64,000 bases of DNA from the NCBI RefSeq assembly GCF_011297335.1, contig NZ_JAAOTJ010000001.1, positions 372,001-436,000 on the forward strand. Reading direction: 5' to 3'. The translations under genes were made by a program, and so were the position numbers. Source of the stretch: Catellatospora methionotrophica (lineage in GTDB: Bacteria > Actinomycetota > Actinomycetes > Mycobacteriales > Micromonosporaceae). The notes below the pieces were generated by a model. It searched no databases and had not been told where the DNA came from. It was given only the letters and a program-made list of their open reading frames with translations. Positions 1-64,000 of this stretch are shown piece by piece (within the stretch, counting starts at the first letter, position 1; the number at the start of each line of letters is the position of its first letter).

Positions 1-512
1 CCCCACCAGAACCGCTCCAGCGCGAAGCCCGCCGCCAGCGGGCCGAGTGAGGCGATCGCGCCGCCGATCGCCGACCAGAGCGCGATCGAGCGGGTGCGCG
101 CCGGGCCCGACCACAGCGCCGCGATGAGGGCCAGGGTCGTCGGATACGCCATGCCCGCCGACAGTCCCCCGAGCAGCCGGGCGACGATCAGCGTCGTGTC
201 GCTCGGGGCGTACGCGGCGAGCAGGCACGCGGGCACGGACAGCGCGATGCCGGTGACCAGCATGAGTTTGCGCCCGTACCGGTCCCCCAGCGCACCCAGG
301 TAGATCACCGAGCAGGCCAGGCCGAGCGAGTACGCGACCGCGACGAGGTTGAGCGCCGTCTGTGACGAGTCGAAGGCCCGGCCGATGTCGGGCAGGGCCA
401 CATTGGCCACGGCCAGGTTCAGGTTGGCGACCGCCGCGACCATGATCAGCGCTGCGAGCACCGCGCCCGGACGCGCCGGGGCGGAGGATCCCGGTGCGGG
501 CGTAGGGGTCAT
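1..512 (-). CDS. MFS transporter, DHA2-like drug/proton antiporter (N-terminal part)
   Basis: The first 170 residues of a membrane exporter; the rest of the gene lies before position 1. After a Pro/Ala-rich cytoplasmic tail the first helix starts near residue 18 and leads into NLAVANVALPDIG, a form of the helix-1 motif typical of 14-TM DHA2 antiporters. Residues 76-82 read GDRYGRK, the loop 2-3 signature of the major facilitator superfamily. Further hydrophobic helices continue to the edge. The substrate cannot be told from this part. The start is the first ATG before helix 1; no strong ribosome site is seen in front of it. Confidence 0.85.
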   Translation of the reverse strand, partial: MTPTPAPGSSAPARPGAVLAALIMVAAVANLNLAVANVALPDIGRAFDSSQTALNLVAVAYSLGLACSVIYLGALGDRYGRKLMLVTGIALSVPACLLAAYAPSDTTLIVARLLGGLSAGMAYPTTLALIAALWSGPARTRSIALWSAIGGAIASLGPLAAGFALERFWW

Positions 513-603
513 CGCCGGCCCGCCGCTCGGTTCGCCATGGCAGTCAGATTATCGACCACGGATCGCCGACGCTGGTCAAAGCGCCATCCCGCGCGTGGTG
601 GCC

Positions 604-834
604 CTACTCGGCGAGCAGGGCGGTCAGCCGACCGGCGAACAGCTGCGCCTCGATGTCGCTGACCTCGTCGCCGAGCTCGTGGACCAGCATCCGCTGCGTG
701 CAGACGACCCTGTCGTCGTCGCCGACCTCGGCCTCGGCAATCACCCGCACTTCGCCGCCGACCACCGCCAGCACCGGCTCGTGGTCCCGGGACCGCGCGA
801 GCACCCGCACGTCGTTGGACGTCACCGTGATCAT
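604..834 (-). CDS. small hypothetical protein, 76 aa
   Basis: A short acidic protein with no family I recognise. It begins MITVTSNDVRV, has alternating hydrophobic and charged residues suggesting beta strands, and ends in a helix-like stretch rich in Leu, Glu and Ala. It has no signal peptide or membrane segment. A GAGGG-like ribosome site precedes the ATG. It lies between the truncated transporter and a divergently transcribed dehydrogenase. Codon third positions are strongly G/C in this frame, which supports coding, but a competing open frame exists on the other strand. Confidence 0.5.
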   Translation of the reverse strand: MITVTSNDVRVLARSRDHEPVLAVVGGEVRVIAEAEVGDDDRVVCTQRMLVHELGDEVSDIEAQLFAGRLTALLAE

Positions 835-937
835 GCCCTCAAGGTACCCAACCCCCGGCCGTCGGCGAGGGCCGAATGCCGCACCCGGCCCCCGCGGCGC
901 GTTTAGGTTGGACGGGAGCGGCCGAAGGGAGCAGGCG

Positions 938-1813
938 ATGAGCGCGATCGGTTACGTGGGCCTCGGGACGATGGGCGGCCGGATGGCCGGTCGCCTGCTC
1001 GGCCTCGGTCACCAGGTGTACGGCACCAACCGCACCCGGGCCAAGGCGGACCCGCTGGCCGAACGCGGTCTCATCTGGTGTGACACGCCACGCGCGGCCG
1101 CCGCCGCCGCGCCGGTCGTGTTCAGCATGGTGACCGACGACGACGCCCTGGCGGCGATCACCTCCGGCCCGGACGGCATCCTCGCGGGCCTGACGCCGGG
1201 AAAGCTCTACATCGACATGAGCACCGTCAGCCCCACCGCCAGCAGCCGCCTGGGCGAGCAGGTCCGCGCGACCGGCGCGCACATGCTGGCCGCCCCGGTC
1301 TCGGGCAGCGTCCGCGCCGTGGACGCGGGCAGCCTCGCCATCATCGTCGGCGGCGACACCGCACCGTTCGACCAGGCCGAGCCGCTACTGCGTCAGCTCG
1401 GCACGCAGGTGACGCACGTCGGCGACAACGCCCAGGCGCTGCTGCTGAAACTCGCCATCAACGACAGCCTCGCCGTGCAGCTGCTGGCGTTCAGCGAGGG
1501 CGTGCTGCTGGCCGAGCGGGGCGGCGTGGACCGCGAGAAGGCGATCGAGGTGATGCTGGGCAGCGCCGTCGGCTCGCCCTCCCTGCGCGCCCGCGCCGGC
1601 TTCCTGCTCGACCCGCTCGCGGACGCGTGGTTCGACGTGGCGCTGATGCAGAAGGACATCCGCCTCGCGCTGGCCGCCGCTGCCCCGTCCGGCCTGGCCC
1701 TGCCGGCGGCGACAGTCGCCGACGGCGTCCTCACCCGGGCACGGGACCTGGGTTACGCCGACCGCGACATCGCCGTGATGATCGAGGTGCTGGGCCGGGC
1801 CGCACCGTCCTAA
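938..1813 (+). CDS. NAD(P)-dependent beta-hydroxyacid dehydrogenase family oxidoreductase
   Basis: A 291-residue protein of the 3-hydroxyisobutyrate/tartronate-semialdehyde dehydrogenase family, which oxidises short beta-hydroxyacids or reduces semialdehydes in the cytoplasm. The N-terminal Rossmann motif is YVGLGTMGGRMAGRL. The substrate-binding motif APVSGSVRAVDAGSL follows mid-protein. The catalytic lysine is probably K171 in KLAINDSL, which opens the all-helical C-terminal domain. The ATG at 938 sits just before the Rossmann strand and is preceded by GAAGGGAGCAGG; the frame is open further upstream but without family sequence. The stop overlaps the stop of the convergent next gene by 4 bases. 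The exact substrate is unknown. Confidence 0.88.
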   Translation: MSAIGYVGLGTMGGRMAGRLLGLGHQVYGTNRTRAKADPLAERGLIWCDTPRAAAAAAPVVFSMVTDDDALAAITSGPDGILAGLTPGKLYIDMSTVSPTASSRLGEQVRATGAHMLAAPVSGSVRAVDAGSLAIIVGGDTAPFDQAEPLLRQLGTQVTHVGDNAQALLLKLAINDSLAVQLLAFSEGVLLAERGGVDREKAIEVMLGSAVGSPSLRARAGFLLDPLADAWFDVALMQKDIRLALAAAAPSGLALPAATVADGVLTRARDLGYADRDIAVMIEVLGRAAPS

Positions 1814-2106
1814 CAGGTCGTGTGGCTGTGCAGCACCCAGCCCGTCCGGTTGGGGTGCTCGGCGCCGTGACCCCGCAGCCAGTTACGGCCGTACACGTCG
1901 TTGTATCCCGCGCCGTCGGCCCGGAAGCCCCGCCCGGGGCTGAGCGTGAACAGGTAGCCGGTCCCGCCGTAGCCGTCGATCGACGCGTAGAACGGCGCGT
2001 TCTCCCTGGTCATGCACAGCACGTCGGCGTGCGCGGGCGCGGCGGCCACAGTGGAGGCGGCGGCGGCGACCAGCACGGCCGCGGCAGACGTCAGCAAACG
2101 GTTCAC
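1810..2106 (-). CDS. small secreted SH3-like protein, 98 aa (paralogue 1)
   Basis: A 98-residue exported protein with a classic Sec signal (MNRLLTSAAAVLVAAA, cleavage after the Ala-rich stretch ending AHA near residue 27). The mature part of about 70 residues has LSPGRGFRADG, NWLRGHGAEH, a GW pair and a C-terminal Cys that could pair with the Cys early in the mature chain. The arrangement of short strands with Gly/Trp resembles bacterial SH3 (SH3b) cell-wall-binding modules, though I cannot confirm the family. It shares length and several motifs with the gene at 2189-2485, so the two look like a tandem duplication. Confidence 0.75.
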   Translation of the reverse strand: MNRLLTSAAAVLVAAAASTVAAAPAHADVLCMTRENAPFYASIDGYGGTGYLFTLSPGRGFRADGAGYNDVYGRNWLRGHGAEHPNRTGWVLHSHTTC

Positions 2107-2188
2107 GAGGATCTCCCCAGGTTGGAATCCACGCGATCATAGACGCCCGTGGGTGGCCGCAGAACCCCTGCGGCCACCCACGGAGACG

Positions 2189-2485
2189 TCAGCAGTTGGC
2201 GTTGGCGGCCGGGATCCAGCCGTCCTGTCCGGGCGCCTCAGCGCCGTGGCCGTAGATCCATACGCTGGAGCCGTCGTCGATCGCCTGCCCGTGCCAGCGG
2301 AAACCACGTCCCGCCGTCAGGGTGCGCAGCACGAAACCGTGCGGATCGGTGCGCAGCCACGTGTTCTGGTTCAGGTTGCACACGAAGCCGGGCGCGTCGC
2401 TGGCGATGGCCGGTGCGGCGGCCACCGTCGTGCCGGCGAGCACGACGACCGCCGCTGTCATGGTGTGGAGGAGTGTGCGCTTCAC
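2189..2485 (-). CDS. small secreted SH3-like protein, 98 aa (paralogue 2)
   Basis: A second 98-residue exported protein. The GTG at 2485 is chosen over an in-frame upstream ATG because AAGGA lies at the right distance and the signal peptide ([20 protein letters not shown]) begins there. The mature chain has the pattern seen in the 1810-2106 product: an early Cys, [24 protein letters not shown] and a terminal Cys. Probably a two-Cys, SH3-like fold exported to the wall or medium. Transcription runs toward its paralogue, 82 bases downstream. Function is unknown. Confidence 0.75.
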
Positions 2486-2572
2486 AGGTGTCCTTTCGTC
2501 ATACCCGAGGGTTCTGATCAAGGTCGTAGGGAGTATCGAGATCCTTGCCGAACCCGGCAACCGGAGCGGGGA

Positions 2573-4150
2573 TCAGTCCCGGGCCAGCGCGGCCGTGTCG
2601 CCGGACGACGACCGCACGACCGGTCGCCCGGCAGGGCGGGCGGACCAGCCACGGGCGTGCTCCGCCCAGCGGCCACGCGACCCGGCGGCACGCTGCGGTG
2701 CGGGCGTGCGGGAACCGACCGCGATCCGGCCCAGCCGGTTCAGGAAACCGGCGGCCCAGGCGTTCACGTCGTGGCGGCGCAGATGCTCGCGCATCGGTGC
2801 CATCCTGCGGCGCTGCTCGTCGGCGTCGGCGAACGCGGCACCGGCGAGCGCCTGCTCCAGCGCGTCCAGGTCGTGCGGGTTGACCAGCCACGCCTGGCGC
2901 AGTTCGGCGGCCGCGCCCGCGAACTCGCTGAGCACCAGCGCGCCGGTGCCGTCGGCGCGGGTGGCGACGTACTCCTTGGCGACCAGGTTCATGCCGTCGC
3001 GCAGCGGGGTGACCGCCATGACGTCGGCGGCCAGGTACAGCGCGGCGAGTTCGGCGCGGTCGAAGGACTGGTGCAGGTAGTGCACGGGCATACGGCCGAT
3101 CCCGGCGTGCTCGCCGTTGATCCGGCTGACCTCGCGCTCGACCCGCTCCCGCAGCGCCTGGTACTGGTCGATCTGCTGCCGGGTCGGCACGGCGACCTGC
3201 ACCAGCACCGTGTCGGCGGGATCGAGGCCCTGCCGCGACAGCAGCTCCTCGTACGCCCGCAGGCGGCACTCGATGCCCTTGGTGTAGTCGAGCCGGTCGA
3301 CGGCCAGGATGACCGTGCGGGGGTCGCCGAGTTCCCGCCGGATCTGCGCCGCCCGCGACCGGACCGCCGGATCGGTGCCGAGTCGCTGCTGCTCGGCTAC
3401 GTCGATCGAGATCGGGAACGTGTCGGCGGCCACGTCACGGCCCTGGTAGCGGATCCCGGTGTCGGTGATCTCCGCGCCGAGCAGCTCCGCGGCGAGCGTA
3501 CGGAAGTTGCGGGTCCCCTGCGCGTGCTGGAATCCGACCAGGTCGGCGCCGAGCAGGCCGCGCATGATCTCCTCCCGCATCGGCATCTGGCAGAACAGCT
3601 CCACCGGCGGGAACGGGATGTGCAGGAAGAACCCGATCCGCAGGTCGGGGCGCAGCTCGCGCAGCATGCCGGGGACGAGCTGCAGGTGGTAGTCGTGTAC
3701 CCAGACGAGCGCTCCGGGTGCGGCGACCCGTGCCGCAGCCTGCGCGAAACGCAGGTTGACCGCCCGGTAGCGGTCCTGCCAGGCCCGGTCGAACACCGGC
3801 TGCTCGACACCGTCGTGGTAGAGCGGCCAGATCGTCGCGTTGGACTGGCCCTCGTAGTAGCCCTCGACGTCGTCGGCGGTCAGCGCGATCGGGTGCAGGT
3901 GGATGTCGTCATGCACGAACGGTGAGGGCGCGGGTCCGGGCAGGCCGTGCCAGCCGATCCAGGCTCCCGCCCGCTGCTTCATGATCGGGTGTAGCGCGGT
4001 GACCAGCCCGCCGGGGCTCTGCCGCCAGCCCGGCCGGCCAGCCTCGTCGGTGGTGCGGTCGACGGGCAGCCGGTTGGCCAGCACGACCAGGTCATAACGG
4101 CCGGCTTCCGCCTGCCGAGCTGAGATTCCGGTGTGTGGTGCCGATGCCAT
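2573..4150 (-). CDS. otsA: alpha,alpha-trehalose-phosphate synthase (UDP-forming), GT20
   Basis: A 525-residue cytoplasmic enzyme that joins UDP-glucose (or GDP-glucose) to glucose 6-phosphate to make trehalose 6-phosphate, the first step of the OtsAB route to the stress sugar trehalose. GT20 landmarks occur in order: [53 protein letters not shown] and the C-terminal [13 protein letters not shown] that binds the nucleotide sugar. The ATG at 4150 has GGAGG just upstream; the frame stays open further back but without family sequence. A 40-50 residue Arg/Pro-rich tail extends past the usual end. No otsB phosphatase gene is in the window. Confidence 0.95.
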
Positions 4151-4354
4151 GGGGTCCTCCGCATTTCCGCCGACGCCGCTGCGCCCGCGCTGAGCTCGGC
4201 ATACCGCACGCGATGAGCGCGGAAACCCCCATCTCCCCACGACTTGATCACACTCGCCCGGTGCCGGGGCCATCATCACCGTCTCGGGCTTTGCGCGGCA
4301 TAAACACCCCGTCCGCCCGGTTGCCCTGTAGAACACGAACTTCAGGAGGCATCC

Positions 4355-4756
4355 ATGGTCCGCGAGCTGCGGCTGGTCGTCACGGCACCTGACTACGACG
4401 AGGCGCTGCGGTTCTACCGCGACGTGCTCGGCATGGGCGAGCTGGGCGCGTTCTCCTCGCCGGGCGGGCGGGTCACCATCCTCGACGCGGGGCGCGCGAC
4501 GCTGGAACTCGCCGACCCGCCGCACGCCGCGTACATCGACGCGGTCGAGGTGGGCAGCCGGGTGGCCGGGCAGATCCGGGTCGCTTTGCAGGTCGACGAC
4601 GCTGCCACGGTCACCGCGACCCTGGTCGCGAACGGGGCGGAGCTGGTCGCGGAGCCGGTGCGCACACCGTGGAACTCGCTCAACTCCCGCCTCGAGGCCC
4701 CCGCCGGCCTACAGTTGACCATCTTCGAAGAACTGGACCGCCTCAGCCAGGGCTGA
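4355..4756 (+). CDS. VOC (glyoxalase/bleomycin-resistance) family protein
   Basis: A 133-residue vicinal-oxygen-chelate protein. It has two beta-alpha-beta-beta-beta halves: VRELRLVVTAPDYDEALRF and FYRDVLGMGE in the first, and IRVALQVDDAATVTATL with LNSRLEAPAGLQLTIFEEL in the second. The C-terminal Glu in IFEEL is where the family places a metal ligand. Members are lyases, dioxygenases or drug-binding proteins, and the sequence does not say which. AGGAGG lies 7 bases before the ATG. Transcribed divergently from otsA. The stop is followed at once by a C-rich tract and a long hairpin. Confidence 0.85.
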   Translation: MVRELRLVVTAPDYDEALRFYRDVLGMGELGAFSSPGGRVTILDAGRATLELADPPHAAYIDAVEVGSRVAGQIRVALQVDDAATVTATLVANGAELVAEPVRTPWNSLNSRLEAPAGLQLTIFEELDRLSQG

Positions 4757-4758
4757 CA

Positions 4759-4840
4759 CCCCCACCCCCACCCCCATAGACGCTGGCCTATCACATCGAA
4801 TATTCGCTGATCGAACTCGATGTCATAGGCCAGCGTCTAT
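4759..4840. terminator. C-rich tract plus long hairpin after the VOC gene
   Basis: Three C5 runs separated by single A residues (4759-4775) lead straight into a long inverted repeat. The outer arms 4776-4791 and 4825-4840 pair over 16 bases without mismatch; after one mismatch, 4793-4799 and 4817-4823 pair over 7 more. The C-rich, G-poor run resembles a Rho-loading site and the hairpin a terminator. The same order (stop, C-rich tract, long hairpin) is seen after the MarR gene near 10.7 kb. It could also be a dispersed intergenic repeat. Confidence 0.6.
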
Positions 4841-5157
4841 CAGGGACCCGTCAGATCGCCACGAACCCCGCTATAGGCGCCGAGGTTCAGCAGCGTGAAA
4901 GTGGCCGCCGCGACCACAGGCACGCGACCATGAAACCAACACCCATGCTCCATACGACCCCCAAAGGTCGAGGATCTTGTCTTGCTATAAGGGCTAATGT
5001 CCGTTTACACTCCAGCTCAATTTGTGGGATCTCCACAAAACTAGCTGTCGCCTACTGAGGGGTACAGCGGTTTCCTACTGGCCGGTAGCTGGAAGGGTTG
5101 TTCACGGGGATCCGCCCTGAAGGGGTCCCGAGTTCAGTCATTGGGAAGGCTTGATCG
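4841..5157. promoter_or_regulatory. intergenic region upstream of the fused carboxylase
   Basis: About 317 bases with no convincing gene. The part from about 4960 to 5050 is clearly richer in A/T than its surroundings, as expected for a promoter. It includes TATAAGGGCTAATG near 4985 and an inverted repeat (TTTGTGG, 5 bases, CCACAAA) at 5021-5039 that could be a repressor site. A GGAAGG ribosome site lies just before the GTG at 5158. The exact promoter cannot be fixed by eye. Confidence 0.45.
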
Positions 5158-8100
5158 GTGTTCAGTCGCATCGCCATCGTCAACCGGGGAGAGGCCGCCA
5201 TGCGGCTGATCCACGCCGTCCGCGAGATCAACGCCGAGAGCGGTGCCCCACCGATCGAGACGATCGCCCTCTACACCGAGGCCGAGCGCACCGCCACGTT
5301 CGTCCGCGAGGCTGACGACAGCTACTGCCTCGGCCCCGCCTCGGCGCGTCCCTACCTCGACCATGCCGTGCTGGAGCGCGCCCTGGTCGAGATGCAGGCC
5401 GACGCCGCGTGGGTGGGCTGGGGCTTCGTCGCCGAGGACCCGGCGTTCGCCGAGCTCTGCGAGAAGATCGGCGTCACCTTCATCGGCCCGAGCGCCGAGG
5501 CCATGCGCAAACTCGGTGACAAGATCGGCTCGAAGCTGATCGCCGAGGAGGTCGGCGTGCCGGTCGCGCCGTGGAGCCGGGGCGCGGTGGAGAGCCTGGA
5601 GGCGGCCACCCGCTCGGCCGCCGCGATCGGCTACCCGCTGATGCTCAAGGCCACCGCGGGCGGTGGCGGGCGCGGCATCCGCGTCGTACGCAGCGACGAG
5701 GAGTTGGCCGACGCGTACGAGCGCACCAGCCTGGAGGCCAAGCGCGCCTTCGGCAGCGGCATCGTCTTCCTGGAGCGCCTGGTCACCGGCGCCCGGCACG
5801 TCGAGGTCCAGGTCATCGCCGACGGCCAGGGCACCGCGTGGGCGCTGGGCGTGCGCGACTGCTCGGTGCAGCGCCGCAACCAGAAGGTCATCGAGGAGTC
5901 GGCCTCGCCGGTGCTCGCCCCCGCGCAGGTGGCCGAGCTGAAGTCGGCGGCCGAGCGGCTGGCGCTCGCGGTGGCCTACCGGGGCGCGGGCACCGTCGAG
6001 TTCCTCTACCACCCCGGTGAGAAGCTGTTCGCCTTCCTGGAGGTCAACACCCGCCTGCAGGTCGAGCACCCGATCACCGAGGCGACCACCGACTTCGACC
6101 TGGTCAAGGCCCAGATCCACGTCGCCTCGGGCGGCCGCCTGGGCGACCTGATCCCGGCCGAGGTCGGTCACGCCGTCGAGGCCCGGCTCAACGCCGAGGA
6201 CCCCGACCGCGACTTCGCGCCCTCGCCGGGCCGGATCGAGCGGCTGACGCTGCCCGCGGGTCCCGGCGTCCGGGTGGACACCGGCGTCAGCGAGGGCGAC
6301 GTGATCCCCGCCGACTTCGACTCGATGATCGCGAAGATCATCGCTTTCGGGCGTACGCGGGAGGAGGCGCTCGGCCGGCTGCGCCGCGCGGTCGCCGACA
6401 CCACCGTCATCATCGAGGGCGGCGCGACCAACAAGAGCTTCCTGCTCGACCTGCTCGACCAGCCCGAGGTGATCGACGGCAGCGCCGACACCGGCTGGAT
6501 CGACCGGGTCCGCGCGCAGGGCCGCCTGGTCACCACCAAGCACTCCGGCATCGCCCTGGCCGCCGCCGCGATCGAGGCGTACGAGGACGAGGCGCTGGTC
6601 GAGCAGCAGCGGCTGCTGTCCACCGCGCACGGCGGCCGCCCGCAGGTCCAGCACAAGAGCGGCCGGCCGATCGACCTCAAGCTGCGCGGGGCCGCCTACC
6701 GGGTGTCCGTCGCGCAGATCGGACCGCACCGCTTCCGGGTCGGCATCGACCAGGCGCCGACCGTCGACGTCGAGCTGGAGCGCTTCGACGAGCACACCGG
6801 CCGGGTCCTGGTCAACGGCCGCCGGTTCCGGCTGGTCACCGACACCCACGGCCCGATCCACCTGGTCGAGGTCGACGGCGTCACGCACCGCGTCAGCCGC
6901 GACGAGGGCGGCGTGCTGCGCTCCCCCGCCCCCGCGCTGGTCGTGGCGACCCCCTGCAAGCTCGGTGACGAGGTCGAGGCGGGCGCGCCCGTGCTCGTGC
7001 TGGAGAGCATGAAGATGGAGACGGTGCTGCGCGCACCGGTCAAGTCGAAGATCCGCGAGCTCAGCGTCTCCGTGGGCAGCCAGGTCGAGTCCGGTGCGCC
7101 GCTGATGCGCCTGGAGCCGATCGGCGACGCCACCGACGCCGAGGCCGCCACGACCGACGCCGTCGACCTGGAACTGCCGCCCGAGCCCGACGGCCTGACC
7201 GCCGAGGCCCGCGTCGCCCGCGGCCTGGCCGACCTGCGCAGCCTGCTGCTCGGCTACGACCTCGACCCGCGCGACGAGCGCCGGGCGCTGTCGTCCTACC
7301 TGGCCGGGCGGGCCGAGCTGGGCCGGGTGCCGATCGAGGGCGAGGTCGAGCTGCTGCAGGTCTTCGCGGACCTGTCCGAGCTGACCCGCAACCGGCCGGC
7401 CGGCGAGGAGACCCAGGCCGACACCCGCGTGCACAGCCCGCGCGAGTTCTTCCACGCGTACCTGCAGAGCCTGGACGTCGACCGGGCCGGGCTGCCCGAG
7501 GCGTTCCGGCAGCGGCTGGCCCGGGTGCTCGCGCACTACGGCGTCGACGGCTTCGACCGTACGCCCGCGCTCGAAGAGGCCGTGTTCCGGATCTTCCTGG
7601 CGCAGCAGCGGTCCTCGGCCGACGTCGCGGTGATCGTGTCGCTGCTGCAGCAGTGGCTGACCGAGCCGATCCCCGGCGAGGCCCAGCGCGAGCCGGTCGG
7701 CCAGGCGCTGGAGCACCTGATCTGGGCGACCCAGGTCCGCTTCCCGGTCGTCGGCGACCTGGCCCGCAGCATCGTGTTCCGCTGGGCCGCCCAGCCGATG
7801 CTGCGCCGCAAGCGCGCCGAGGTCTACAACGAGGTCCGCGACCACCTGCGCCATCTCGACCGCGACCCGGCCGCGCCGGACCGCGACGAGCGCATCGCGA
7901 AGATGGTCGCCTCCCCCGAGCCGCTGGTCCGGCTGCTCGCCCAGCGCATCGGCCGCAAGGGCGTCGACAACGGGCCGATGCTGGAGGTGCTCAGCCGCCG
8001 CTACTACGGCAGCCGCGGCATCAGCGACACCCGCTGCGCCGAGGTCGCCGGGCACACGTTCTTCACCGCCACGTACGAGCGCGACGGCGAGCGCTACCGC

Positions 8101-10608
8101 CTGGTCACCACGGCGACGGACTTCGCCGGGCTGCCCGCCGCCCTGGCCAGGACGGCCGAGCTGGCCGAGGGGACGTCGTTCGCCGACGTGTACCTGACCT
8201 GGGCCGATCAGCCCGACACCGACGCCATGGCCCGTACGCTGCGCGAGGTGCTCGACAGCACCGGCGTGCTGGACGTGGTGCAGCGGGTCACGGTGTCGGT
8301 GGCCGGGCCCACCGGCGCGGCGATGCACCACCACTTCACGTTCCGGCCGGGACAGGGCGAGGACCGGGTCATCCGCGGGCTGCACCCGCAGATCGCCGAG
8401 CGCCTGCAGTTGCCGCGGCTGCGCAACTTCGACCTGACCCGCCTGCCGTCCATCGACGAAGAGGTCTACCTCTTCCGCTGCGTCGCCCCGGACAACCCGG
8501 CCGACGAGCGCCTGGCGGCGATGGCCCAGGTCCGCGACCTGACGCCGCTGCGCGACGCCGACGGCCGGGTGCTGGCCCTGCCCGCGCTGGAAGGCATGCT
8601 CGACGGCTGCCTGGACGCGATCCGCAAGGTCCAGGCACGGCGACCGGCCAAGAAGCGCCTCGACACCAACCGCATCACGCTGTACGTCTGGCCGTCCAGC
8701 GAGCTGACCGTGGAGGAGCTGAACGCGGTCATCCAGCGGGTGCTGCCGCGCACCGCCGGGGCGGGCCTGGAGCAGGTGCTGGTCCTGGGGCGCCAGCGCG
8801 ACGAGCTGACCGGCGAGATGGCCGACGTCGCGGTCGAGGTGTCCTTCGACGCGGGCGCGCGGATGTCGGTGACCTCGCCGACGACCGAGCCGATCGAGCC
8901 GCTGGACGACTACCGGCAGAAGGTGCTGTCGGCCCGCCGCCGCGGCACCACCTACCCGTACGAGCTGACCGGCCTGCTGTCCGGCCGGGGCGGCACGTTC
9001 ACCGAGCACGACCTCGACGACACGGGCGAGCTGGTTCCGGTGGAGCGGCCCCGGGGGCGCAACAAGGCGGGCATCGTGGCCGGTGTGGTCAGCACACCGA
9101 CCGCGCGCTACCCCGAGGGCGTCACCCGGGTGGCGCTGCTCGGCGACCCGACCAAGGCGCTGGGCGCGCTGTCGGAGCCGGAGTGCGCGCGGATCATCGC
9201 GGCGCTGAACCTGGCCGAGCGGATGCAGGTGCCGGTCGACTGGTTCGCCCTGTCGGCGGGCGCGCGCATCTCGATGGACTCGGGCACCGAGAACATGGAC
9301 TGGGTCGCCGCGGCGCTCAAGCGCATCGTCGAGTTCACCCAGGACGGCGGCGAGATCAACATCGTGGTCGCGGGCATCACGGTCGGCGCGCAGCCGTACT
9401 GGAACGCCGAGGCCACCATGCTGATGCACACCAAGGGCATCCTGGTGATGACCCCGGACTCGGCGATGGTGCTGACCGGCAAGCAGTCGCTGGACTTCTC
9501 CGGCGGCGTGTCGGCCGAGGACAACTTCGGCATCGGCGGCTACGACCGGGTGATGGGCCCCAACGGCCAGGCCCAGTACTGGGCCCCGGACCTGCGGGCC
9601 GCCCAGGGCGTGCTGATGTCGCACCACGAGCACACCTACGTCGCGCCCGGTGAGGCCGGACCGCGCCGCGCGCCGACCAGCGACCCGGTCGACCGGGACA
9701 TCTCCGGTTACCCGCACGCGGTGCCCGACAGCGACTTCACCACCGTCGGGCAGATCTTCTCCCGCGAGCACAACCCCGACCGCAAGAAGCCGTTCGACAT
9801 CCGCACCCTGATGCGCGCCCTGGCCGACCAGGACCACGTGATCCTGGAGCGCTGGGCGGGCATGGCCGACGCCGATACCACCGTCGTACAGGACGTGCAC
9901 CTGGGCGGCATCCCGGTCTGCCTGCTGGGCATCGAGTCGCGCTCGGTGCCGCGGCACGGCTTCCCGCCCACCGACGGCCCCGACACGTACACCGCGGGCA
10001 CGCTGTTCCCGCAGTCGTCGCGCAAGGCCGCCCGGGCGATCAACGCGGCGAGCGGCAACCGGCCCCTGGTCGTGCTGGCGAACCTGTCCGGGTTCGACGG
10101 CTCACCGGAGTCGATGCGCAAACTCCAGCTGGAGTACGGCGCGGAGATCGGCCGGGCGATCGTCAACTTCCGCGGCCCGATCGTGTTCTGCGTGATCTCC
10201 CGGTATCACGGCGGCGCGTTCGTCGTGTTCTCCAAGGCGCTCAACCCGAACATGACCGTGCTGGCACTGGAGGGCTCGTTCGCGTCGGTGCTCGGCGGGG
10301 CTCCGGCGGCGGCCGTGGTGTTCGCGGGCGACGTCAACGCCCGTACCGCCAAGGACGCGCGAGTGGTGGACCTGGAGACGCGTATCGCGGCTGCGACCGG
10401 CGGCGAGAAGGCGGCCCTGGTCGGCGAGCTGCTCGACGTACGGGCCTCGGTCCGGGCGGAGAAGCTGAGCGAGGTCGCCGCCGAGTTCGACAGCGTGCAC
10501 AGCATCCAGCGCGCCGTCCAGGTCGGCTCGGTCGACGCCATCATCCGCGCCGACGAACTCCGCCCCCAGATCATCGCCGCCATCGAACGCGGCCTCACCC
10601 CCGCCTGA
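5158..10608 (+). CDS. single-chain multidomain acyl-CoA carboxylase (BC-BCCP-central-CT)
   Basis: A 1816-residue fusion carrying all activities of a biotin-dependent carboxylase, such as acetyl-CoA to malonyl-CoA. Biotin carboxylase is N-terminal (about 1-460): IAIVNRGEAAMRL, the ATP loop KATAGGGGRGIR and EVNTRLQVEHPITE. A biotin carrier domain follows, with ESMKMET; K619 is the expected biotinylated lysine. A central region of about 500 residues has no obvious catalytic motif. The carboxyltransferase fills the last 550-600 residues, with GAQPYWNAEATMLMH, QSLDFSGGVSAEDNFGIGGY and EGSFASVLGGAPAAAVVF. Actinobacteria usually split these parts over separate subunits; this order resembles eukaryotic acetyl-CoA carboxylase. 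The GTG start has GGAAGG upstream. Substrate preference is unproven. Confidence 0.9.
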   Translation: MFSRIAIVNRGEAAMRLIHAVREINAESGAPPIETIALYTEAERTATFVREADDSYCLGPASARPYLDHAVLERALVEMQADAAWVGWGFVAEDPAFAELCEKIGVTFIGPSAEAMRKLGDKIGSKLIAEEVGVPVAPWSRGAVESLEAATRSAAAIGYPLMLKATAGGGGRGIRVVRSDEELADAYERTSLEAKRAFGSGIVFLERLVTGARHVEVQVIADGQGTAWALGVRDCSVQRRNQKVIEESASPVLAPAQVAELKSAAERLALAVAYRGAGTVEFLYHPGEKLFAFLEVNTRLQVEHPITEATTDFDLVKAQIHVASGGRLGDLIPAEVGHAVEARLNAEDPDRDFAPSPGRIERLTLPAGPGVRVDTGVSEGDVIPADFDSMIAKIIAFGRTREEALGRLRRAVADTTVIIEGGATNKSFLLDLLDQPEVIDGSADTGWIDRVRAQGRLVTTKHSGIALAAAAIEAYEDEALVEQQRLLSTAHGGRPQVQHKSGRPIDLKLRGAAYRVSVAQIGPHRFRVGIDQAPTVDVELERFDEHTGRVLVNGRRFRLVTDTHGPIHLVEVDGVTHRVSRDEGGVLRSPAPALVVATPCKLGDEVEAGAPVLVLESMKMETVLRAPVKSKIRELSVSVGSQVESGAPLMRLEPIGDATDAEAATTDAVDLELPPEPDGLTAEARVARGLADLRSLLLGYDLDPRDERRALSSYLAGRAELGRVPIEGEVELLQVFADLSELTRNRPAGEETQADTRVHSPREFFHAYLQSLDVDRAGLPEAFRQRLARVLAHYGVDGFDRTPALEEAVFRIFLAQQRSSADVAVIVSLLQQWLTEPIPGEAQREPVGQALEHLIWATQVRFPVVGDLARSIVFRWAAQPMLRRKRAEVYNEVRDHLRHLDRDPAAPDRDERIAKMVASPEPLVRLLAQRIGRKGVDNGPMLEVLSRRYYGSRGISDTRCAEVAGHTFFTATYERDGERYRLVTTATDFAGLPAALARTAELAEGTSFADVYLTWADQPDTDAMARTLREVLDSTGVLDVVQRVTVSVAGPTGAAMHHHFTFRPGQGEDRVIRGLHPQIAERLQLPRLRNFDLTRLPSIDEEVYLFRCVAPDNPADERLAAMAQVRDLTPLRDADGRVLALPALEGMLDGCLDAIRKVQARRPAKKRLDTNRITLYVWPSSELTVEELNAVIQRVLPRTAGAGLEQVLVLGRQRDELTGEMADVAVEVSFDAGARMSVTSPTTEPIEPLDDYRQKVLSARRRGTTYPYELTGLLSGRGGTFTEHDLDDTGELVPVERPRGRNKAGIVAGVVSTPTARYPEGVTRVALLGDPTKALGALSEPECARIIAALNLAERMQVPVDWFALSAGARISMDSGTENMDWVAAALKRIVEFTQDGGEINIVVAGITVGAQPYWNAEATMLMHTKGILVMTPDSAMVLTGKQSLDFSGGVSAEDNFGIGGYDRVMGPNGQAQYWAPDLRAAQGVLMSHHEHTYVAPGEAGPRRAPTSDPVDRDISGYPHAVPDSDFTTVGQIFSREHNPDRKKPFDIRTLMRALADQDHVILERWAGMADADTTVVQDVHLGGIPVCLLGIESRSVPRHGFPPTDGPDTYTAGTLFPQSSRKAARAINAASGNRPLVVLANLSGFDGSPESMRKLQLEYGAEIGRAIVNFRGPIVFCVISRYHGGAFVVFSKALNPNMTVLALEGSFASVLGGAPAAAVVFAGDVNARTAKDARVVDLETRIAAATGGEKAALVGELLDVRASVRAEKLSEVAAEFDSVHSIQRAVQVGSVDAIIRADELRPQIIAAIERGLTPA

Positions 10609-10653
10609 CCGCCCCGGTCGGCGACGCCCCCTCGGCCTCGCCGCCCCTCCTTC

Positions 10654-10738
10654 CGCAACTCTTAAAGACTCGCGCCCTCACCCACCCGGGAGGGCGCGAG
10701 TCTTTAAGAGTTGCGCCAGGGGTGGGTGGGGTGGGGGG
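10654..10738. terminator. 26-bp perfect hairpin and G-rich tract between convergent genes
   Basis: Arms 10654-10679 and 10690-10715 pair perfectly over 26 bases around a 10-base loop. Then come four G runs (4, 3, 4 and 6 G) separated by single T residues at 10719-10738, a sequence able to form a G-quadruplex on the plus strand and C-rich, Rho-site-like, on the minus strand. It separates the end of the carboxylase gene from the end of the convergent MarR gene, so it should stop transcription in both directions. Confidence 0.75.
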
Positions 10739-11152
10739 TCAGGTGAGTTTGCGGAGGAGGTGGGAGAGGTGGGTTTGGTCTTCGGGGCTGAGGGCGCTGA
10801 AGAAGCGGTCGGCTTCGGCGCGGCGGGCTGATTCGATCGCTCGGGCGGTTTCGCGGCCGGGGTCGGTCAGGGCGACGAGGGTGGCCCGGCGGTCGGCGGG
10901 GTCGGGGCGGCGTTCGACCAGGCCGCGGGCCTGGAGGTCGTCGACGACCTCGGTGGCCGAGCGGGGGGCGATGCGCAGCTGGTCGGCGAGTTCGTTGAGG
11001 CGCAAGGCCTCCTGGCGGCCGAGCACGTGCAGGGCACGTGACTGCGACGGGGTGATCTGCCAGGGGGCCAGGGCGTCCTTGGTGAGGTGCCGCAGGCGGC
11101 GGGCGACCGCCCAGAAGGCCTCCGACAGGCCTGCTTCCTCGTGCTCGTCCAC
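10739..11152 (-). CDS. MarR-family transcriptional regulator
   Basis: A 137-residue winged-helix DNA-binding protein. The recognition part is LNELADQLRIAPRSATEVVD, followed by the wing LQARGLVERRPDPADRRAT, whose DxR-type turn is typical of MarR proteins. N- and C-terminal helices form the dimer interface. Such proteins repress a neighbouring gene until a small ligand binds. It is transcribed away from an ABC exporter gene with about 80 bases between them, and repeated half-sites lie in that gap, so it probably controls both itself and the exporter. Confidence 0.9.
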   Translation of the reverse strand: MDEHEEAGLSEAFWAVARRLRHLTKDALAPWQITPSQSRALHVLGRQEALRLNELADQLRIAPRSATEVVDDLQARGLVERRPDPADRRATLVALTDPGRETARAIESARRAEADRFFSALSPEDQTHLSHLLRKLT

Positions 11153-11182
11153 GGGAATACCGTACCAGTGGTTGCTGTTGGA

Positions 11183-11204
11183 ACCTCATGTTGAGGTAAC
11201 CTCA
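11183..11204. promoter_or_regulatory. putative MarR operator with three half-sites
   Basis: Half-sites ACCTCA (11183-11188), TGAGGT (11192-11197) and ACCTCA (11199-11204) form two overlapping palindromes that share the middle arm, one with a 3-base and one with a 1-base spacer. They lie between the divergent MarR and ABC-transporter genes, just upstream of the transporter's ribosome site, where a bound repressor would block both. Confidence 0.65.
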
Positions 11205-11232
11205 GCATCCACCCACGGAAGGAACCGCCCCC

Positions 11233-13035
11233 TTGGAAAGCCAACCCATGGAACGAGGAGGCCGCCGCGGCGGCCCGCAGACCGTCACCGCCGAGGAGAA
11301 GGCGCAGGCCCGCGAGGTATCGCTGCGCCGTATCGGCACCCTGTTCACCGCCCACCGCTGGCAGCTCGCCGTGGTCACCGCGATCATCGTGGCATCGTCG
11401 GTGATCGCCATGGCCACGCCGTTCCTGCTGCGCGAGGTCATCGACGTCGCCCTGCCCCAGGCCGACCTGACCCTGCTGGTCTGGCTCGTGCTGGGCATGG
11501 TCGCCGTGGCCGGGCTCACCTCCGCGCTCGGCGTCGTGCAGACATGGATCTCCACCACCGTCGGCCAGCAGATCATGCACCGGCTGCGCACCGAGGTCTT
11601 CACCCACCTGCACCGGCAGTCGATCGCCTTCTTCACCCGCACCCGCACCGGCGAGGTGCAGTCGCGCATCACCAACGACATCGGCGGTATGCAGTCCGTC
11701 GTCACCTCGACCGCGACCTCCGTCGCGTCGAACCTCACCACCACCGTCGCCACCGCCGTGGCCATGGCCGCCCTGTCCTGGCGGCTGTCGCTGGTCTCCC
11801 TGGTCGTGGTCCCCCCGGCCGTGTACCTGACCCGCCGCGTCGCCCGGATGCGCCGCACCATCACCGCGCAGCGCCAGCGCGAGCTGGCCGACCTCAACGT
11901 CACCATCGACGAGGGCCTGTCGATCAGCGGGGTACAGCTGAGCAAGACCACCGGCACCGGCCCCGTGCTGGTCGAGCGCTTCACGAACTCGTCCGCGCGC
12001 CTCATCGACCTGGAGCTGCGCTCGGAGCTGGCTGGCCGCTGGCGGATGGCCTCGATGAGCATCATCTTCGCCGCCATCCCCGCGGTCATCTACTTGAGCG
12101 CGGGCCTGCCCGCGACCGCCGGCACGCTGAGCATCGGCACCCTGGTCGCGTTCACGGCGCTGCAGGCCAACCTGTTTCGGCCGCTGATGGGCCTGCTGAA
12201 CGTCGGTGTTTCGCTGACCAGCTCACTGGCCCTGTTCGCCCGGATCTTCGAGTACCTGGACCTGCCGGTCGACGTGGACGACCCGGCGCACCCGGTCGAA
12301 CTCGACCCCGCCCGCGTCACCGGACACCTGCGCATCGAGGACGTCACCTTCGCTTACCCCGGCAGCGAGACCGCCGCCGTCGCGGGCGTCAGCCTCGACG
12401 TGCCCGCGGGCAGCTCGCTGGCCCTGGTCGGCGAGACCGGCTCGGGCAAGAGCACCATCGCCGCGCTGATCTCCCGGCTGTACGACCCGGCCGCTGGCCG
12501 CATCACCGTCGACGGCGTCGACCTGCGCGACCTGCGGCTGGCCGACCTGGCCCGTATCGTCGGCGTGGTCAGCCAGGAGACCTACCTGCTGCACACCACG
12601 ATCAGGGAGAACCTGCGCTACGTGAAGCCGACCGCCACCGACGCCGAGATCGAGCGGGCCGCCCGTGCCGCACAGATCCACGACCTGATCACCGGCCTGC
12701 CCGAGGGCTACGACACCGTCGTGGGCTCGCGCGGGCACCGCTTCTCCGGCGGCGAGAAGCAGCGCATCGCCATCGCCCGCACCCTGCTGCGCGACCCGCG
12801 CGTCCTGGTGCTCGACGAGGCGACCAGCGCCCTGGACACCCAGACCGAGCGGGCCGTGCAGCGCGCCCTGGACGAGCTGAGCCGCGGGCGCACGACGATC
12901 ACGATCGCGCACCGCATGTCGACCGTGCGCGACGCCGACCAGATCGCGGTGCTCGACCACGGCCGCATCCTCGAGTCCGGCTCGCACCGCAACCTCGTCG
13001 AGGTCGGCGGCCGGTACGCGGCCCTGGCCGCATGA
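11233..13035 (+). CDS. ABC exporter, fused membrane and ATPase domains
   Basis: A 600-residue half-transporter that would work as a homodimer in the membrane, exporting a drug, lipid or peptide. Residues about 45-320 hold six transmembrane helices, with the [17 protein letters not shown] coupling region typical of type IV exporters. The ATPase has Walker [10 protein letters not shown], signature [13 protein letters not shown] and Walker [13 protein letters not shown], then the H-loop [13 protein letters not shown] at 11233 fits the GGAAGGAA site; an ATG at 11248 is the alternative. Its stop overlaps the next start (ATGA). The divergent MarR protein suggests induction by a toxic compound. Confidence 0.9.
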
Positions 13036-13520
13036 CCCGGCACCGCTTCCACGGCGACGAGGCCCGCTTCGACGTGCTCGCCGACTTCGTGACCGCCCGG
13101 TTCCCGCAGGCACGGTACGTGGCCGACGTGGCCGGGGGTCAGGGAATGCTGACCCGGCTGCTGCGCAAGCGGTTCGGCCTGGAGGCGGAGGTGGTTGACC
13201 CGCGCGGCTGGACGCTCAAGGGCGTGCCCGCCCGCGCCGAGCCCTACCTCGCCTCGCTGGCCGACTACTACGACCTGATCGTGGGCCTGCATCCCGACGA
13301 GGCGCTGCGCGAGGTGGTGGACTCGGCCAGGGTCCGGCCCGTGCTGGTCGTGCCGTGCTGCAACTTCTGGGACCGCGACCGCAGACTCGGCCGCGACGAG
13401 CTGCTGACCGCGATCACCACCCATCACCGCGCCCTCGGCGGCCGGGCCGAACACGTCGAACTCGCCTTCCGCGGCCCGAAGAACCACGCCCTGGTCCTGC
13501 TGCCGCCCCGAAACGCCTGA
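13032..13520 (+). CDS. SAM-dependent methyltransferase-like protein
   Basis: A 162-residue protein translationally coupled to the ABC exporter through an ATGA overlap. YVADVAGGQGMLTRLLRKRF looks like the first strand-loop-helix of a class I methyltransferase, with a glycine-rich SAM loop, and VVDPRG could be the acidic end of strand 2. Later it has LIVGLHPDEALREVVD and VVPCCNFWDRD, which resembles the post-strand-4 region of RNA/DNA methyltransferase-like proteins. It is shorter than most such enzymes, so it may be a minimal or non-catalytic member. The target is unknown. Confidence 0.6.
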   Translation: MTRHRFHGDEARFDVLADFVTARFPQARYVADVAGGQGMLTRLLRKRFGLEAEVVDPRGWTLKGVPARAEPYLASLADYYDLIVGLHPDEALREVVDSARVRPVLVVPCCNFWDRDRRLGRDELLTAITTHHRALGGRAEHVELAFRGPKNHALVLLPPRNA

Positions 13521-13567
13521 GCCGCCGTCGCGCTCCCCTGGGCCGACAGGCCCCGCGCAGCGCCCGG

Positions 13568-13885
13568 TCAGGCCCTGCGGCGGCGGGACAGGAACACGTA
13601 GAGCAGCGTCACCCCCGTGATCGTCAAGGCGACGCCCGCCGCGATGGCGATCATGACGATGCCGGACAGCACCGCCATGCCCTCCAGCTCGCCCGCCAGC
13701 AAGGCGAGCACCACGAACACGGTGAGCACGAGCGCGAGCAGCCAGGCGACCCCCGACAGCCCGATCAGGATCCTGCCGAGCAGCCGGATCCGCGGACGCG
13801 CGCCAGGCGCGGCACCGGGCGACGCCGAGTGCACCTCGGTCGGGCCGCGAAGCTGGGGCTGCGGCTGCCGTGCTGAGTCTGACAT
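13568..13885 (-). CDS. small membrane protein with two transmembrane segments
   Basis: A 105-residue protein of unknown function. A polar, Pro/Gln-rich N-terminal 35 residues is followed by two long hydrophobic helices (about LIGLSGVAWLLALVLTVFVV and the stretch around IVMIAIAAGVALTITGV) and a positive RRRRA tail, so both ends probably face the cytoplasm. The ATG at 13885 is used because it directly precedes the natural-looking N terminus; a GTG at 13936 in the same frame, with a purine-rich site before it, would add 17 residues. It lies just downstream of the channel gene and may share its transcript. Confidence 0.6.
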   Translation of the reverse strand: MSDSARQPQPQLRGPTEVHSASPGAAPGARPRIRLLGRILIGLSGVAWLLALVLTVFVVLALLAGELEGMAVLSGIVMIAIAAGVALTITGVTLLYVFLSRRRRA

Positions 13886-13955
13886 GGAGGGCAGCGTAGC
13901 GTCCGACTGCCAGAGGGCCGTGGTGGTCGCGGCCACGGCCCTGCTCGCGGCCTGT

Positions 13956-15830
13956 TCAGTCGGTGGCGATCACGATCACGCTGTCGCCCGCGTCCAACCG
14001 GACCAGGCTGGACCGGCGCGGATTGAGCATGACGCCGTAGAACGGCGGCTGGTCGGCGTTGTCGTGGCTGCGGTAGCCGATCGCCGACTCCCCGCGCCGC
14101 CGGGCGGACTCCACCACGGTCGCGAAGGTGACCTCCGCGCCGGGCTGCACGTAGTCGGCGGCAGGCTTCAGGTGGATCTCCGCGCCGGAGGCGTCGAACA
14201 GGTCGGCGAACACCTCGTACAGGTGCCGGTTCTCGGCGAGCTGGGTCATCAGCAGGCTGATCAGCCGCGCCGAGACCACGAAGTCGTCGGCCTTGGTGAC
14301 CTGGGCGACCTCGCGGTTGCCGTCGTCGTTCATCTCAGTGACGATCGAGTACGGCTCGCCGAGGTTGACCTCGATGTCACGCAGGTGCAGCAGCGTCACC
14401 AGGGTGCGGTCGTCGGCGTGGTCGGGCGCGGCGGAGTCGTCGGACAGCACGATGATGTGCTGGTAACCGCCCAGCTCCATACGCTCCAGGTCACGGCGGC
14501 TGGTGGGCTGGCAGCGCTGGTAGCCGACGGTCAGGTTCTCCCGGCTCGCCGCCAGCGCCTCCTCCGGCGGCAGCGGGGCGGCGACGTCCACCGCCGAGCC
14601 GGGCTCGGCGAAGCGGTCCAGCAGGTCGAGCACCCGGTCGGCACGCGAGTTCCAGCCGACCACCAGGGTCCGGTCCGGGGCCACCTTCGTGTCGGGCACC
14701 AGCACGATCGCGTCGGCGTGCACCCGCGCCGGGTCGGCGGCCAGCTCGATGAGCAGGTCGTCCTCGGCGACGAGAATGACCTCGTCGCCCGTGCCCAGCA
14801 CGGTGTCGGTCGGCGGGTTGACCGCGATCGTGCCGTCCGCGCGGCGCAGGCCGATCGGCGAGCCCGCCTCGAACGCGCCGAGGACGTCGCCGTACGACCG
14901 GCCGGCCAGGGTGGGCTCGGGACGGATGTAGATCTCGTTGCCCGCGAAGTCGAGCAGGTCGGTGCAGACCGTCGACAGGCCCGACTGCCGGTGCGACTGC
15001 ACGACCATGCGTACGGCGATGTCGTCGGCGTCGATGACCAGCGCGTGCTTGCCCGCAGCGAGTTTCGCGGCGGCGACGTTGGCCGACTCCTGCACCGCGG
15101 CGACCACGTGCGGGCGCGCGGACGGCCAGGGCCGGTTGTTCAGCAGCAGCAGCACCTTGATGACGTCGATGTCGGGGTCGTCGCCGGTGGGCGACAGCAC
15201 CATCACCGCGCGGGCCGTGTCGAGGTTGACCAGGTCGAGGTCGCTGCGCTTGAGCGGGCTGCCGGACCGGCAGACGACGCGGGTGCGGCCGGTGTCGCCG
15301 ACCCGCGCCCGGATCTGGTCCTCCATCTCGACCTTGTCCCGGTCGGCGAGCACGACGACCGTGGACCGGCGCGAGCCGCGGTTGGCCGCGGCCAGCTCCC
15401 CTACCACGGTGAAGACCTGGTCGGACCAGCCGAGCACCACGATGTGGCCCTGGACGGTCACCTGGGAGCGGCCCTTGCGCAGGTTCGTGATGGCGTCGTT
15501 GAGCCCGGTGGTGAGCACGCCGATCAAAGAGCTGACGAGGAAGATGCCGCCGATGGTGACGAGGAGCATCAGCGCCAGGTAGAACGAGCTGCCGCCATCT
15601 GCGCCCATGGTGCCCGGGTCGAGGGTGCGCAGCACACTGCGCCACAGGACGGCGGACCAGCCCCCGTCGCGCGCGGTGTCGTCGGCGGCGAAGAGCATCG
15701 CGAGTCCGGTCACGACGGTGATCAGAACCAGTGACGCCAGGCCGAGCCAGCCGATGAGGGCGGGCGTGCCCCGGTCCATCGTGCCGTCGAACCAGACGCG
15801 TAGGCGTCGCCGCACTCCCAGCCGTACCAC
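13956..15830 (-). CDS. CASTOR/POLLUX-type ion channel or TrkA-like NAD-binding protein
   Basis: A 624-residue membrane protein. Two N-terminal transmembrane segments (WLGLASLVLITVVTGLAMLF, and one around FYLALMLLVTIGGIFLVSSL) flank a loop where a pore would sit. They lead into two large cytoplasmic Rossmann-like RCK domains: the first begins HIVVLGWSDQVFTVVGEL, the second around LVVGWNSRADRVLDLL. The LKRSDLDLVNLDTARAVMVL region is typical of proteins related to plant CASTOR/POLLUX channels, which pass cations under control of bound ligand. A GGGGAGGA ribosome site precedes the GTG at 15830. Ion and ligand are unknown. Confidence 0.82.
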   Translation of the reverse strand: MVRLGVRRRLRVWFDGTMDRGTPALIGWLGLASLVLITVVTGLAMLFAADDTARDGGWSAVLWRSVLRTLDPGTMGADGGSSFYLALMLLVTIGGIFLVSSLIGVLTTGLNDAITNLRKGRSQVTVQGHIVVLGWSDQVFTVVGELAAANRGSRRSTVVVLADRDKVEMEDQIRARVGDTGRTRVVCRSGSPLKRSDLDLVNLDTARAVMVLSPTGDDPDIDVIKVLLLLNNRPWPSARPHVVAAVQESANVAAAKLAAGKHALVIDADDIAVRMVVQSHRQSGLSTVCTDLLDFAGNEIYIRPEPTLAGRSYGDVLGAFEAGSPIGLRRADGTIAVNPPTDTVLGTGDEVILVAEDDLLIELAADPARVHADAIVLVPDTKVAPDRTLVVGWNSRADRVLDLLDRFAEPGSAVDVAAPLPPEEALAASRENLTVGYQRCQPTSRRDLERMELGGYQHIIVLSDDSAAPDHADDRTLVTLLHLRDIEVNLGEPYSIVTEMNDDGNREVAQVTKADDFVVSARLISLLMTQLAENRHLYEVFADLFDASGAEIHLKPAADYVQPGAEVTFATVVESARRRGESAIGYRSHDNADQPPFYGVMLNPRRSSLVRLDAGDSVIVIATD

Positions 15831-15974
15831 TGAGGTTCCTCCCCTGGCGGCCGTCGACCGGCCGCCGAATGTCCAATAGGCAGAGACATCCTAGGGAGCA
15901 GCCGGGCGTCGGCCCGCAGGCCGTCCGGCTCGTTCTCCGGGACGGGCGGTGTAGCGGGATCGCCGCATGGCAGG

Positions 15975-16008
15975 GGCCGGGACCGCCCGGTGCGGGACGG
16001 TCCCGGCC
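15975..16008 (-). terminator. hairpin downstream of the MFS exporter gene
   Basis: Arms 15975-15985 and 15998-16008 pair over 11 G/C-rich bases around a 12-base loop, beginning 7 bases after the minus-strand stop at 16015. No clear T run follows. Confidence 0.5.
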
Positions 16009-16014
16009 GGCAGG

Positions 16015-17565
16015 TCACCGGCCTGCGGTGGCCTGCTCGCGGTGGTGTCCGGTGTGCAGGTGGGGCAGGTGCAGTTCGGCGGGCTCGGGCGGGAGGTCGT
16101 CGACGCCCGCGGCCACCGCCTGCTCGTGGCGGCGGTGCGCGGAGGGCAGGGCGAGCGACGCGACGACGGCCAGTACGGCCACCCCCGCGCAGACCCAGAA
16201 CCCGGTGCTGAACGCCGCGTCGGTCGGCAGGCCGCGCGGGGTGCTGTTCGAGGTGATGACGGCGGCGACGACGGCCGCGCCGATGCTGCTGCCGATGGTC
16301 CGGGCGATGGTGTTGACGCTGGTGGCCTCACCGGTCTGGGTGGCCGGCACGCTCTCGATGATGGCGTTGGACATGGCAGCGAAGGCCAGGCCGATGCCCG
16401 CGCCGACAGCCAGGCCGGAGACGACGACCTGCCATTCGACGTTGTGCGCGATGGCGGGCAGCGTGAAGCCGCCGACGACGGCGACGGCGCCCAGGAACAG
16501 CGGCAGTTTCGGCCCGAACTTGCGGACCAGCAGCCCGGCGAGCGGTCCGAAGACCACCATCGACACGACGGTGGGCAGCAGGAACAGACCCGCCTCCGAC
16601 ACCGACTTGCCGTAGCCGTAGCCGGTGGCGGCAGGCAGCTGCAGCAGGGTCGGCACCAGCAGGAACGAGCCGAACATCGCGAAGCCGAGGATGAGGGCGA
16701 CCAGGTCGGTGGCCCATACGCCGCGGATCTTCATGAGCCGCATGTCGACCAGCGGCTCGCTGACCCGCAGCTCGACCACGACGAACAGGATCATGGTGAC
16801 CGCGCCCACGGCGAGCAGGCCGATGGTCTGCGCCGAGGCCCAGCCCCAGGACTGGCCCTTGCTGATGGCCAGCAGCAGCGACACCAGCGAGACCGACAGG
16901 ATGGCGGTGCCGAGCACGTCGAGCTTGCCGGGCTTGCGCACCGGCGACTCCTTCATCCCGAAGATCGCGCCGAGCAGCGCCACCACGACCAGCACCAGGG
17001 GCAGCCAGAACAGCCAGTGCCAGGACAGGTGCTCGACGATCGGCCCGGCGGCGACGATGCCGACGCCCGCGCCGACGCCGAAGATCGCCGACAGCAGGCC
17101 GACGGTGGCGCTGACCTTCTCGCGGGCCAGTTCGTCGCGGACCATGCCGATCGACAGCGGCATGATCGCGCCCGCCGCGCCCTGCAGGGCCCGCGCGACG
17201 ATGAGCACGCCCAGGTTCGGGGCCAGCGCGGCGAGCAGGGTGCCCAGCGCGAGCACGGCGAGCACGGCGATGAGCACGCGGCGCTTGCCGACCATGTCGC
17301 CCAGGCGGCCGAGGATGGGTGTCAGCACCGAGGCCGACAGCAGGTACGCGGTGAGGATCCAGCTGGCGCTGGCGGTGGTGACCTTCAGGTCCCCCGCGAT
17401 GGTGGACATCGCCGGGGCGACCAGCGACTGCAGCACCGCGAAGGCGAGTCCGCCCAGTGCCAGGTACATCACCAGTAGGCCGCCACCGGTGCGGCGGCCC
17501 GTCGGCGCGTCCGGCCGGCCCTCGGTGGACCCGGCGGTGCCCGGCCCCACGATCGTCTGCGTCAT
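16015..17565 (-). CDS. MFS exporter, DHA2 family (EmrB/QacA-like)
   Basis: A 516-residue, 14-helix drug/proton antiporter. Landmarks are the helix-1 region YLALGGLAFAVLQSLVAPAM, WILTAYLLSASVLTPILGRL, the loop motif GRLGDMVGKRR, and the helix-4/5 region VARALQGAAGAIMPLSIGMV. A His-rich tail (LHLPHLHTGHH) at the C terminus is unusual. The ATG at 17565 has GGAG at the right distance; an in-frame ATG six codons earlier does not. Divergent from a TetR gene, with repeated TTGTTTAC boxes in the gap, so the exporter is most likely repressed by that TetR and induced by its substrate. Confidence 0.92.
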   Translation of the reverse strand: MTQTIVGPGTAGSTEGRPDAPTGRRTGGGLLVMYLALGGLAFAVLQSLVAPAMSTIAGDLKVTTASASWILTAYLLSASVLTPILGRLGDMVGKRRVLIAVLAVLALGTLLAALAPNLGVLIVARALQGAAGAIMPLSIGMVRDELAREKVSATVGLLSAIFGVGAGVGIVAAGPIVEHLSWHWLFWLPLVLVVVALLGAIFGMKESPVRKPGKLDVLGTAILSVSLVSLLLAISKGQSWGWASAQTIGLLAVGAVTMILFVVVELRVSEPLVDMRLMKIRGVWATDLVALILGFAMFGSFLLVPTLLQLPAATGYGYGKSVSEAGLFLLPTVVSMVVFGPLAGLLVRKFGPKLPLFLGAVAVVGGFTLPAIAHNVEWQVVVSGLAVGAGIGLAFAAMSNAIIESVPATQTGEATSVNTIARTIGSSIGAAVVAAVITSNSTPRGLPTDAAFSTGFWVCAGVAVLAVVASLALPSAHRRHEQAVAAGVDDLPPEPAELHLPHLHTGHHREQATAGR

Positions 17566-17583
17566 GAAGAACGCTCCAAGCAT

Positions 17584-17674
17584 GTTGTAAACATCTGCTG
17601 ACTTGGTGAGTATTACGCGCCCGAAGCGCGGTCAACAGTTGTTTACATCACTGGTAAGCAGTTGTTTACGTCAC
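17584..17674. promoter_or_regulatory. putative TetR operator boxes
   Basis: A 16-base direct repeat, CAGTTGTTTACRTCAC, occurs at 17636-17651 and 17659-17674 (23-base period). GTTGTAAACATC at 17584-17595, just upstream of the exporter start, holds the same GTTTAC core in the opposite orientation. The three boxes cover the gap between the divergent exporter and TetR genes. Confidence 0.65.
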
Positions 17675-17715
17675 GTTCGGAGCTCGCTATCCTGGTACGG
17701 GAGTGAGAGGAATCC

Positions 17716-18348
17716 ATGGCCACCACCAGCCTGCACGCCTCCCCCGAGCACCCGGCGGGGCCGCGTCGCCGCGACGCGGCCGGCACCCGGCAACTACTGC
17801 TCGACGCCGCCCGCCGCCGCTTCGCCGCGCACGGATACACCGGCACGACCGTGCGCGACATCGCCGACGAGGCCGGGGTGAACGTCGCGCTGATCAGCCG
17901 CTACTTCACCTCCAAGGAGGGCCTGTTCGAGGCGTGCCTGGTCGGCGCGGTCGACGAGCTCAGCCACGCGGTGGCCCCGGACGTGACCCTCGACGGGGTG
18001 CCCTCCGCCATCGCCGAGCACCTCGCCGGGACCGGGGTGGGCAGCCGCCCGGACCAGTTCCTGCTGCTGCTGCGGTCCTCCGGTGACGAGCAGGCCGACC
18101 GGATCAGGCGCAACACCGTGCATTCGTTCGCCGAGCGCCTGGCCACGGCCGCAGGCTGGCGGCCCGGCCACCCCGACGGTGACCGCATCATGCTCCGCGC
18201 CCAGGTCGCGCTGGCCACCGGCTTCGGCATCGTCCTGCTGCGCTCCTCCACCGGCCTGGAACCGCTGTCCTCGGCCGGACCGCAGGACCTGCTCCCTCCG
18301 ATGCGGGACCTCATCGACGCGCTGCTGCGCGAACCCGGCCCGCGGTGA
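17716..18348 (+). CDS. TetR-family transcriptional regulator
   Basis: A 210-residue regulator. The N-terminal DNA-binding domain is clear: TRQLLLDAARRRFAAHGYTG, then TVRDIADEAGVNVALISRYF with the recognition helix, then SKEGLFEACL. The helical C-terminal two thirds form the ligand pocket and dimer face. GAGAGGA precedes the ATG. It faces the MFS exporter gene across the repeated TTGTTTAC boxes and overlaps the next dehydrogenase start by 4 bases (GTGA), so exporter, regulator and dehydrogenase form one functional block. Confidence 0.92.
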   Translation: MATTSLHASPEHPAGPRRRDAAGTRQLLLDAARRRFAAHGYTGTTVRDIADEAGVNVALISRYFTSKEGLFEACLVGAVDELSHAVAPDVTLDGVPSAIAEHLAGTGVGSRPDQFLLLLRSSGDEQADRIRRNTVHSFAERLATAAGWRPGHPDGDRIMLRAQVALATGFGIVLLRSSTGLEPLSSAGPQDLLPPMRDLIDALLREPGPR

Positions 18349-19373
18349 GCGCCGCGACGATGCGCGCGGCGGTGCTGACCGCGCCGGGCGAGTGCTCGGT
18401 GCAGGAGGTGCCCGCGCCCGTCGCGTCCGCCGGTGAGGTCGTCGTGGACGTCGAACGGGTCGGGGTCTGCGGCACCGACGTCGAGTTCTTCACCGGGGAG
18501 ATGGCATACCTGCACGAGGGGCACGCCCGGTTCCCGATGCGGTTGGGCCACGAGTGGGCCGGGATCGTCCGCGCGGTCGGCGACGGCGTCGACCCTGCCT
18601 GGCGCGGCAGGCGCGTCATGGGCGACACCATGCTCGGCTGCGGCCGCTGCCGGCGCTGCGAACGCGGCCACCAGCACGTGTGCGCCGACCGGCAGGAGGT
18701 CGGCATCCGCGGCGGCCGCCCCGGCGCGCTGGCCGAGCAGCTGGCCGTGCCCGTCACCTCGCTGCACGAACTGCCCGGCAACGTCGACCCCGCACTCGGG
18801 GCGCTGGTCGAGCCGGGCGGCAACGCCCTGCGGGCCGCGCGTGCCGCCGCGCTCACGCCGGGCGATCGGGTGCTCATCCTGGGTCCGGGCACGATCGGGC
18901 TGCTCACCGCCATGTTCGCCCGCGCGACCGGGGCCGAGGTGCACCTGATGGGCCACACCGCCGCCTCGCTGGCCTTCGCCCGGTCCCTCGGCTTCACCGC
19001 GTGGACCGAGCGGGAACTGCCCGACGTCGCGTTCGACGCCGTCATCGACGCGACCAACGCCGCGTACCTGCCCGCCAGGGCGCTCGACCTGGTCGAACCC
19101 GGTGGGCGCGTCGTCTGCATCGGCCTGGCGGGCTCGCCGAGCCACATCGACACCCGCACCCTGGCGCTCAAGGACGTCACCGCCGTCGGTGTCCTGTCCG
19201 CCTCCCCCGGCCTCGCCGCCACGATCGCCGCGTACGCCACCGGACAGGTCGATCCGCGGCCGCTCGTCGCCGCCACGGTCGGCCTGGACAGGGTGGGCGC
19301 GGTGCTGGCCGGTGCGCCGATCGCGGGCGCGGGGCCGGGACCCAAGGTCCACATCGATCCACGATCGCACTGA
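18345..19373 (+). CDS. zinc-dependent alcohol dehydrogenase (MDR superfamily)
   Basis: A 342-residue medium-chain dehydrogenase that oxidises an alcohol or polyol with NAD(P). Catalytic-zinc residues appear as GVCGTDVEFF (Cys), LGHEWAGIV (His, Glu) and a later Glu in LVEPGGNALRAARAA. Structural-zinc cysteines are in GCGRCRRCERGHQHVC. The Rossmann motif is VLILGPGTIGLLTAM. The GTG start overlaps the TetR stop, so both genes are translated together. The substrate may be the exporter's ligand or a related metabolite, but that is inference. Confidence 0.88.
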   Translation: MSAATMRAAVLTAPGECSVQEVPAPVASAGEVVVDVERVGVCGTDVEFFTGEMAYLHEGHARFPMRLGHEWAGIVRAVGDGVDPAWRGRRVMGDTMLGCGRCRRCERGHQHVCADRQEVGIRGGRPGALAEQLAVPVTSLHELPGNVDPALGALVEPGGNALRAARAAALTPGDRVLILGPGTIGLLTAMFARATGAEVHLMGHTAASLAFARSLGFTAWTERELPDVAFDAVIDATNAAYLPARALDLVEPGGRVVCIGLAGSPSHIDTRTLALKDVTAVGVLSASPGLAATIAAYATGQVDPRPLVAATVGLDRVGAVLAGAPIAGAGPGPKVHIDPRSH

Positions 19374-19406
19374 GCCGGGTGGGCCGGACGATCCGGCCCA
19401 CCCGGC
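19374..19406 (+). terminator. strong hairpin after the TetR-dehydrogenase operon
   Basis: A perfect 15-base stem (19374-19388 with 19392-19406) closes on a 3-base CGA loop directly after the dehydrogenase stop. It is very G/C-rich and has no following T run, as is common for actinobacterial terminators. Confidence 0.7.
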
Positions 19407-19531
19407 GGTGCGCGTCACGACGCGCCGCACACCGAAAGTCATGGAACTCCGGCCTCAGGCACTCCCTCCGCAGGGGGGTGCCGTCACACCCGCCCATGCC
19501 ACCCCCCACGATGTGGTGGAAGGGTGCGATG

Positions 19532-19987
19532 ATGCCGACCCAGAAGCTTCCGAGAGAGGTGTCCGTGACACTGCCCGAGTGGGTGAAAGCGGCCGTCATC
19601 GCCGCGGCCGCGAGTGCCGCCGCGGTCCTGTGCACGCCATGGGCGGCGGCGCTGGTGCCCGACGCGCCAGGATCCAGCGACTACCACGTCCCGCTCACCT
19701 GGCAGGACGCCGCACAGCCGGTCGCGCTCGCGATCATCGCGCTGGCCGGCGGCCGATGGGGGCTGAGCGTGCTGGTCACGGGCCTGGCCGTCACCATGCC
19801 CGCCGCGGTCGTCTACAGCGTCTACGGCGAGTACTTCGTGGACGCCGCCGGGGCCGGTCTGTGGCCGGTGGGGATCGTCGTGCTCGCGCCGCTCGTGTTC
19901 GGTGCCGCCGTGGGGCTCGCCGCCCTGGGCAGGATGCGCCGCCGCCGGCTCGGCGCGCGGCGGCGAGCGGCCCGCGCTGCCGCCTGA
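19532..19987 (+). CDS. membrane protein of unknown function, 151 aa
   Basis: Four or so hydrophobic stretches: WVKAAVIAAAASAAAVLCTP, PVALAIIALAGGRWGLSVLV, the run following it (VTGLAVTMPAAVVYSVYG), and WPVGIVVLAPLVFGAAVGLA, followed by an Arg-rich cytoplasmic tail. No family is recognised. AAGGG lies 7 bases before the ATG at 19532; a GTG at 19565 with GAGAGG upstream would give a protein 11 residues shorter that starts right at the first helix. It stands alone between two terminator-like or convergent boundaries. Confidence 0.65.
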   Translation: MPTQKLPREVSVTLPEWVKAAVIAAAASAAAVLCTPWAAALVPDAPGSSDYHVPLTWQDAAQPVALAIIALAGGRWGLSVLVTGLAVTMPAAVVYSVYGEYFVDAAGAGLWPVGIVVLAPLVFGAAVGLAALGRMRRRRLGARRRAARAAA

Positions 19988-20029
19988 ACCGGCAGCCGGG
20001 CCGTCACCGGCGATGGTCGGGCGACGGCA

Positions 20030-20347
20030 TCAGCCGATGCGCGGCAGCCTCACCCGAGCCGACATCGTCAGCTGGTACAGGCCTTCGGCGACCTCGGGCC
20101 GGGTCCGCAGCGCGTCCTCCAGCCTGACCCGCCACTTGCCGCCCTCGTCGTCGCGCGCGTTGAGGCGCGGCGAGGTCGTCAGCTCCTTGCGGGTGGCCAG
20201 CAGATCCCGGCGGTAGGACGGCCCCAGCAGGGTCCCGAGCTGGTCGCAGTACCAGGCGAACAGGCCGGTGTCGGCGAGCGACACACCCGTCAGAATCCTG
20301 GCCGCGTCGAAGGCGATTCTTGGCTGGTGACGCACGATGCTGTCCAC
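20030..20347 (-). CDS. hypothetical protein, 105 aa
   Basis: A small soluble, probably helical protein (RIAFDAARILTGVSLADTGL, then LFAWYCDQLGTLLG, then a basic middle and LEDALRTRPEVAEGLYQLT). I do not recognise the family. A strong GGGGGAGG ribosome site sits before the overlapping GTG codons near 20347, which supports real translation. The gene is alone, converging with the membrane-protein gene and lying downstream of an acetyltransferase gene on the same strand. Confidence 0.6.
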   Translation of the reverse strand: MDSIVRHQPRIAFDAARILTGVSLADTGLFAWYCDQLGTLLGPSYRRDLLATRKELTTSPRLNARDDEGGKWRVRLEDALRTRPEVAEGLYQLTMSARVRLPRIG

Positions 20348-20492
20348 ACGGGCCTCCCCCGAGACGATGACTCATGGCAATCAACCGATGGTCCTGGACG
20401 GCCCCGCGCCGCGCAATACCCCGGGCGGCCGACGATGGCCGCAGCCCTGGCCGCCCGCACCTCGACGACCCGCATCGTCCCGCGCTGACCGG

Positions 20493-20966
20493 TCAGGCGA
20501 TCGGCTTGGCCATCTGCTGGGCCATGACCGTGAAGCCCAGGCTCTCGTACAGCGCGATCGCCCGGGTGTTGCCCCCGAACACGTTGAGGCCGAACCGCGT
20601 GGCGCCCTGCCGGCGCAGCTCGTCCTCGACGGCCAGGACCATCGCGCGGCCGTGGCCTCGGGACTGGTGTTCCGGGTCCACCTCGACGTTGTGCAGCCAG
20701 GCCATCTCGGGGCGGCCCGGCGCGCCCGGCAGCGTGGCCCAGACCCAGCCGACCGTCACGCCGTCGACCTGCGCGGACCGCAGGATCGCCCACGCGGTGT
20801 CCAGCCCCTGCGGCAGGACCTCCGCCATCTGGCGCAGCGCCTCTGCCTCGGCGTCCGCGCCGCTCATGCCCCGCTGCTGCCGCAGATTGGTGGCGTAGCG
20901 CCGACGCAGGGCGGCCGCGCGGTGCTCGTAGTCGGCGGCGGACATGGGGACGAGGACGAGACTCAC
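20493..20966 (-). CDS. GNAT-family N-acetyltransferase
   Basis: A 157-residue acetyl-CoA-dependent acetyltransferase. WLHNVEVDPEHQSRGHGRAM carries the core beta4 strand and the Q/RxxGxG/A acetyl-CoA loop, and GLNVFGGNTRAIALYESLGF is the usual end of the fold. The N-terminal 60 residues are helical and less conserved. The GTG at 20966 is preceded by GGAG; the internal ATG at 20945 has no ribosome site. It is divergent from a phosphatase-like gene. The target amine is unknown. Confidence 0.85.
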   Translation of the reverse strand: MSLVLVPMSAADYEHRAAALRRRYATNLRQQRGMSGADAEAEALRQMAEVLPQGLDTAWAILRSAQVDGVTVGWVWATLPGAPGRPEMAWLHNVEVDPEHQSRGHGRAMVLAVEDELRRQGATRFGLNVFGGNTRAIALYESLGFTVMAQQMAKPIA

Positions 20967-21099
20967 ACGAGCTCCAGGCAGATCGGTCACGGGCTTCGGC
21001 CATCCTGCCCGACCTCGCGGTACATTGCCGAACTGGTCGGCCGACGCGGCAGGCGCGACCGTGGGACACGGCGACCGGCCAGGTGGGAGGGCAGCGGCG

Positions 21100-21894
21100 A
21101 TGCGAGTGACGATGGCCAGCGTCCCGGGGCACGACGGGCGCGTCAACGAGGACTTCGCCGCGGCGACGGCGACCGCGGCGGTGCTGGTCGACGGCGCGGG
21201 CATCCCCGGCGCGGAGGCGGTCTGCCGCCACGGCGTGGCCTGGTATGCCGTACGCCTCGGTGGCAGTCTGCTCGGTCTGCTGACCCTCGACCCGGCGTCC
21301 AGCCTCACGGCGGTGCTCGCCATGGCCATCGACGAGGTGACCGGCGAGCATCGGGACACCTGCGACGTCGCCGACCCGATCAGCCCGTCGGCGGCCGTCG
21401 CCATGCTGCGCGTGTCCGGCGACCGGCTCGACCACCTGGTGCTCGGCGACGCGACACTCGTGCTGAACCGGGCCGAGGGTGAACCGCTGGTCGTCACCGA
21501 TCCGCGTGAGGTCGTCATCAGCCGGTCCTACGCGTCCGAGCTCGCGGGCAGGACGCCAGCAAGCGAGGAGTACCGGCGCGTGCTGCGGGAACTGCGCGCC
21601 CGCCGGAACCGGCCGGGCGGCTTCTGGGTCGCCAAGGACGACCCGGGCGCGGCCCACGAGGCGCTGACCGGCACCTGCGCGGTCGCCGGGTTGACCGGCG
21701 CGGCACTGCTCAGCAACGGCGCCAGCCGACTCGTGGACCGGTTCGCGTCGACCGGCTGGCCGGACGCGATGGCCCTGCTCGCCACCCACGGGCCGGGCGA
21801 GATCATCGACCGGGTCCGCCGGGCTGAGGCGCGGCACGCGGTCGCGGCCGACGACGCGACCATCGTCCACTGCACCTGGCTGGACCAGGCCTGA
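21100..21894 (+). CDS. PP2C-like protein phosphatase
   Basis: A 264-residue protein resembling metal-dependent PPM serine/threonine phosphatases. GHDGRVNEDFAAA matches the first metal motif region and TAAVLVDGAG the second, where the Asp binds Mn/Mg. AVAMLRVSGDRLDHLVLGDA is the usual central beta pair, and a late Asp in ADDATIVHC matches the last metal Asp of the family. It lacks a sensor domain or membrane segment. GGGAGG lies 9 bases before the ATG. Probably dephosphorylates a Ser/Thr-kinase target; which one is not shown. Confidence 0.75.
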   Translation: MRVTMASVPGHDGRVNEDFAAATATAAVLVDGAGIPGAEAVCRHGVAWYAVRLGGSLLGLLTLDPASSLTAVLAMAIDEVTGEHRDTCDVADPISPSAAVAMLRVSGDRLDHLVLGDATLVLNRAEGEPLVVTDPREVVISRSYASELAGRTPASEEYRRVLRELRARRNRPGGFWVAKDDPGAAHEALTGTCAVAGLTGAALLSNGASRLVDRFASTGWPDAMALLATHGPGEIIDRVRRAEARHAVAADDATIVHCTWLDQA

Positions 21895-21975
21895 CGGGCT
21901 CCCGCAGCGCTGCCCGGCGGCACGGCACAGGTCAACCTGCTCGACAGACCCGGCGGCGGTCGGTTCAATCGGGTC

Positions 21976-22599
21976 GTGGACGGCTTCGAAGCATGGCTGG
22001 CATACCTGTTCGACCGGCCCGCCGACGACGACGGCTCGTGGGACGACCGGCCCCACGAGTGGTTCGACCGGTACGCCCGCCGGGACACGCCCGCGGCGAC
22101 GGCGCAACGGATCCGGGAGCTGTTCGGCAACGCGGGCGCCCTGCTGCGGCACCACTCCGACGACCAGGTCGCCCGGGGCGTGCGCGACATCACCGATGCC
22201 GGGACCATTGGCGTGCTCAGCTCCCGGCAGGTCCCGGTGGTGCTGCGTACCACCGCCATCCGGTCGATCGGCACGCTGTACGCCGAGGTCTTCGCGGCAC
22301 GGATCGAGGTCGAAACGCAGCGGAACACCCCGAAGCTGCAGGACGTGTGCTTCATGTTCTTCGACATCGCGGCCCTCGACCTGGGCGACGACACCGTGCT
22401 CGACGTGCTGGAGGACATCGCGGGCCTGCCGTCGGTCGCGTGCCAGCGGGCGGCCCTGCACGGCCTGGGCCACGCACACGGGAAGGCACCCCGGGCGGCA
22501 CGGACGATCGTGGACCGGTGGCTGGCCCGCAACCGTGGCGCACCGCGGGAGCTGCGGGACTATGCCGCCGCCGCCGCGCGCACGGGTGAGGTGATGTGA
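21976..22599 (+). CDS. hypothetical helical protein, 207 aa
   Basis: A soluble protein that begins MDGFEAWLAYLFDRPADDDG and is mainly helical. The middle (VVLRTTAIRSIGTLYAEVF, then VCFMFFDIAALD) and the end (LPSVACQRAALHGLGHAHGK) look like paired helices of HEAT-type repeats. No enzyme motif is seen. It starts at a GTG with a weak ribosome site. Its position next to a PP2C-like gene is not informative. Proteins of this look are often small immunity or scaffold proteins, but I cannot assign one. Confidence 0.6.
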   Translation: MDGFEAWLAYLFDRPADDDGSWDDRPHEWFDRYARRDTPAATAQRIRELFGNAGALLRHHSDDQVARGVRDITDAGTIGVLSSRQVPVVLRTTAIRSIGTLYAEVFAARIEVETQRNTPKLQDVCFMFFDIAALDLGDDTVLDVLEDIAGLPSVACQRAALHGLGHAHGKAPRAARTIVDRWLARNRGAPRELRDYAAAAARTGEVM

Positions 22600-22642
22600 C
22601 CCCGCGTGACGGCCCCACCGGTCCGGAGTGGACGATGCGACC

Positions 22643-23563
22643 GTGAGAATTCTGGTGGTGGGCGGAACGGGCCTGATCGGCGCGCACGTCGTGGACGTGC
22701 TGGGTGAACGCGGTCATGCCGCGACCACGATGGCACGGTCCGCCGGTCCGGGCGTCGACCACGTGCTCGACCTCGGCGCGGCGTCCGTCGACGAGCTGCG
22801 GTCGCTGCTGGCGGGCCACGACGGGGTGGTGTACGCCGCCCGCTCGGACGAGCAGCGGCCGCTGCCCAAGCCGATCCACCCGGCGTTCCGCCGGGACATG
22901 GTCGACCCGGTGGTGCGCCTGTTCACCGCAGCCCGCGCCGAGGGCCTGACCCGCGGCGTCATCATGGGCTCGTACTACACCTACTTCGACCGGCTGCACC
23001 CCGAATGGCGTCTGCCGCAGCGCCACGTCTACATCCGGTGCCGGGTCGAGCAGGCGGCCGAAGCCCGCGCGGCGGCTGGACCGGAGCTGCCGATCGCGGT
23101 GCTGGAACTGCCGTTCGTCTTCGGCCGGGCCGGTGACCGCCTGCCGAACTGGGCCGGTCCGCTGGACGGCTGGGCCAGGTCCCGCGCACCGCTGGCCGCG
23201 CCCGTCGGCGGGACGGCGGCCACGACCGCCCGCAACGTGGCCGAGGTCGCGGTCGACGCGCTGGAGCGGGCCGACGGCGCGGACATCCCCGTCGCCGACG
23301 AGAACCTGACCTGGCACGACCTGATCGGGCGTATCGCCGCCGCGGTCGGCCGCAAGCGCCGGGTCCGTCACCTGCCCGCCGGGATCGTCCGGGCCGCCGT
23401 CCGCTCCGGTGGTGTGCTGCAGTACCTCGGGCGCAAGGAATCGGGCATCAACCCGGCTCACTTCGCGGGGCTGATGCTCGCGAGGTTATTCGTCGAGCCG
23501 CCGTCGGGCCGCCCGCTGGACGCGGCGTTGCGGGAGACGTTCGAGGACAGGTCGGCCGGTTAG
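22643..23563 (+). CDS. NAD-dependent epimerase/dehydratase family protein (extended SDR)
   Basis: A 306-residue Rossmann protein that starts VRILVVGGTGLIGAHVVDVL, with the GGxGxxG nucleotide motif of atypical extended SDRs. A tyrosine of the catalytic type sits in IMGSYYTYFDRL and the PxGRxGDRL-like region reads ELPFVFGRAGDRLPNW. The Lys of the usual YxxxK pair is not obvious, so catalysis may differ. The GTG at 22643 puts the first beta strand at residue 2 and has GGAGTGGA upstream; a GTG at 22628 adds five residues. Its stop overlaps the convergent WYL regulator gene by 4 bases. Confidence 0.8.
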   Translation: MRILVVGGTGLIGAHVVDVLGERGHAATTMARSAGPGVDHVLDLGAASVDELRSLLAGHDGVVYAARSDEQRPLPKPIHPAFRRDMVDPVVRLFTAARAEGLTRGVIMGSYYTYFDRLHPEWRLPQRHVYIRCRVEQAAEARAAAGPELPIAVLELPFVFGRAGDRLPNWAGPLDGWARSRAPLAAPVGGTAATTARNVAEVAVDALERADGADIPVADENLTWHDLIGRIAAAVGRKRRVRHLPAGIVRAAVRSGGVLQYLGRKESGINPAHFAGLMLARLFVEPPSGRPLDAALRETFEDRSAG

Positions 23564-24513
23564 CCGGAGGCCGCGAGCAGGCGCTGGCCGAGCACCTGGG
23601 CGGTGTGGCGGATCTCGGGTCCGCCGACGATCCGGAACGCCACCGGAACCGCCGTGAGCTGCTGGGCGTACCACCAGGGATTGCTGGTCGTGCCGAGCAG
23701 GCGGCAGGTGCCGTCGTCGACGGGTTCGACTCGTCCCAGGTTCGGCGGCACGTGCCGCGCCGCGTCGGCGGCGGGCGCCTCGATGATCACCTCCACGGTG
23801 TACTCCCAGCCGACCGCGAGGTGTTCCTCCAGCGTGGCGACCGGGTCGAGGTCGGCCGGGGGCACGAACCCGTCGTCGAGGATGTCGACGGCGCGGACCC
23901 GGTCGATCCGGTATGCCCGCCGCCCGTCCGACGTGTGCGACCAGCACAGCAGATACCAGCGGCTGTGCCGCACCACGACCGCCCACGGGTCCACGTCCAG
24001 GTCCCGCTCCACACCGGCCTCGGAGCGGTAGCGCAGCCGCACCTGCCGCCGCTCGGCACCGGCGCGCACGAGTTCGGTGGTCGTCTGCGGGTCGGGCCGG
24101 GCGGCTCCACGGTCGGGTGCCGGAGCGGTGGCCTGGCGTACGGCCTCGGCCTGGGCGGCGACCTGCTCCGGGAGCGCCCGTACGATCTTGCCCAGGGCGC
24201 TGCCGACGGGGCTGGTCGGGTCGCCCGCGTCGTGGTGGCCGTCGAGGACGGCCATGACCAGGCCCAGTGCCTCCGTCGCGCTGAACACCAGCGGCGGCAG
24301 CCGCAGCCCCCGGCCCACCCGGTAGCCGCCGTACGGGCCGCGCATCGACTCGACCGGGATGCCCGCCTCGCGCAGGATGCCGACGTAGCGGCGGGCCGCC
24401 CGCTCGGACACGCCCAGCTTGTCGGCGATCCGCTCGGCGGTGATCCCAGGGTTGGCCTGCAGCAGCTCCAGCGCCATCAGCGCCCGCGCGGTCGGGCTCA
24501 CGTCGGCTGTCAC
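23560..24513 (-). CDS. WYL-domain (YafY-like) transcriptional regulator
   Basis: A 317-residue regulator. The N-terminal winged helix is LLQANPGITAERIADKLGV followed by SERAARRYVGILREAGIPVE and the wing RGPYGGYRVGRG. The middle carries a WYL domain, with the strands DPWAVVVRHSRWYLLCW and TSDGRRAYRIDRVRAVDIL, which binds a ligand (often nucleic acid) and tunes DNA binding. A WYL C-terminal extension follows. The GTG at 24513 has GGAAGG upstream and is preferred over 24537. It faces a DinB-family gene, as is usual for YafY regulators, across an inverted repeat. Confidence 0.9.
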   Translation of the reverse strand: MTADVSPTARALMALELLQANPGITAERIADKLGVSERAARRYVGILREAGIPVESMRGPYGGYRVGRGLRLPPLVFSATEALGLVMAVLDGHHDAGDPTSPVGSALGKIVRALPEQVAAQAEAVRQATAPAPDRGAARPDPQTTTELVRAGAERRQVRLRYRSEAGVERDLDVDPWAVVVRHSRWYLLCWSHTSDGRRAYRIDRVRAVDILDDGFVPPADLDPVATLEEHLAVGWEYTVEVIIEAPAADAARHVPPNLGRVEPVDDGTCRLLGTTSNPWWYAQQLTAVPVAFRIVGGPEIRHTAQVLGQRLLAASG

Positions 24514-24549
24514 TCGGGTGTCCTTCCTGCGGTTCACGAAATCGCGCGA

Positions 24550-24574
24550 GTTCCGGAAGTGGAACGTCCGGAAC
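24550..24574. promoter_or_regulatory. putative WYL-regulator operator
   Basis: Arms GTTCCGGA (24550-24557) and TCCGGAAC (24567-24574) pair perfectly. Inside, GTTCC and GGAAC (24550-24554, 24561-24565) form a second, overlapping palindrome. It lies in the 80-base gap between the divergent regulator and DinB genes, 19 bases before the DinB start. Confidence 0.6.
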
Positions 24575-24592
24575 CGAACCTAGCCTGCTCCC

Positions 24593-25147
24593 ATGACCGA
24601 CGACATCCTCCTGAGCACCACGAGCCACGAACCGTCGATGACGGCCGGCGAGGTCGAGATGCTGATGTTCGCCCTTGACCGCTCCCGCGCCACGTTCGCC
24701 TGGAAGTGCGGCGGGCTGGACGCGGCCGGACTGAACCGGAGGCAGCCGCCGTCGACGCTGACCCTCGGCGGCCTGCTCAAGCACATGGCTGCGGTCGAGG
24801 AGCGGTACACCATCGACTTCACGGGCGAGGCCCCTGGAGCGCCGCTGGACTCCCCCGAGGCCGCCGATCCGGCCTGGGTCTGGCGCAGCGCGGCCGACGA
24901 CTCCCCTGCCGAGCTGTACGGGCTGTGGCAGGGCGCGGTCGAGCGCTCGCGGACCGCGATGGCGAAGTCACTCGCCGACGGCGGGCTCGACCAGCCCGCG
25001 AAGTACACGACCGACGGGGACGGCACGCCGCCCAACCTGCGGCGCATCGTGGTGGACCTGCACGACGAATACGCCCGGCACGTCGGCCACGCCGACCTGC
25101 TGCGCGAGGCCGTCGACGGCCTCACCGGTGAGGATCCGCCGCAGTGA
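24593..25147 (+). CDS. DinB/DUF664 family protein
   Basis: A 184-residue four-helix-bundle protein of the DinB/DUF664 group. MLMFALDRSRATFAWKCGGL, TLGGLLKHMAAVEERYTIDF and VDLHDEYARHVGHADLLREA hold the His/Glu positions that bind a metal in the family (H in LKHM, H..H in the last segment). Members are thiol-dependent transferases or of unknown function. The divergent WYL regulator and shared inverted repeat suggest that it is the regulator's main target. Confidence 0.85.
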   Translation: MTDDILLSTTSHEPSMTAGEVEMLMFALDRSRATFAWKCGGLDAAGLNRRQPPSTLTLGGLLKHMAAVEERYTIDFTGEAPGAPLDSPEAADPAWVWRSAADDSPAELYGLWQGAVERSRTAMAKSLADGGLDQPAKYTTDGDGTPPNLRRIVVDLHDEYARHVGHADLLREAVDGLTGEDPPQ

Positions 25148-25157
25148 CGACGGGTAC

Positions 25158-26720
25158 TCAGCCAGGCAACCGGATGCCCGGCGGCACCCACTCGGGGTCG
25201 AGTTCGAAGACGAACCGGTAGCCGTCGGCGCGATCCGCGGGGCCGAGCGTCTCCACCGGCCCCGCGGGCACGCCGTCCACGAACTGCTGCCGGTACGCGA
25301 TTCCGTCACGCCACTGGTACGCGCTCACCCACAGGCTGAGCGCCGCAGCGACACCCACCCCGTAGTGCGGTTGGCAGTTGTACGGCCCGCGGGCGACGAG
25401 TTCGCCGACGTCGAGCTGCCCGGCCTCGACGCCCGTCGCGGCGGCGGAGAACTGCAACGGCCCTTCGAACTCCACTGCGACCTCCCCTGCCGACACGACG
25501 TCCAACAGTTTGCGCAGCAGGTCGGGATCAGTCCGGTCGGCGCTGAGGAACAGCTGAGGGCTGGCTCTGACCGACCATGTCGGCAGTGTCAGAAAGATTC
25601 TGACGCCGTCGTAGGTGGGGCGCCCTGCTCCATCGAGCGCCACAGGAACGCGTACTTCGCACCATTGTTCGCGGTCGTGCGGCAGACCCGCCGCCGCGAA
25701 CATCTCACCGACGCCGGCGCAGGTCCCATCCCAGAGTTCGTCACGGTCGGTGAGAGCGCGGGCGAACCTCTCTTGCTCGGTCGAGACCACGTCACCGACC
25801 GGCAGCCCGGCAGGAAAAGCGTGGCGCAGGTACGGCCCGAACTCGGCCACCGGCCTCACAGCGCCACGCAGGCCGACGGCCGACAATGCGCCATGCACGA
25901 GCCGGCCGAAGTCTCCGGTTCGTTCGCAAACAGTTCGGATGAGCGCTCTGTGCGGTGGCTCGCGCAGCTGCGGAAGGTACATCATGCGATGGGCCGCAGG
26001 CACGAACGGCTCGGTGAACGAGTGGTCGAATGCGCGTGGGCGTTCAGCCGCCCGCGCCAGCACCTCGGTCGCGTCCGGGTCGTCGGAGAGGGCCGGGGCG
26101 AGGGCCGCACAGGTCCGCACGGCGAGCCTCGGATCGTCCAGCCAATTGCGTGGCGCGACGCCCAGCTCTCCGAGCCCGAAGACCAGACTGGCGCACTCAC
26201 GGCGGTCGGCGGTCGCCAGGGCCGTCTCCTGGTGGTACGCGATCACGTCAGCCCGACGGGTAACCAATCGGGGATGTCTGACCAGCATCGCCGCTGTGCT
26301 GGCCGCCATCGTCCGGGTCCATGACGGCCAGCCTGGAGGAATCGGCCACACCGACGCGAACACCTCCGGCAGCAGAGCGAAGCAGTCGGCCAGCGGTCCG
26401 CCCTTCGACACCCGTACGGCATCGACGTCCGCCGTCACTCGCGCGATCTCGCGCAACAGGAACAGGACACCGTTGCGGATGGTGGCGTCACCGGCGCCGA
26501 GCGCGGGATCACCGAGCACCGCCACGAGTTCGCCGACAGCCCAGGCCGTGTGCGGGGTGAGCCGCCCATTGGCGAACACGCTCGGCCACAACGAGGAATA
26601 GGCCGCGCCGGCCCGATCCGGGTCCGTGTCACAGAGTTCGCTCAGCGCCGTCGCAAGGTCGACTGCGAGGACTCGCGGAGGTGTCGGCCCACTCCTGCCG
26701 GTCTCCTCGGAGTTAACCAC
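25158..26720 (-). CDS. HEAT-repeat-like hypothetical protein, 520 aa
   Basis: A large soluble protein of unknown function. The N-terminal 250 residues are helices in pairs (AWAVGELVAVLGDPALGAGD, VLFLLREIARVTADVDAV, ASLVFGLGELGVAPRNWL), giving the look of an alpha-solenoid. The C-terminal 250 residues are richer in beta strands (VRIFLTLPTWSVRASPQLFL, GEVAVEFEGPLQFSAAA) and end in YRFVFELDPEWVPPGIRLPG. No catalytic motif is seen. The GTG at 26720 lacks a good ribosome site, so the true start could be slightly downstream. It converges with the DinB gene and is divergent from an acetyltransferase gene. Confidence 0.65.
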   Translation of the reverse strand: MVNSEETGRSGPTPPRVLAVDLATALSELCDTDPDRAGAAYSSLWPSVFANGRLTPHTAWAVGELVAVLGDPALGAGDATIRNGVLFLLREIARVTADVDAVRVSKGGPLADCFALLPEVFASVWPIPPGWPSWTRTMAASTAAMLVRHPRLVTRRADVIAYHQETALATADRRECASLVFGLGELGVAPRNWLDDPRLAVRTCAALAPALSDDPDATEVLARAAERPRAFDHSFTEPFVPAAHRMMYLPQLREPPHRALIRTVCERTGDFGRLVHGALSAVGLRGAVRPVAEFGPYLRHAFPAGLPVGDVVSTEQERFARALTDRDELWDGTCAGVGEMFAAAGLPHDREQWCEVRVPVALDGAGRPTYDGVRIFLTLPTWSVRASPQLFLSADRTDPDLLRKLLDVVSAGEVAVEFEGPLQFSAAATGVEAGQLDVGELVARGPYNCQPHYGVGVAAALSLWVSAYQWRDGIAYRQQFVDGVPAGPVETLGPADRADGYRFVFELDPEWVPPGIRLPG

Positions 26721-26761
26721 GGACGGAGGCTACTCCTGGCACCTGCGGCTACAGTGGCCGT

Positions 26762-27226
26762 GTGGAACTGACGAGCGTCGCCGTGCCACGGACTTACCGG
26801 CTGCGGTCGGAGGTACTGGGTTGGGCGTCTCCGGCGATTCGGATCGACGCAGAAGCAGAACACTCGGCGCTGACCGACGGTGAAGCCGTTGTGGCAGCCG
26901 TCTCGCACATGAGCTGGCCGTGCCCTGATGAACCGGGCATCCCTGCGCGCTACTTCTGGGCGATGGCGGTCGACACCGCGTACCAGCGACGCGGGCTCGG
27001 GCGGCGGCTGCTCGCCGCGGTCGCGGACCGGGCTCGGGCCCGTGATGAGCAGGTGATGTGGGCGGACGCGCGCGAATCCGCCGTCGCCTTCTACCTGGCT
27101 TGTGGTGCGCGCGTCGCGGGCGAGCCCTACGTCGACGACGGCACCGGCCTGCTCGTCCGTCACGTGGTGTTCACGGAGATCTCCCCTGCGTGCCTGTCAG
27201 CCGGCGGCTCCGAGGCCACCGGCTGA
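26762..27226 (+). CDS. GNAT-family N-acetyltransferase
   Basis: A 154-residue acetyltransferase. YFWAMAVDTAYQRRGLGRRL contains the core strand and the QRRGLG acetyl-CoA loop, followed by the helix LLAAVADRARARDEQVMW and ARESAVAFYLACGARVAGEP, the usual end of the fold. It starts at GTG. The target is unknown. A hairpin overlaps its stop codon. Confidence 0.85.
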   Translation: MELTSVAVPRTYRLRSEVLGWASPAIRIDAEAEHSALTDGEAVVAAVSHMSWPCPDEPGIPARYFWAMAVDTAYQRRGLGRRLLAAVADRARARDEQVMWADARESAVAFYLACGARVAGEPYVDDGTGLLVRHVVFTEISPACLSAGGSEATG

Positions 27227-27230
27227 CAGG
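27193..27230. terminator. hairpin overlapping the stop of the acetyltransferase gene
   Basis: Arms 27193-27204 and 27219-27230 pair perfectly over 12 bases with a 14-base loop. The 3' arm covers the stop codon (27224-27226). It lies between the convergent acetyltransferase gene and the esterase gene that ends the D-arabinan locus. Confidence 0.65.
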
Positions 27231-27246
27231 CTGAGGTTCCGCGAGG

Positions 27247-28239
27247 TCAGCCTGCGCGGCGCAGGCGGGCGAGCATGCCGTCGAGGTCGCGTACGAACAT
27301 GTCGTGGCGGAAGACGTGCCCGCCGGGTCGTTCGTGCCACTCGTGCGGGATCCCGGCCTGGCCGAGCGCGGCGCGGAACTCCCGCTGCCCGGCCAGGACC
27401 TGGGTTTCGTTGGCGGTGTCGAACCAGTTGACCGGGTCCGGTGAGGTCCCGGCCACCAGGAAGATCCGCTTGTTGTGGTAGCTGGGAATGCGCTGCATCG
27501 GGTTGTCGGCGCTGACCCGGGCCTCGTTCCAGAACGGCGCGCCGTACACGGTGCCGCCGCCGAGGTCGAGCGCGGCGGAGGTGGCGTTGGCCCAGTGCAC
27601 GACCAGGCCGAAGTCGCGGCGCAGGCTGGCCGGGCCGGAGTGGGCGCTGACGGAGCAGAAGTGGCCGTAGTACTTGGCGGCGTACTTCAGGGCGCCGAAG
27701 CCGCCCATCGAGAAACCGGCCACGGCCCGGCCGTTGTACTCGGCGAAGGTGCGGAAGTTGGCCTCCACCCAGGGCAGCAGCTGGCCGATGTGGAAGGTCT
27801 CCCAATTGCGCGGCCCGGCCAGGGAGTTGACCGGGTTGCTGTACCAGCCGGTGGACGCGTCAGGCATGACGATGATCAGTTCGCGGCCCGCGGTGAGGTT
27901 GATGATGTTGTCCTGCAGGTGGAAGGTACGAAAGTCCGCTCCCCCGCCCCCGTGCAGCAGGTACAGCACCGGGTAGCGCCGGCCGCTGGTGTGGTAACCG
28001 TCGGGGAGCAGGATGTTGACCGCGGGGTCCCACTCGATCGCGTCGGTGGCGAAGCGGTAGTACTGCAGCCGCCCCCCGTTCTCGTTGCGGCCGACGATGC
28101 GCAGGCCGAAGCCGTCGCCCGCAGCGTGCGCGGGGGTTGCGCCGAGCAGGCCGGCGGCCGCGCCGGTGACGCCTGCGGCCGCGACGCCGGTGAGCAGCCG
28201 CCGACGGCTGACGGGGCGGGGCGGGATGTGCTGGTCCAT
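27247..28239 (-). CDS. Tat-exported esterase, esterase-D/antigen-85 superfamily
   Basis: A 330-residue alpha/beta hydrolase. The signal is of the twin-arginine type: VSRRRLLTGVAAAGVTGAAA, cleaved near AHA, so the enzyme folds before export. The mature part has YPVLYLLHGGGGADF (oxyanion region), the nucleophile elbow GFSMGGFGALKYA (S177), a late Asp, and the catalytic His in PGGHVFRHDMF. The family (PF00756) includes feruloyl and acetyl esterases and the mycolyltransferase antigen 85. Last gene of the GH172-GH183-esterase unit. In a locus aimed at mycobacterial arabinan, it could remove mycolate, succinate or acetate esters; that is inference. GGAGGAAAC precedes the ATG. Confidence 0.85.
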   Translation of the reverse strand: MDQHIPPRPVSRRRLLTGVAAAGVTGAAAGLLGATPAHAAGDGFGLRIVGRNENGGRLQYYRFATDAIEWDPAVNILLPDGYHTSGRRYPVLYLLHGGGGADFRTFHLQDNIINLTAGRELIIVMPDASTGWYSNPVNSLAGPRNWETFHIGQLLPWVEANFRTFAEYNGRAVAGFSMGGFGALKYAAKYYGHFCSVSAHSGPASLRRDFGLVVHWANATSAALDLGGGTVYGAPFWNEARVSADNPMQRIPSYHNKRIFLVAGTSPDPVNWFDTANETQVLAGQREFRAALGQAGIPHEWHERPGGHVFRHDMFVRDLDGMLARLRRAG

Positions 28240-28265
28240 GTTTCCTCCGGAGGGTCGGCCGGGGT

Positions 28266-29828
28266 TCAGGCGCGGGTGAGGGAGAAGTCGTCGAGCTGGA
28301 TCCAGATGTCGCCGTGGTCGGTCCAGACGCCGCCGAAGACCGTGACGGCGGTACGCGAGCCGCTGTTGAAGTTCACCGTGAAGCGCGTCCAGGCGCCGAC
28401 GGCCCGGAAGTTGGCTTCGGCGATGACCACGTCGTTGGTGCCGCGTACGCCGAAGAAGCCGTTGTCGCTGTTGGGTGAGGTGCGCAGGTATCCGCTGAGC
28501 TGGTAGTTGGTGTTCGCGGTGACGGCGACCGTCTGGTGCAGGTCGTGCCAGCCGCTGTTGTAGCGGGCGAACCCGTTGCGGACCCCGGTGTAGCCCCAGT
28601 AGCCCGCGTCGAGGCCGCAGTTGCCCTTGCAGGCCCAGAAGCCGCCGGTCCCGGTGCCGTTGAGCGCGCCGCGCTCGAAGCTGGGGTCGCCCATCAGGTT
28701 CGGGTCGACGATCTGCCCGGCCGTGTTGATCCGGATCTTCATCAGGTAGACGTTGTACGGGTCCCACTGCGACATCGCGAAGTAGATGTTGCCGCCGGAA
28801 CTCCACGGGTGGATGTAGCCGCCGTACAGGCCGGGGTAGTCGGCGGAGCTGACGGCGACCTGCGCGCCGCTCCACGGGCCGGTGGGGCTGGTCGCGGTGC
28901 GCAGGATGATGTCCTCGCCGGACAGGTACATCATGAGCCAGCGGCCGCTGTAGGCGTCGTAGCGCACGGACAGCTCGGCGGCGGGCGCGCCGACGATCGG
29001 GGTGGCGGCGGCGAGGTTGTTCGTCACCCAGGTGCTGCCGTTCCAGTACTGGTAGGCGCTCTGGGTCAGGATCTGCGCCTCGGGGACGCGGGCGAGCCGG
29101 ATGCTGCCGCCGCGGCCGCTGGGGGTGCCGAAGACGTAGAGGTAGCCGTCGCGGCGCTCGAAGGCGTGCATCTGGAACTGCTCGTTGAACGCCGGGTTGT
29201 TCCAGGTCGGGGTGTTCGTGGTGGACCAGGTGGTGCCGTTGTCGTCGGAGTAGGCGAGCTTGGCGTAGTTGGTGGTCCACTGGCCGGGCACGCCCCAGTG
29301 GCGCACCGACATGAACGACACGTACTGCCGGTTGCCGACGGCGATGCCCGCCGTCGGGATCTTGGTGACCTCGCCGGTGTTGTCGGGCTGGTGCAGGCCG
29401 GGCAGGATCTCGCGGGCGCGGCCGTTGGCGGCGGTGACGGCGCTGGCGAACGACATGCCGTCGGCGAGGTTGGAGTCGGTGGAGCGCAGCAGCACGTTGC
29501 TGCGCCAGTTCAGGTCGCCCGCGCCGAACGCGCCGCCGCCGGGGCCGATCCAGGCGTCGCCGAACGTGTCGCCGAACAGCGCCATCGTCTGCCCGGCGTT
29601 GTTGTCCCAGAGGATGCCGAGGTCGGTCGCCTTGAGGTTCCAGCGGCCGTAGGTGTTGTTCGGCGAGTTCGGGCCGGTGAGTTTCTGGACCAGGCTGGCC
29701 GGGGTGTGCGCGGGGCTGGCCGCGGCCGGTGTCGCGAGGACGAGGCCGGTGGCGGCGACGGTGCCGAGCGTCAGCGCGACGCCGGCGAGGAAACGCGGGA
29801 TGGATCTGAGCCCGTGGTGCCTGTGCAT
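28266..29828 (-). CDS. secreted GH183 (DUF4185) endo-D-arabinanase-type enzyme with C-terminal CBM-like domain
   Basis: A 520-residue secreted protein. A Sec signal ends around residue 38 (LATPAAASPA). The DUF4185 beta-propeller fills about 45-365: TDLGILWDNNAGQTMALFGD, TFGDAWIGPGGG, NWRSNVLLRSTDSN, FMSVRHWGVPGQW and AMSQWDPYNVYL. DUF4185 was renamed GH183 after members proved to cut the D-arabinan of mycobacterial arabinogalactan and lipoarabinomannan internally. Residues about 375-520 form a jelly-roll-like domain (DPSFERGALNGTGTGGFWAC, TVAVTANTNYQLSGYLRTSP) typical of carbohydrate-binding modules. It has a lipoprotein paralogue at 42602-43735. GGAGGAGC precedes the ATG. Activity on D-arabinan is inferred from family and context. 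Confidence 0.85.
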   Translation of the reverse strand: MHRHHGLRSIPRFLAGVALTLGTVAATGLVLATPAAASPAHTPASLVQKLTGPNSPNNTYGRWNLKATDLGILWDNNAGQTMALFGDTFGDAWIGPGGGAFGAGDLNWRSNVLLRSTDSNLADGMSFASAVTAANGRAREILPGLHQPDNTGEVTKIPTAGIAVGNRQYVSFMSVRHWGVPGQWTTNYAKLAYSDDNGTTWSTTNTPTWNNPAFNEQFQMHAFERRDGYLYVFGTPSGRGGSIRLARVPEAQILTQSAYQYWNGSTWVTNNLAAATPIVGAPAAELSVRYDAYSGRWLMMYLSGEDIILRTATSPTGPWSGAQVAVSSADYPGLYGGYIHPWSSGGNIYFAMSQWDPYNVYLMKIRINTAGQIVDPNLMGDPSFERGALNGTGTGGFWACKGNCGLDAGYWGYTGVRNGFARYNSGWHDLHQTVAVTANTNYQLSGYLRTSPNSDNGFFGVRGTNDVVIAEANFRAVGAWTRFTVNFNSGSRTAVTVFGGVWTDHGDIWIQLDDFSLTRA

Positions 29829-29856
29829 GTGCGGTGCTCCTCCCTGTCGCGGGCAG

Positions 29857-29882
29857 GGCGGGCCGCCGGGGTGCGGCCCGCC
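29857..29882 (-). terminator. hairpin between GH172 and GH183 genes
   Basis: A perfect 10-base G/C stem (29857-29866 with 29873-29882) and 6-base loop lie 23 bases after the GH172 stop and upstream of the GH183 ribosome site on the minus strand. It may reduce read-through between the cytoplasmic and secreted enzymes or protect transcript ends; it need not fully split the unit. Confidence 0.5.
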
Positions 29883-29904
29883 GTCCCGGTGAAACGTGGG
29901 CCGG

Positions 29905-31029
29905 TCAGTCCGGCAGGCGCGGCGGCTGGGCGCCGAGGTCGGGCACGGGGGCCGACCCTAGGTGGATCTCCAGGTCGTCGGCGCTGGGCGTACGCGGCCG
30001 ACGCGCGGTGGGCCGGTCGAGGTAGAACAGCGCGGTCGAGGCGATGTCGTCGCGCAGCGGCAGGTAGCGCCAGCCGGAGCGCCAGCCCAGGGCCTGGATG
30101 TCGACGCGCAGCCGCTGCGCGAAGTGGATCGGGTCGGGCAGGTGCCAGCGGTACATGCCGAAGCGCTGCTGGCTGACGTAGAGCCCGTCGGGGCGGATCA
30201 CCTGCGGCATGCCGAGGTACGGCGTGGAGTAGGCGGTGTAGCCCTTGCCGGGCACGTCGAAGTTCCACGCGCCGCCGAAGTAGTCCTCGGTGCCGGTGCC
30301 GCAGATCGTCGGGTAGTCCTCGTCGCCGTCGAGGTAGAACTTGATCTCGCCTTCGCCCCACCAGCCGTTGCTGTTGACGCCCCAGGCCAGGTAGGTGCCG
30401 ACGTAGTGGCCGCTGCCCTCGACGCCGTCGACGAGCACGTGGGTCTTCAGATACTCCAGCGGGTTGCTGCGCCGCCACTGGGCGTGCAGGTAGCCCTGGC
30501 CGGAGTAGTCGCCGCCGATCTCGTAGGTGATCTGGTAGTAGACGCGGACACTGACCGTGGACAGGTTCTCCACGGTCAGGCGCGCGCCGTCGGCGAAGGG
30601 CATCGGCCAGTAGGAGTTGAAGCCGCCGTGCGGGTTGGCGGCGATGACCTGCGAGTCGACCTGGGCGAACTCGCCCCAGCCGCTGCAGAAGAAGTCGCCG
30701 TAGGGCACCTCGATCGCGGGTTCGTCGCTGCCGTCCCAGTACGCCCGCAGCAGCAGGGTGCGCCAGTTGTCCTTGTGCGTGGTGATCCAGATGTGGGTGA
30801 TCCTGCCGGGTCCGGCGATGTTCGCGAGGTCGAAGGTCTGTCCGGCGGCGATGTCGACGCTGGGCGAGATCTTCCACCCCGGCCCGAGATCGCGGGCGCA
30901 TGCCGCACCGGTGCCCTCGGTCGCCCGGCCGCCGCCGCCTGCCGATCCGTCGAAGTTCTCCGGACTGATCGAGCGGGTCTGCACGGCCCGCAGCCGTGCG
31001 ATCGTACTGAGGTCCACGGTGACCAACAC
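29905..31029 (-). CDS. GH172 (DUF2961) exo-alpha-D-arabinofuranosidase-type enzyme
   Basis: A 374-residue jelly-roll enzyme without any signal peptide, so probably cytoplasmic. GH172 landmarks: the N-terminal SISPENFDGSAGGGG with GAARDLG-like sequence, GPGRITHIWITTHKDNWR, PYGDFFCSGWG, GGFNSYWPMPFADGARLTVE, and the paired catalytic-glutamate region WGEGEIKFYLDGD (E226/E228) and GTGTEDYFGGAW (E248). Characterised GH172 enzymes include alpha-D-arabinofuranosidases acting on mycobacterial arabinan and a difructose-anhydride enzyme. Here the arabinan role fits the neighbours. GAGGA lies before GTG 31029 and TTG 31026; either may start. A LacI-type operator lies about 50 bases upstream. Confidence 0.88.
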   Translation of the reverse strand: MLVTVDLSTIARLRAVQTRSISPENFDGSAGGGGRATEGTGAACARDLGPGWKISPSVDIAAGQTFDLANIAGPGRITHIWITTHKDNWRTLLLRAYWDGSDEPAIEVPYGDFFCSGWGEFAQVDSQVIAANPHGGFNSYWPMPFADGARLTVENLSTVSVRVYYQITYEIGGDYSGQGYLHAQWRRSNPLEYLKTHVLVDGVEGSGHYVGTYLAWGVNSNGWWGEGEIKFYLDGDEDYPTICGTGTEDYFGGAWNFDVPGKGYTAYSTPYLGMPQVIRPDGLYVSQQRFGMYRWHLPDPIHFAQRLRVDIQALGWRSGWRYLPLRDDIASTALFYLDRPTARRPRTPSADDLEIHLGSAPVPDLGAQPPRLPD

Positions 31030-31079
31030 TTTCCTCGAAGAATCGGGGCAGGCTCGACGGCGGGCAGAGGGCACCGCGT

Positions 31080-31091
31080 GCAATCGATTTC
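31080..31091 (-). promoter_or_regulatory. LacI operator upstream of GH172
   Basis: GCAATCGATTTC, one mismatch from the perfect palindrome GAAATCGATTTC found elsewhere in the locus. It lies 51 bases upstream of the GH172 start and about 105 bases upstream of the divergent lacI-type gene, so it could control both. Confidence 0.7.
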
Positions 31092-31195
31092 ATTAAGGTA
31101 GGGTGATGGGGCTGCCGTGTCAACGGGTCGCCGACGCCCCGAGCCCGGACCCCAGCTCCACCGGCGGGCAGCCGGCCGATCGATGAGGAAGCGCG

Positions 31196-32167
31196 ATGCC
31201 AACGATCTACGAGGTCGCCGCCGCGGCCGGGGTCTCCCCCGCCACCGTCTCGCGCGTGTTCAACGGCGCCAACGTGTCCCCCGAGAAGGCCGAGGCGGTG
31301 CGCAGGGCGGCCAAGGAGATGTCGTTCACCCCGAGCCGCACCGCGCGCACCCTGCGGCTGCAGAGCTCCGAGGTGATCGCCCTGGTCATCCCGGACATCG
31401 AGAACCCGTTCTTCACCGCGCTGGCGCGCGGCGTCGAGGACGTGGCGCGGGCCGCCGGATACTCGGTGGTGCTGTGCAACACCGACGAGGACCACGAGAA
31501 GGAGCTGCGCTACCTCGACATCGCGCTGAGCGCCACCATGGCCGGCGTGATCATCGCGGCGGCGGGCGGCAACAGCGACCTGAGCGGCCTGATCGCCCGC
31601 AAGTGCCCGGTCGTCGCGGTCGACCGCAGCCCGCACGGCGTGGACGTCGACGCGGTCATCGTCGACAACCGGGCGGGTGGCCGCGCGGCCACCCAGGCCC
31701 TGGTGGAGCAGGGTTTCCAGCGCATCGCCTGCATCACCGGCCCGAGCGACGTCGAGACCGCCACCCAGCGCGCCGACGGCTGGCGCGACGCCGTCACGGG
31801 CAACGGGACGACCGACGACCGCTACCTGCGCTTCGCCGACTTCCGCGTGGACGGCGGAGCGACGGCGATGAGTGAACTGCTGGCCCTGCCCGAGCCGCCG
31901 GACGCGGTGTTCGTGGCCAACAACCTGATGAGCGTCGGCGCCCTGCGGGTGCTGTCCGAGCAGGGCAAACTGCCCCCGGCCACCGGCGTGGCCGTCTTCG
32001 GCGACCTGCCGTTCCTGCCGCTGGTGCCGATCCCGATCACCGTGGTGCACATGCCCGCCCGGCATCTGGGCACCACCGCCGCGAAACTGCTGCTGGAGCG
32101 CATCAGCGGCGACGACCAGCCGGCCCGCACCATCGTGCTGCGCAACCAGCTGACCCCCGTCGGCTGA
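31196..32167 (+). CDS. LacI-family repressor of the D-arabinan locus
   Basis: A 323-residue regulator. The N-terminal headpiece is complete: TIYEVAAAAGVSPATVSRVF with the recognition helix, then the hinge helix SRTARTLRLQSS. The rest is a periplasmic-binding-protein fold (VIALVIPDIENPFFTALARG, VAVDRSPHGVDVDAVIVDNR, PDAVFVANNLMSVGALRVL) that binds a sugar inducer. It is slightly short at the C terminus compared with LacI. Placed between GH172 and the kinase; GAAATCGATTTC-type operators near four promoters in the locus make it the likely local repressor, with a D-arabinose or D-arabino-oligosaccharide derivative as inducer (inference). Confidence 0.9.
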   Translation: MPTIYEVAAAAGVSPATVSRVFNGANVSPEKAEAVRRAAKEMSFTPSRTARTLRLQSSEVIALVIPDIENPFFTALARGVEDVARAAGYSVVLCNTDEDHEKELRYLDIALSATMAGVIIAAAGGNSDLSGLIARKCPVVAVDRSPHGVDVDAVIVDNRAGGRAATQALVEQGFQRIACITGPSDVETATQRADGWRDAVTGNGTTDDRYLRFADFRVDGGATAMSELLALPEPPDAVFVANNLMSVGALRVLSEQGKLPPATGVAVFGDLPFLPLVPIPITVVHMPARHLGTTAAKLLLERISGDDQPARTIVLRNQLTPVG

Positions 32168-32200
32168 GGCCGCGCCGCACCGTCCCGGAGCCGCCGGTGC

Positions 32201-32235
32201 TTGACGGTGAAATCGATTTCTGACAGGGTACGGGC
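32201..32235 (+). promoter_or_regulatory. promoter with embedded LacI operator for the kinase-GH116-isomerase operon
   Basis: TTGACG (32201-32206) and CAGGGT (32224-32229) stand 17 bases apart as -35 and -10 boxes. The perfect palindrome GAAATCGATTTC (32209-32220) fills the spacer, so a bound repressor would exclude RNA polymerase. The expected transcript start falls at or next to the kinase ATG (32236), which predicts a leaderless mRNA; no ribosome site is seen there. Confidence 0.75.
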
Positions 32236-33735
32236 ATGTTGAGGCAAGCCTGTGTCCTCGGCGTCGACATCGGAACGTCGAGCAGCAAGGGCGTGCTCGT
32301 CGCGCTCGACGGCACGATCGTCGCCACCGCCACCCGTGAGCACGAGGTGCGGCGGCCCGCGCCGGGTCACGTCGAGATGGACGCCCACGTGTGGTGGGAC
32401 GAGGCCGCCGGGATCATCCGCGAACTGCTGGCCGCGCCCGAGGCCGGACCGGTCCGGGCGGTCGGGGTGAGCGGCATGGGCCCGTGCGTGCTGGTCACCG
32501 ACCTCGCGGGCGAGCCGCGCCGCCCCGCGATGCTGTATGGCATCGATACCAGGGCCACCGCGCAGATCGAGCGGCTGACCGGGGCGCTCGGCGGGGCCGA
32601 GGTCATCCGCGAGCGCTGCGGCTCGTCCCTGAGCACCCAGGCGGTCGGCCCGAAACTGGCCTGGCTGGCCGAACACGAGCCGCAGGCCGTCGCGGGCGAC
32701 TGGCGCCTGTTCCAGCCCAGCACCTGGCTCGGCTGGCACCTGACCGGCGCGTACTATCTGGACCACCACTCGGCCAGCCAGTGCACCCCGATGTACGACG
32801 CGGGCGCGCAGGGCTGGTACGGCCCGTGGGTCGGCGAGGTCGCCGCCGGGTTGCAGCTGCCGCCGCTGGTCTGGCCCGGCGACACCATCGGTGGTGTGAG
32901 CCCCGCGGCGGCCGCCGAAACCGGTCTCACGGCGGGCACGCCGGTGATCGCGGGCACGATCGACGCCTGGTCGGAGGCGATCAGCGTCGGCGCGTTCCGG
33001 GTCGGCGACCTGATGCTCATGTACGGCACCACGATGTTCCTCATCAACACCGTGGACCGGCCGCTGACCTCGCCCACACTGTGGGGCACGGTCGGCGCGC
33101 TGCCCGGCACCCGCAACCTCGCCGGGGGCATGGCCACCTCCGGCGCGATCACCGGCTGGCTGCGCGAACTGTTCGGCTCCCCCGGCTTCCCGGAGCTGCT
33201 GGAGCTGGCCGACGAGGCCGGGCCGGGCGCGCACGGGCTGCTCATGCTGCCGTACTTCGCCGGGGAGCGGACCCCGGTCGCCGATCCCGACGCGCGCGGC
33301 GTGCTCGCCGGGCTCACCGTGTCGCATACGCGCGGCGACCTGTACCGGGCGGCGCTGGAGGCGACGGCGTTCGGCGTACGGCACAACGTGGCCGCGATCG
33401 AGCAGGCGGGCGGGCACGTCGAGCGGATCGTCGCGGTCGGCGGCGGTGCGCAGGGCAGCCTGTGGACCCAGCTCGTGTCCGATGTGACCGGCCTGGCGCA
33501 GGCGATCCCCGCCCAGACCATCGGGGCCTCGTTCGGGGCGGCTTTCCTGGCCGCGTCGGCGGTCGGCGGCCCCGACATCGAGCAGTGGAATCCGATCGTC
33601 GAGACGCGGACGCCCCGGGCCACCGTCCGCGCCGACTATGACGAGCTGTACGCCCTGTACCTCGACCTGTATCCGGCCACGGTGCCGACCGTGCACGCCC
33701 TCGCCGCCCGCGAGCGGCACCGCGCCACCCGCTGA
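32236..33735 (+). CDS. FGGY-family pentulose kinase (probable D-ribulokinase/xylulokinase-like)
   Basis: A 499-residue sugar kinase of the actin-like fold. VLGVDIGTSSSKGVLVALDG is the N-terminal phosphate-binding loop; GTIDAWSEAISVG carries the likely catalytic base D243; RIVAVGGGAQGSLWTQLVSD is the C-terminal FGGY ATP-binding motif. The family phosphorylates ribulose, xylulose, fuculose or similar sugars. Next to an L-fucose/D-arabinose-type isomerase, the expected step is D-ribulose to D-ribulose 5-phosphate, entering the pentose phosphate pathway; xylulose would fit if the polyol dehydrogenase supplies it. First gene of an operon with GH116 and the isomerase, behind an operator-blocked promoter. 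Confidence 0.85.
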   Translation: MLRQACVLGVDIGTSSSKGVLVALDGTIVATATREHEVRRPAPGHVEMDAHVWWDEAAGIIRELLAAPEAGPVRAVGVSGMGPCVLVTDLAGEPRRPAMLYGIDTRATAQIERLTGALGGAEVIRERCGSSLSTQAVGPKLAWLAEHEPQAVAGDWRLFQPSTWLGWHLTGAYYLDHHSASQCTPMYDAGAQGWYGPWVGEVAAGLQLPPLVWPGDTIGGVSPAAAAETGLTAGTPVIAGTIDAWSEAISVGAFRVGDLMLMYGTTMFLINTVDRPLTSPTLWGTVGALPGTRNLAGGMATSGAITGWLRELFGSPGFPELLELADEAGPGAHGLLMLPYFAGERTPVADPDARGVLAGLTVSHTRGDLYRAALEATAFGVRHNVAAIEQAGGHVERIVAVGGGAQGSLWTQLVSDVTGLAQAIPAQTIGASFGAAFLAASAVGGPDIEQWNPIVETRTPRATVRADYDELYALYLDLYPATVPTVHALAARERHRATR

Positions 33736-33776
33736 CCCGCCAGCCCGTCGACCCCCGGACGGAGATGTGCCCCCTC

Positions 33777-36275
33777 ATGCCCGTACACCCTGAAAATCGG
33801 CTCGGTCCGCAAGCGACGGCCGCGGCCTTCCCGCTCGGCGGCATCGGCACCGGCAACGTGTCGGTCGGCGCGCGTGGCGAACTGCGCGACTGGGAGCTGG
33901 CCAACCGGCCCGCCAAGGGCGCGCGGCTGCCGTTCAGCTTCTTCGCGATCCGCGCCCAGCCCGTGGGCGGCACCGCCGTCACCAGCATCCTGGAGTCCCG
34001 GCTGACCGGGCCGCACGAGGGCGACCAGGGCTACTACGCCGGCCAGCTCGCCGGGCTGCCCCGGCTGCGCGACAGCCGGATGCGCGGGGAGTATCCGCTG
34101 CTGCGGATCGATTTCGCCGATGACGGGCTGGGTGTCGACGTGGCACTGACGGCGTTCACGCCGCTGGTGCCGCTGGACGCGGACGCCTCGGGCATTCCCG
34201 GCGCGGTGCTGCGCTACACGGTGACCAACCCGCTGGACGTCGAGGTCGACGTGACCGTCGCCGGGTCGCTGGCCAACCCGGTCGGGGTCACGGGCTACGA
34301 CGTGCACCACTTCCCGCGCTACGCCGGGCAGCCGCACAACGCGTGGGCCGAGGACGGCGGGCTGCGCGGCATCCGGTTCGGCAGCGACCTGCCCGACGAC
34401 GACCCGCGCCACGGCACGGCCGTGCTGGCGACCACGGACCCGCGGGTCACCGCGAAACCACAGTGGCTGTCGGGGTTCTGGCAGGACGGCGTCCAGGTGT
34501 TCTGGGACGAGCTGCGCACCACCGGGCGGCTGAGCCCGGAGACCGCGTTCAGCATCGACGAGCCGCCGTACCCGGACTGGTTCACCCGGCTGCGGGTCGG
34601 CTCGCTGGCCATCGCGCACCGGCTGGCCCCCGGCGAGAGCCGCGACTTCGAGTTCCTGCTGACCTGGCACTTCCCGAACCGGCCGCGCGCCTGGCAGGGC
34701 AACATCAACCTGGACAACGCCCGCGCTGGTGAGGTGGTGCGCAACCACTACGCCAGCGCGTACGCCGACGCCTGGGCCGTCGCCCGGCACCTGGCCGATG
34801 AACTGCCCGCACTCGAACAGCAGACGCGCGCGTTCCACGGGGCGCTGTTCGGCGGCACACTGCCGCACGAGGTGGTCGACGCGGTCAGTGCGACGCTGGT
34901 CGTGCTGCGCAGCACCACCTGCTTCCGGCTGGAGGGCGGCCGGTTCGCCGCGTGGGAGGGCAGCTTCGACGACGGCGGCAGCTGCGAGGGCACCTGCACC
35001 CACGTGTGGAACTACGCGCAGACGTGTGCGTTCCTGTTCCCGGAGCTGGAACGCGACGCCCGGCGCACCGAGTTCGTGCACGAGACCCGCCCCGACGGGC
35101 GGATGAACTTCCGCGCCAACAGCGTGTTCGGCAACGCGCCGTGGGACTTCCATCCCGCCGTCGACGGGCAGCTCGGCGCGATCGTACGGCTGTACCGCGA
35201 GTGGCGGTTCAGCGGCGACGACGAGCTGCTGGCCGACTGCTGGCCGGGCGCTCGACGGGCGCTGGAGTTCGCGTTCACCGCCTGGGACGCCGACGGCGAC
35301 GGCGTGCTGGACAGCGAGCAGCACAACACGTACGACATCGAGTTCCACGGCCCCAACTCGCTCGCGAACTCGATGTTCTTCGCCGCGCTGACCGCCGGCG
35401 CGGCCATCGCCGACCGGCTGGGCGACGGCGCGGCGGCATCCCGTTACCGCGACGCGGCGCAGGCCGGCGCATCGCTGATGGACGAGCTGCTGTTCAACGG
35501 GGAGTACTACGAGCAGAAGCTCGACGACGTCGACGCCCGGCGCTACCAGTACGGCACGGGCTGCCTGTCCGACCAGGTGTTCGGGCAGCTGCTCGCGCAT
35601 CTCGCCGGGCTCGGCCATGTGCTGCCCGCCGAGCACGTGCGCAGCGCCGTCGCCGCCGTCCACCGGCACAACTTCCGCGCCGACCTGAGCGGCCACCACA
35701 GCGTCCAGCGCACGTACGCCCTCAACGACGAGGCCGGGCTGCTGCTGTGTTCGTGGCCGCGCGGCGGGCGACCGCGTATCCCGTTCGTCTACAGCGACGA
35801 GGTGTGGACCGGCATCGAGTACCAGGTCGCCACCCATCTGGTCTTCGAAGGGCTGGTCGAGCAGGGGCTCGAACTGGTCCGTGCGGTCCGTGCCCGGCAC
35901 GACGGCATACGGCGCAACCCGTGGAACGAGGTCGAGTGCGGTAACCACTACGCCCGTTCCCTGGCCAGCTGGGGCCTGGTCGTCGCGCTCAGCGGAGCCG
36001 ACTACGACGCCGCCGCCCGCACGCTGTCGTTCGCGCCGCGCTGGGGCGGCGACGGGCTGCGGACCGTCTTCACCACCGGCACCGGCTGGGGCGAGCTGGC
36101 CCTGTCCCCCGGCGGCGCGTCGCTGCGCCTGCTCGGCGGCCACCTCGACCTGGCCACCCTCACCGTCGCCCATCCCGTGCTCGGTCCGCTGGCCGCGGGC
36201 CCGGTGCGGCTCGCCGCGGGCGACACCCTCCCGCTCACCGTCCCTGACCCCCACGACCGGAAGGACCGTCGATGA
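33777..36275 (+). CDS. GH116 family glycoside hydrolase (probable exo-beta-D-arabinofuranosidase)
   Basis: An 832-residue, two-domain enzyme without a signal peptide. The N-terminal beta-sandwich begins AAAFPLGGIGTGNVSVGARG, the DUF608/GBA2-N signature. The (alpha/alpha)6 barrel follows: CEGTCTHVWNYAQTCAFLFP, then DSEQHNTYDIEFHGPNS with the likely nucleophile E514, and GCLSDQVFGQLLAHL with the likely acid/base D599. GH116 was known for beta-glucosidases and xylosidases until a member was shown to remove the terminal beta-D-arabinofuranose of mycobacterial arabinan. Beside GH172 and GH183, that role is favoured. ATG 33777 is chosen; ATG 33765 is possible. The stop overlaps the isomerase start (ATGA). 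Confidence 0.88.
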   Translation: MPVHPENRLGPQATAAAFPLGGIGTGNVSVGARGELRDWELANRPAKGARLPFSFFAIRAQPVGGTAVTSILESRLTGPHEGDQGYYAGQLAGLPRLRDSRMRGEYPLLRIDFADDGLGVDVALTAFTPLVPLDADASGIPGAVLRYTVTNPLDVEVDVTVAGSLANPVGVTGYDVHHFPRYAGQPHNAWAEDGGLRGIRFGSDLPDDDPRHGTAVLATTDPRVTAKPQWLSGFWQDGVQVFWDELRTTGRLSPETAFSIDEPPYPDWFTRLRVGSLAIAHRLAPGESRDFEFLLTWHFPNRPRAWQGNINLDNARAGEVVRNHYASAYADAWAVARHLADELPALEQQTRAFHGALFGGTLPHEVVDAVSATLVVLRSTTCFRLEGGRFAAWEGSFDDGGSCEGTCTHVWNYAQTCAFLFPELERDARRTEFVHETRPDGRMNFRANSVFGNAPWDFHPAVDGQLGAIVRLYREWRFSGDDELLADCWPGARRALEFAFTAWDADGDGVLDSEQHNTYDIEFHGPNSLANSMFFAALTAGAAIADRLGDGAAASRYRDAAQAGASLMDELLFNGEYYEQKLDDVDARRYQYGTGCLSDQVFGQLLAHLAGLGHVLPAEHVRSAVAAVHRHNFRADLSGHHSVQRTYALNDEAGLLLCSWPRGGRPRIPFVYSDEVWTGIEYQVATHLVFEGLVEQGLELVRAVRARHDGIRRNPWNEVECGNHYARSLASWGLVVALSGADYDAAARTLSFAPRWGGDGLRTVFTTGTGWGELALSPGGASLRLLGGHLDLATLTVAHPVLGPLAAGPVRLAAGDTLPLTVPDPHDRKDRR

Positions 36276-37909
36276 CGAGCTACCTCCTGCCCGCCCCGAC
36301 GCGGCGCCCGTCGGCGCAGCCCCGCACCGTCTACACGATCGCCAGTGGTGACCTGCGGCCGTCGGCCAACATCACCTGCTGGCCCGCGCAGCAGCAGTTC
36401 GAGGCCGCCGTCGGCGCGGCCCTGGCCGAGCTGGGCTGGGCGGCGCGACGCGCGCACCCGTTCGACCCGGTCAAGGGCCACGGTTTCATCGACAGCCAGC
36501 GCTACGGCATCGAGGTGTTCAAGGACATCCCGGTGGACGCGCCGCTGGTCGTCGTGGACGCGGTGTGGCAGTACAGCCACCACGTGCTCGCCGGGCTGCG
36601 TACCCACCGGGGGCCGATCCTGATCGTGGCGAACTGGTCCGGGGAGTTCCCCGGCCTGGTCGGCCTGCTCAACCTGACCGCGAGCCTCACCAAGGCCGGG
36701 GTAGCGCACTCCGCCCTGTGGAGCGAGGACTTCACCGACGCGTGGGCCCGCGACGGGCTGCGGACCTGGCTGGACACCGGCGAACTGCGCCACGACCAGT
36801 CCCACGTGCGCGACCTGCCCGGCCTGGACCCGGCCGCGCCCGAAGTGGAGCTCGGCACGGCGCTGGCCCGGCAGCTGCGCGACGACAAGGCCGTCGTCGG
36901 CGTGTTCGACGAGGGCTGCATGGGCATGTACAACGCGATCTTCGACGACGAGCTGCTCAACCCGCTGGGCATCTTCAAGGAGCGGCTGTCGCAGAGCGCG
37001 CTGGTCGCCGAGATGGCCCGGGTCGGCGACGACGAGGCCGCCGCCGCGCGCCGCTGGCTCGACGAGCGCGGGTTCACCTTCCACTTCGGCACCGACGAGG
37101 CGAGCGAGCTGACCGAGGCGCAGGTCGACAGCCAGCTCAAGATGTACGTCGCGGCGCTGCGGATCAGCGACGACTTCGGCCTGGACGCCGTAGGCATCCA
37201 GTACCAGCAGGGTCTCAAGGACACCGTGCCCGCCAGCGACCTGGCCGAAGGGCTGCTCAACAACGCCGAGCGCCCGCCGGTGCTCAGCCGCGACGGGTCC
37301 CGCGAGCTGTACGCCGGTCAGCCCCTGCCGCACTTCAACGAAGTGGACTGGGGTGTGGCGGTCGACGCGCTGGTCACCAACCGGATCTGGACGGCGATGG
37401 GATTCGACCCGGCGACGACCCTGCACGACATCCGGTGGGGCGGGGAGTACGGCGGCGAGTTCGTGTGGGTGTTCGAGATCTCCGGCTCGGCACCGGCGTC
37501 GCACCACGGCGGCTACCAGCACAGTTACAGCATGCGGCAGCCGCCGATGTACTTCCCGCTCGGCGGCGGCACCCTGAGCGGGGTCGCGGTGCCCGGTGAG
37601 ATCGTCTGGTCGCGGGTGTTCGTCATGGACGGGGCGCTACACGTCGACATCGGCCGAGGTCACGTCGCCGACCTGCCCGCCGAGGAGACGCAGCGCCGCC
37701 TCGACGCGACCACCCGGCAGTGGCCGATCATGCACGCGGTGCTCGACGGCGTCAGCCGCGACCAGCTGATGGCCCGGCACAAGGCCAACCACGTGCAGGT
37801 GGCGTACGCCCCCGACGCCGACGCCGCCGACCGGGCGCTGCTGGCCAAGGCGGCCCTGTTCGCCGAGCTGGGCCTCGCCGTGCACCTGTGCGGTGACGTC
37901 AAGCTCTGA
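36272..37909 (+). CDS. L-fucose/D-arabinose isomerase family protein
   Basis: A 545-residue cytoplasmic ketol isomerase. After an extended N terminus it has KGHGFIDSQRYGIEVFKDIP, VVVDAVWQYSHHVLAGLRTH, GPILIVANWSGEFPGLVGLL and VFDEGCMGMYNAIFDD (near residues 212-227), where the family places a metal-binding Glu. FGLDAVGIQYQQGLKD and a C-terminal domain with a His-rich turn (SHHGGYQHSY) complete the active site. L-fucose isomerases also turn D-arabinose into D-ribulose because the two sugars share stereochemistry at the reacting carbons. In this locus D-arabinose is the logical substrate, feeding the kinase. GGAAGGA precedes the ATG; coupled to GH116 by a 4-base overlap. Confidence 0.82.
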   Translation: MTSYLLPAPTRRPSAQPRTVYTIASGDLRPSANITCWPAQQQFEAAVGAALAELGWAARRAHPFDPVKGHGFIDSQRYGIEVFKDIPVDAPLVVVDAVWQYSHHVLAGLRTHRGPILIVANWSGEFPGLVGLLNLTASLTKAGVAHSALWSEDFTDAWARDGLRTWLDTGELRHDQSHVRDLPGLDPAAPEVELGTALARQLRDDKAVVGVFDEGCMGMYNAIFDDELLNPLGIFKERLSQSALVAEMARVGDDEAAAARRWLDERGFTFHFGTDEASELTEAQVDSQLKMYVAALRISDDFGLDAVGIQYQQGLKDTVPASDLAEGLLNNAERPPVLSRDGSRELYAGQPLPHFNEVDWGVAVDALVTNRIWTAMGFDPATTLHDIRWGGEYGGEFVWVFEISGSAPASHHGGYQHSYSMRQPPMYFPLGGGTLSGVAVPGEIVWSRVFVMDGALHVDIGRGHVADLPAEETQRRLDATTRQWPIMHAVLDGVSRDQLMARHKANHVQVAYAPDADAADRALLAKAALFAELGLAVHLCGDVKL

Positions 37910-37920
37910 CGGACTCCACG

Positions 37921-37957
37921 CGAAGGGCCGGTGACCTGCCAGGTCACCGGCCCTTCG
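37921..37957. terminator. bidirectional hairpin terminator in the middle of the locus
   Basis: A perfect 17-base stem (37921-37937 with 37941-37957) and 3-base loop between the convergent isomerase and polyol dehydrogenase genes. It separates the kinase operon from the transporter operon. Confidence 0.8.
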
Positions 37958-37965
37958 TGGTCGTC

Positions 37966-39357
37966 CTACAGGTCCGCGAGGGTCGCCTGCGCGCCACGCT
38001 GGATCAGCGAGTCCAGCGCCCAGCGGTACTCGGCGGTGAAGCGCGGGTCGTCGGCCAGGTCGCCGAACAGGTCACGCTGCCGGAGGAACGCCAGCGGCTC
38101 GGTGCGCTGGCGGGCCGCATGGGCCAGCACGCCGTCCCGCTGCCGGTCGACGACGTCGATCGGCTGCCCGTGCTCGTCGACGCCCTCGGCGTAACGGGCC
38201 CAGCTGGCGACGATCGCCGCCGACAGGCGCACCGGGCCGCCGGTGGCGAGCTGGTGCCGGACGACGGGCAGCAGCCAGGTGGGGATGCGGTCCGACGAGT
38301 CGGTGCACAGCCGGGCGATGGTGTCGCGTACGTGCGGGTTGGCGAACCGTTCGAGCAGGGTGTCCTTGTAGCGGTCGAGGTCGACGCCGGGCACGGGGTG
38401 CAGGGTCGGGGTGGCCTCGGTGTCCATGTAGCGGCGCAGCAGCCGCGCGATGAGCGGGTCCTGCGCCGCCTCGTGCACGAGTTCGTACCCGCTGAGCCGC
38501 CCGAAGTAGCACAGCCCCTGGTGGCTGGCGTTGAGCAGGCGCAGCTTCATCAGCTCGTACGGTTCGACGTCGGCGACGAGTTGCACGCCCGCGGCCTCGA
38601 ACGGCGGCCGCCCGGCCGGGAAGTGATCCTCGATCACCCACTGGAAGAACGGCTCGGCGACCACCGGCCACGCGTCGTCGACGCCGAACCGGGCCGTGAT
38701 CGCCGCCCGGTCCTCGTCGGTCGTCGCGGGCGTGATGCGGTCCACCATGCAGTTCGGGAACGCGACCTCGGCGGCGATCCACGCGCCGAGTTCAGCGTCC
38801 TTGCGGGTGGCGAAGGCCGTCAGCATCCGGCGGCAGACGTCGCCGTTGCCCTGGACGTTGTCGCAGGACAGGACGGTGAACGGGACCACGCCCCGGGAGC
38901 GGCGGCGGCGCAGCGCCTCGGTGATCAGGCCGAACGCGGTCTGCGGCACGGCGTCCGGTGCCAGGTCGGCGGCGATGCGCGGGTCGGTGGCGTCGAACTC
39001 GCCGGTGATCCGGTCGACGTGGTAGCCGCCCTCGGTGATGGTCAGCGACACGATGCGGACCTCCGGCGCGGCCATCTTCTCGATGACGGCTTCCGGGTCG
39101 TCGGGGGCGAACAGGTAGTCGACGATCGAGGCGATGCCACGCGCGGTCTGCTGCCCGTCGGGGTGCTTGAGCACCAGCGTGTAGCCGAACTCCTGGGCGT
39201 GCAGCACGTCGCGCATGCGCCGGTCGCCGGGCAGCACGCCGACACCGCAGATGCCCCAGTCCTCGGCCAGGCCCAGCACCCGCAGGTCGTCCAGGACCAT
39301 CGCCTGGTGCGCGCGGTGGAAGCCGCCGACGCCGATGTGCACGATGCCGGTGCTCAT
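37966..39357 (-). CDS. mannitol dehydrogenase family polyol/ketose oxidoreductase
   Basis: A 463-residue long-chain polyol dehydrogenase. It opens with IVHIGVGGFHRAHQAMVLDD, the NAD-binding motif of the family. The signature KLRLLNASH (K271, N276, H279; KxxxxNxxH) carries the catalytic lysine. VVPFTVLSCDNVQGNGDV and WVIEDHFPAGRPP are further family blocks. Members interconvert mannitol/fructose, D-arabinitol/D-xylulose or fructuronate/mannonate. With D-arabinan genes around it, D-arabinitol/D-xylulose or ribitol/D-ribulose interconversion is plausible. The ATG overlaps the permease stop (ATGA), so it is the last gene of the importer operon. Confidence 0.85.
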   Translation of the reverse strand: MSTGIVHIGVGGFHRAHQAMVLDDLRVLGLAEDWGICGVGVLPGDRRMRDVLHAQEFGYTLVLKHPDGQQTARGIASIVDYLFAPDDPEAVIEKMAAPEVRIVSLTITEGGYHVDRITGEFDATDPRIAADLAPDAVPQTAFGLITEALRRRRSRGVVPFTVLSCDNVQGNGDVCRRMLTAFATRKDAELGAWIAAEVAFPNCMVDRITPATTDEDRAAITARFGVDDAWPVVAEPFFQWVIEDHFPAGRPPFEAAGVQLVADVEPYELMKLRLLNASHQGLCYFGRLSGYELVHEAAQDPLIARLLRRYMDTEATPTLHPVPGVDLDRYKDTLLERFANPHVRDTIARLCTDSSDRIPTWLLPVVRHQLATGGPVRLSAAIVASWARYAEGVDEHGQPIDVVDRQRDGVLAHAARQRTEPLAFLRQRDLFGDLADDPRFTAEYRWALDSLIQRGAQATLADL

Positions 39358-40175
39358 TTGATGCCCGAGATGCGCACGCCGTTGACGATGAACCGCTGGA
39401 AGACCAGCAGCAGCCCGATCGTGGGGATCGACGCCAGCGTGGAACCGGCCATCAGCAGGCCCCAGTCGTTGCCGCGGTCGGACCGGAAGTTGCCCAGGAA
39501 CTGCATGATCTGGGTCAGGTCCGGGTCGGTGATCGTCAGCACCGGCCACACGTAGGCGTTCCAGTACGCCAGGTAGGAGGCGATGCCCATGACCACGAAC
39601 GGGGCCGCCGACTGCGGCAGGAACACCCGCGTGAAGATCTGCCAGCGGGTCGCGCCGTCGACCAGCGCCGCCTCCTCGACCGCCATCGGGAAGCCCAGGT
39701 AGAACTGCCGGATGAAGAACATCTGCGCGGCCGACGCGGAACCGGGGATGATCAGCACGGCGAGCGTGTCGAGCATGCCGAGCTCGGAGACCACCATGAA
39801 CGAGGTCAGCAGGATCGCCATCGCCGGGATGAACATCGGGGTCAGGCAGTAGACCCACCAGAAGCGCTTGCCGGTGAACTCCAGCCGGGCGAAGGCGTAC
39901 GCCGCCAGGGTGTTCACGGTCAGGCTCAGCGCGGTGAAGATGAGCGCGCCGACGACGGTGACGCCCATGGCCCGCATGAACTGCGGATCGGCCAGGATCG
40001 CGGAGTAGTTGTCCCAGCGCCACATCTGCGGGAAGAACTGGAACGGCGAGCGCAGCACCTCGGTCTTGCCCTTGAACCCGGCGATCGCCATCCAGGCGAG
40101 GGGGAACATCACGCTGACGCTGATCAGCGTCATGAGCACGGCGGAGAAGATCCGCTGGGGGACGGTCTTTTTCAT
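39354..40175 (-). CDS. carbohydrate ABC transporter permease (MalG-type, CUT1)
   Basis: A 273-residue inner-membrane permease with about six helices. The EAA loop that docks the ATPase is EEAALVDGATRWQIFTRVFL, followed by QSAAPFVVMGIASYLAYWNA, characteristic of MalG-type subunits. The short positively charged start (MKKTVPQRIFSAVLMTLI) is normal. No ATPase gene is in the operon; CUT1 systems in actinobacteria often share one MsiK-type ATPase encoded elsewhere. It pairs with the permease at 40192-41154. Confidence 0.92.
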   Translation of the reverse strand: MKKTVPQRIFSAVLMTLISVSVMFPLAWMAIAGFKGKTEVLRSPFQFFPQMWRWDNYSAILADPQFMRAMGVTVVGALIFTALSLTVNTLAAYAFARLEFTGKRFWWVYCLTPMFIPAMAILLTSFMVVSELGMLDTLAVLIIPGSASAAQMFFIRQFYLGFPMAVEEAALVDGATRWQIFTRVFLPQSAAPFVVMGIASYLAYWNAYVWPVLTITDPDLTQIMQFLGNFRSDRGNDWGLLMAGSTLASIPTIGLLLVFQRFIVNGVRISGIK

Positions 40176-40191
40176 GGTTACCCCTGCGCGT

Positions 40192-41154
40192 CTAGCCGTC
40201 GATGGCTTTGTCGGAGTTGACGAGCCTGAAGATCACCAGCGAGATCGCGCCGAGCACGGCGAACAGCATCAGCGACGCGGTGAGCGAGAAGCTGGTGGCG
40301 TACGGCGTCAGGTCGCGGAAGCTGGCGAAGATGTACAGGTTCGGCGTCATGGTCGCGTCGACCGGGCCGCCGTTCGTCATGATCAGTGGCAGTTCGAACA
40401 GCTGGATCGCCAGGGTGAAACCGGTGACCAGCAGGTACAGCAGCACGTTCTTCAGCAGCGGGATGGTGATCCGGAACAGCCGCTGGAAGAAGCCCGCCCC
40501 GTCGAGCTGCGCCGACTCGTAGTAGTTCTCCGGGATGTCGAGCAGTCCGGCCAGCAGGATGAGCGTGGTGACGCCGAAGCTGAGCCAGATGCCGGGCACC
40601 GCGATGGCGGGCAGCGCGTACGACGGGTCGTTGAGCCAGTTCACCGGGCCGTGGTTCAGCACGCCGAGCATCGCGTTGACGACGCCGTCGTCCTGGTACA
40701 TGAACACGAACAGCACCGAGGCGACCACCGTCGACACGACCGCGGGCAGGTAGACGGTGGTCTTCATGTACGACGCGGCGCGCCTGCTGAGCGTCTTGAT
40801 GAAACTGGCCAGCAGCAGCGCGATGACGATGCCGGTCGGCACGGTGAGCACCGCGTAGTAGAGGCCGACCCAGATCGACTCCCAGAAGCGCGGGCTCTCC
40901 AGCACGTACTGGTAGAAGTCGAGCCCGACGAACTCCGGCTCGGTGTAGAAGCTGATTTTGAAGGTGCTCAGGTACAGCGAGTAGACCAGTGGCCACATCA
41001 CGAAGACGGCCAGCAGCACCACCATCGGGGCGATCATCAGGTACGCGGTGCGGTTGTCCCGCCCGTGCCGGGCCGGGCGCCTGCGGCCGTGCGGCGGCGC
41101 GCCGTCCGGGGCCGGGTCCGCCGGCGCGGCGACCCGGGAGTCGAGAGCAGTCAA
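40192..41154 (-). CDS. carbohydrate ABC transporter permease (MalF-type, CUT1)
   Basis: A 320-residue permease. After a charged N-terminal stretch the first helix is LMIAPMVVLLAVFVMWPLVY, and the EAA loop appears as YYESAQLDGAGFFQRLFRIT (YxxAxxDGAxxxQxFxxI). About six helices. TTG at 41154 is taken as start because GAGGGG lies 7 bases before it; the frame is open further back without a better site. It follows the sugar-binding lipoprotein gene by 68 bases and is 16 bases upstream of its partner permease. Confidence 0.9.
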   Translation of the reverse strand: MTALDSRVAAPADPAPDGAPPHGRRRPARHGRDNRTAYLMIAPMVVLLAVFVMWPLVYSLYLSTFKISFYTEPEFVGLDFYQYVLESPRFWESIWVGLYYAVLTVPTGIVIALLLASFIKTLSRRAASYMKTTVYLPAVVSTVVASVLFVFMYQDDGVVNAMLGVLNHGPVNWLNDPSYALPAIAVPGIWLSFGVTTLILLAGLLDIPENYYESAQLDGAGFFQRLFRITIPLLKNVLLYLLVTGFTLAIQLFELPLIMTNGGPVDATMTPNLYIFASFRDLTPYATSFSLTASLMLFAVLGAISLVIFRLVNSDKAIDG

Positions 41155-41222
41155 CGTCGTTCCCCTCGAAGAGCGGTGCCCGGGACGCGGAGCGCGCTTC
41201 CCGGGCACCGGAGTCCGGCAGC

Positions 41223-42545
41223 TTACTTAGGCGCAGTCCCGGCCAGCGACTGCTTCTTGATGACGTCGTCGATCGCGGCCGCGGCCGTCTTCAGCGACGT
41301 CGGCACGTCGGCCTTGCCCTTCATCGCCGACTCGATCGCGGTGCCGAACGCCAGCGAGATGTCCCACGGGTACGCGGGCTCCTGCCTGCCGAACGGCACC
41401 ACCTTCTCCGAGATGACCTTCATGAACGGGTCGGAGGTCGCGTCGGGGTTGCTCGCCAGCGCCTGGTCGACCGAGGTGCGCACGGTGTACTTGGAGAACC
41501 CGCTGGTCTTGAAGAAGTCGGCCATCAGCGCCGGGTCCCCGGCCAGCAGGTACTTGACGAAGTCGGCGGCCTGCTGCTTGCCCTTGGACTTGGCGTCGAC
41601 GGTCAGCGTCCAGCCGCCCAGGGTGGCGGTGGTCTTGGTGGCGTCGCCGTCGAACGACGGGAACGCCGCGACGGCGGTCTTCGGGACCATCGCCTTGAAG
41701 TCGTTCTTGAGCTGGCCGATCACCCACGAGCCACCGGCCATCATGGCGACCTCGCCCTGCCCGTACGGCGCGCCGTCGGCGTAGCCGACCTTCGGCGTCT
41801 TGGGGATCAGGCCGCCCGAGTACAGCGTCTTGTAGAAGTCCAGCAGCTTCTCGAAGCACGGCTCGGTGGCCGTCGACTTGGACCAGTCGTCGTTGACCGG
41901 CAGCCGCCCGCAGGCGTTGTACTGCAGGCCCCAGCTGGACCAGCCGAGGTCCGGCCCGGCCGACGCGATGGTCATGCCCTTGACGTTGCCCTTGGTCAGC
42001 TTCGTCGCCCACTGCACCAGGTCGGCCCAGGTCTTCGGCGGGCTGTTCGGGTCCAGACCGGCGGCGGTCACCAGGTCGGTGCGGTAGTAGAGCACCGTCG
42101 AGGGCTCGACCAGCATCGGGTACGCGTAGTGCTTGCCGTTGACGGTGACGAAGCCCTTGACGTTGTCCTTGACGTCGGTGAACGCCTCGGCGGGCAGCAG
42201 TTCGTCGAGGGAGGCGAACTGGCCCTGCGCGACACCCGGCGCGACGTTGCCGTAGCTGGTCGTCGCGATGTCGGGGGCCTTGCCCGCGGCCTGCGCCGCC
42301 TTGAGCTTCTGCGCCCAGGTGTCGGCTGGGACGACCTGCAGGTCGATCTTCACCTTGTCCTGCGTGGCGTTGTACGCGTCGACGTGCTTCTTGAACCACG
42401 CCTGCTGGTAGTCCTCGAACTTCTGCTGCCAGAACGTGACCGTGGTCCTGCCTGCCGGGTCCTCACTGCCGCCACCGCATCCGCTGAGCGCGGTGGACGC
42501 GGTGACAGCTGCTATCGCGAGCAAAACTATGCCGCGTCTGCGCAT
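41223..42545 (-). CDS. ABC transporter sugar-binding lipoprotein
   Basis: A 440-residue family 1 extracellular solute-binding protein. The lipobox is ALSGC with C23 as the lipid-anchored residue after MRRRGIVLLAIAAVTASTAL. The mature chain begins with a strand typical of the family (TTVTFWQQKFEDYQQAWFKK) and contains YPMLVEPSTVLYYRTDLV and GEVAMMAGGSWVIGQLKNDF. It would capture oligosaccharides released outside by the GH183 enzymes and hand them to the two permeases; D-arabinan fragments are inferred from context. A very strong GGAGGAGGAG ribosome site precedes the ATG, as expected for an abundant receptor. Confidence 0.92.
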   Translation of the reverse strand: MRRRGIVLLAIAAVTASTALSGCGGGSEDPAGRTTVTFWQQKFEDYQQAWFKKHVDAYNATQDKVKIDLQVVPADTWAQKLKAAQAAGKAPDIATTSYGNVAPGVAQGQFASLDELLPAEAFTDVKDNVKGFVTVNGKHYAYPMLVEPSTVLYYRTDLVTAAGLDPNSPPKTWADLVQWATKLTKGNVKGMTIASAGPDLGWSSWGLQYNACGRLPVNDDWSKSTATEPCFEKLLDFYKTLYSGGLIPKTPKVGYADGAPYGQGEVAMMAGGSWVIGQLKNDFKAMVPKTAVAAFPSFDGDATKTTATLGGWTLTVDAKSKGKQQAADFVKYLLAGDPALMADFFKTSGFSKYTVRTSVDQALASNPDATSDPFMKVISEKVVPFGRQEPAYPWDISLAFGTAIESAMKGKADVPTSLKTAAAAIDDVIKKQSLAGTAPK

Positions 42546-42601
42546 TGCTCCTCCTCCTGCCGCACCCCGTGACCGGGGCGCAGTCCGTCATGATGCCTGC
42601 G

Positions 42602-43735
42602 TCAGGCTCTGCTGACCAGGTCGGCCCGATACCAGAAGACGTTGTACGGATCCCAGACCGAGAGAGTGAAATAGATGGTCCTGCCCCCGTCGGCGGTGTA
42701 CCGCGGGAGCATGTACGGCGAGTAGAGCCCCGGCACGGCTGCCGCCGAGACCAGGGTGATCGCGTCACCCCAAGGGCCCCAGGGCGTCAGGCCCTCGCGC
42801 AGGCTCGCGCCCGCGCCGCCGCCGTTGGTGTAGGACATCAGCCACCGGGACAGGTGCTCGTTCCACACCACGGACAGCTCGCCGACGGTGTCCTCGACGA
42901 TCGTGTGCGCCGCCGCCGGGTCGCTCGACCAGATCGGTGCGCCGTCGGACGCCGTACCGGCGAAGTAGCGGTACGCGTCGGCCGCCTCGACCTGCGCCGG
43001 GGCGACCTTCATCAGCCGCACGCCACCGAAGCGGCCGTGCGTGACGCCCCAGAAGTAGAGTTCCCCGTCGACCTGCGCGACGCTCACCTGAACGAAGTTG
43101 CCGTCGCCGGGCCAGATCGGTGCGGCGAGCTTGACCCAGGTCTGGCCGTGATCAACTGACTTGGCCAGGCCCGCGTGATTGACCTCCCACTCGCCCGGCT
43201 CGCCCCAGTGGCGGACGGACATGTAGGCCAGGTACATCGCACCGTTCGCGGCGAACCCGTACGTCGGGATCACCGTCATCTCGCTGTGGTCGACCTTCTC
43301 CGAGCCGAGCAGTTCCCTGGCCCGGCCCTGCTCGTCGACGACGAAGCCGTCGAAGACGATGCCGTCGGCCGGGTCGGTGTCGGTGGTGTGGGCCAGGGCG
43401 TTGGAACGCCACTCGTCCCCGCCGCCGCCGGTGAATCCCGGCTCCCGCCTGCCGAACGTGTCGCCGAAGACGAACCAGACCCTGCCGTCGGCCTCGAACA
43501 TCGACCCCAGGTCGGTGCCCGCGATGCCCACGCGGTCGGTGTGGTTGATCGAGTCCGGCCCGGTCAACTGCGCGACCCGCCGCACGCCGGACACACCCGC
43601 CAGCACGAAGGGACGATCCTGCGTCGGGTTCATCTGCCCTCCTCGGGTGGCGCAGCCGGCGGACGCGACCACGACGGCGAGGAACAACGCCGCCGTCCTG
43701 TCACGACGGCGGGGTTTCACGGGCGTTGCCGCCAT
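42602..43735 (-). CDS. lipoprotein GH183 (DUF4185) endo-D-arabinanase-type enzyme
   Basis: A 377-residue DUF4185/GH183 protein anchored to the membrane: lipobox ASAGC with C28. The propeller shows the blocks seen in the secreted paralogue at 28266-29828: TDLGSMFEADGRVWFVFGDT, FGRREPGFTGGGGDEWRSNA, YMSVRHWGEPGEWEVNHAGL, HGQTWVKLAAPIWPGDGN and LSVWDPYNVFWYRADLV. It lacks the C-terminal binding module. A cell-bound endo-enzyme next to the receptor would feed cut fragments straight to the importer. First gene of the operon GH183, receptor, two permeases, polyol dehydrogenase. GGAAGG precedes the ATG. Confidence 0.85.
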   Translation of the reverse strand: MAATPVKPRRRDRTAALFLAVVVASAGCATRGGQMNPTQDRPFVLAGVSGVRRVAQLTGPDSINHTDRVGIAGTDLGSMFEADGRVWFVFGDTFGRREPGFTGGGGDEWRSNALAHTTDTDPADGIVFDGFVVDEQGRARELLGSEKVDHSEMTVIPTYGFAANGAMYLAYMSVRHWGEPGEWEVNHAGLAKSVDHGQTWVKLAAPIWPGDGNFVQVSVAQVDGELYFWGVTHGRFGGVRLMKVAPAQVEAADAYRYFAGTASDGAPIWSSDPAAAHTIVEDTVGELSVVWNEHLSRWLMSYTNGGGAGASLREGLTPWGPWGDAITLVSAAAVPGLYSPYMLPRYTADGGRTIYFTLSVWDPYNVFWYRADLVSRA

Positions 43736-43770
43736 GTGTCCGCCTTCCCGTCGGGAGCAGGATGGCTAGC

Positions 43771-43799
43771 AGTGAACCCCAGGAAATCGGTTTCGTCAA
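43771..43799 (-). promoter_or_regulatory. promoter with LacI operator for the GH183-importer operon
   Basis: On the minus strand TTGACG (43799-43794) and TTCACT (43776-43771) stand 17 bases apart. GAAATCGGTTTC (43783-43794), one mismatch from the locus palindrome, overlaps the -35 box and the spacer. The arrangement matches the kinase promoter at 32201. Confidence 0.7.
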
Positions 43800-43851
43800 G
43801 AGCCCTCCAGACCCTGCGTAACTGACCTCGGAAAACCTTGCCCAACAGCGC

Positions 43852-43863
43852 GAAATCGATTTC
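43852..43863 (+). promoter_or_regulatory. LacI operator upstream of the DUF1349 gene
   Basis: A perfect GAAATCGATTTC palindrome, identical to that at 32209-32220. A TTGCCC (43838) and CAAGAT (43863) pair spaced by 19 bases could be the promoter around it. It lies 58 bases from the operator of the divergent GH183 operon. Confidence 0.7.
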
Positions 43864-43930
43864 AAGATCCGGCCTCGCCAGGAGATCTACGGGCGTGCGG
43901 CAACCCGGTTCGGCGGATACGCTCTGCGCC

Positions 43931-44500
43931 GTGCTGACGGGAATGTCGTGGCTCAACGAGCCGAGTGAGTGGTCGCTGACCGACGGGGTGCTGCGCGCCG
44001 TCACGGAGCTGCGGACGGACTTCTGGCGCAGGACGTTCTACGGGTGGACCACCGACGACGGGCACTTCTACCACCTGCCCGTGACCGGGGACTTCACCGC
44101 CGAGGTCGTCGTGTCCGCGACCCATACGACACGGTTCGACCAGGCGGGCATGATGGTCCGGGCCGACGAGCGCAACTGGCTCAAGACCGGCCTGGAAATC
44201 ACCTCGGGGGCGCTGCACGTCAGCACGGTCTACACGCGAGAGTTCTCCGACGTGTCGATGGCGACGATGCCCGGACACCCGGGCGAGGTCGCGATGCGAG
44301 TCACCCGGTTCGGCGAGGCCCTGACCGTGCACTGCCGCAGCACGGACGGCCCGTGGCAGCTGCTCCGGCTCGGCCACCTCGACCTGCCGGAGACCGTCGA
44401 CGTCGGCGTGATGTGCTGCTCGCCGGAGCGCGCCGGGCTGGCGGCCACCTTCCGCGACCTCCGGATCGGGCCGCCGATCTCCCGGGAGAACCTCGAATAG
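43931..44500 (+). CDS. DUF1349 beta-sandwich protein
   Basis: A 189-residue protein of the DUF1349 family, a concanavalin-like beta-sandwich. WSLTDGVLRAVTELRTDFWR, FTAEVVVSATHTTRFDQAGM, MVRADERNWLKTGLEITSGA and VDVGVMCCSPERAGLAATFR are the family blocks. It lacks an obvious signal peptide. Members are often found near sugar-utilisation genes and probably bind or modify carbohydrate, but activity is not established. The exact LacI operator upstream places it in the D-arabinan regulon. GTG 43931 or ATG 43943 may be the start; neither has a strong ribosome site. Confidence 0.75.
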   Translation: MLTGMSWLNEPSEWSLTDGVLRAVTELRTDFWRRTFYGWTTDDGHFYHLPVTGDFTAEVVVSATHTTRFDQAGMMVRADERNWLKTGLEITSGALHVSTVYTREFSDVSMATMPGHPGEVAMRVTRFGEALTVHCRSTDGPWQLLRLGHLDLPETVDVGVMCCSPERAGLAATFRDLRIGPPISRENLE

Positions 44501-44507
44501 AGCGCGG

Positions 44508-45596
44508 TCAGCACCTGAACGCGCGGGCCAGGGCGAGCGGCACCTCGCCCCAGCGGGACACCAGGGCCGTACGCAGCGCCTCGGCGAACGCCGCGGTCTC
44601 CGGTGCCGCCGACGTCCGTCTCGCCAGGTCGAGGCGGTGCAGCAGCAGCGCACGGCGGCGTGGGGAGTCCAGCTTCGCCGACGCGACCGGGTCGCCGGAC
44701 AGCGTCTGCGGCAGGAACCACGACGAGTAGAGCACCGCCCACAGGTCCGTGGCCGCGCTCAGGTCACGGTCGAACTCCGGCGTGGCCACGTACGGCAGGG
44801 TGGGCGCGGCGGCCTGGCGGTAGCGGGCGATCGCGCGGTCGGCCACCTCGTCCGGCAGCCGCCAGGAGCACCAGCACGACGGCCACGGCACCCGCAGGTA
44901 CGCGACGTCCCAGGCCACGTGCCGCCACTCGGCGTGCTCGAAGTCGATGAGGGCCAGGCCGTCGCCGGTCAGCACGTTGTTGTCCGGGCAGGCGTCGCTC
45001 GGCGACAGGGCCGAGGCGGCGTCGTCGCCGAGGCGGGCGGCGTGGGCGCGGAACGCGTCGGCGAGCGGTTCCGGCACGGCGACGCCGAGCGGTGCGCACG
45101 CCTCGCGCAGGTCGGCGATGTTCTGTTCGAGGGTCGCGGCGACCGAGGTCAGCGGCGCGGACCCCGGCTGCGCCCGCGCGTCCAGCTCGGCGCGGAACGC
45201 GTCGCGCATTCCGGAGGTCGCCCGGTGCACGGCCGCGATGGCCTCGGCCCACGCGTACACGGCGGCCTCGGCGGCGGCCGGGTCGGTGCCGAGCAGGGCG
45301 TCGGCGACGTTCGGGCCGGTGCCGAGGTCCGACATGACCACGACGGGGGGCGACGCCCCGGCGGCCAGTAGCCGTGGCGCGGGCGTGCCCGGCGGCAGCA
45401 GTGCGAGCGCGGCGGACTCGCGTGCCCAGCTCCCCGGCTGGTCGAACGTCTTCACGATCACCGTCGTCGGCGCTTCGCCGGGGCGGCTGATCCGTGCCCG
45501 GCGCACCGCCGAGCGGTCGCTGCCGCCGAGGGCGTCCACCGGGGAGACGTCCACACCGGGCAGCAGGGCACGGATGTCGTCCAGATCGTCGATCAC
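44508..45596 (-). CDS. aminoglycoside-phosphotransferase-like kinase
   Basis: A 362-residue protein of the APH/choline-kinase fold. ARESAALALLPPGTPAPRLL is the N-lobe region, VVVMSDLGTGPNVADALLG the hinge, LSPSDACPDNNVL the catalytic loop (usual HxDxxxxN; here the first His is replaced by Ser, leaving D and N), and LALIDFEHAEW the metal-binding Asp. The His-to-Ser change in the loop is tolerated in many relatives. The substrate is unknown; nothing nearby suggests antibiotic resistance. It converges with the DUF1349 gene, 7 bases away, and lies outside the LacI operator set. Confidence 0.75.
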   Translation of the reverse strand: MIDDLDDIRALLPGVDVSPVDALGGSDRSAVRRARISRPGEAPTTVIVKTFDQPGSWARESAALALLPPGTPAPRLLAAGASPPVVVMSDLGTGPNVADALLGTDPAAAEAAVYAWAEAIAAVHRATSGMRDAFRAELDARAQPGSAPLTSVAATLEQNIADLREACAPLGVAVPEPLADAFRAHAARLGDDAASALSPSDACPDNNVLTGDGLALIDFEHAEWRHVAWDVAYLRVPWPSCWCSWRLPDEVADRAIARYRQAAAPTLPYVATPEFDRDLSAATDLWAVLYSSWFLPQTLSGDPVASAKLDSPRRRALLLHRLDLARRTSAAPETAAFAEALRTALVSRWGEVPLALARAFRC

Positions 45597-45716
45597 GCGG
45601 CCAAGCTACCGCGCCGACTAGTCTGGGGGCGCGCCGATTAAGTTCCTGGCGCGCGGGCGAGTATCCGCCGGACCGGGTCGGCCGGCGCTCGCCGAGCAGC
45701 GCCGGATGCAGGCGCC

Positions 45717-46553
45717 TCAGGCGGGATGGAGGGTCAGCAGCTCCAGGATCAGTTCGTCGACCTCGTGCGGTTCGTCGGTGATCGAGAAGTGGGCGGCCCC
45801 GGGAATGGTCTTCAGGGTCACGTGCGGGGCGGCTTCGATCGTGGCCTGCTCCTGCGCGGTGAAGCCGACCTCGTCGCGGTCGCCGCGGCCGACCCACACC
45901 ACGTTGTCCGTGCCCGCCAGGCGGGACGCCAGCTCGCCGTGGCGGCGCAGGTGGTCGAAGAAGCCCGCGACCAGGTGCCGGTTCGCGGCGTGCGGGTTGC
46001 GTTTCATCTGCGCGAACAGTTCGGTGAACCGGTCCGAGGGCAGCCGGTCGCGCATGCCCTTCTTCAGGGTCGGGTCGATGCCGAGCCAGACCAGTGTGCC
46101 CAGCACCGGCACGTGCCCGGCCTCGTCGAGGGAGATGAGGTCGTGCTCCTCGTCGTCGCGGGAGAACGACGGCGACAGCAGCAGCAGGCGGCCCGGATAG
46201 CGGCCACGGGCGGCGATCTCGATGCCGACGTTGGCGAAGTAGGAATGCCCCACGATCAGGCCGACGGCCTCCTGCGCGGCGAAGTCCTCGACCATCGCGG
46301 CGTAGCGCTCGATGCTGTAGTCGAACCCGGACGGCACGGGCCGGCCCGCGAAACCGGGCGGGTCGGCGCCCATCGCGAGCACTCCCGCGTCGGCCAGCGC
46401 CGGATCGGCGAGCATCGCGGTGTAGAACTCGGCCGTGCAGAACAGTCCCGGCAGCAGGAGCACCCGGTGCCGGACGGTGTCCGGCGCGTTCTCGATGATC
46501 GCCCAGCCGGACTGCTCGCGCCGCCGCAGGGGCGGGTGCTGTGTCGTGGTCAT
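45717..46553 (-). CDS. alpha/beta hydrolase
   Basis: A 278-residue soluble hydrolase. VLLLPGLFCTAEFYTAML holds the oxyanion hole, VGLIVGHSYFANVGIEIAAR the nucleophile elbow (GHSYF), NVVWVGRGDRDEVGFTA the acid strand, and IPGAAHFSITDEPHEVDELI the catalytic His (GAAHF). A cap domain of about 70 residues lies between. GGAGGG precedes the ATG. The substrate is unknown, and it has no signal peptide. It is likely unrelated to the D-arabinan locus. Confidence 0.85.
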   Translation of the reverse strand: MTTTQHPPLRRREQSGWAIIENAPDTVRHRVLLLPGLFCTAEFYTAMLADPALADAGVLAMGADPPGFAGRPVPSGFDYSIERYAAMVEDFAAQEAVGLIVGHSYFANVGIEIAARGRYPGRLLLLSPSFSRDDEEHDLISLDEAGHVPVLGTLVWLGIDPTLKKGMRDRLPSDRFTELFAQMKRNPHAANRHLVAGFFDHLRRHGELASRLAGTDNVVWVGRGDRDEVGFTAQEQATIEAAPHVTLKTIPGAAHFSITDEPHEVDELILELLTLHPA

Positions 46554-46654
46554 GGCATTCCCTCCGCATACGCCATGATGATCATAATTTCGGGCCTCCG
46601 GGCGGGTGTGGGTTTTCGCGGTTCCGGGCAGGTGGGCGGTCGTAGGCTGCGGGC

Positions 46655-47101
46655 ATGGCCGGTGTCACGGGCAGTCCGCAGGATGAGGAAGCGATCGGCG
46701 AGGTGATGGCGCGGCTCGGACACGCGTTCGGCAGCCTGTCCGCCGACGGAGTGGCCGAGCTCTACACCGCGGACGCCGACTGGACGAACGCGTTCGGCAC
46801 GAGCCGGACGGGCGGCGCGCAGATCGCGGCTTACCTGGCGGGGCTGTTCGCCGACCGGCACTTCGCCGCGGGACGGCCGCTCGGGCCGCCGACGGCCGAG
46901 ATCCGCTTTCTGAGCGCGGACGTGGCGGTGGTGAAGACCTATCTCGAACGTGAGGGGCAGCAGCGCGCCGACGGGTCGGCGATGCCGGTGCGGCGCAACT
47001 TCTCGCTGAAAGCGCTCGTGCGCGAGGCAGACGGCTGGAAGATCGCGTCCGACATGTACATGGACGCCCACGACGACTCCACGCTGCCCAGCGGGGCGTG
47101 A
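46655..47101 (+). CDS. SnoaL-like/NTF2-fold protein
   Basis: A 148-residue protein with the cone-shaped NTF2 fold: DEEAIGEVMARLGHAFGSLS, SADGVAELYTADADWTNAFG, TSRTGGAQIAAYLAGLFADR and a C-terminal sheet (NFSLKALVREADGWKIASDM). Members are polyketide cyclases, isomerases or simple ligand-binding proteins; the sequence does not decide. It is divergent from the hydrolase gene and converges with a membrane-protein gene 6 bases away. Confidence 0.8.
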   Translation: MAGVTGSPQDEEAIGEVMARLGHAFGSLSADGVAELYTADADWTNAFGTSRTGGAQIAAYLAGLFADRHFAAGRPLGPPTAEIRFLSADVAVVKTYLEREGQQRADGSAMPVRRNFSLKALVREADGWKIASDMYMDAHDDSTLPSGA

Positions 47102-47107
47102 CCGCGC

Positions 47108-47683
47108 TCAGGCGGGGGCCGTCCCCGTGGCGCGCGCCTCGGCCTTCACGTGCTCGGGATACCAGGCGGTGAACTTGAACGCGCCGACCAGCAGCGCGAT
47201 CGGGATGATCCAGTTCAGCCAGGGCGAGCCGCCGTGATCGGGCTGGGCGAGCACGCCGAGCACCGCGCAGGCGGCGAACACCAGGCCCCAGACCAGGGTC
47301 AGCATCCGGTTGACGTGCTTGAACTGCGGCGTGGACCAGAACCGCTGCGGCACCTGCTCGCGGGCGTACTGCTCGGTGAACGGCACGAAGGCCAGTGAGC
47401 CGAGCACGACTACGGCGAGCACGGCACTGGAGATCGTCTGCGCGTACTCCTCCAGCCACATCAGTCCGCTGCGGTCGAGCACCAGCCCCGCGATGGTCAG
47501 CGCGCCGAAGAACAGCACGGAGACGATCTCCAGCAGCTTGATCCGGCCGCGCTCGTGCGACGGGATGAGCAGGATCAGCGCGGCGACCAGCGCGCCACCG
47601 GCCGCGAACTCCCACGTGCTCGGTCCGCTCACCACCCAGAAGATGATCCATGGCACGAAACCCAGGAACGCTTTAGCCCCCAT
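47108..47683 (-). CDS. membrane protein of unknown function, 191 aa
   Basis: Five or so transmembrane stretches: AKAFLGFVPWIIFWVVSG, the region around WEFAAGGALVAALILLI, LLEIVSVLFFGALTIAGLVL, TISSAVLAVVVLGSLAFVPF, then LTLVWGLVFAACAVLGVLA and WLNWIIPIALLVGAFKFTAW. No family is recognised. The ATG at 47683 has GGGAAG at the right distance; an upstream in-frame ATG adds 44 polar residues running into the next promoter and is less likely. Confidence 0.7.
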   Translation of the reverse strand: MGAKAFLGFVPWIIFWVVSGPSTWEFAAGGALVAALILLIPSHERGRIKLLEIVSVLFFGALTIAGLVLDRSGLMWLEEYAQTISSAVLAVVVLGSLAFVPFTEQYAREQVPQRFWSTPQFKHVNRMLTLVWGLVFAACAVLGVLAQPDHGGSPWLNWIIPIALLVGAFKFTAWYPEHVKAEARATGTAPA

Positions 47684-47750
47684 CGCCCCAACTTCCCATA
47701 CTCGCCTGGCGCGGGCGGTCGATTCCGGATCTGTGCTGTCCGGATCGGCC

Positions 47751-47806
47751 TGCAACAAATCTGCAAGCGTCAACCCTTGCGCATGGGCAAGCGCTTTCCA
47801 GAGACT
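47751..47806 (+). promoter_or_regulatory. promoter with conserved 15-base box and GCGC operator for the PL9 gene
   Basis: TGCAACAAATCTGCA (47751-47765), then TTGCGC (47777) and GAGACT (47801) as -35/-10 with 18 bases between, and GGCAAGCGCTTTCC (47786-47799) inside the spacer. The last element resembles LacI-family operators of sugar-utilisation genes. The same parts, nearly equally spaced, occur at 50899-50954. Confidence 0.65.
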
Positions 47807-47922
47807 GGGTCGCATCGACGTTCCGGGTCCCCTCCGGGCGAGGACCCTCGCGCGTCACCCCGCCCCGCGGCCTGCCGTCCGCACCCCGTGCCCACGTCAG
47901 GCCGCTCCAGCTTGGGAGACAC

Positions 47923-49500
47923 ATGAGAGTCACATCATCGGCCGCGGGCGTCGCGCTGGCGCTGGTCGCCGTGTTAGCGCTGCCCGCACCCACGGCCTCG
48001 GCCGCCCCGACCCGGCATGAGGCCGAGAGTTCGCCCGCCGTCTGCGCAGGCACGATCGACAGCAACTGGTCCGGGTTCTCCGGCAGCGGCTTCTGCAACG
48101 GCACCAACAACACCAGCGGTTACGTGCAGTTCACCGTCACCGCGCCGGCCGCGGGCACCGCCACCCTGGGCGTACGCTTCGCCAACGGCACCACCACCGC
48201 CCGGCCCGCCACCCTGGCCGTGAACGGGTCGACGGCGCAGACCGTGTCCTTCGAGGGCACCGGCGCCTGGGACGCCTGGACCACCAAGACCCTGACGGTG
48301 AACGTCAACGCCGGCAGCAACACCGTCCGGCTCACCCCGACCACGTCGACCGGCCTGGCCAACGTCGACTACCTGGAGTTCGAGGCGGGCACCACCACCC
48401 CGCCAACGACCGCGCTGTACGTGGCGACCACCGGTGACGACGCGAACGCGGGCACCCTCAGCGCGCCGCTGAAGACCATCCAGCGCGCGGTCGACCTGGC
48501 CCAGGCGGGCTACACGATCTTCGTGCGCGGCGGCACGTACGCGCCGAGCACGAACGTGCAGCTGCTGCGCAACGGAACGTCGAGCCAGCCGATCACGCTG
48601 CGCAACTACGGCAGCGAGAAGGTCGTGCTCGACGGCGAGAACATGTCGTACACGCCGGGCGCGATCGACTCCACGATCCCGCGCGCCGAGCGCGGCGCGA
48701 TCCACATCGAGGGCGACTGGTGGCGCATCGTCGGCCTGGAGATCATCCACGGGCCGTACGCCGTGTTCGGCCTGGACACCAACAACAGCGTGTTCGAGCG
48801 GCTGATCACCCGCGACAACTACGAGAGCGGCCTGCACCTGCAGGGCTCGTCCAGCAACAACCTGATCCTCAACCTGGACAGCTACGGCAACCGCGACCCG
48901 CGCAAGAACGGCGAGAGCGCCGACGGCCTGGCCATCAAGGAGGGTTCCGGCACCGGCAACGTCGTCCGCGGCGCGCGGCTGTGGAACAACGCCGACGACG
49001 GGCTGGACTTCTGGATGTTCTCCTCGCCGATCCTGCTGGAGAACAGCCTGTCCTGGGGCAACGGGTTCAACCGGTGGAACCTGCCGAACTACACCGGCGA
49101 CGGCAACGGGTTCAAGCTCGGCGGCAACGGCGTGTCCGCGAGCCACACCGTACGCAACAGCATGACCTGGGACAACGCGGTCGGCGGCTTCATCGACAAC
49201 AACAATCCCGGCCAGCACCTGATCGACCGCTGCACCGCCTGGGACAACCCGGGCACGGGGTTCAACGCCAACCGCTCCGACAGCACGCTGACCAGGAACC
49301 TCGCGGTCGCGAACGGCACCGCGGTCTCGCTCGGCGCGAACTCCGGCGGTTCGGGCAACTCGTGGGACCTCGGCGGCAGCTGGGCGCTGCAGAGCACCGA
49401 CCCGTCCACGATCACCGGGGCGCGGGCCGCCGACGGCTCGATCCCCTCCTCCACCTTCCTGCGCCCGGCCAGCGGAGCCGACGTCGGAGCGCGCTTCTGA
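47923..49500 (+). CDS. secreted pectate lyase, family PL9, with N-terminal CBM35
   Basis: A 525-residue exported enzyme. A Sec signal (about 1-28) precedes a CBM35-like domain (about 29-155: HEAESSPAVCAG, SGYVQFTVTAPAAGTATLGV, TGLANVDYLEF). The rest is a right-handed beta-helix beginning LYVATTGDDANAGTLSAPLK, the DUF1565/PL9 entry, with DWWRIVGLEIIHGPYAVFGL, DYYESGLHLQ-like coils and DGNGFKLGGNG, whose K398 is the expected catalytic base of PL9. It would cleave polygalacturonate or rhamnogalacturonan in plant debris by beta-elimination. Followed by an SGNH esterase gene with which it likely cooperates. Confidence 0.88.
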   Translation: MRVTSSAAGVALALVAVLALPAPTASAAPTRHEAESSPAVCAGTIDSNWSGFSGSGFCNGTNNTSGYVQFTVTAPAAGTATLGVRFANGTTTARPATLAVNGSTAQTVSFEGTGAWDAWTTKTLTVNVNAGSNTVRLTPTTSTGLANVDYLEFEAGTTTPPTTALYVATTGDDANAGTLSAPLKTIQRAVDLAQAGYTIFVRGGTYAPSTNVQLLRNGTSSQPITLRNYGSEKVVLDGENMSYTPGAIDSTIPRAERGAIHIEGDWWRIVGLEIIHGPYAVFGLDTNNSVFERLITRDNYESGLHLQGSSSNNLILNLDSYGNRDPRKNGESADGLAIKEGSGTGNVVRGARLWNNADDGLDFWMFSSPILLENSLSWGNGFNRWNLPNYTGDGNGFKLGGNGVSASHTVRNSMTWDNAVGGFIDNNNPGQHLIDRCTAWDNPGTGFNANRSDSTLTRNLAVANGTAVSLGANSGGSGNSWDLGGSWALQSTDPSTITGARAADGSIPSSTFLRPASGADVGARF

Positions 49501-49520
49501 CCGCGCCGCGCAGGTAGACG

Positions 49521-49553
49521 GGCGGGCCGCCCGGTGCCCCTGGGCGGCCCGCC
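49521..49553 (+). terminator. hairpin after the PL9 gene
   Basis: A 12-base G/C stem (49521-49532 with 49542-49553) and 9-base loop, 20 bases past the PL9 stop. Confidence 0.65.
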
Positions 49554-49612
49554 TCACCGCGCGACCCGTCCGGTCGCGCGTCATCCCCTCGGAATCGACG
49601 GAGGTTCCACCT

Positions 49613-50860
49613 GTGATGATCAAACGTAGCCGCGCCGTGGCCGCGCTCGCCGGGCTCGGCCTGGTCGCGACGACCCTGGTCGCCGCGGCGGGCCCGGCCT
49701 CGGGTGGCCTGCCGCCGCGCTGGGTGGGCACCTGGGGCACCGCGCTGACCGCGCCGAGCCTGGCCAACACCGGCAGCTCGCTCAACGGCTTCGCCGACCA
49801 GTCGATCCGCCAGCTCGTACGGATCTCGCTCGGCGGGCAGCAGGTGCGGCTGCGGTTCACCAACGCGTACGGCACCGGCCCGCTGAGCATCGGCCGGGCC
49901 AGTGTCGGCCTGCCCGTGGCGGCGGGTTCGCCGACGCTGCAGCCCGGCAGCATCCGGCCGGTCACCTTCGGCGGCAGCGCGTCGACCGTGGTCTACAAGG
50001 GCGCGGAGGTGATCAGCGATCCGGTCGACCTGCCGGTGGCAGCGTTGCAGGAGCTGGCGGTAACGCTGTACCTGCCGGTCGCGACCGGGGCCGCGTCCTG
50101 GCACTGGACGGCCCGCCAGACCTCCTACGTCTACGCGGGCGACCGGGCCGGCGAGCTCGACGGCAGCGGGCAGACCGCCGCGTACAACCACTTCTACTAC
50201 CTGGCCGGGATCGAGGCGTTCACCCCGACCGGCCTGGGCACGGTGGTGGTGCTCGGCGACTCGATCAGCGACGGGTCGGGCGCCACGCTCGGCGCGAACA
50301 CCCGCTGGCCCGACTACCTCGCCGGGCGCGTGACCGGCACCTGGCCCGCGCTGGGCGACCCCGGTGTGCTCAACGTGAGCCTCGCCGGGAACCAGGTCAC
50401 CCGGGACGGGCAGACGCTCAACTCCCCCGCGCTGGGCGACAGCGCGCTGGCCCGCCTCGACGACGACGTGTTCAGCCAGCCCGGCGTACGCACCGTCTTC
50501 GTCGAACTGGGGATCAACGACGTGCACCTGTCGGGATACCCGGCCGACCGGATCATCGGCGGGCTGCGGCAGCTGGCGGTCCAGGCCAAGGACCGCGGTC
50601 TGCGGACCGTCGTCGCGACGCTCGGCCCGTTCGAGGGGTACTCGTCCTGGACGCCGGAGAAGGAGGCCGTCCGCCAGTCGGTCAACGCCTACCTGCGCGG
50701 CGACAACGAGTTCGACGCGCTGGTCGACTTCGACCAGGTCCTGCGCGACCCGGCCGCGCCCACCAGGGTGCTGCCCGCGTACGACAGCGGCGACCACATC
50801 CACCCCAACGACACCGGCGCGCAGGCCCTCGCTGCGGCCGTGCCGCTCTGGCTGCTGTAG
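49613..50860 (+). CDS. secreted SGNH/GDSL esterase (pectin or rhamnogalacturonan acetylesterase-like)
   Basis: A 415-residue exported hydrolase. A Sec signal ends around residue 32. The N-terminal 190 residues form a beta-rich domain (WVGTWGTALTAPSLANTG, IRQLVRISLGGQQVRLRFTN). The SGNH domain has block I VVLGDSISDG (S217), block II glycine in NVSLAGNQV, block III ELGINDVH and block V SGDHIHPND (D394, H397). Such enzymes remove acetyl groups from plant polysaccharides. The position behind the PL9 lyase suggests acetylated pectin. GGAGG lies 8 bases before the GTG. Confidence 0.85.
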   Translation: MMIKRSRAVAALAGLGLVATTLVAAAGPASGGLPPRWVGTWGTALTAPSLANTGSSLNGFADQSIRQLVRISLGGQQVRLRFTNAYGTGPLSIGRASVGLPVAAGSPTLQPGSIRPVTFGGSASTVVYKGAEVISDPVDLPVAALQELAVTLYLPVATGAASWHWTARQTSYVYAGDRAGELDGSGQTAAYNHFYYLAGIEAFTPTGLGTVVVLGDSISDGSGATLGANTRWPDYLAGRVTGTWPALGDPGVLNVSLAGNQVTRDGQTLNSPALGDSALARLDDDVFSQPGVRTVFVELGINDVHLSGYPADRIIGGLRQLAVQAKDRGLRTVVATLGPFEGYSSWTPEKEAVRQSVNAYLRGDNEFDALVDFDQVLRDPAAPTRVLPAYDSGDHIHPNDTGAQALAAAVPLWLL

Positions 50861-50898
50861 TACGCCGGAATTGGCGCTATCCACCTGCTTTGAGGTCA

Positions 50899-50954
50899 TG
50901 CAACAAATCTGCACATGCACATGCTTGTTCACGGAAAGCGCTTGCCCGTAGCGT
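50899..50954 (+). promoter_or_regulatory. promoter with conserved 15-base box and GCGC operator
   Basis: TGCAACAAATCTGCA (50899-50913) is identical to the box before the PL9 gene. TTGTTC (50925-50930) and TAGCGT (50949-50954) are spaced 18 bases, with GGAAAGCGCTTGCC (50933-50946) in the spacer. The box-to -35 distance is 11 bases at both places. Predicted transcript start is near 50961. Confidence 0.7.
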
Positions 50955-50996
50955 GGGTTCGCGTGGTTCGGTCTCGGGTCGAGGCCGAGAAGTGCA

Positions 50997-51038
50997 GACG
51001 GGGGCGGCCGGCATGCCGCCCCCGTCTTCTTCCTTGGG
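50997..51038 (+). terminator. terminator-like hairpin in the leader (attenuator or end of a small RNA)
   Basis: A perfect 12-base stem (50997-51008 with 51015-51026), 6-base loop and a T-rich tail (TTCTTCCTT) lie about 36 bases after the predicted start and 9 bases before the next ATG. A smaller stem, CTCGG with CCGAG around 50973-50989, precedes it. The transcript would end here unless read-through is allowed. Confidence 0.6.
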
Positions 51039-51046
51039 ACGGTGTG

Positions 51047-52090
51047 ATGGCCCAGCGGCTCGCCCTCGTGGAGAAGGCAAAGCCCTACCCGCTCGCGGTG
51101 GCGGGTCCCGCAGACTTCCGCTGCGGGCAGGCGGCCCCCGTCGATCCACAGGTCGTCCTGGACGAACCCGGACACAGCCTGTACTGCCTCGACCACGACA
51201 ACCGCCGCGCCCTGTTCACCAGGACCGGCGTCGACCCGGGCGGCGCGCCGTTCTACTTCCAGGCGCAGTACGCCCACGCGACCGAGGTCGTCACCCTGTC
51301 CTACGACGAGCTGTTCGCGCTGTCCACACCCGGCGAGCCGGGCGGGGTGTTCCTCTACTCCACCGGGCGGTGCGGCTCGACGCTGGTCGCCACCGCGCTG
51401 GCCGAACGCGGCGGCCTCACCGGGATCTCGGAACCGGACGTGCTCACCCAGCTGGTCATGCTCGCCCCGCGACTGACCGGGCCGCAGCTGCGCGACCTGA
51501 CCCGCGCCTGCGTACGGGTGCTGGCGCGCGGGCACCCCGTCGTGATCAAGCCGCGCAGTTTCGCCGTCGAGCTGGCCGGGCTGCTGCACGAGGAGTTCCC
51601 GCAGTTCGCGTCCGTTTTCCTGTACCGGGAGCCGCTGTCGTGGGCACGGTCGACCGCGCGGGCCTTCGCCGGGTACGACCCGGCCCTGAACACCGACCCG
51701 GCGGCAGTGCAGGACCGTCTCGGGCGGCTGATCCCGCTGGTCGGCCGGTGGCGGCGGCGGATGGGCCGCCTGCTGTCGCCGGAGGAGGTCATGGCCTGCC
51801 AATGGGTCGCCCAGCTGGAACGGGCGCTCGCGCTGCGGCACCGGGGCGCCGACCTGTTCACGGCGACGTACGAGGACCTGCTGGCCGGTCCGGGGGCGGT
51901 GCTCGGGGCGCTGTTCGCGCACTGTGGCCTGCCCGCGCCGTCCGGGCTGGACGCGATCCTGGCCAGGGACTCCCAGGAGGGGACGAGCCTGTCCCGGTCG
52001 GCCACCACGGCCCGCGCCGCCGGGCCGGGACTCGACGAGGCCGCGTTCACCCGCACCGTCGCCGCACTCTGGGTGGAGGCCCTGCGGTGA
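51047..52090 (+). CDS. sulfotransferase-like protein
   Basis: A 347-residue protein with the nucleotide-binding start of a sulfotransferase: GGVFLYSTGRCGSTLVATAL, where GRCGSTL matches the 5'-phosphosulfate loop for PAPS. VVIKPRSFAVELAGLLHEEF and SVFLYREPLSWARSTARAFA would hold the 3'-phosphate Arg/Ser pair. A C-terminal helical part follows. It might sulfate the cluster product or a carrier-bound intermediate; close relatives of this kind can also have other roles. Overlaps the next ABC gene by GTGA, so it belongs to the export operon. ATG 51047 is chosen; a GTG one codon earlier is possible. Confidence 0.7.
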   Translation: MAQRLALVEKAKPYPLAVAGPADFRCGQAAPVDPQVVLDEPGHSLYCLDHDNRRALFTRTGVDPGGAPFYFQAQYAHATEVVTLSYDELFALSTPGEPGGVFLYSTGRCGSTLVATALAERGGLTGISEPDVLTQLVMLAPRLTGPQLRDLTRACVRVLARGHPVVIKPRSFAVELAGLLHEEFPQFASVFLYREPLSWARSTARAFAGYDPALNTDPAAVQDRLGRLIPLVGRWRRRMGRLLSPEEVMACQWVAQLERALALRHRGADLFTATYEDLLAGPGAVLGALFAHCGLPAPSGLDAILARDSQEGTSLSRSATTARAAGPGLDEAAFTRTVAALWVEALR

Positions 52091-53829
52091 CGGCGCGGGA
52101 GCTGATCGCCCGAGGGGCCAGGCTCTGCGGGCGGATGATCCGGTCCGAGCCGCGCCTGTTCCTGGTCTCGCTCGGCGGCGCGGGCCTGGTCGTGCTGCTG
52201 TCGATCGGCAGCGCGTTCGCGATCGGCGCGGTCGTCGCCGACGTGGTCGCGCCGATGCTGGACCGTGGCCGGGTCGACGCCGGACTGCTGGCCGCTGCCG
52301 CCGCCGCGCTGCTGGGATTGAGCGCGCTGAAGGTGGTCGGCATCTTCAGCCGCCGCCTCGGCGCGGTCTACCTGCAGCAGAGCCTGCAGGCGGGGCAGCG
52401 TAAGGCCATCGTGCGCAAATACCTGGACCTGCCGCCCGCCTGGCACCGCGACAACCCGACCGGGGCGCTGCTGTCGAACGCGTCCTCGGACGTCGACGCG
52501 GCGGCCTCACCGGCGGGCAGCCTCGCGTACGCCGTCGCCACGGTGTTCCTGCTGGCCGGGGCGCTGATCGCGCTGTTCGCGGTGGACTGGACGCTGGGCC
52601 TGGTCGGTGTGGTGGTCTTTCCGGGCCTGCTCACGGTGTTCGCCGTCTACTCGCGCCGGGTCGCGCCGCGTTACCGCACGGCCCAGTCGCTGCGGGCACG
52701 GGTGACCGCGCTGGCGCACGAGAGCTTCGACGGGGCGCTGACGGTCAAGGTGATGGGCCGCGCGGATCACCAGACGCGGCGGTTCGCCGACCAGGTCGGC
52801 GAGCTGCGCCAGTCGCTGGTGTCGATCGGCCGGACCCGCGCCTGGCACGATCCGGTGATCGACGCGCTGCCCCAGGTCGGCACGATCGCCGTGCTGGTCG
52901 TCGGAGCGTGGCGGTGCGAGCAGGGCTCGCTCGGGCTGAGTGACCTGACCTCCGCCGCGTTCCTGTTCGCGCTGATGGACATGCCGATCCGGGCCATCGG
53001 CTGGCTGCTGGGCGCGCTGCCCCGGGCGGTCGCCGGAGCCGAGCGGGTGGACCGGGTCCTCGCCGCCGCCGACGACCTGCCGCACGGCACGGCCTCGCTT
53101 GGCGGTGACCGGGCCGAGCTGCGGTTGCGGCAGGTGAACGTACGCAACCTGCGTGACGTGTCGTTCCGGGTGGCCCCGGGCCGGGTCGTCGCGCTGGTCG
53201 GGCCGACGGGCTGCGGCAAGTCGACGATCGCGGCCGTCGCGGCGCGGCTGCTGCCGCCGGAGTCCGGAATGGTGCAGGTCGGCGGGGTCGACGCGCGGGA
53301 GCTGACGGCGCGGGCGTACGCGGCGGCGGTGGCGTACGTGCCGCAGGTGCCGTTCGTGTTCGCCGACAGCGTGCGCGGCAACGTCGCGCTGGGACGGCCC
53401 GGCATCGACGACGACGCGGTGTGGCGGGCGCTGGCCGTGGCGCGGGCCGACGACTTCGTCCGGCTGCTGCCGCAGGGCCTGGACACCGCGCTCGGCGAGC
53501 GCGGCGCGGCCCTGTCCGGCGGGCAGCGCCAGCGGCTCGCGCTGGCCCGCGCCCTGGCGGGCGAACCGTCGCTGCTCGTGCTCGACGACGCCACCAGCGC
53601 CGTCGACCCGGTCGTCGAGGCGGACGTCGTCGCGGGTCTGCGCGCGGCTGCCGGCGGCCCGGCGATGCTCGTGGTGGCGACCCGGCGGCCCACGATCGCG
53701 CTCGCCGACGAGGTCGTCTACCTGGACCGGGGCGAGGTCGTCGCGACGGGCGCGCACCACGAGCTGATGCGGGACGTGGCGGGCTACCGGAAGCTGCTGG
53801 CGGCGTACGACCGGCGGGTGGGTGTGTGA
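52087..53829 (+). CDS. ABC exporter half-transporter 1 of a heterodimer
   Basis: A 580-residue fusion of six membrane helices (FLVSLGGAGLVVLLSIGSAF, VFLLAGALIALFAVDWTLGL and others) and an ATPase domain. Walker A is GPTGCGKST, signature LSGGQRQRLALAR, Walker B LLVLDDATSAVD (Asp where Glu normally follows the D, a change seen in degenerate sites), and the H-loop His is replaced (VATRRPT). One weak and one strong site is the usual pattern for heterodimeric exporters. Partner is the next gene, joined by a GTGA overlap. Likely exports the NRPS product. Confidence 0.88.
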   Translation: MTARELIARGARLCGRMIRSEPRLFLVSLGGAGLVVLLSIGSAFAIGAVVADVVAPMLDRGRVDAGLLAAAAAALLGLSALKVVGIFSRRLGAVYLQQSLQAGQRKAIVRKYLDLPPAWHRDNPTGALLSNASSDVDAAASPAGSLAYAVATVFLLAGALIALFAVDWTLGLVGVVVFPGLLTVFAVYSRRVAPRYRTAQSLRARVTALAHESFDGALTVKVMGRADHQTRRFADQVGELRQSLVSIGRTRAWHDPVIDALPQVGTIAVLVVGAWRCEQGSLGLSDLTSAAFLFALMDMPIRAIGWLLGALPRAVAGAERVDRVLAAADDLPHGTASLGGDRAELRLRQVNVRNLRDVSFRVAPGRVVALVGPTGCGKSTIAAVAARLLPPESGMVQVGGVDARELTARAYAAAVAYVPQVPFVFADSVRGNVALGRPGIDDDAVWRALAVARADDFVRLLPQGLDTALGERGAALSGGQRQRLALARALAGEPSLLVLDDATSAVDPVVEADVVAGLRAAAGGPAMLVVATRRPTIALADEVVYLDRGEVVATGAHHELMRDVAGYRKLLAAYDRRVGV

Positions 53830-55595
53830 AGGGCGGCGGCACGATGTGGGACACGCTGCGGCGGGCGATGCGCCTGTCGCCCGAACTGCGGCAGGGCCTG
53901 GCCGTGACGCTGCTGCTCGCGGTCGGCATGACCGCCGGGCGGGCGGCGGTGCCGGTCGCGGTGCAGCGCGGCATCGACGACGGGCTGCGCGGTCCGGGCG
54001 GCCCGGACGCCGGGGTGGTCGCGGTGATCGGCGCGGCCGGGCTGGGCGTGCTGCTGCTGTCCATGATCTGCGGGTACGCGATGATGCTGCGCCTGTTCGA
54101 CGTCAGCGAGACGGCGCTGGCGGCGGTGCGGGTGAAGGTCTTCCGCCACGTGCACGAGCTGCCGGTGCTGGACGTCGGCGCGCAGCAGCGCGGCGCGCTG
54201 GTCGCGCGGGCGACCTCCGACGTCGACCAGGTCACCTCGTTCCTGCAGTGGAACGGCGTGGTCCTGTTCATCTGCGTCGGGCAGACCCTGGTCACCGGCA
54301 CGGTCATGGTCGTCTACTCGTGGCCGCTGGCCCTGGTCGTGCTGGCGGTGTTCGCGCCGGTCGGCTGGGTGGTCCGGGCCGCGATGCGTGACCTGGCCGA
54401 CGCCTACGGCACGGTGCGCCAGCGGTCGGCGCAGATGCTCGCGGTCGTGTCGGAGAGCGTCGTCGGGGCCGAGGTGATCCGCTCCTACGACGTGTCGGCC
54501 CGCACCGTCGCCCGCCTCGACGAGGCCGTCGACGCGCACCGGCTGGCGTCGCAGCGGGCGTCGCGGCTGACCGTCACCGCGTACTCCGCCGGGGAGATCG
54601 CGACCGGGGTGGCGATGGCGGCGACGGCCGCGGTCGGGGTGCTGCTGGGCGTCGGCGGGCGGATGACGGTCGGCGAGATCGCCGCGTTCCTGTTCCTGGT
54701 GGCCCAGTTCGCACTGCCCGCGCAGGTCGCCGGGGAGATGCTCAACGGCCTGCAGAACGCCGTCGCCGGGTGGCGGCGGGTGCTGGACATCCTCGACGTC
54801 GCCCCGGACCCCGCCGACCACGCCGAGGCCGTCGACCTGCCGCCCGGCCCGGTCGCGGTGACGCTGCGCGGAGTCGGGTTCGTCTACCCGGACACGTCTG
54901 CCGAGGTGCTGCGGGACGTGGACCTGGAGATCGCGGCGGGCAGCCGGGTCGCGGTCGTGGGCCAGACCGGGGCGGGCAAGACCACGCTGGCGAAGCTCGT
55001 CGCACGCCTGGCCGCACCGAGCCGGGGGCAGGTGCTGCTGGCGGGGGTGCCGCTGGACCGGGTACGGCTGGCTTGCCTGCGCGAGCGCGTCGTCATGGTG
55101 CCGCAGGAGGGTTTCCTGTTCGGCGGTTCACTGGTCGACAACGTCCGGTTCGGCCGGGCGCTCACCGACGACGAGGTTGCCGGGGCGCTGCGTGAGCTGG
55201 AGCTGCTGGACTGGGCCGCAGGACTGCCCGGCGGGCTCGACACGGTGGTGGCCGAGCGCGGTGAGGGCCTCAGCGTCGGCGAGCGGCAGTTCGTGGCGCT
55301 CGCCCGTGCCCATGCCACCGGTGCGGACCTGCTGATCCTCGACGAGGCGACCAGCGCCGTGGACCCCGCCACCGAGGTGCGCCTGCGTACGGCGATGGAC
55401 CGGGTGTCGCGGGGGCGTACGACGATCACGATCGCGCACCGGCTGGCCACCGCCCGTGGCGCCGACGAGGTGATCGTCGTCGACGACGGCCGCGTGGTCC
55501 AGCGTGGCCGCCACGACGACCTGCTCGCGATGCCCGGCTCCCCCTACGCGAAGCTCCACGCCGCCTGGCTGTCCGGCGAGAACGCCCTCACCTGA
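53826..55595 (+). CDS. ABC exporter half-transporter 2 of a heterodimer
   Basis: A 589-residue half-transporter. Six membrane helices (AVTLLLAVGMTAGRAAVPVA, VVAVIGAAGLGVLLLSMICG and others) precede the ATPase: Walker A GQTGAGKTT, signature LSVGERQFVALAR (Ser-Val-Gly rather than the usual SGG), Walker B LLILDEATSAVD with a catalytic Glu, and H-loop ITIAHRLAT. With the first half-transporter carrying a degenerate Walker B and H-loop but a normal signature, the two complement each other. GTG at 53826 overlaps the previous stop; an ATG at 53844 is possible. It converges with the glycosyltransferase gene, 3 bases away. Confidence 0.88.
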   Translation: MKGGGTMWDTLRRAMRLSPELRQGLAVTLLLAVGMTAGRAAVPVAVQRGIDDGLRGPGGPDAGVVAVIGAAGLGVLLLSMICGYAMMLRLFDVSETALAAVRVKVFRHVHELPVLDVGAQQRGALVARATSDVDQVTSFLQWNGVVLFICVGQTLVTGTVMVVYSWPLALVVLAVFAPVGWVVRAAMRDLADAYGTVRQRSAQMLAVVSESVVGAEVIRSYDVSARTVARLDEAVDAHRLASQRASRLTVTAYSAGEIATGVAMAATAAVGVLLGVGGRMTVGEIAAFLFLVAQFALPAQVAGEMLNGLQNAVAGWRRVLDILDVAPDPADHAEAVDLPPGPVAVTLRGVGFVYPDTSAEVLRDVDLEIAAGSRVAVVGQTGAGKTTLAKLVARLAAPSRGQVLLAGVPLDRVRLACLRERVVMVPQEGFLFGGSLVDNVRFGRALTDDEVAGALRELELLDWAAGLPGGLDTVVAERGEGLSVGERQFVALARAHATGADLLILDEATSAVDPATEVRLRTAMDRVSRGRTTITIAHRLATARGADEVIVVDDGRVVQRGRHDDLLAMPGSPYAKLHAAWLSGENALT

Positions 55596-55598
55596 CCC

Positions 55599-56774
55599 TC
55601 AGCGCAGGCACTGTTCGATGATGTCGGCGGCGCGGGTCGCGCCGCCGGCGGCGGTGATGGCGCGGCGCATGTGGTCCACGCCGTCCATGATCGACGGGTC
55701 CTTGACCATGAGTTCGATCGCCGTCTTGAACGCGCCGGGGTCGGCGTGGTCGTCGGGCAGCCGTGCGCCGAGGGCGAGCTGCTCGATCCGCAGCGCGTTG
55801 GCCTCCTGTTCGAGGGTCTGCGGGGCGGCGAGCACGGGCACGCCCAGGCTCATCGCCTCCATGACGCCGCCCATCCCGGCGTGGCTGACCATGGCCGTGG
55901 CGTGGGCGAGCACGTCGAGCTGCGACACGAACCGGTGCACCTCGACGTTGGCGGGCACGCGGCCCAGGTCGGCGAGGTCGATGCGCTCACCGACCCCGAG
56001 TACGACGTGCCAGTCGCTGCCGCCGAACGCCTCGATGCAGTGCCGGTAGAAGTCGGGCCGGGCGTTGTACACGGTGCCGAGGGTCACCAGCAGCACGTCA
56101 CGGTCGCGGGGCGGCCGCCACCGGCCGGGGGCGCGGCGCAGGCACGGCCCGACGAACCGGTAACCGGGTTCGAACCGCTCCCCCGCGTACTGGAACGAGC
56201 GCGGGTAGAACGCGAGGTGCGCCTCGGGCCGCGGGCTCAGGAACTGCGCGGGGTCCAGGGTGGGGCAGTGCGCGGCGAGGAACGCCTCCAGTCGGGACAC
56301 GTACGTCAGCAGGACCGGGTCGGCGGGGTCGAAGGCATCCAGCGCCTGGCCCATCGACCAGTGCTCGTTGGAGACGAGCATCGGCCACAGCTGGATCGCG
56401 GGCACGTCGAGCCGCGCGGCCAGCACCCGCCCGGCGAACGCCATCCGGTCGAAGACGACGAGGTCGGGCCGGTCGTCGCGGTAGCGGGGCGCTAGCTGCG
56501 CGTACGTCGCCTCGGCCTCTTCGAGGAAGCTGAGCAGCGTCTGGCTGATGTAACCGCCCCGGCAGGGCACCCGCAGCGACGGGTCGTGGTCGGCCGGTCG
56601 CAGGGACCGGTACGGCTGGACGACCGCGCCCGCCGCCTCGACGGTCGCCCTGCGGTCCTCGGTGGTGCAGTACGTGACCCGGTGCCCGCGCCGGGTCAGC
56701 TCCTCGACGACCGGCAGGGTCGGGTACACGTGCCCGATGGCGGGGATGTTGAAGAACGCGATGTGCCTACCCAT
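55599..56774 (-). CDS. macrolide-type glycosyltransferase (GT1, MGT family)
   Basis: A 391-residue GT-B enzyme that would transfer a sugar from a nucleotide donor to the cluster product. HIAFFNIPAIGHVYPTLPVV is the acceptor-side start (GHVYPTL), VLLVTLGTVYNARPDFYRHC opens the donor domain, and SHAGMGGVMEAMSLGVPVLA with PQTLEQEANA is the donor-binding signature. The ATG at 56774 is the usual start for this family and overlaps the condensation gene by 8 bases; a GTG at 56804 is possible. Last gene of the NRPS operon. Confidence 0.88.
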   Translation of the reverse strand: MGRHIAFFNIPAIGHVYPTLPVVEELTRRGHRVTYCTTEDRRATVEAAGAVVQPYRSLRPADHDPSLRVPCRGGYISQTLLSFLEEAEATYAQLAPRYRDDRPDLVVFDRMAFAGRVLAARLDVPAIQLWPMLVSNEHWSMGQALDAFDPADPVLLTYVSRLEAFLAAHCPTLDPAQFLSPRPEAHLAFYPRSFQYAGERFEPGYRFVGPCLRRAPGRWRPPRDRDVLLVTLGTVYNARPDFYRHCIEAFGGSDWHVVLGVGERIDLADLGRVPANVEVHRFVSQLDVLAHATAMVSHAGMGGVMEAMSLGVPVLAAPQTLEQEANALRIEQLALGARLPDDHADPGAFKTAIELMVKDPSIMDGVDHMRRAITAAGGATRAADIIEQCLR

Positions 56775-58083
56775 GGCGGGCCGCCAGCGCCGAGAGCCGG
56801 TCACCGGGCCGCGCGACGACGGCGGCGAGTATCTGCTCGTACCGGCGGGCCAGTTCGTCGACGGTCTCCGGCCGGAACAGGGCGGTGTCGTAGCGGATAC
56901 CGGCGCGCAGGCCCGTCTCGTCGAGCCGCCAGATGTCGAACACGAGGTCGTGCAGCACTTTGGCGTGCCCGTGCGGGAACCCTTCGACGTGCAGCGGCCC
57001 GAGCTGCGACACCGACGCGATGGTGTCGTTGCGCATGCTGAACACGACGTCGAACAGCTGGGTCCGGCCCGGATCGCGGGGCACGCCGAGCGCCGCGATG
57101 ACCCGGCCGAGCGGCACGGACTGGCGTTGCAGCCCGGCGATGACCGTACTGCGGGTGCGTTTGAGCAGGTCGGCGAAGCTGGGGTCGGCGGACAGGTCGG
57201 CGCGCAGGGCCAGGGTGTTGGCGAACAGCCCGACCACCGGCTCGAACTCGGCGCGCACCCGCCCGGCGACGGGGGTGCCGACGCAGAAGTCGTCCTGTCC
57301 GCTGCGTTCGCCGAGCAGCACCTGCAGCGCTGCCAGCAGCACCATGAACGGGGTGCACCGGGACCTGCGGGACAGCTCGACGACCTGCGCGGCCAGCGCG
57401 GGGCTCATCTGCCGCAGGTGTTCGGCGCTGTGCGCGGACTTCTCCACCGGCCTGGGCAGGTCGGTAGGCAGTTCCAGGGGCGGGACCCCGGCCAGGCGCT
57501 CGTGCCAGTACGCGAGGTCGCCGGCCTGGTCCTGCTCGGACTGCCACTGCGCGAAGTCGCCGTACTGCATTTCCAGCTCGGGCGGGCCGGGTGTGGCGCC
57601 GTCGAGCGCGGCCAGGTAGGCGGCGCGGATCTCGCGGCCGACGATGCGCAGTGACGCGCCGTCGGCCAGCAGGTGGTGCATGGTGAAGCACCACACGTGG
57701 TTGTCGTCGGCCAGGCGCAGCAGGCGGGAGCCGACCAGCGGGTCAGCGGTCAAGTCGAGCAACCGGTGCGTACGCGCCGACAGCAGCTCGGCGGCCCGGC
57801 CCTCCCGCTCGTCCGACGGGAGTCCCCGCAGGTCGACGACGTCGGTGTCGATCCCGGCGGGCGGCATGACCACCTGGACGGGTTCACCGTCGCGCAGCGC
57901 GAAGCCGGTGCGCAGGCTCTCGTGCCGGTCGACGACCGCGCTGACGGCGGCCTGCCAGGCGGGAACGTCGAGCGGGCCGCGCAGCCGCCAGTTGAGCACC
58001 AGGATCGGCGACGCGTCCCCGGGGTATGCGGTACACAGGTACCAGAAGCGCTGTTGCAGCGCCGACAGCGGCAGGTGTCTCAT
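56767..58083 (-). CDS. free-standing NRPS condensation-domain protein
   Basis: A 438-residue condensation domain on its own. LPLSALQQRFWYLCTAYPGD matches core C1, RHESLRTGF C2, CFTMHHLLADGASL carries the intact HHxxxDG active site, and YGDFAQWQSEQ, GTPVAGRVRAEFEPVVGLFA (NTLALR) and LFDVVFSMRND are C4-C6. It would join the carrier-bound intermediate with an amine or alcohol, or release the product. Coupled to the carrier gene by ATGA overlap. Confidence 0.9.
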   Translation of the reverse strand: MRHLPLSALQQRFWYLCTAYPGDASPILVLNWRLRGPLDVPAWQAAVSAVVDRHESLRTGFALRDGEPVQVVMPPAGIDTDVVDLRGLPSDEREGRAAELLSARTHRLLDLTADPLVGSRLLRLADDNHVWCFTMHHLLADGASLRIVGREIRAAYLAALDGATPGPPELEMQYGDFAQWQSEQDQAGDLAYWHERLAGVPPLELPTDLPRPVEKSAHSAEHLRQMSPALAAQVVELSRRSRCTPFMVLLAALQVLLGERSGQDDFCVGTPVAGRVRAEFEPVVGLFANTLALRADLSADPSFADLLKRTRSTVIAGLQRQSVPLGRVIAALGVPRDPGRTQLFDVVFSMRNDTIASVSQLGPLHVEGFPHGHAKVLHDLVFDIWRLDETGLRAGIRYDTALFRPETVDELARRYEQILAAVVARPGDRLSALAARHG

Positions 58084-58307
58084 GACCGGTCCGCCACCAT
58101 CCTGGTGATCGCGTCGAGGGTGTCCGCCCCGGATCCGAGGTCGATCTCGACGCCGAACTCCAGGTCGATGGCGTCGATGAGCCGCAGCGCGCCGAGCGAG
58201 TCCAGCCCCAGGGCGCGCAGCGAGCCGCCGCTGAGCGCCTGTCCGGCGGTGACCGCCCCGCCGGTGACGTCCTGCACGAGTGCGGCCATCCGCTGGTCCA
58301 GGTTCAC
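58080..58307 (-). CDS. free-standing acyl/peptidyl carrier protein
   Basis: A 75-residue carrier protein. LGLDSLGALRLIDAIDLEFG contains the phosphopantetheine site (Ser37 in GLDSLG), which a Sfp-type transferase would modify. The acidic helix 2 (DAIDLEFGVEIDL) is typical. Coupled to both neighbours by 4-base overlaps (GTGA upstream, ATGA downstream), so it is produced together with the NRPS and the condensation protein, and probably carries the unit the condensation protein uses. Confidence 0.9.
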   Translation of the reverse strand: MNLDQRMAALVQDVTGGAVTAGQALSGGSLRALGLDSLGALRLIDAIDLEFGVEIDLGSGADTLDAITRMVADRS

Positions 58308-61174
58308 GGCCGCTCCCGCAGGTACGCGGCGATCTCGGCGATGGTGGGGGCCTCGAAGAAGACCTCCAGCGGCACGTCGCGGCCGAGCCGCTGCAGGATG
58401 CGCACATTGATCCGGGTGATGGTCAGCGAATGCCCGCCGAGGTCGAACAGGTCCTCGTCGAGCCCGATGTCGTCGACGGCCAGCACCTCCTGCCAGATGT
58501 CGCGCAGCACCCGCACCAGCTCGTCGTCGTGGTCGGCCGCGACGGCGACGGTCGACGGTGCTCGGGCGGCGACCGGTGCGGGCAGCGCGGCCCGGTCGAG
58601 CTTGCCGCTGGGCGTCACCGGCAACCGGTCCAGGAACGTCCAGGAGGTCGGTACGGTCGCGGCGGGCAGCTTCGTGCCGAGGAGGCGGCGCAGTTCGGCG
58701 GCGTCCGGGGCGGTGCCACGGGCCACGAGGTAGGCGGCCAGCTCGCCGCCGTGCAGCGCGACGGCGGCCTGGGCGATGCCGGGGACGTCGCGCAGGTGGG
58801 ATTCGATCTCCTCCAGCTCGATCCGGTGGCCGCGCACCTTGACCTGGCTGTCGGTGCGGCCGCCGAACGTCAGGCGGCCGTCGGCCGACCACCGGCACCG
58901 GTCGCCGGTGCGGTAGAGGCGACCGCCGGTGAACGGGTCGGGGCCGAAGCGCTGGGCGGTGAGGTCGGGGCGGCGCAGGTAGCCGTCGGCGACGCCGTGG
59001 CCGCCGATGCAGAGCTCGCCCCATACGCCGATGGGCAGGGGACGGTTTTCGCCGTCGAGGATGTAGCACCGGGTGTTGGCGATCGGGCGGCCGATGGTGA
59101 CGGTGTCGGGTGCGGCGGGGATGTCGTCGGTGGTCGACCAGATCGTCGTCTCGGTCGGGCCGTAAACGTTGACGAGCCGGGTGACCGTGGACCGCAGCCT
59201 TCTGGCCAGGTCGAGCGGGAGGGCTTCGCCCCCGGCGAGCCCGGTGACCGCGGACCGGCCGTCGAAGCCCGCTTCGAGCAGGATCTGCCAGGCCGACGGG
59301 GTGGCCTGCACGTGGGTGACCGCCTCGCGGGCGATCAGCGCGGCGACGGCGCGGCCGTCGAGCGCCCCGGCCTCCCCGGCGATGACCAGGCGCCCGCCGG
59401 TGACCAGCGGCAGGAACAGCTCCAGTCCGGAGATGTCGAACGACAGCGGGGTCAGCCCGAGCCAACGGTCCCCCGGCCCGCTCCCGACCGTCTCGGCCAT
59501 GCCGAGCAGCAGGTTGGCCAGCGCGGAGTGCGGCACGACGACACCCTTGGGACGTCCCGTGGTGCCCGAGGTGTACATGACGTAGGCGGTGCCCGCGGGC
59601 ACCTCGCCACCGGCCGCCGGGGCCGGGACGTGGTCGAGTCCGTCGAGGACCAGCGCGGGCCGGGCGTCGTCGAGGATGAGTTCCTGCCGGGCCACCGGAT
59701 AGGCGGGGTCGACGGGCACGTACGCCGCCCCGGCGCGCATCACCGCCAGCATCGCCACCAGCGCCCGCCAGCCGCGCGGCATCCGGATCGCGACGAGCGC
59801 CCCAGGGCCGGGCAGCCGCGCGGCCAGCGCGGCGACGGCATCGTCGAGTTCGGCGTAGGTCAGCCGCTGGTCGCCGTCGACGACCGCGACATGGTGTGGG
59901 CGCAGTTCCACCTGGGTCGCCAGCAGTTGCGTGACGGTGCCGCGCTGGTCGCGGGCGGTGTCGTTCCAGCCGTACAGCACGGTGTCGTGCTCGGCGGCGG
60001 GCATGACCGGCAGCGTGGCGACGTCGGTGTCCGGGTCGGCGGCGACGGCGGCCAGCACCGTGCGCAGGTGTTCGCCGATCCGCCGTACGGCGTCGGTGGG
60101 CAGGTGGGCGGGGCTGTGCTGGAGGCTGACGGCGAGGTCGCCGGCGGGGCCGTCGACGATCTGCACGTGCAGGGCGTTGCGGGCGGAGCCGTGGAACAGC
60201 GCCCACGCGACGTCGGCGGTGACGCCGGGGAAGCTGGGCGCGGGGCCGCGCCGCCGGTAGCCGACCGACACCGGGGTGAGCGCCGGTGCGGCGCGCAGGC
60301 CGCCCACGACGTGGGCCAACGGCACGGTGCGGTGCCGGTACAGCTCCCGCAGGCGGGTACGCAGCTCCCGGGCGTAGTCGCCGAAGCGGCCGACGGCCGG
60401 GGCGACGCTGACCGGCAGCTCGTTGACGTGCAGTCCGATCCTCGGCGTGGTGTGCTCGTCGCGGGTGGACAGCCCGACGGCGACGGGCAGGTCCGCGTTG
60501 CCGTAGCGGGCCAGCAGCACGTGCACGGCGGCGAGCAGCACCTCGAACCGGCTGAGACCGGCGATGTCGACCGGCGGCAGCGTGAGTTCGACGGCGTGGC
60601 CGGGCTCGGCGGCGGACGGGGTGCCGGTCAGCTCTGGCAGCACGAGCTCGCCGGGCTCGGTCCAGTGGGCGGCCCAGTAGGTTCGCGCGGACTCCACGGC
60701 GTGCTCGCCGGGCTCCTCGCCGGACAGCGCGGGCAGCGGTGCGAGGTCCGCGCCCCGGTAGGCGGCGGCGAGGTCGGCCAGCAGCAGGTCCTTGGACATG
60801 CCGTCGAAGACCAGGTGGTGGGCCGTGAACAGGAGCAGGTGCCGGGTCGGCGTCTCGCGCAGCAGCGTGAACCGGGCCAGCGGGCCGCGGCTCAGGTCGT
60901 ACGGGCGGGCGATCTCCTCGCGTACCCGCGCCTGGCTGTGCGGCGCGTCGCTCAGCGTGATCTTCTCGGCGGCCGGGACCAGGCGCGGCAGGTCGCCGTC
61001 GAGGCTGACGGCGCAGCCCAGGACCGGGTGCCGGGCGACGACGGCGGCGCACGCCTCGCCGAGGGCGTGCCGGTCCAGCTCGCCGTCGAACCACACCCCG
61101 AGCGCCATGTGGTACGCCGTGCCGGCGACCGCCGCCTGCTCGGTGAACCACACGCCGTGACTGATCGGGTTCAC
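58304..61174 (-). CDS. NRPS module C-A-PCP (A domain read as glycine)
   Basis: A 956-residue single module. Condensation domain about 1-420 with TAHHLVFDGMS (HHxxxDG at 119-125). Adenylation domain about 430-860: YVMYTSGTTGRPKGVVV (A3), LSFDISGLELFLP (A4, D580), VNVYGPTETTIWST (A5), YRTGDRCRW (A7), GRTDSQVKVRGHRIELEEIE (A8) and PSGKLDRAAL (A10 Lys). Carrier domain at the end with LGGHSLTITR (Ser916). The ten specificity residues read D-I-L-Q-L-G-V-I-W-K, one change from the glycine code DILQLGLIWK. Coupled to the ligase by a GTGA overlap. Confidence 0.92.
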   Translation of the reverse strand: MNPISHGVWFTEQAAVAGTAYHMALGVWFDGELDRHALGEACAAVVARHPVLGCAVSLDGDLPRLVPAAEKITLSDAPHSQARVREEIARPYDLSRGPLARFTLLRETPTRHLLLFTAHHLVFDGMSKDLLLADLAAAYRGADLAPLPALSGEEPGEHAVESARTYWAAHWTEPGELVLPELTGTPSAAEPGHAVELTLPPVDIAGLSRFEVLLAAVHVLLARYGNADLPVAVGLSTRDEHTTPRIGLHVNELPVSVAPAVGRFGDYARELRTRLRELYRHRTVPLAHVVGGLRAAPALTPVSVGYRRRGPAPSFPGVTADVAWALFHGSARNALHVQIVDGPAGDLAVSLQHSPAHLPTDAVRRIGEHLRTVLAAVAADPDTDVATLPVMPAAEHDTVLYGWNDTARDQRGTVTQLLATQVELRPHHVAVVDGDQRLTYAELDDAVAALAARLPGPGALVAIRMPRGWRALVAMLAVMRAGAAYVPVDPAYPVARQELILDDARPALVLDGLDHVPAPAAGGEVPAGTAYVMYTSGTTGRPKGVVVPHSALANLLLGMAETVGSGPGDRWLGLTPLSFDISGLELFLPLVTGGRLVIAGEAGALDGRAVAALIAREAVTHVQATPSAWQILLEAGFDGRSAVTGLAGGEALPLDLARRLRSTVTRLVNVYGPTETTIWSTTDDIPAAPDTVTIGRPIANTRCYILDGENRPLPIGVWGELCIGGHGVADGYLRRPDLTAQRFGPDPFTGGRLYRTGDRCRWSADGRLTFGGRTDSQVKVRGHRIELEEIESHLRDVPGIAQAAVALHGGELAAYLVARGTAPDAAELRRLLGTKLPAATVPTSWTFLDRLPVTPSGKLDRAALPAPVAARAPSTVAVAADHDDELVRVLRDIWQEVLAVDDIGLDEDLFDLGGHSLTITRINVRILQRLGRDVPLEVFFEAPTIAEIAAYLRERP

Positions 61175-62646
61175 GCGTCACCTCCGGTGCGGGCGGGGAA
61201 GAGTCCCACCAGCTGTCGTTTGAGGACCTTGCCCGCGTCGTTGCGCGGGAGCTGATCGAGCACGAGCAGGTCGCCGGGCAGCTGGTGGTCGGCCAGCCGC
61301 TCGGCGAGGAACGCCCTGATGTCCGGCAGGCCGACGTCGGCGTCCGGGCGGGGCACGATCACCGCTGCCAGCCGCGCCCCGAGCACCGGGTGCGGCACCC
61401 CGACCACCGCGGCGGCGGCGACGCCCGGATGCTCGTGCAGCGCGGCCTCCACCTCCAACGTGGAGATCTTGTACGCGCCCGACTTGACCACGTCGCTGTC
61501 CCGGTCGGACAGGAACAGGTGGCCGTCGCACAGGCGGCCCAGGTCGCCCATGCGCACCCAGCCGTCCCGGAAGGTGTCGCGGGTGGCGGGCTCGTCGCCG
61601 AGGTAGCGGCGGGCGTGCGGCGAGCGCAGCCATACGTGGCCGACCTCGCCGTCGGGCAGCGGCGTGCCGTCGGCGTCGGTGATCCGCACCGCGCCCGTGG
61701 TCACCCGGCCGACGGCGTCGGGGTGGGCCGGGTCGAAGACCATGTTGGTATGGGCCGGGGCCGCCTCGGTGGACGTGTAGTGGTTGACGATCGCCGCGTT
61801 CGGGAACGCCCGGTTGAGCCGCAGCGCGACGGCCGGGGGCAGCGGCGCGGCGGTCGAGCCGACCAGGTGTACGCCGGACAGGTCCAAGCCGTCCAGCGCT
61901 CCCGATTCGAGCAGCTCGATCGCGGTCGCGGGCACCAGGAACACGGTGCCGACCTCGGGCAGCCGGGCGGCGAACCGGCGGGGTGTGAAGCGCGGCAGGG
62001 TCAGCGCGGCGGGCCGGGCGGTCAGCGCGTTGACGAGCATGGTCTGCGCGGCGTTGGTGCCGATCGGGAACGCGTGCAGGAACCGCCGGGAGTGGGCCAG
62101 AGCCAGGCGCTTGGGGTGGATCACCGCGCCGTCGGTGAGGTTGGCGTGGGTCGCGGCGACGGCCTTGGGTTGTCCCGACGTGCCGGAGGTGAACAGGATC
62201 TGCGCGATCTCGCCGGGACGGGAGACGTCGGCGGCGTCGCCGGGTTCCCGGATGCCGGTCGCGACCAGGGCGTCCACGTCGTCGCGGCCCTCGATCACGA
62301 CGCTCGCGCCGCAGGCGGCCAGGAGCTGCGCCAGCCGGGCCGGGGGCAGCTGATCGGGCAGCGGCACGGCGACCGCGCCCGCTCGCTGCACTCCGCAGTA
62401 GGCGACGGCGAAGCTCGTCCAGTCGCGGCCCGCGAAGACCAGCCCGATCGGCGTGCCAGCGGCGACTCCTCTGGCGCGCAGGGCTGCCCCGACCGCGGTC
62501 GCGGCGTCGTCCCACTGGGTGAAGGTCAGCGTGTCGACGCCCGCGACCTCGATGGCGACGTCTTCGGGGTTGCGGGCACGCCGCCAGGCCAGCAGCCCGG
62601 GGACTGTCCGGCATGGTTGCAGCGGTGGTTCGCCGATCCCGGGCAT
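61171..62646 (-). CDS. adenylate-forming acyl ligase (starter-unit activation)
   Basis: A 491-residue ANL-superfamily enzyme. ILFTSGTSGQPKAVAATHAN is the ATP loop, VNHYTSTEAAPAHTN core A5, DGWVRMGDLGRLCDGHLFLS A7, DRDSDVVKSGAYKISTLEVE the hinge, and LPRNDAGKVLKRQLVG carries the catalytic Lys. It has no carrier domain, so it probably activates a carboxylic acid (fatty or aromatic) as adenylate and loads it onto the NRPS or onto CoA. First gene of the operon; ATG 62646 has AGGAGA upstream. The acid itself cannot be read from sequence by eye. Confidence 0.85.
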   Translation of the reverse strand: MPGIGEPPLQPCRTVPGLLAWRRARNPEDVAIEVAGVDTLTFTQWDDAATAVGAALRARGVAAGTPIGLVFAGRDWTSFAVAYCGVQRAGAVAVPLPDQLPPARLAQLLAACGASVVIEGRDDVDALVATGIREPGDAADVSRPGEIAQILFTSGTSGQPKAVAATHANLTDGAVIHPKRLALAHSRRFLHAFPIGTNAAQTMLVNALTARPAALTLPRFTPRRFAARLPEVGTVFLVPATAIELLESGALDGLDLSGVHLVGSTAAPLPPAVALRLNRAFPNAAIVNHYTSTEAAPAHTNMVFDPAHPDAVGRVTTGAVRITDADGTPLPDGEVGHVWLRSPHARRYLGDEPATRDTFRDGWVRMGDLGRLCDGHLFLSDRDSDVVKSGAYKISTLEVEAALHEHPGVAAAAVVGVPHPVLGARLAAVIVPRPDADVGLPDIRAFLAERLADHQLPGDLLVLDQLPRNDAGKVLKRQLVGLFPARTGGDA

Positions 62647-62751
62647 GGGAGAACGTCTCCTAACGCGACCTGGTCGCGGGGATCGGCATCTCGCCCGCAT
62701 GTCGAGACGAGTGTGCCTGCGAGGGCGGCGGGCAGGGATCGGCCGAACGGA

Positions 62752-62765
62752 GGAAAGCGCTTTCC
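62752..62765. promoter_or_regulatory. GCGC-centred LacI-type operator at the NRPS divergent promoter
   Basis: GGAAAGCGCTTTCC is a perfect 14-base palindrome. It lies 106 bases upstream of the ligase start and 26 bases upstream of the divergent condensation-like gene. TACGCT (62779-62784) could be the -10 box of the latter, with a start at or next to its ATG. It matches the near-palindromes at 47786 and 50933. Confidence 0.6.
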
Positions 62766-62790
62766 GCCATAGACGTCCTACGCTGTCGTG

Positions 62791-64000
62791 ATGTCCACCG
62801 ACGGCCGCCCCGACACCGCGTCAGCCATGGAGCTGAGCGCCCCGTTCGACGGAGCCGCCGACCCGGGCGCGCCCCTCACCTGGGGGCAGCGTGCCCTGTG
62901 GATCGCCATCCGCCGCCACGGGCCGAGCCACGCGATGTTCAGCCTGCGGCGGGTGGTCGCCGCCCCGCGCCGCGCCGCCCTGGACGTGCCGTCGGCGCTG
63001 CGCGCGGTCGGCGCGCTCGTCGGGCGGCACAGCTCGCTGCGTACCCGCGTGCAGGAGGTCGGCGGGCAGCTGCGGCAGGTCGTCGCCGCGCGGGGCGAGC
63101 AGCCGGTGCTGGTCATCGCGATCGGTGAGCCGCCCGCCGACGACGGCGCGGCGCTCGCGGCACAGGTGGCGGCCGAGCTGGCGAGCACCCCGTTCGACCA
63201 CGGCCGGGAGTGGCCCCAGCGGGTCGCGCTGCTGGTGTCGGGTGAGCGGGTGTGCCAGATCGCGGTCGTGTTCAGCCATACCACCGTCGACTTCCGGGCC
63301 ACCGAGGTCGTCCTGCGTGACCTGCGGCTGCTCCTGCTGCGTGGCGCGGTGCCGACGCCGCCGCCCGCGCAGTCGGCCGACATCGCCCGGCTGGAGGACG
63401 CCGACCGCCTGCGCCGCCGCAACGCCCGCGCGGTGCGGTACTGGCTGGACAGCCACCACCGCCTGCCCGCCGACACGCTGCCCGTCGTCGGACCCGCGCA
63501 CGCGCCGCGTTTCCAGCGCTGCGTGCTGACCTCGCGGGCCGCCGACACGGCCGCGCGGGCGGTGGCCCGGCGTGAGCAGGTGTCCAGCTCGACGGTGCTG
63601 CTGACGGCGGTCGCCGGGGTCGTCGCGGCCTGGTCGGGGCAGGACACGTGCGGGATCTACACGATGGTCAACAACCGGTCCGCCGACGGATACCGGGAGG
63701 CGATCTCCAAACTCAACCAGCTCGGCCTGCTGGTGATAAGCCTGGCCGACCGGCCCGCGTTCGCCGAGGCGCTGCCCCGCGTCTGGCACGCGGCGGTGGA
63801 GGCGTACCGGCACGCGTACTACGACCCCGAGCAGATGGCGCAGGCGCACGAGGCGGCCGGGCTGCCGTACGCCACCGGGGTCAACAAGCACTGCTACTTC
63901 AACGACATCCGGCTCGCCCCCGAGGCTGGACTGCCCGGCGACGGCCCCGACGCCGCCGCGCTGCGGGCCGCCCTGGCCGACACGGGTTTCGCGGTCGCCG
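62791..64000 (+). CDS. condensation-domain-like protein (C-terminus off window)
   Basis: At least 403 residues of a condensation-fold protein that runs off the end. LTWGQRALWIAIRRHGPSHA resembles core C1, VGALVGRHSSLRTRVQEVGG C2, and AVVFSHTTVDFRATEVVLRD is the active-site region. There the HHxxxDG motif is altered to SHTTVDF: the second His and the Asp remain, the first His is Ser and the Gly is Phe. NKHCYFNDIRLAPEAGLPGD follows late. It may be an active but divergent condensation protein or a non-catalytic partner. Divergent from the ligase operon and possibly leaderless. Confidence 0.75.
   Translation, partial: MSTDGRPDTASAMELSAPFDGAADPGAPLTWGQRALWIAIRRHGPSHAMFSLRRVVAAPRRAALDVPSALRAVGALVGRHSSLRTRVQEVGGQLRQVVAARGEQPVLVIAIGEPPADDGAALAAQVAAELASTPFDHGREWPQRVALLVSGERVCQIAVVFSHTTVDFRATEVVLRDLRLLLLRGAVPTPPPAQSADIARLEDADRLRRRNARAVRYWLDSHHRLPADTLPVVGPAHAPRFQRCVLTSRAADTAARAVARREQVSSSTVLLTAVAGVVAAWSGQDTCGIYTMVNNRSADGYREAISKLNQLGLLVISLADRPAFAEALPRVWHAAVEAYRHAYYDPEQMAQAHEAAGLPYATGVNKHCYFNDIRLAPEAGLPGDGPDAAALRAALADTGFAVA

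Follow-up and report, generated by a model that had tools for sequence, protein, structure and literature searches.

Which polymer does this locus break down, and whose wall does the polymer come from? We analyzed a stretch of 64,000 nucleotides (the window), in which genes for hydrolases, sugar import and sugar catabolism lie next to a LacI regulator. The original prediction placed a D-arabinan utilization locus at 27247-44500. Pfam and profile searches recovered every gene it had named, all of them at 27247-43735, and only the final gene of the block, DUF1349, is not part of the locus. Very probably the block is a D-arabinan utilization locus of the Microbacterium arabinogalactanolyticum kind, which cuts, imports and catabolizes a polymer from other bacteria under the control of LacI. 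Its predicted features are:

27247..28239, minus strand: EST, exported esterase, CE1-like alpha/beta hydrolase (PF00756, Pfam 158.6 bits)
28266..29828, minus strand: GH183a, secreted endo-alpha-D-arabinanase, EndoMA1-like, with a C-terminal putative binding domain (DUF4185, 393.7 bits)
29905..31083, minus strand: GH172, cytoplasmic exo-alpha-D-arabinofuranosidase, ExoMA1-like (DUF2961, 296 bits)
31080..31091: putative operator with one mismatch, GCAATCGATTTC, in the divergent GH172/LacI promoter region
31196..32167, plus strand: LacI-family regulator of the locus (Pfam LacI plus Peripla_BP)
32209..32220: putative operator, exact, GAAATCGATTTC, in the LacI-FGGY gap, 15 bp before the FGGY start
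32236..33735, plus strand: FGGY pentulose kinase (FGGY membership by Pfam)
33765..36275, plus strand: GH116, cytoplasmic exo-beta-D-arabinofuranosidase, ExoMA2-like
36272..37909, plus strand: ISO, divergent L-fucose/D-arabinose-type ketol isomerase (by fold)
37966..39357, minus strand: MDH, mannitol-dehydrogenase-family polyol dehydrogenase (PF01232 and PF08125)
39354..40175, minus strand: TMD2, CUT1-type permease (BPD_transp_1)
40192..41208, minus strand: TMD1, CUT1-type permease (BPD_transp_1)
41223..42545, minus strand: SBP, sugar-binding lipoprotein of the importer (PF13416/PF01547)
42602..43735, minus strand: GH183b, second exported endo-D-arabinanase, without the C-terminal binding domain (DUF4185, 308.6 bits)
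43783..43794: putative operator with one mismatch, GAAATCGGTTTC, about 50 bp upstream of GH183b
43852..43863: putative operator, exact, GAAATCGATTTC, about 115 bp upstream of GH183b
43838-44500: DUF1349 gene, bystander outside the locus

DUF1349 is a bystander because it was not found within 20 kb beside the locus of the congener G005 and stays put in the congener G004, where the block has decayed and most of the locus is lost. A long frame at 37957-39555 on the plus strand was rejected as a gene: it has no Pfam match, and the gene at this place is MDH on the opposite strand.

Host and spread of the block

A 16S search of the host genome gave no match. Hence, we placed the host by rpoB. In the rpoB tree it adjoins Actinocatenispora and thus probably belongs to the same family, which we take to be the Micromonosporaceae. 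Four of the 11 genomes of the host genus, the host's own included, hold the block in synteny, and six block genes that we compared have dN/dS ratios of 0.12-0.26. Hence, the block is not a chance assembly. Such a patchy spread, with decay in G004, is as expected for a nutritional trait.

Hydrolases

HMM assignment and comparison with characterized arabinanases confirm the predicted families of GH183a, GH183b, GH172 and GH116, and all four keep key residues. The function is well supported: the relationship of GH183a, GH172 and GH116 to EndoMA1, ExoMA1 and ExoMA2, the crystallized enzymes of Microbacterium arabinogalactanolyticum, spans the full length. GH183a matches PDB 8hhv with 613 bits (residues 40-519) and GH183b matches it with 180 bits. 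Both keep the counterparts of D33, D51, E243 and R198 (EndoMA1 numbering; 8hhv alignment for GH183a). In EndoMA1, the diagnostic residues are the nucleophile D33, acid/base D51 and E243. GH172 matches PDB 8ic8 with 755 bits and keeps N253, which favors D-Araf over D-Fruf; Fruf enzymes have Gly at this position.

GH116 matches PDB 8ic6 with 909 bits over 12-830, and the 14 other matched sequences reach at most 89 bits. Of the residues that mark exo-beta-D-arabinofuranosidases of GH116 subfamily 4, it keeps the ExoMA2 nucleophile E431, H446 and R483 (positions counted by hand, the offset fitted to E431 and H446). The Asp of the aligned NTYDIEF stretch is also kept, at a hand count one residue off the published acid/base D557.

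The N-termini were judged by eye, without a signal-peptide program. GH183a has a signal peptide and GH183b a lipoprotein-like N-terminus, in line with the predicted export of both DUF4185 proteins, and those of GH172 and GH116 carry no export signal. The true start of GH172 probably lies downstream of the listed TTG, which the operator at 31080 overlaps.

Importer, isomerase and kinase

The predicted CUT1 importer is there in part. Two permeases and the sugar-binding protein lie at 39354-42545 on the minus strand, but no ATPase gene was found among the genes of the block, a point against the overall reading. SBP shares 71-73% identity with its counterparts in two D-arabinan loci of Micrococcales, L013 and, in part, L007.

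ISO is recognized by its fold. Its Pfam scores stay under the cut-off, and a sequence search against the PDB gave no match. For the AF2 model (pLDDT 69.8), all 41 Foldseek matches at E≤0.001 are fucose/D-arabinose or L-arabinose isomerases, with E values of 3e-15 to 6k1f and 4e-15 to the D-arabinose isomerase 3a9r; the whole-chain superposition is poor (TM 0.45, rmsd 18). The family fold of an L-fucose/D-arabinose-type isomerase is thus borne out. ISO is 64-77% identical to its counterparts in nine aligned relatives. It may turn D-arabinose into D-ribulose.

The FGGY kinase is probably a D-ribulokinase, albeit a putative one. Its best equivalog model is XylB (xylulokinase), with 287 bits where 380 are needed. 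The ribulokinase model PRK04123 gives 134 bits against 428 needed, and no curated model for ribulokinases or other pentulose kinases was passed. Having a xylulokinase as nearest model counts against the overall reading and makes the substrate tentative.

Regulation

Within the block, the palindrome GAAATCGATTTC lies in the promoter regions of GH172/LacI, LacI/FGGY and GH183b. With up to two mismatches there are 7 matches in the window, compared to 0.21 expected, and 4 of the 7 fall into these promoter regions. Strong GH183 genes are carried by 17 named loci. Exact GAAATCGATTTC occurs in 14 of these, with 30 copies; the reversed pattern has 0. At up to one mismatch, 34 sites were found in 16 genus and family stretches versus 0. 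The DNA-binding helix of LacI is conserved with orthologues. The palindrome in three promoter regions and in related loci supports one regulator, as the original prediction had it: GAAATCGATTTC is a putative operator through which LacI alone probably controls the block. LacI would repress three transcription units, and D-arabinose or a derivative would release it.

Some observations count against this reading. Exact GAAATCGATTTC is missing from three Bacillota loci that carry both GH183 and GH172. LacI operators resemble one another, and only 4 of the 14 sites in the host genome (up to one mismatch) are in the block.

A wider host regulon was rejected: genes were listed at six of the ten sites outside the block and three neighborhoods were scanned with Pfam, with no clear link to D-arabinan. 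TTGAC, a -35-like motif, stands beside two of the four window sites (by eye). It is not a general feature, since it accompanies 3 of 52 sites in 14 named loci, with a background of 0.9% of random places.

Elsewhere in the host genome, an exact site precedes an oxidoreductase gene, one site is flanked by an importer and a LacI gene, and a second GH172 gene has one at a distance of about 1.7 kb.

Esterase and polyol dehydrogenase

EST lies 26 bp behind GH183a. It has a twin-arginine-like signal, SRRRLLTG (by eye, no signal-peptide program), and the serine elbow GFSMGGFG. Among solved structures, a ferulic acid esterase comes closest in sequence (70.1 bits). Compared to this, Cmt1 reaches 38.8 bits, so the nearest match of EST lies outside the mycolyltransferases (Ag85/Cmt). 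An AF2 model made without an alignment is unusable (pLDDT 32.6). EST is in place in all four syntenic genus loci, with dN/dS of 0.12-0.17, and has no homologue in the 80 named loci. MDH scores 448 bits with the mannitol 2-dehydrogenase 7rk4 and falls below the D-arabinitol 4-dehydrogenase (DalD) model NF043014 (362 versus 600 bits). One of the 80 named loci holds a distant homologue.

It is quite possible that EST and MDH are neighbors with unrelated jobs, a general acyl esterase and an enzyme of mannitol or arabinitol use. In five genomes (G061, G105, G029, G108, G038), about 20 kb to the left and right of the EST orthologues are free of D-arabinan genes, EST is unmatched (threshold in family genomes E 1e-60) in 5 of 11 genomes with a close GH172, and MDH is unseen in G042 with the importer in view and in G084, G026 and G140 with the importer not in view. 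However, EST is present in 6 of 11 family genomes with a close GH172 and in 19 of 239 others (p=0.0002, the genomes not being independent), or, counted by genus, in 5 of 8 versus 5 of 36 (p=0.009). Of 18 EST loci scanned, 5 have operator sites upstream of the gene. The MDH start and the TMD2 stop share 4 bp (ATGA), and among the 8 close family loci with the importer in view, 7 have MDH after TMD2. We favor a part for both in the locus: the exported EST probably de-acylates the polymer, and MDH may handle a polyol. A bolder proposal, to which we give a small chance, makes EST the missing de-acylating partner. It would free arabinogalactan of succinyl, mycolyl or other acyl esters and thereby open native wall to the GH183 enzymes, would belong to the GAAATCGATTTC/LacI regulon even where it is encoded outside the main cluster (as G041 suggests), and would let actinomycetes live on intact mycolate-bearing neighbors.

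Source of the polymer

The prediction that degradation, uptake and catabolism are joined agrees with enzymes nearest to characterized D-arabinan-active ones and with the isomerase fold. Two exported GH183 enzymes would cut the D-arabinan of arabinogalactan and lipoarabinomannan into oligosaccharides, which the SBP/TMD1/TMD2 importer would take up, its ATPase presumably encoded elsewhere. In the cytoplasm, GH172 and GH116 would remove alpha- and beta-D-Araf. The fucose-type isomerase would then yield D-ribulose and the FGGY kinase D-ribulose 5-phosphate.

The polymer would come from other bacteria. PF14896 (Emb-type) has no match in the host genome and PF04602 (Emb arabinosyltransferase domain) has none in the 11 genomes of the host genus; the Corynebacterium glutamicum control was positive for both. 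In the family, 2 of 250 genomes have PF04602. The lack of an Emb-type match in the host makes foreign wall the probable food. The host likely feeds on mycobacterial or corynebacterial wall, and the genes alone do not separate a scavenger from a predator.

Recycling of the host's own wall arabinose is very unlikely. Members of the family have arabinose in whole-cell hydrolysates, and GH183 enzymes also occur in arabinan-making mycobacteria. Against this stand the missing Emb-type match (known domains only), the presence of the block in a minority of genus genomes with decay in another, and a pathway that ends in catabolism rather than re-use. We also consider it improbable that the locus serves another D-Araf or D-Fruf glycan, such as a fructan anhydride or a D-arabinose-bearing LPS or pilin glycan. 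The GH172 family does include D-fructofuranosidases, and D-Araf is described on Pseudomonas PA7 pili and some LPS. But GH172 keeps N253, the similarity to ExoMA1, ExoMA2 and EndoMA1 is full-length, and an exo-enzyme for beta-Araf suits the non-reducing ends of arabinogalactan and lipoarabinomannan.

With this locus, the enzyme system already published for mycobacterial wall arabinan reaches a further actinomycete family. The concrete operator sequence GAAATCGATTTC allows regulon searches in other genomes. With the putative exported esterase and the polyol dehydrogenase, native, acylated arabinogalactan might be degraded completely. Enzymes that cut D-arabinan serve as tools in research on mycobacterial walls, and a de-acylase to match them would be useful.

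Comparison with known systems

The original prediction considered such a locus not described. Shimokawa et al. (2023, PMC10509167) already report one in M. arabinogalactanolyticum, with degradation, import, isomerase and kinase, induced by D-arabinose and mycobacterial wall extract. They propose import, isomerase and kinase as a route to D-ribulose 5-phosphate and mention related actinobacterial clusters. Shared with the host are GH183s, GH172, GH116, an SBP_bac_8-type importer, a putative isomerase and kinase (their Figs 1e, 9, 10), and the division into secreted endo- and cytoplasmic exo-enzymes. The M. arabinogalactanolyticum PUL has four GH183s whereas the host has two, and the host adds the exported esterase and the polyol dehydrogenase. 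The words regulator, operator, esterase and dehydrogenase are absent from the main text of that paper, whose figures may draw a regulator gene.

A counterpart in Dysgonomonas is reported by Al-Jourani et al. (2023, PMC10115798). PUL42 of Dysgonomonas gadei shares GH183, GH172 and an abundant predicted fucose isomerase, and has a putative GH116 according to Shimokawa et al. (PMC10509167). It differs as a Bacteroidota PUL with three GH172; esterase and regulator are words absent from the main text of PMC10115798.

Also related are fourteen actinobacterial loci (L004-L015, L028, L037) from Microbacterium, Agromyces, Sanguibacter, Promicromonospora, Cryobacterium and Rhodoglobus. They share GH183, GH172 (73-84%), LacI (62-67%) and the same operator. 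Within the stretches examined, FGGY, GH116, ISO and the importer are mostly shared, but there is no homologue of EST, MDH or DUF1349; L006 has a gluconolactonase-like gene and L010 a lactonase. The enzyme and importer set is thus largely common to loci whose type has an inducible Microbacterium member. Streptomyces GH172-LacI-FGGY-ISO loci (such as L033, L038, L065) share ISO (76-77%), FGGY (63-65%), LacI (57-58%) and one exact operator each. They differ in that GH116 is unmatched, permeases are only about 33% identical, and GH183 matches reach only 27-28% identity in L033 and L038, with none in L065.

The host cluster holds the set of a Gram-positive D-arabinan PUL: endo GH183, GH172, GH116, importer, isomerase and kinase. 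It is a variant of a known locus type and shows a shared control site and two recurrent extra enzymes, EST and MDH.

Organization of the locus

The D-arabinan utilization block (27247-43735) is made up of three transcription units.

Transcription units of the block
Unit 1, leftwards from 31083, minus strand: GH172, GH183a, esterase
Unit 2, rightwards from 31196, plus strand: LacI regulator, FGGY kinase, GH116, isomerase
Unit 3, leftwards from 43735, minus strand: GH183b, sugar-binding lipoprotein, two permeases, mannitol-family dehydrogenase

Between the dehydrogenase start and the permease stop there is a 4-bp overlap, and no ATPase gene was found among the genes of the block. Inspection by eye shows an export signal at the N-terminus of GH183a and of the esterase (twin-arginine type in the latter); the GH183b N-terminus is lipoprotein-like, and no signal was seen on GH172 or GH116.

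Elsewhere, at 47923-50860 of the window, lie a GDSL esterase gene and, next to it, one for a beta-helix protein whose matches are of CBM6/CBM35 type (Pel9A-like). This pair is outside the D-arabinan locus; near the locus, the congeners G003 and G010 have both genes and G005 has the beta-helix gene. The window also encodes a single 1816-aa biotin carboxylase/carboxyltransferase fusion (5158-10608) and a non-ribosomal peptide synthetase module (58304-61174).

Hydrolases

We compared the hydrolases with the PDB by phmmer. The nearest structural relatives of GH183, GH172 and GH116 are the D-arabinan enzymes EndoMA1, ExoMA1 and ExoMA2, crystallised from Microbacterium arabinogalactanolyticum. The GH183a match to EndoMA1 (8hhv) scores 613 bits, spans residues 40-519 and takes in the C-terminal putative binding domain; counterparts of D33, D51, E243 and R198 are all present. 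GH183b keeps these four residues too and matches 8hhv with 180 bits, in the catalytic domain only. GH172 matches ExoMA1 (8ic8) with 755 bits and retains N253, the stated cause of the preference of ExoMA1 for D-Araf over D-Fruf (PMC10509167). For GH116 the match to ExoMA2 (8ic6) reaches 909 bits, and the 14 other matched sequences score at most 89. It keeps E431, H446 and R483 of ExoMA2, and its acid/base aspartate looks conserved, at a position uncertain by one residue (hand count). With these resemblances and the key residues kept, the original prediction of a D-arabinan locus is well supported.

Sugar catabolism

For the isomerase, a sequence search of the PDB gave no meaningful match and all Pfam matches are below threshold. 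Its predicted structure (10 aligned sequences, pLDDT 69.8) yields 41 Foldseek matches at E<=0.001, all to L-fucose/D-arabinose or L-arabinose isomerases; whole-chain superposition of the model is poor (TM 0.45). The kinase belongs to the FGGY family. Because its top equivalog match, xylulokinase, stays below the cut-off, we infer a D-ribulokinase from the pathway. The dehydrogenase is of the mannitol family (7rk4, 448 bits) and scores below the cut-off of the D-arabinitol dehydrogenase model.

Microbacterium D-arabinan loci are adjoined by genes for an SMP-30/gluconolactonase-like protein (L006:11146-12081) and a 7-bladed lactonase (L010:11898-12926). These genes may point to a side route in which D-arabinose is oxidised.

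A shared putative operator

The palindrome GAAATCGATTTC, a putative LacI site, is common to the GH172/LacI, LacI/FGGY and GH183b promoter regions.

Operator sites in the block
31080: operator, 1 mismatch
32209: operator, exact
43783: operator, 1 mismatch
43852: operator, exact

Allowing two mismatches, the window holds 7 matches (the remaining three at 4813, 35334 and 62753) against 0.21 expected, and 100 shuffles peak at 2. Genome-wide there are 14 sites with at most one mismatch, four of them in the block.

Our named comparison set comprises the best 80 of 587 GH172 relatives, and 17 of these loci have a GH183 match of at least 330 bits. At least one exact operator occurs in each of 14 of the 17 (30 copies in 287 kb). 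These 14 (L004-L015, L028 and L037) are all actinobacterial, with LacI identities of 62-67%. L050, L054 and L075 (Bacillota, LacI 30-33%) contain no exact operator and two one-mismatch sites between them; together with the 63 loci lacking a strong GH183 match, they account for 12 exact copies in 12 loci. A control with the pattern reversed found no copy in any of the 80. Sixteen stretches from genus and family hold 34 sites with at most one mismatch, the control none. The DNA-binding helix of LacI is conserved. Two points call for caution: similar palindromes are bound by many LacI proteins, and ten of the 14 genomic sites lie outside the block. We infer a shared operator regulon for the D-arabinan locus; the proposed regulation by a shared palindrome is new here.

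Distribution and origin

The syntenic block is present in 4 of 11 genomes of the genus (G000, the own genome, G003, G005 and G010). In G004 the same flanking genes enclose LacI, FGGY and remnants of GH172 and GH183a, a natural loss of the block. Across the family, GH172 occurs in 22 of 250 genomes at E<=1e-60, and is at least 85% identical in 11 genomes from 8 genera. The importer is in view in eight of these 11 close loci (G000, G003, G005, G010, G066, G193, G045 and G042), and the dehydrogenase follows the second permease in all but G042. Neither was seen in G084, G026 and G140.

By rpoB the host groups with Actinocatenispora (88.4% identity, support 100/100, 15 genomes compared). Host and Actinocatenispora rupis share 88% identity in rpoB and 66% in GH172, whereas GH172 is 85% identical to its Microbacterium psychrotolerans counterpart and rpoB only 73%. 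Judged from this mismatch, lateral transfer is likely.

A search of the own genome for PF14896 gave no match, and PF04602 occurs in 2 of 250 family genomes and 0 of 11 of the genus; the Corynebacterium glutamicum control was positive for both. Since neither of these known domains of arabinan polymerases turned up in the host, its food is likely a foreign polymer, which it may take as a scavenger or as a predator.

A GH183 gene of another kind, sharing about 37-54% identity with GH183a, occurs in several congeners (loci L111-L114 and L116-L119; genomes G001, G003 and G006-G010). A LacI gene 48% identical to that of the block accompanies it in L112 and L113, and a stop codon interrupts the G006 copy. 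Another GH172-domain protein (1091 aa; L120:4354-7629, contig C6) is encoded in the own genome beside an M23 peptidase, and both proteins contain FG-GAP repeats.

The esterase

Esterase homologues (E<=1e-60) occur in 25 of 250 family genomes and 10 of 44 genera. They are found in 6 of 11 genomes with a close GH172 against 19 of the other 239 (p=0.0002, a value too small since the genomes are related), or by genus in 5 of 8 against 5 of 36 (p=0.009). In the genus loci the gene stands behind GH183a.

Eight of the 25 genomes have D-arabinan genes on the same stretch (G000, G003, G005, G010, G026, G140, G063 and G102), the cluster of the last two being more distant, likewise with operators. Two have an operator upstream of the esterase without an adjacent cluster: G041, whose cluster is on a different contig, and G089, which gave no GH172 match. 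One (G241) has isomerase, LacI and operators nearby. In four (G233, G179, G229 and G217) the only such neighbour is a 35-37% GH183-like gene. No D-arabinan genes were seen near the esterase in seven (G061, G105, G029, G108, G038, G144 and G223), a contig end cutting one side of the neighbourhood in G144 and G223. The tally leaves out G118 (contig start), G115 and G006 (fragment). Among 18 esterase loci scanned outside the genus (L181 in part), five have an upstream operator with at most one mismatch (L203, L204, L208, L212 and L213).

G063 and G102 carry a divergent second type of D-arabinan cluster (L228 with L212, L229 with L213), containing LacI (48-49%), GH183, GH172 (36%), an importer and a GH116-type gene. 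Its esterase is 43-49% identical to ours, with one operator just upstream.

In the stretches compared from the best 80 of 587 GH172 relatives, no homologue of the esterase or of the DUF1349 gene beside the block was found (E 1e-8), and one locus (L063) has a distant dehydrogenase homologue (27% identical). Among solved structures, feruloyl-type esterases come nearest to the esterase, and the mycolyltransferase Cmt1 matches it more weakly. Since mycobacterial arabinogalactan bears succinate (PMC10115798), we propose that the esterase may de-acylate arabinogalactan.

Comparison with published loci

The locus type had been taken to be undescribed. This novelty falls, because Shimokawa et al. 2023 (PMC10509167) describe the same type in Microbacterium arabinogalactanolyticum, with GH183, GH172, GH116, an importer and a putative isomerase and kinase, and Al-Jourani et al. 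2023 (PMC10115798) a Bacteroidota counterpart. Shimokawa et al. also report induction by D-arabinose and wall extract, set out the route to D-ribulose 5-phosphate and describe related actinobacterial clusters. A literature search gave no further publication on such a locus among the matches listed. The main texts of both papers do not contain the words "regulator" or "esterase", nor does that of PMC10509167 contain "operator" or "dehydrogenase". The Catellatospora block is well supported as a D-arabinan utilization locus of the published kind, sited in another actinomycete family and accompanied by a putative regulon and two recurrent accessory enzymes.
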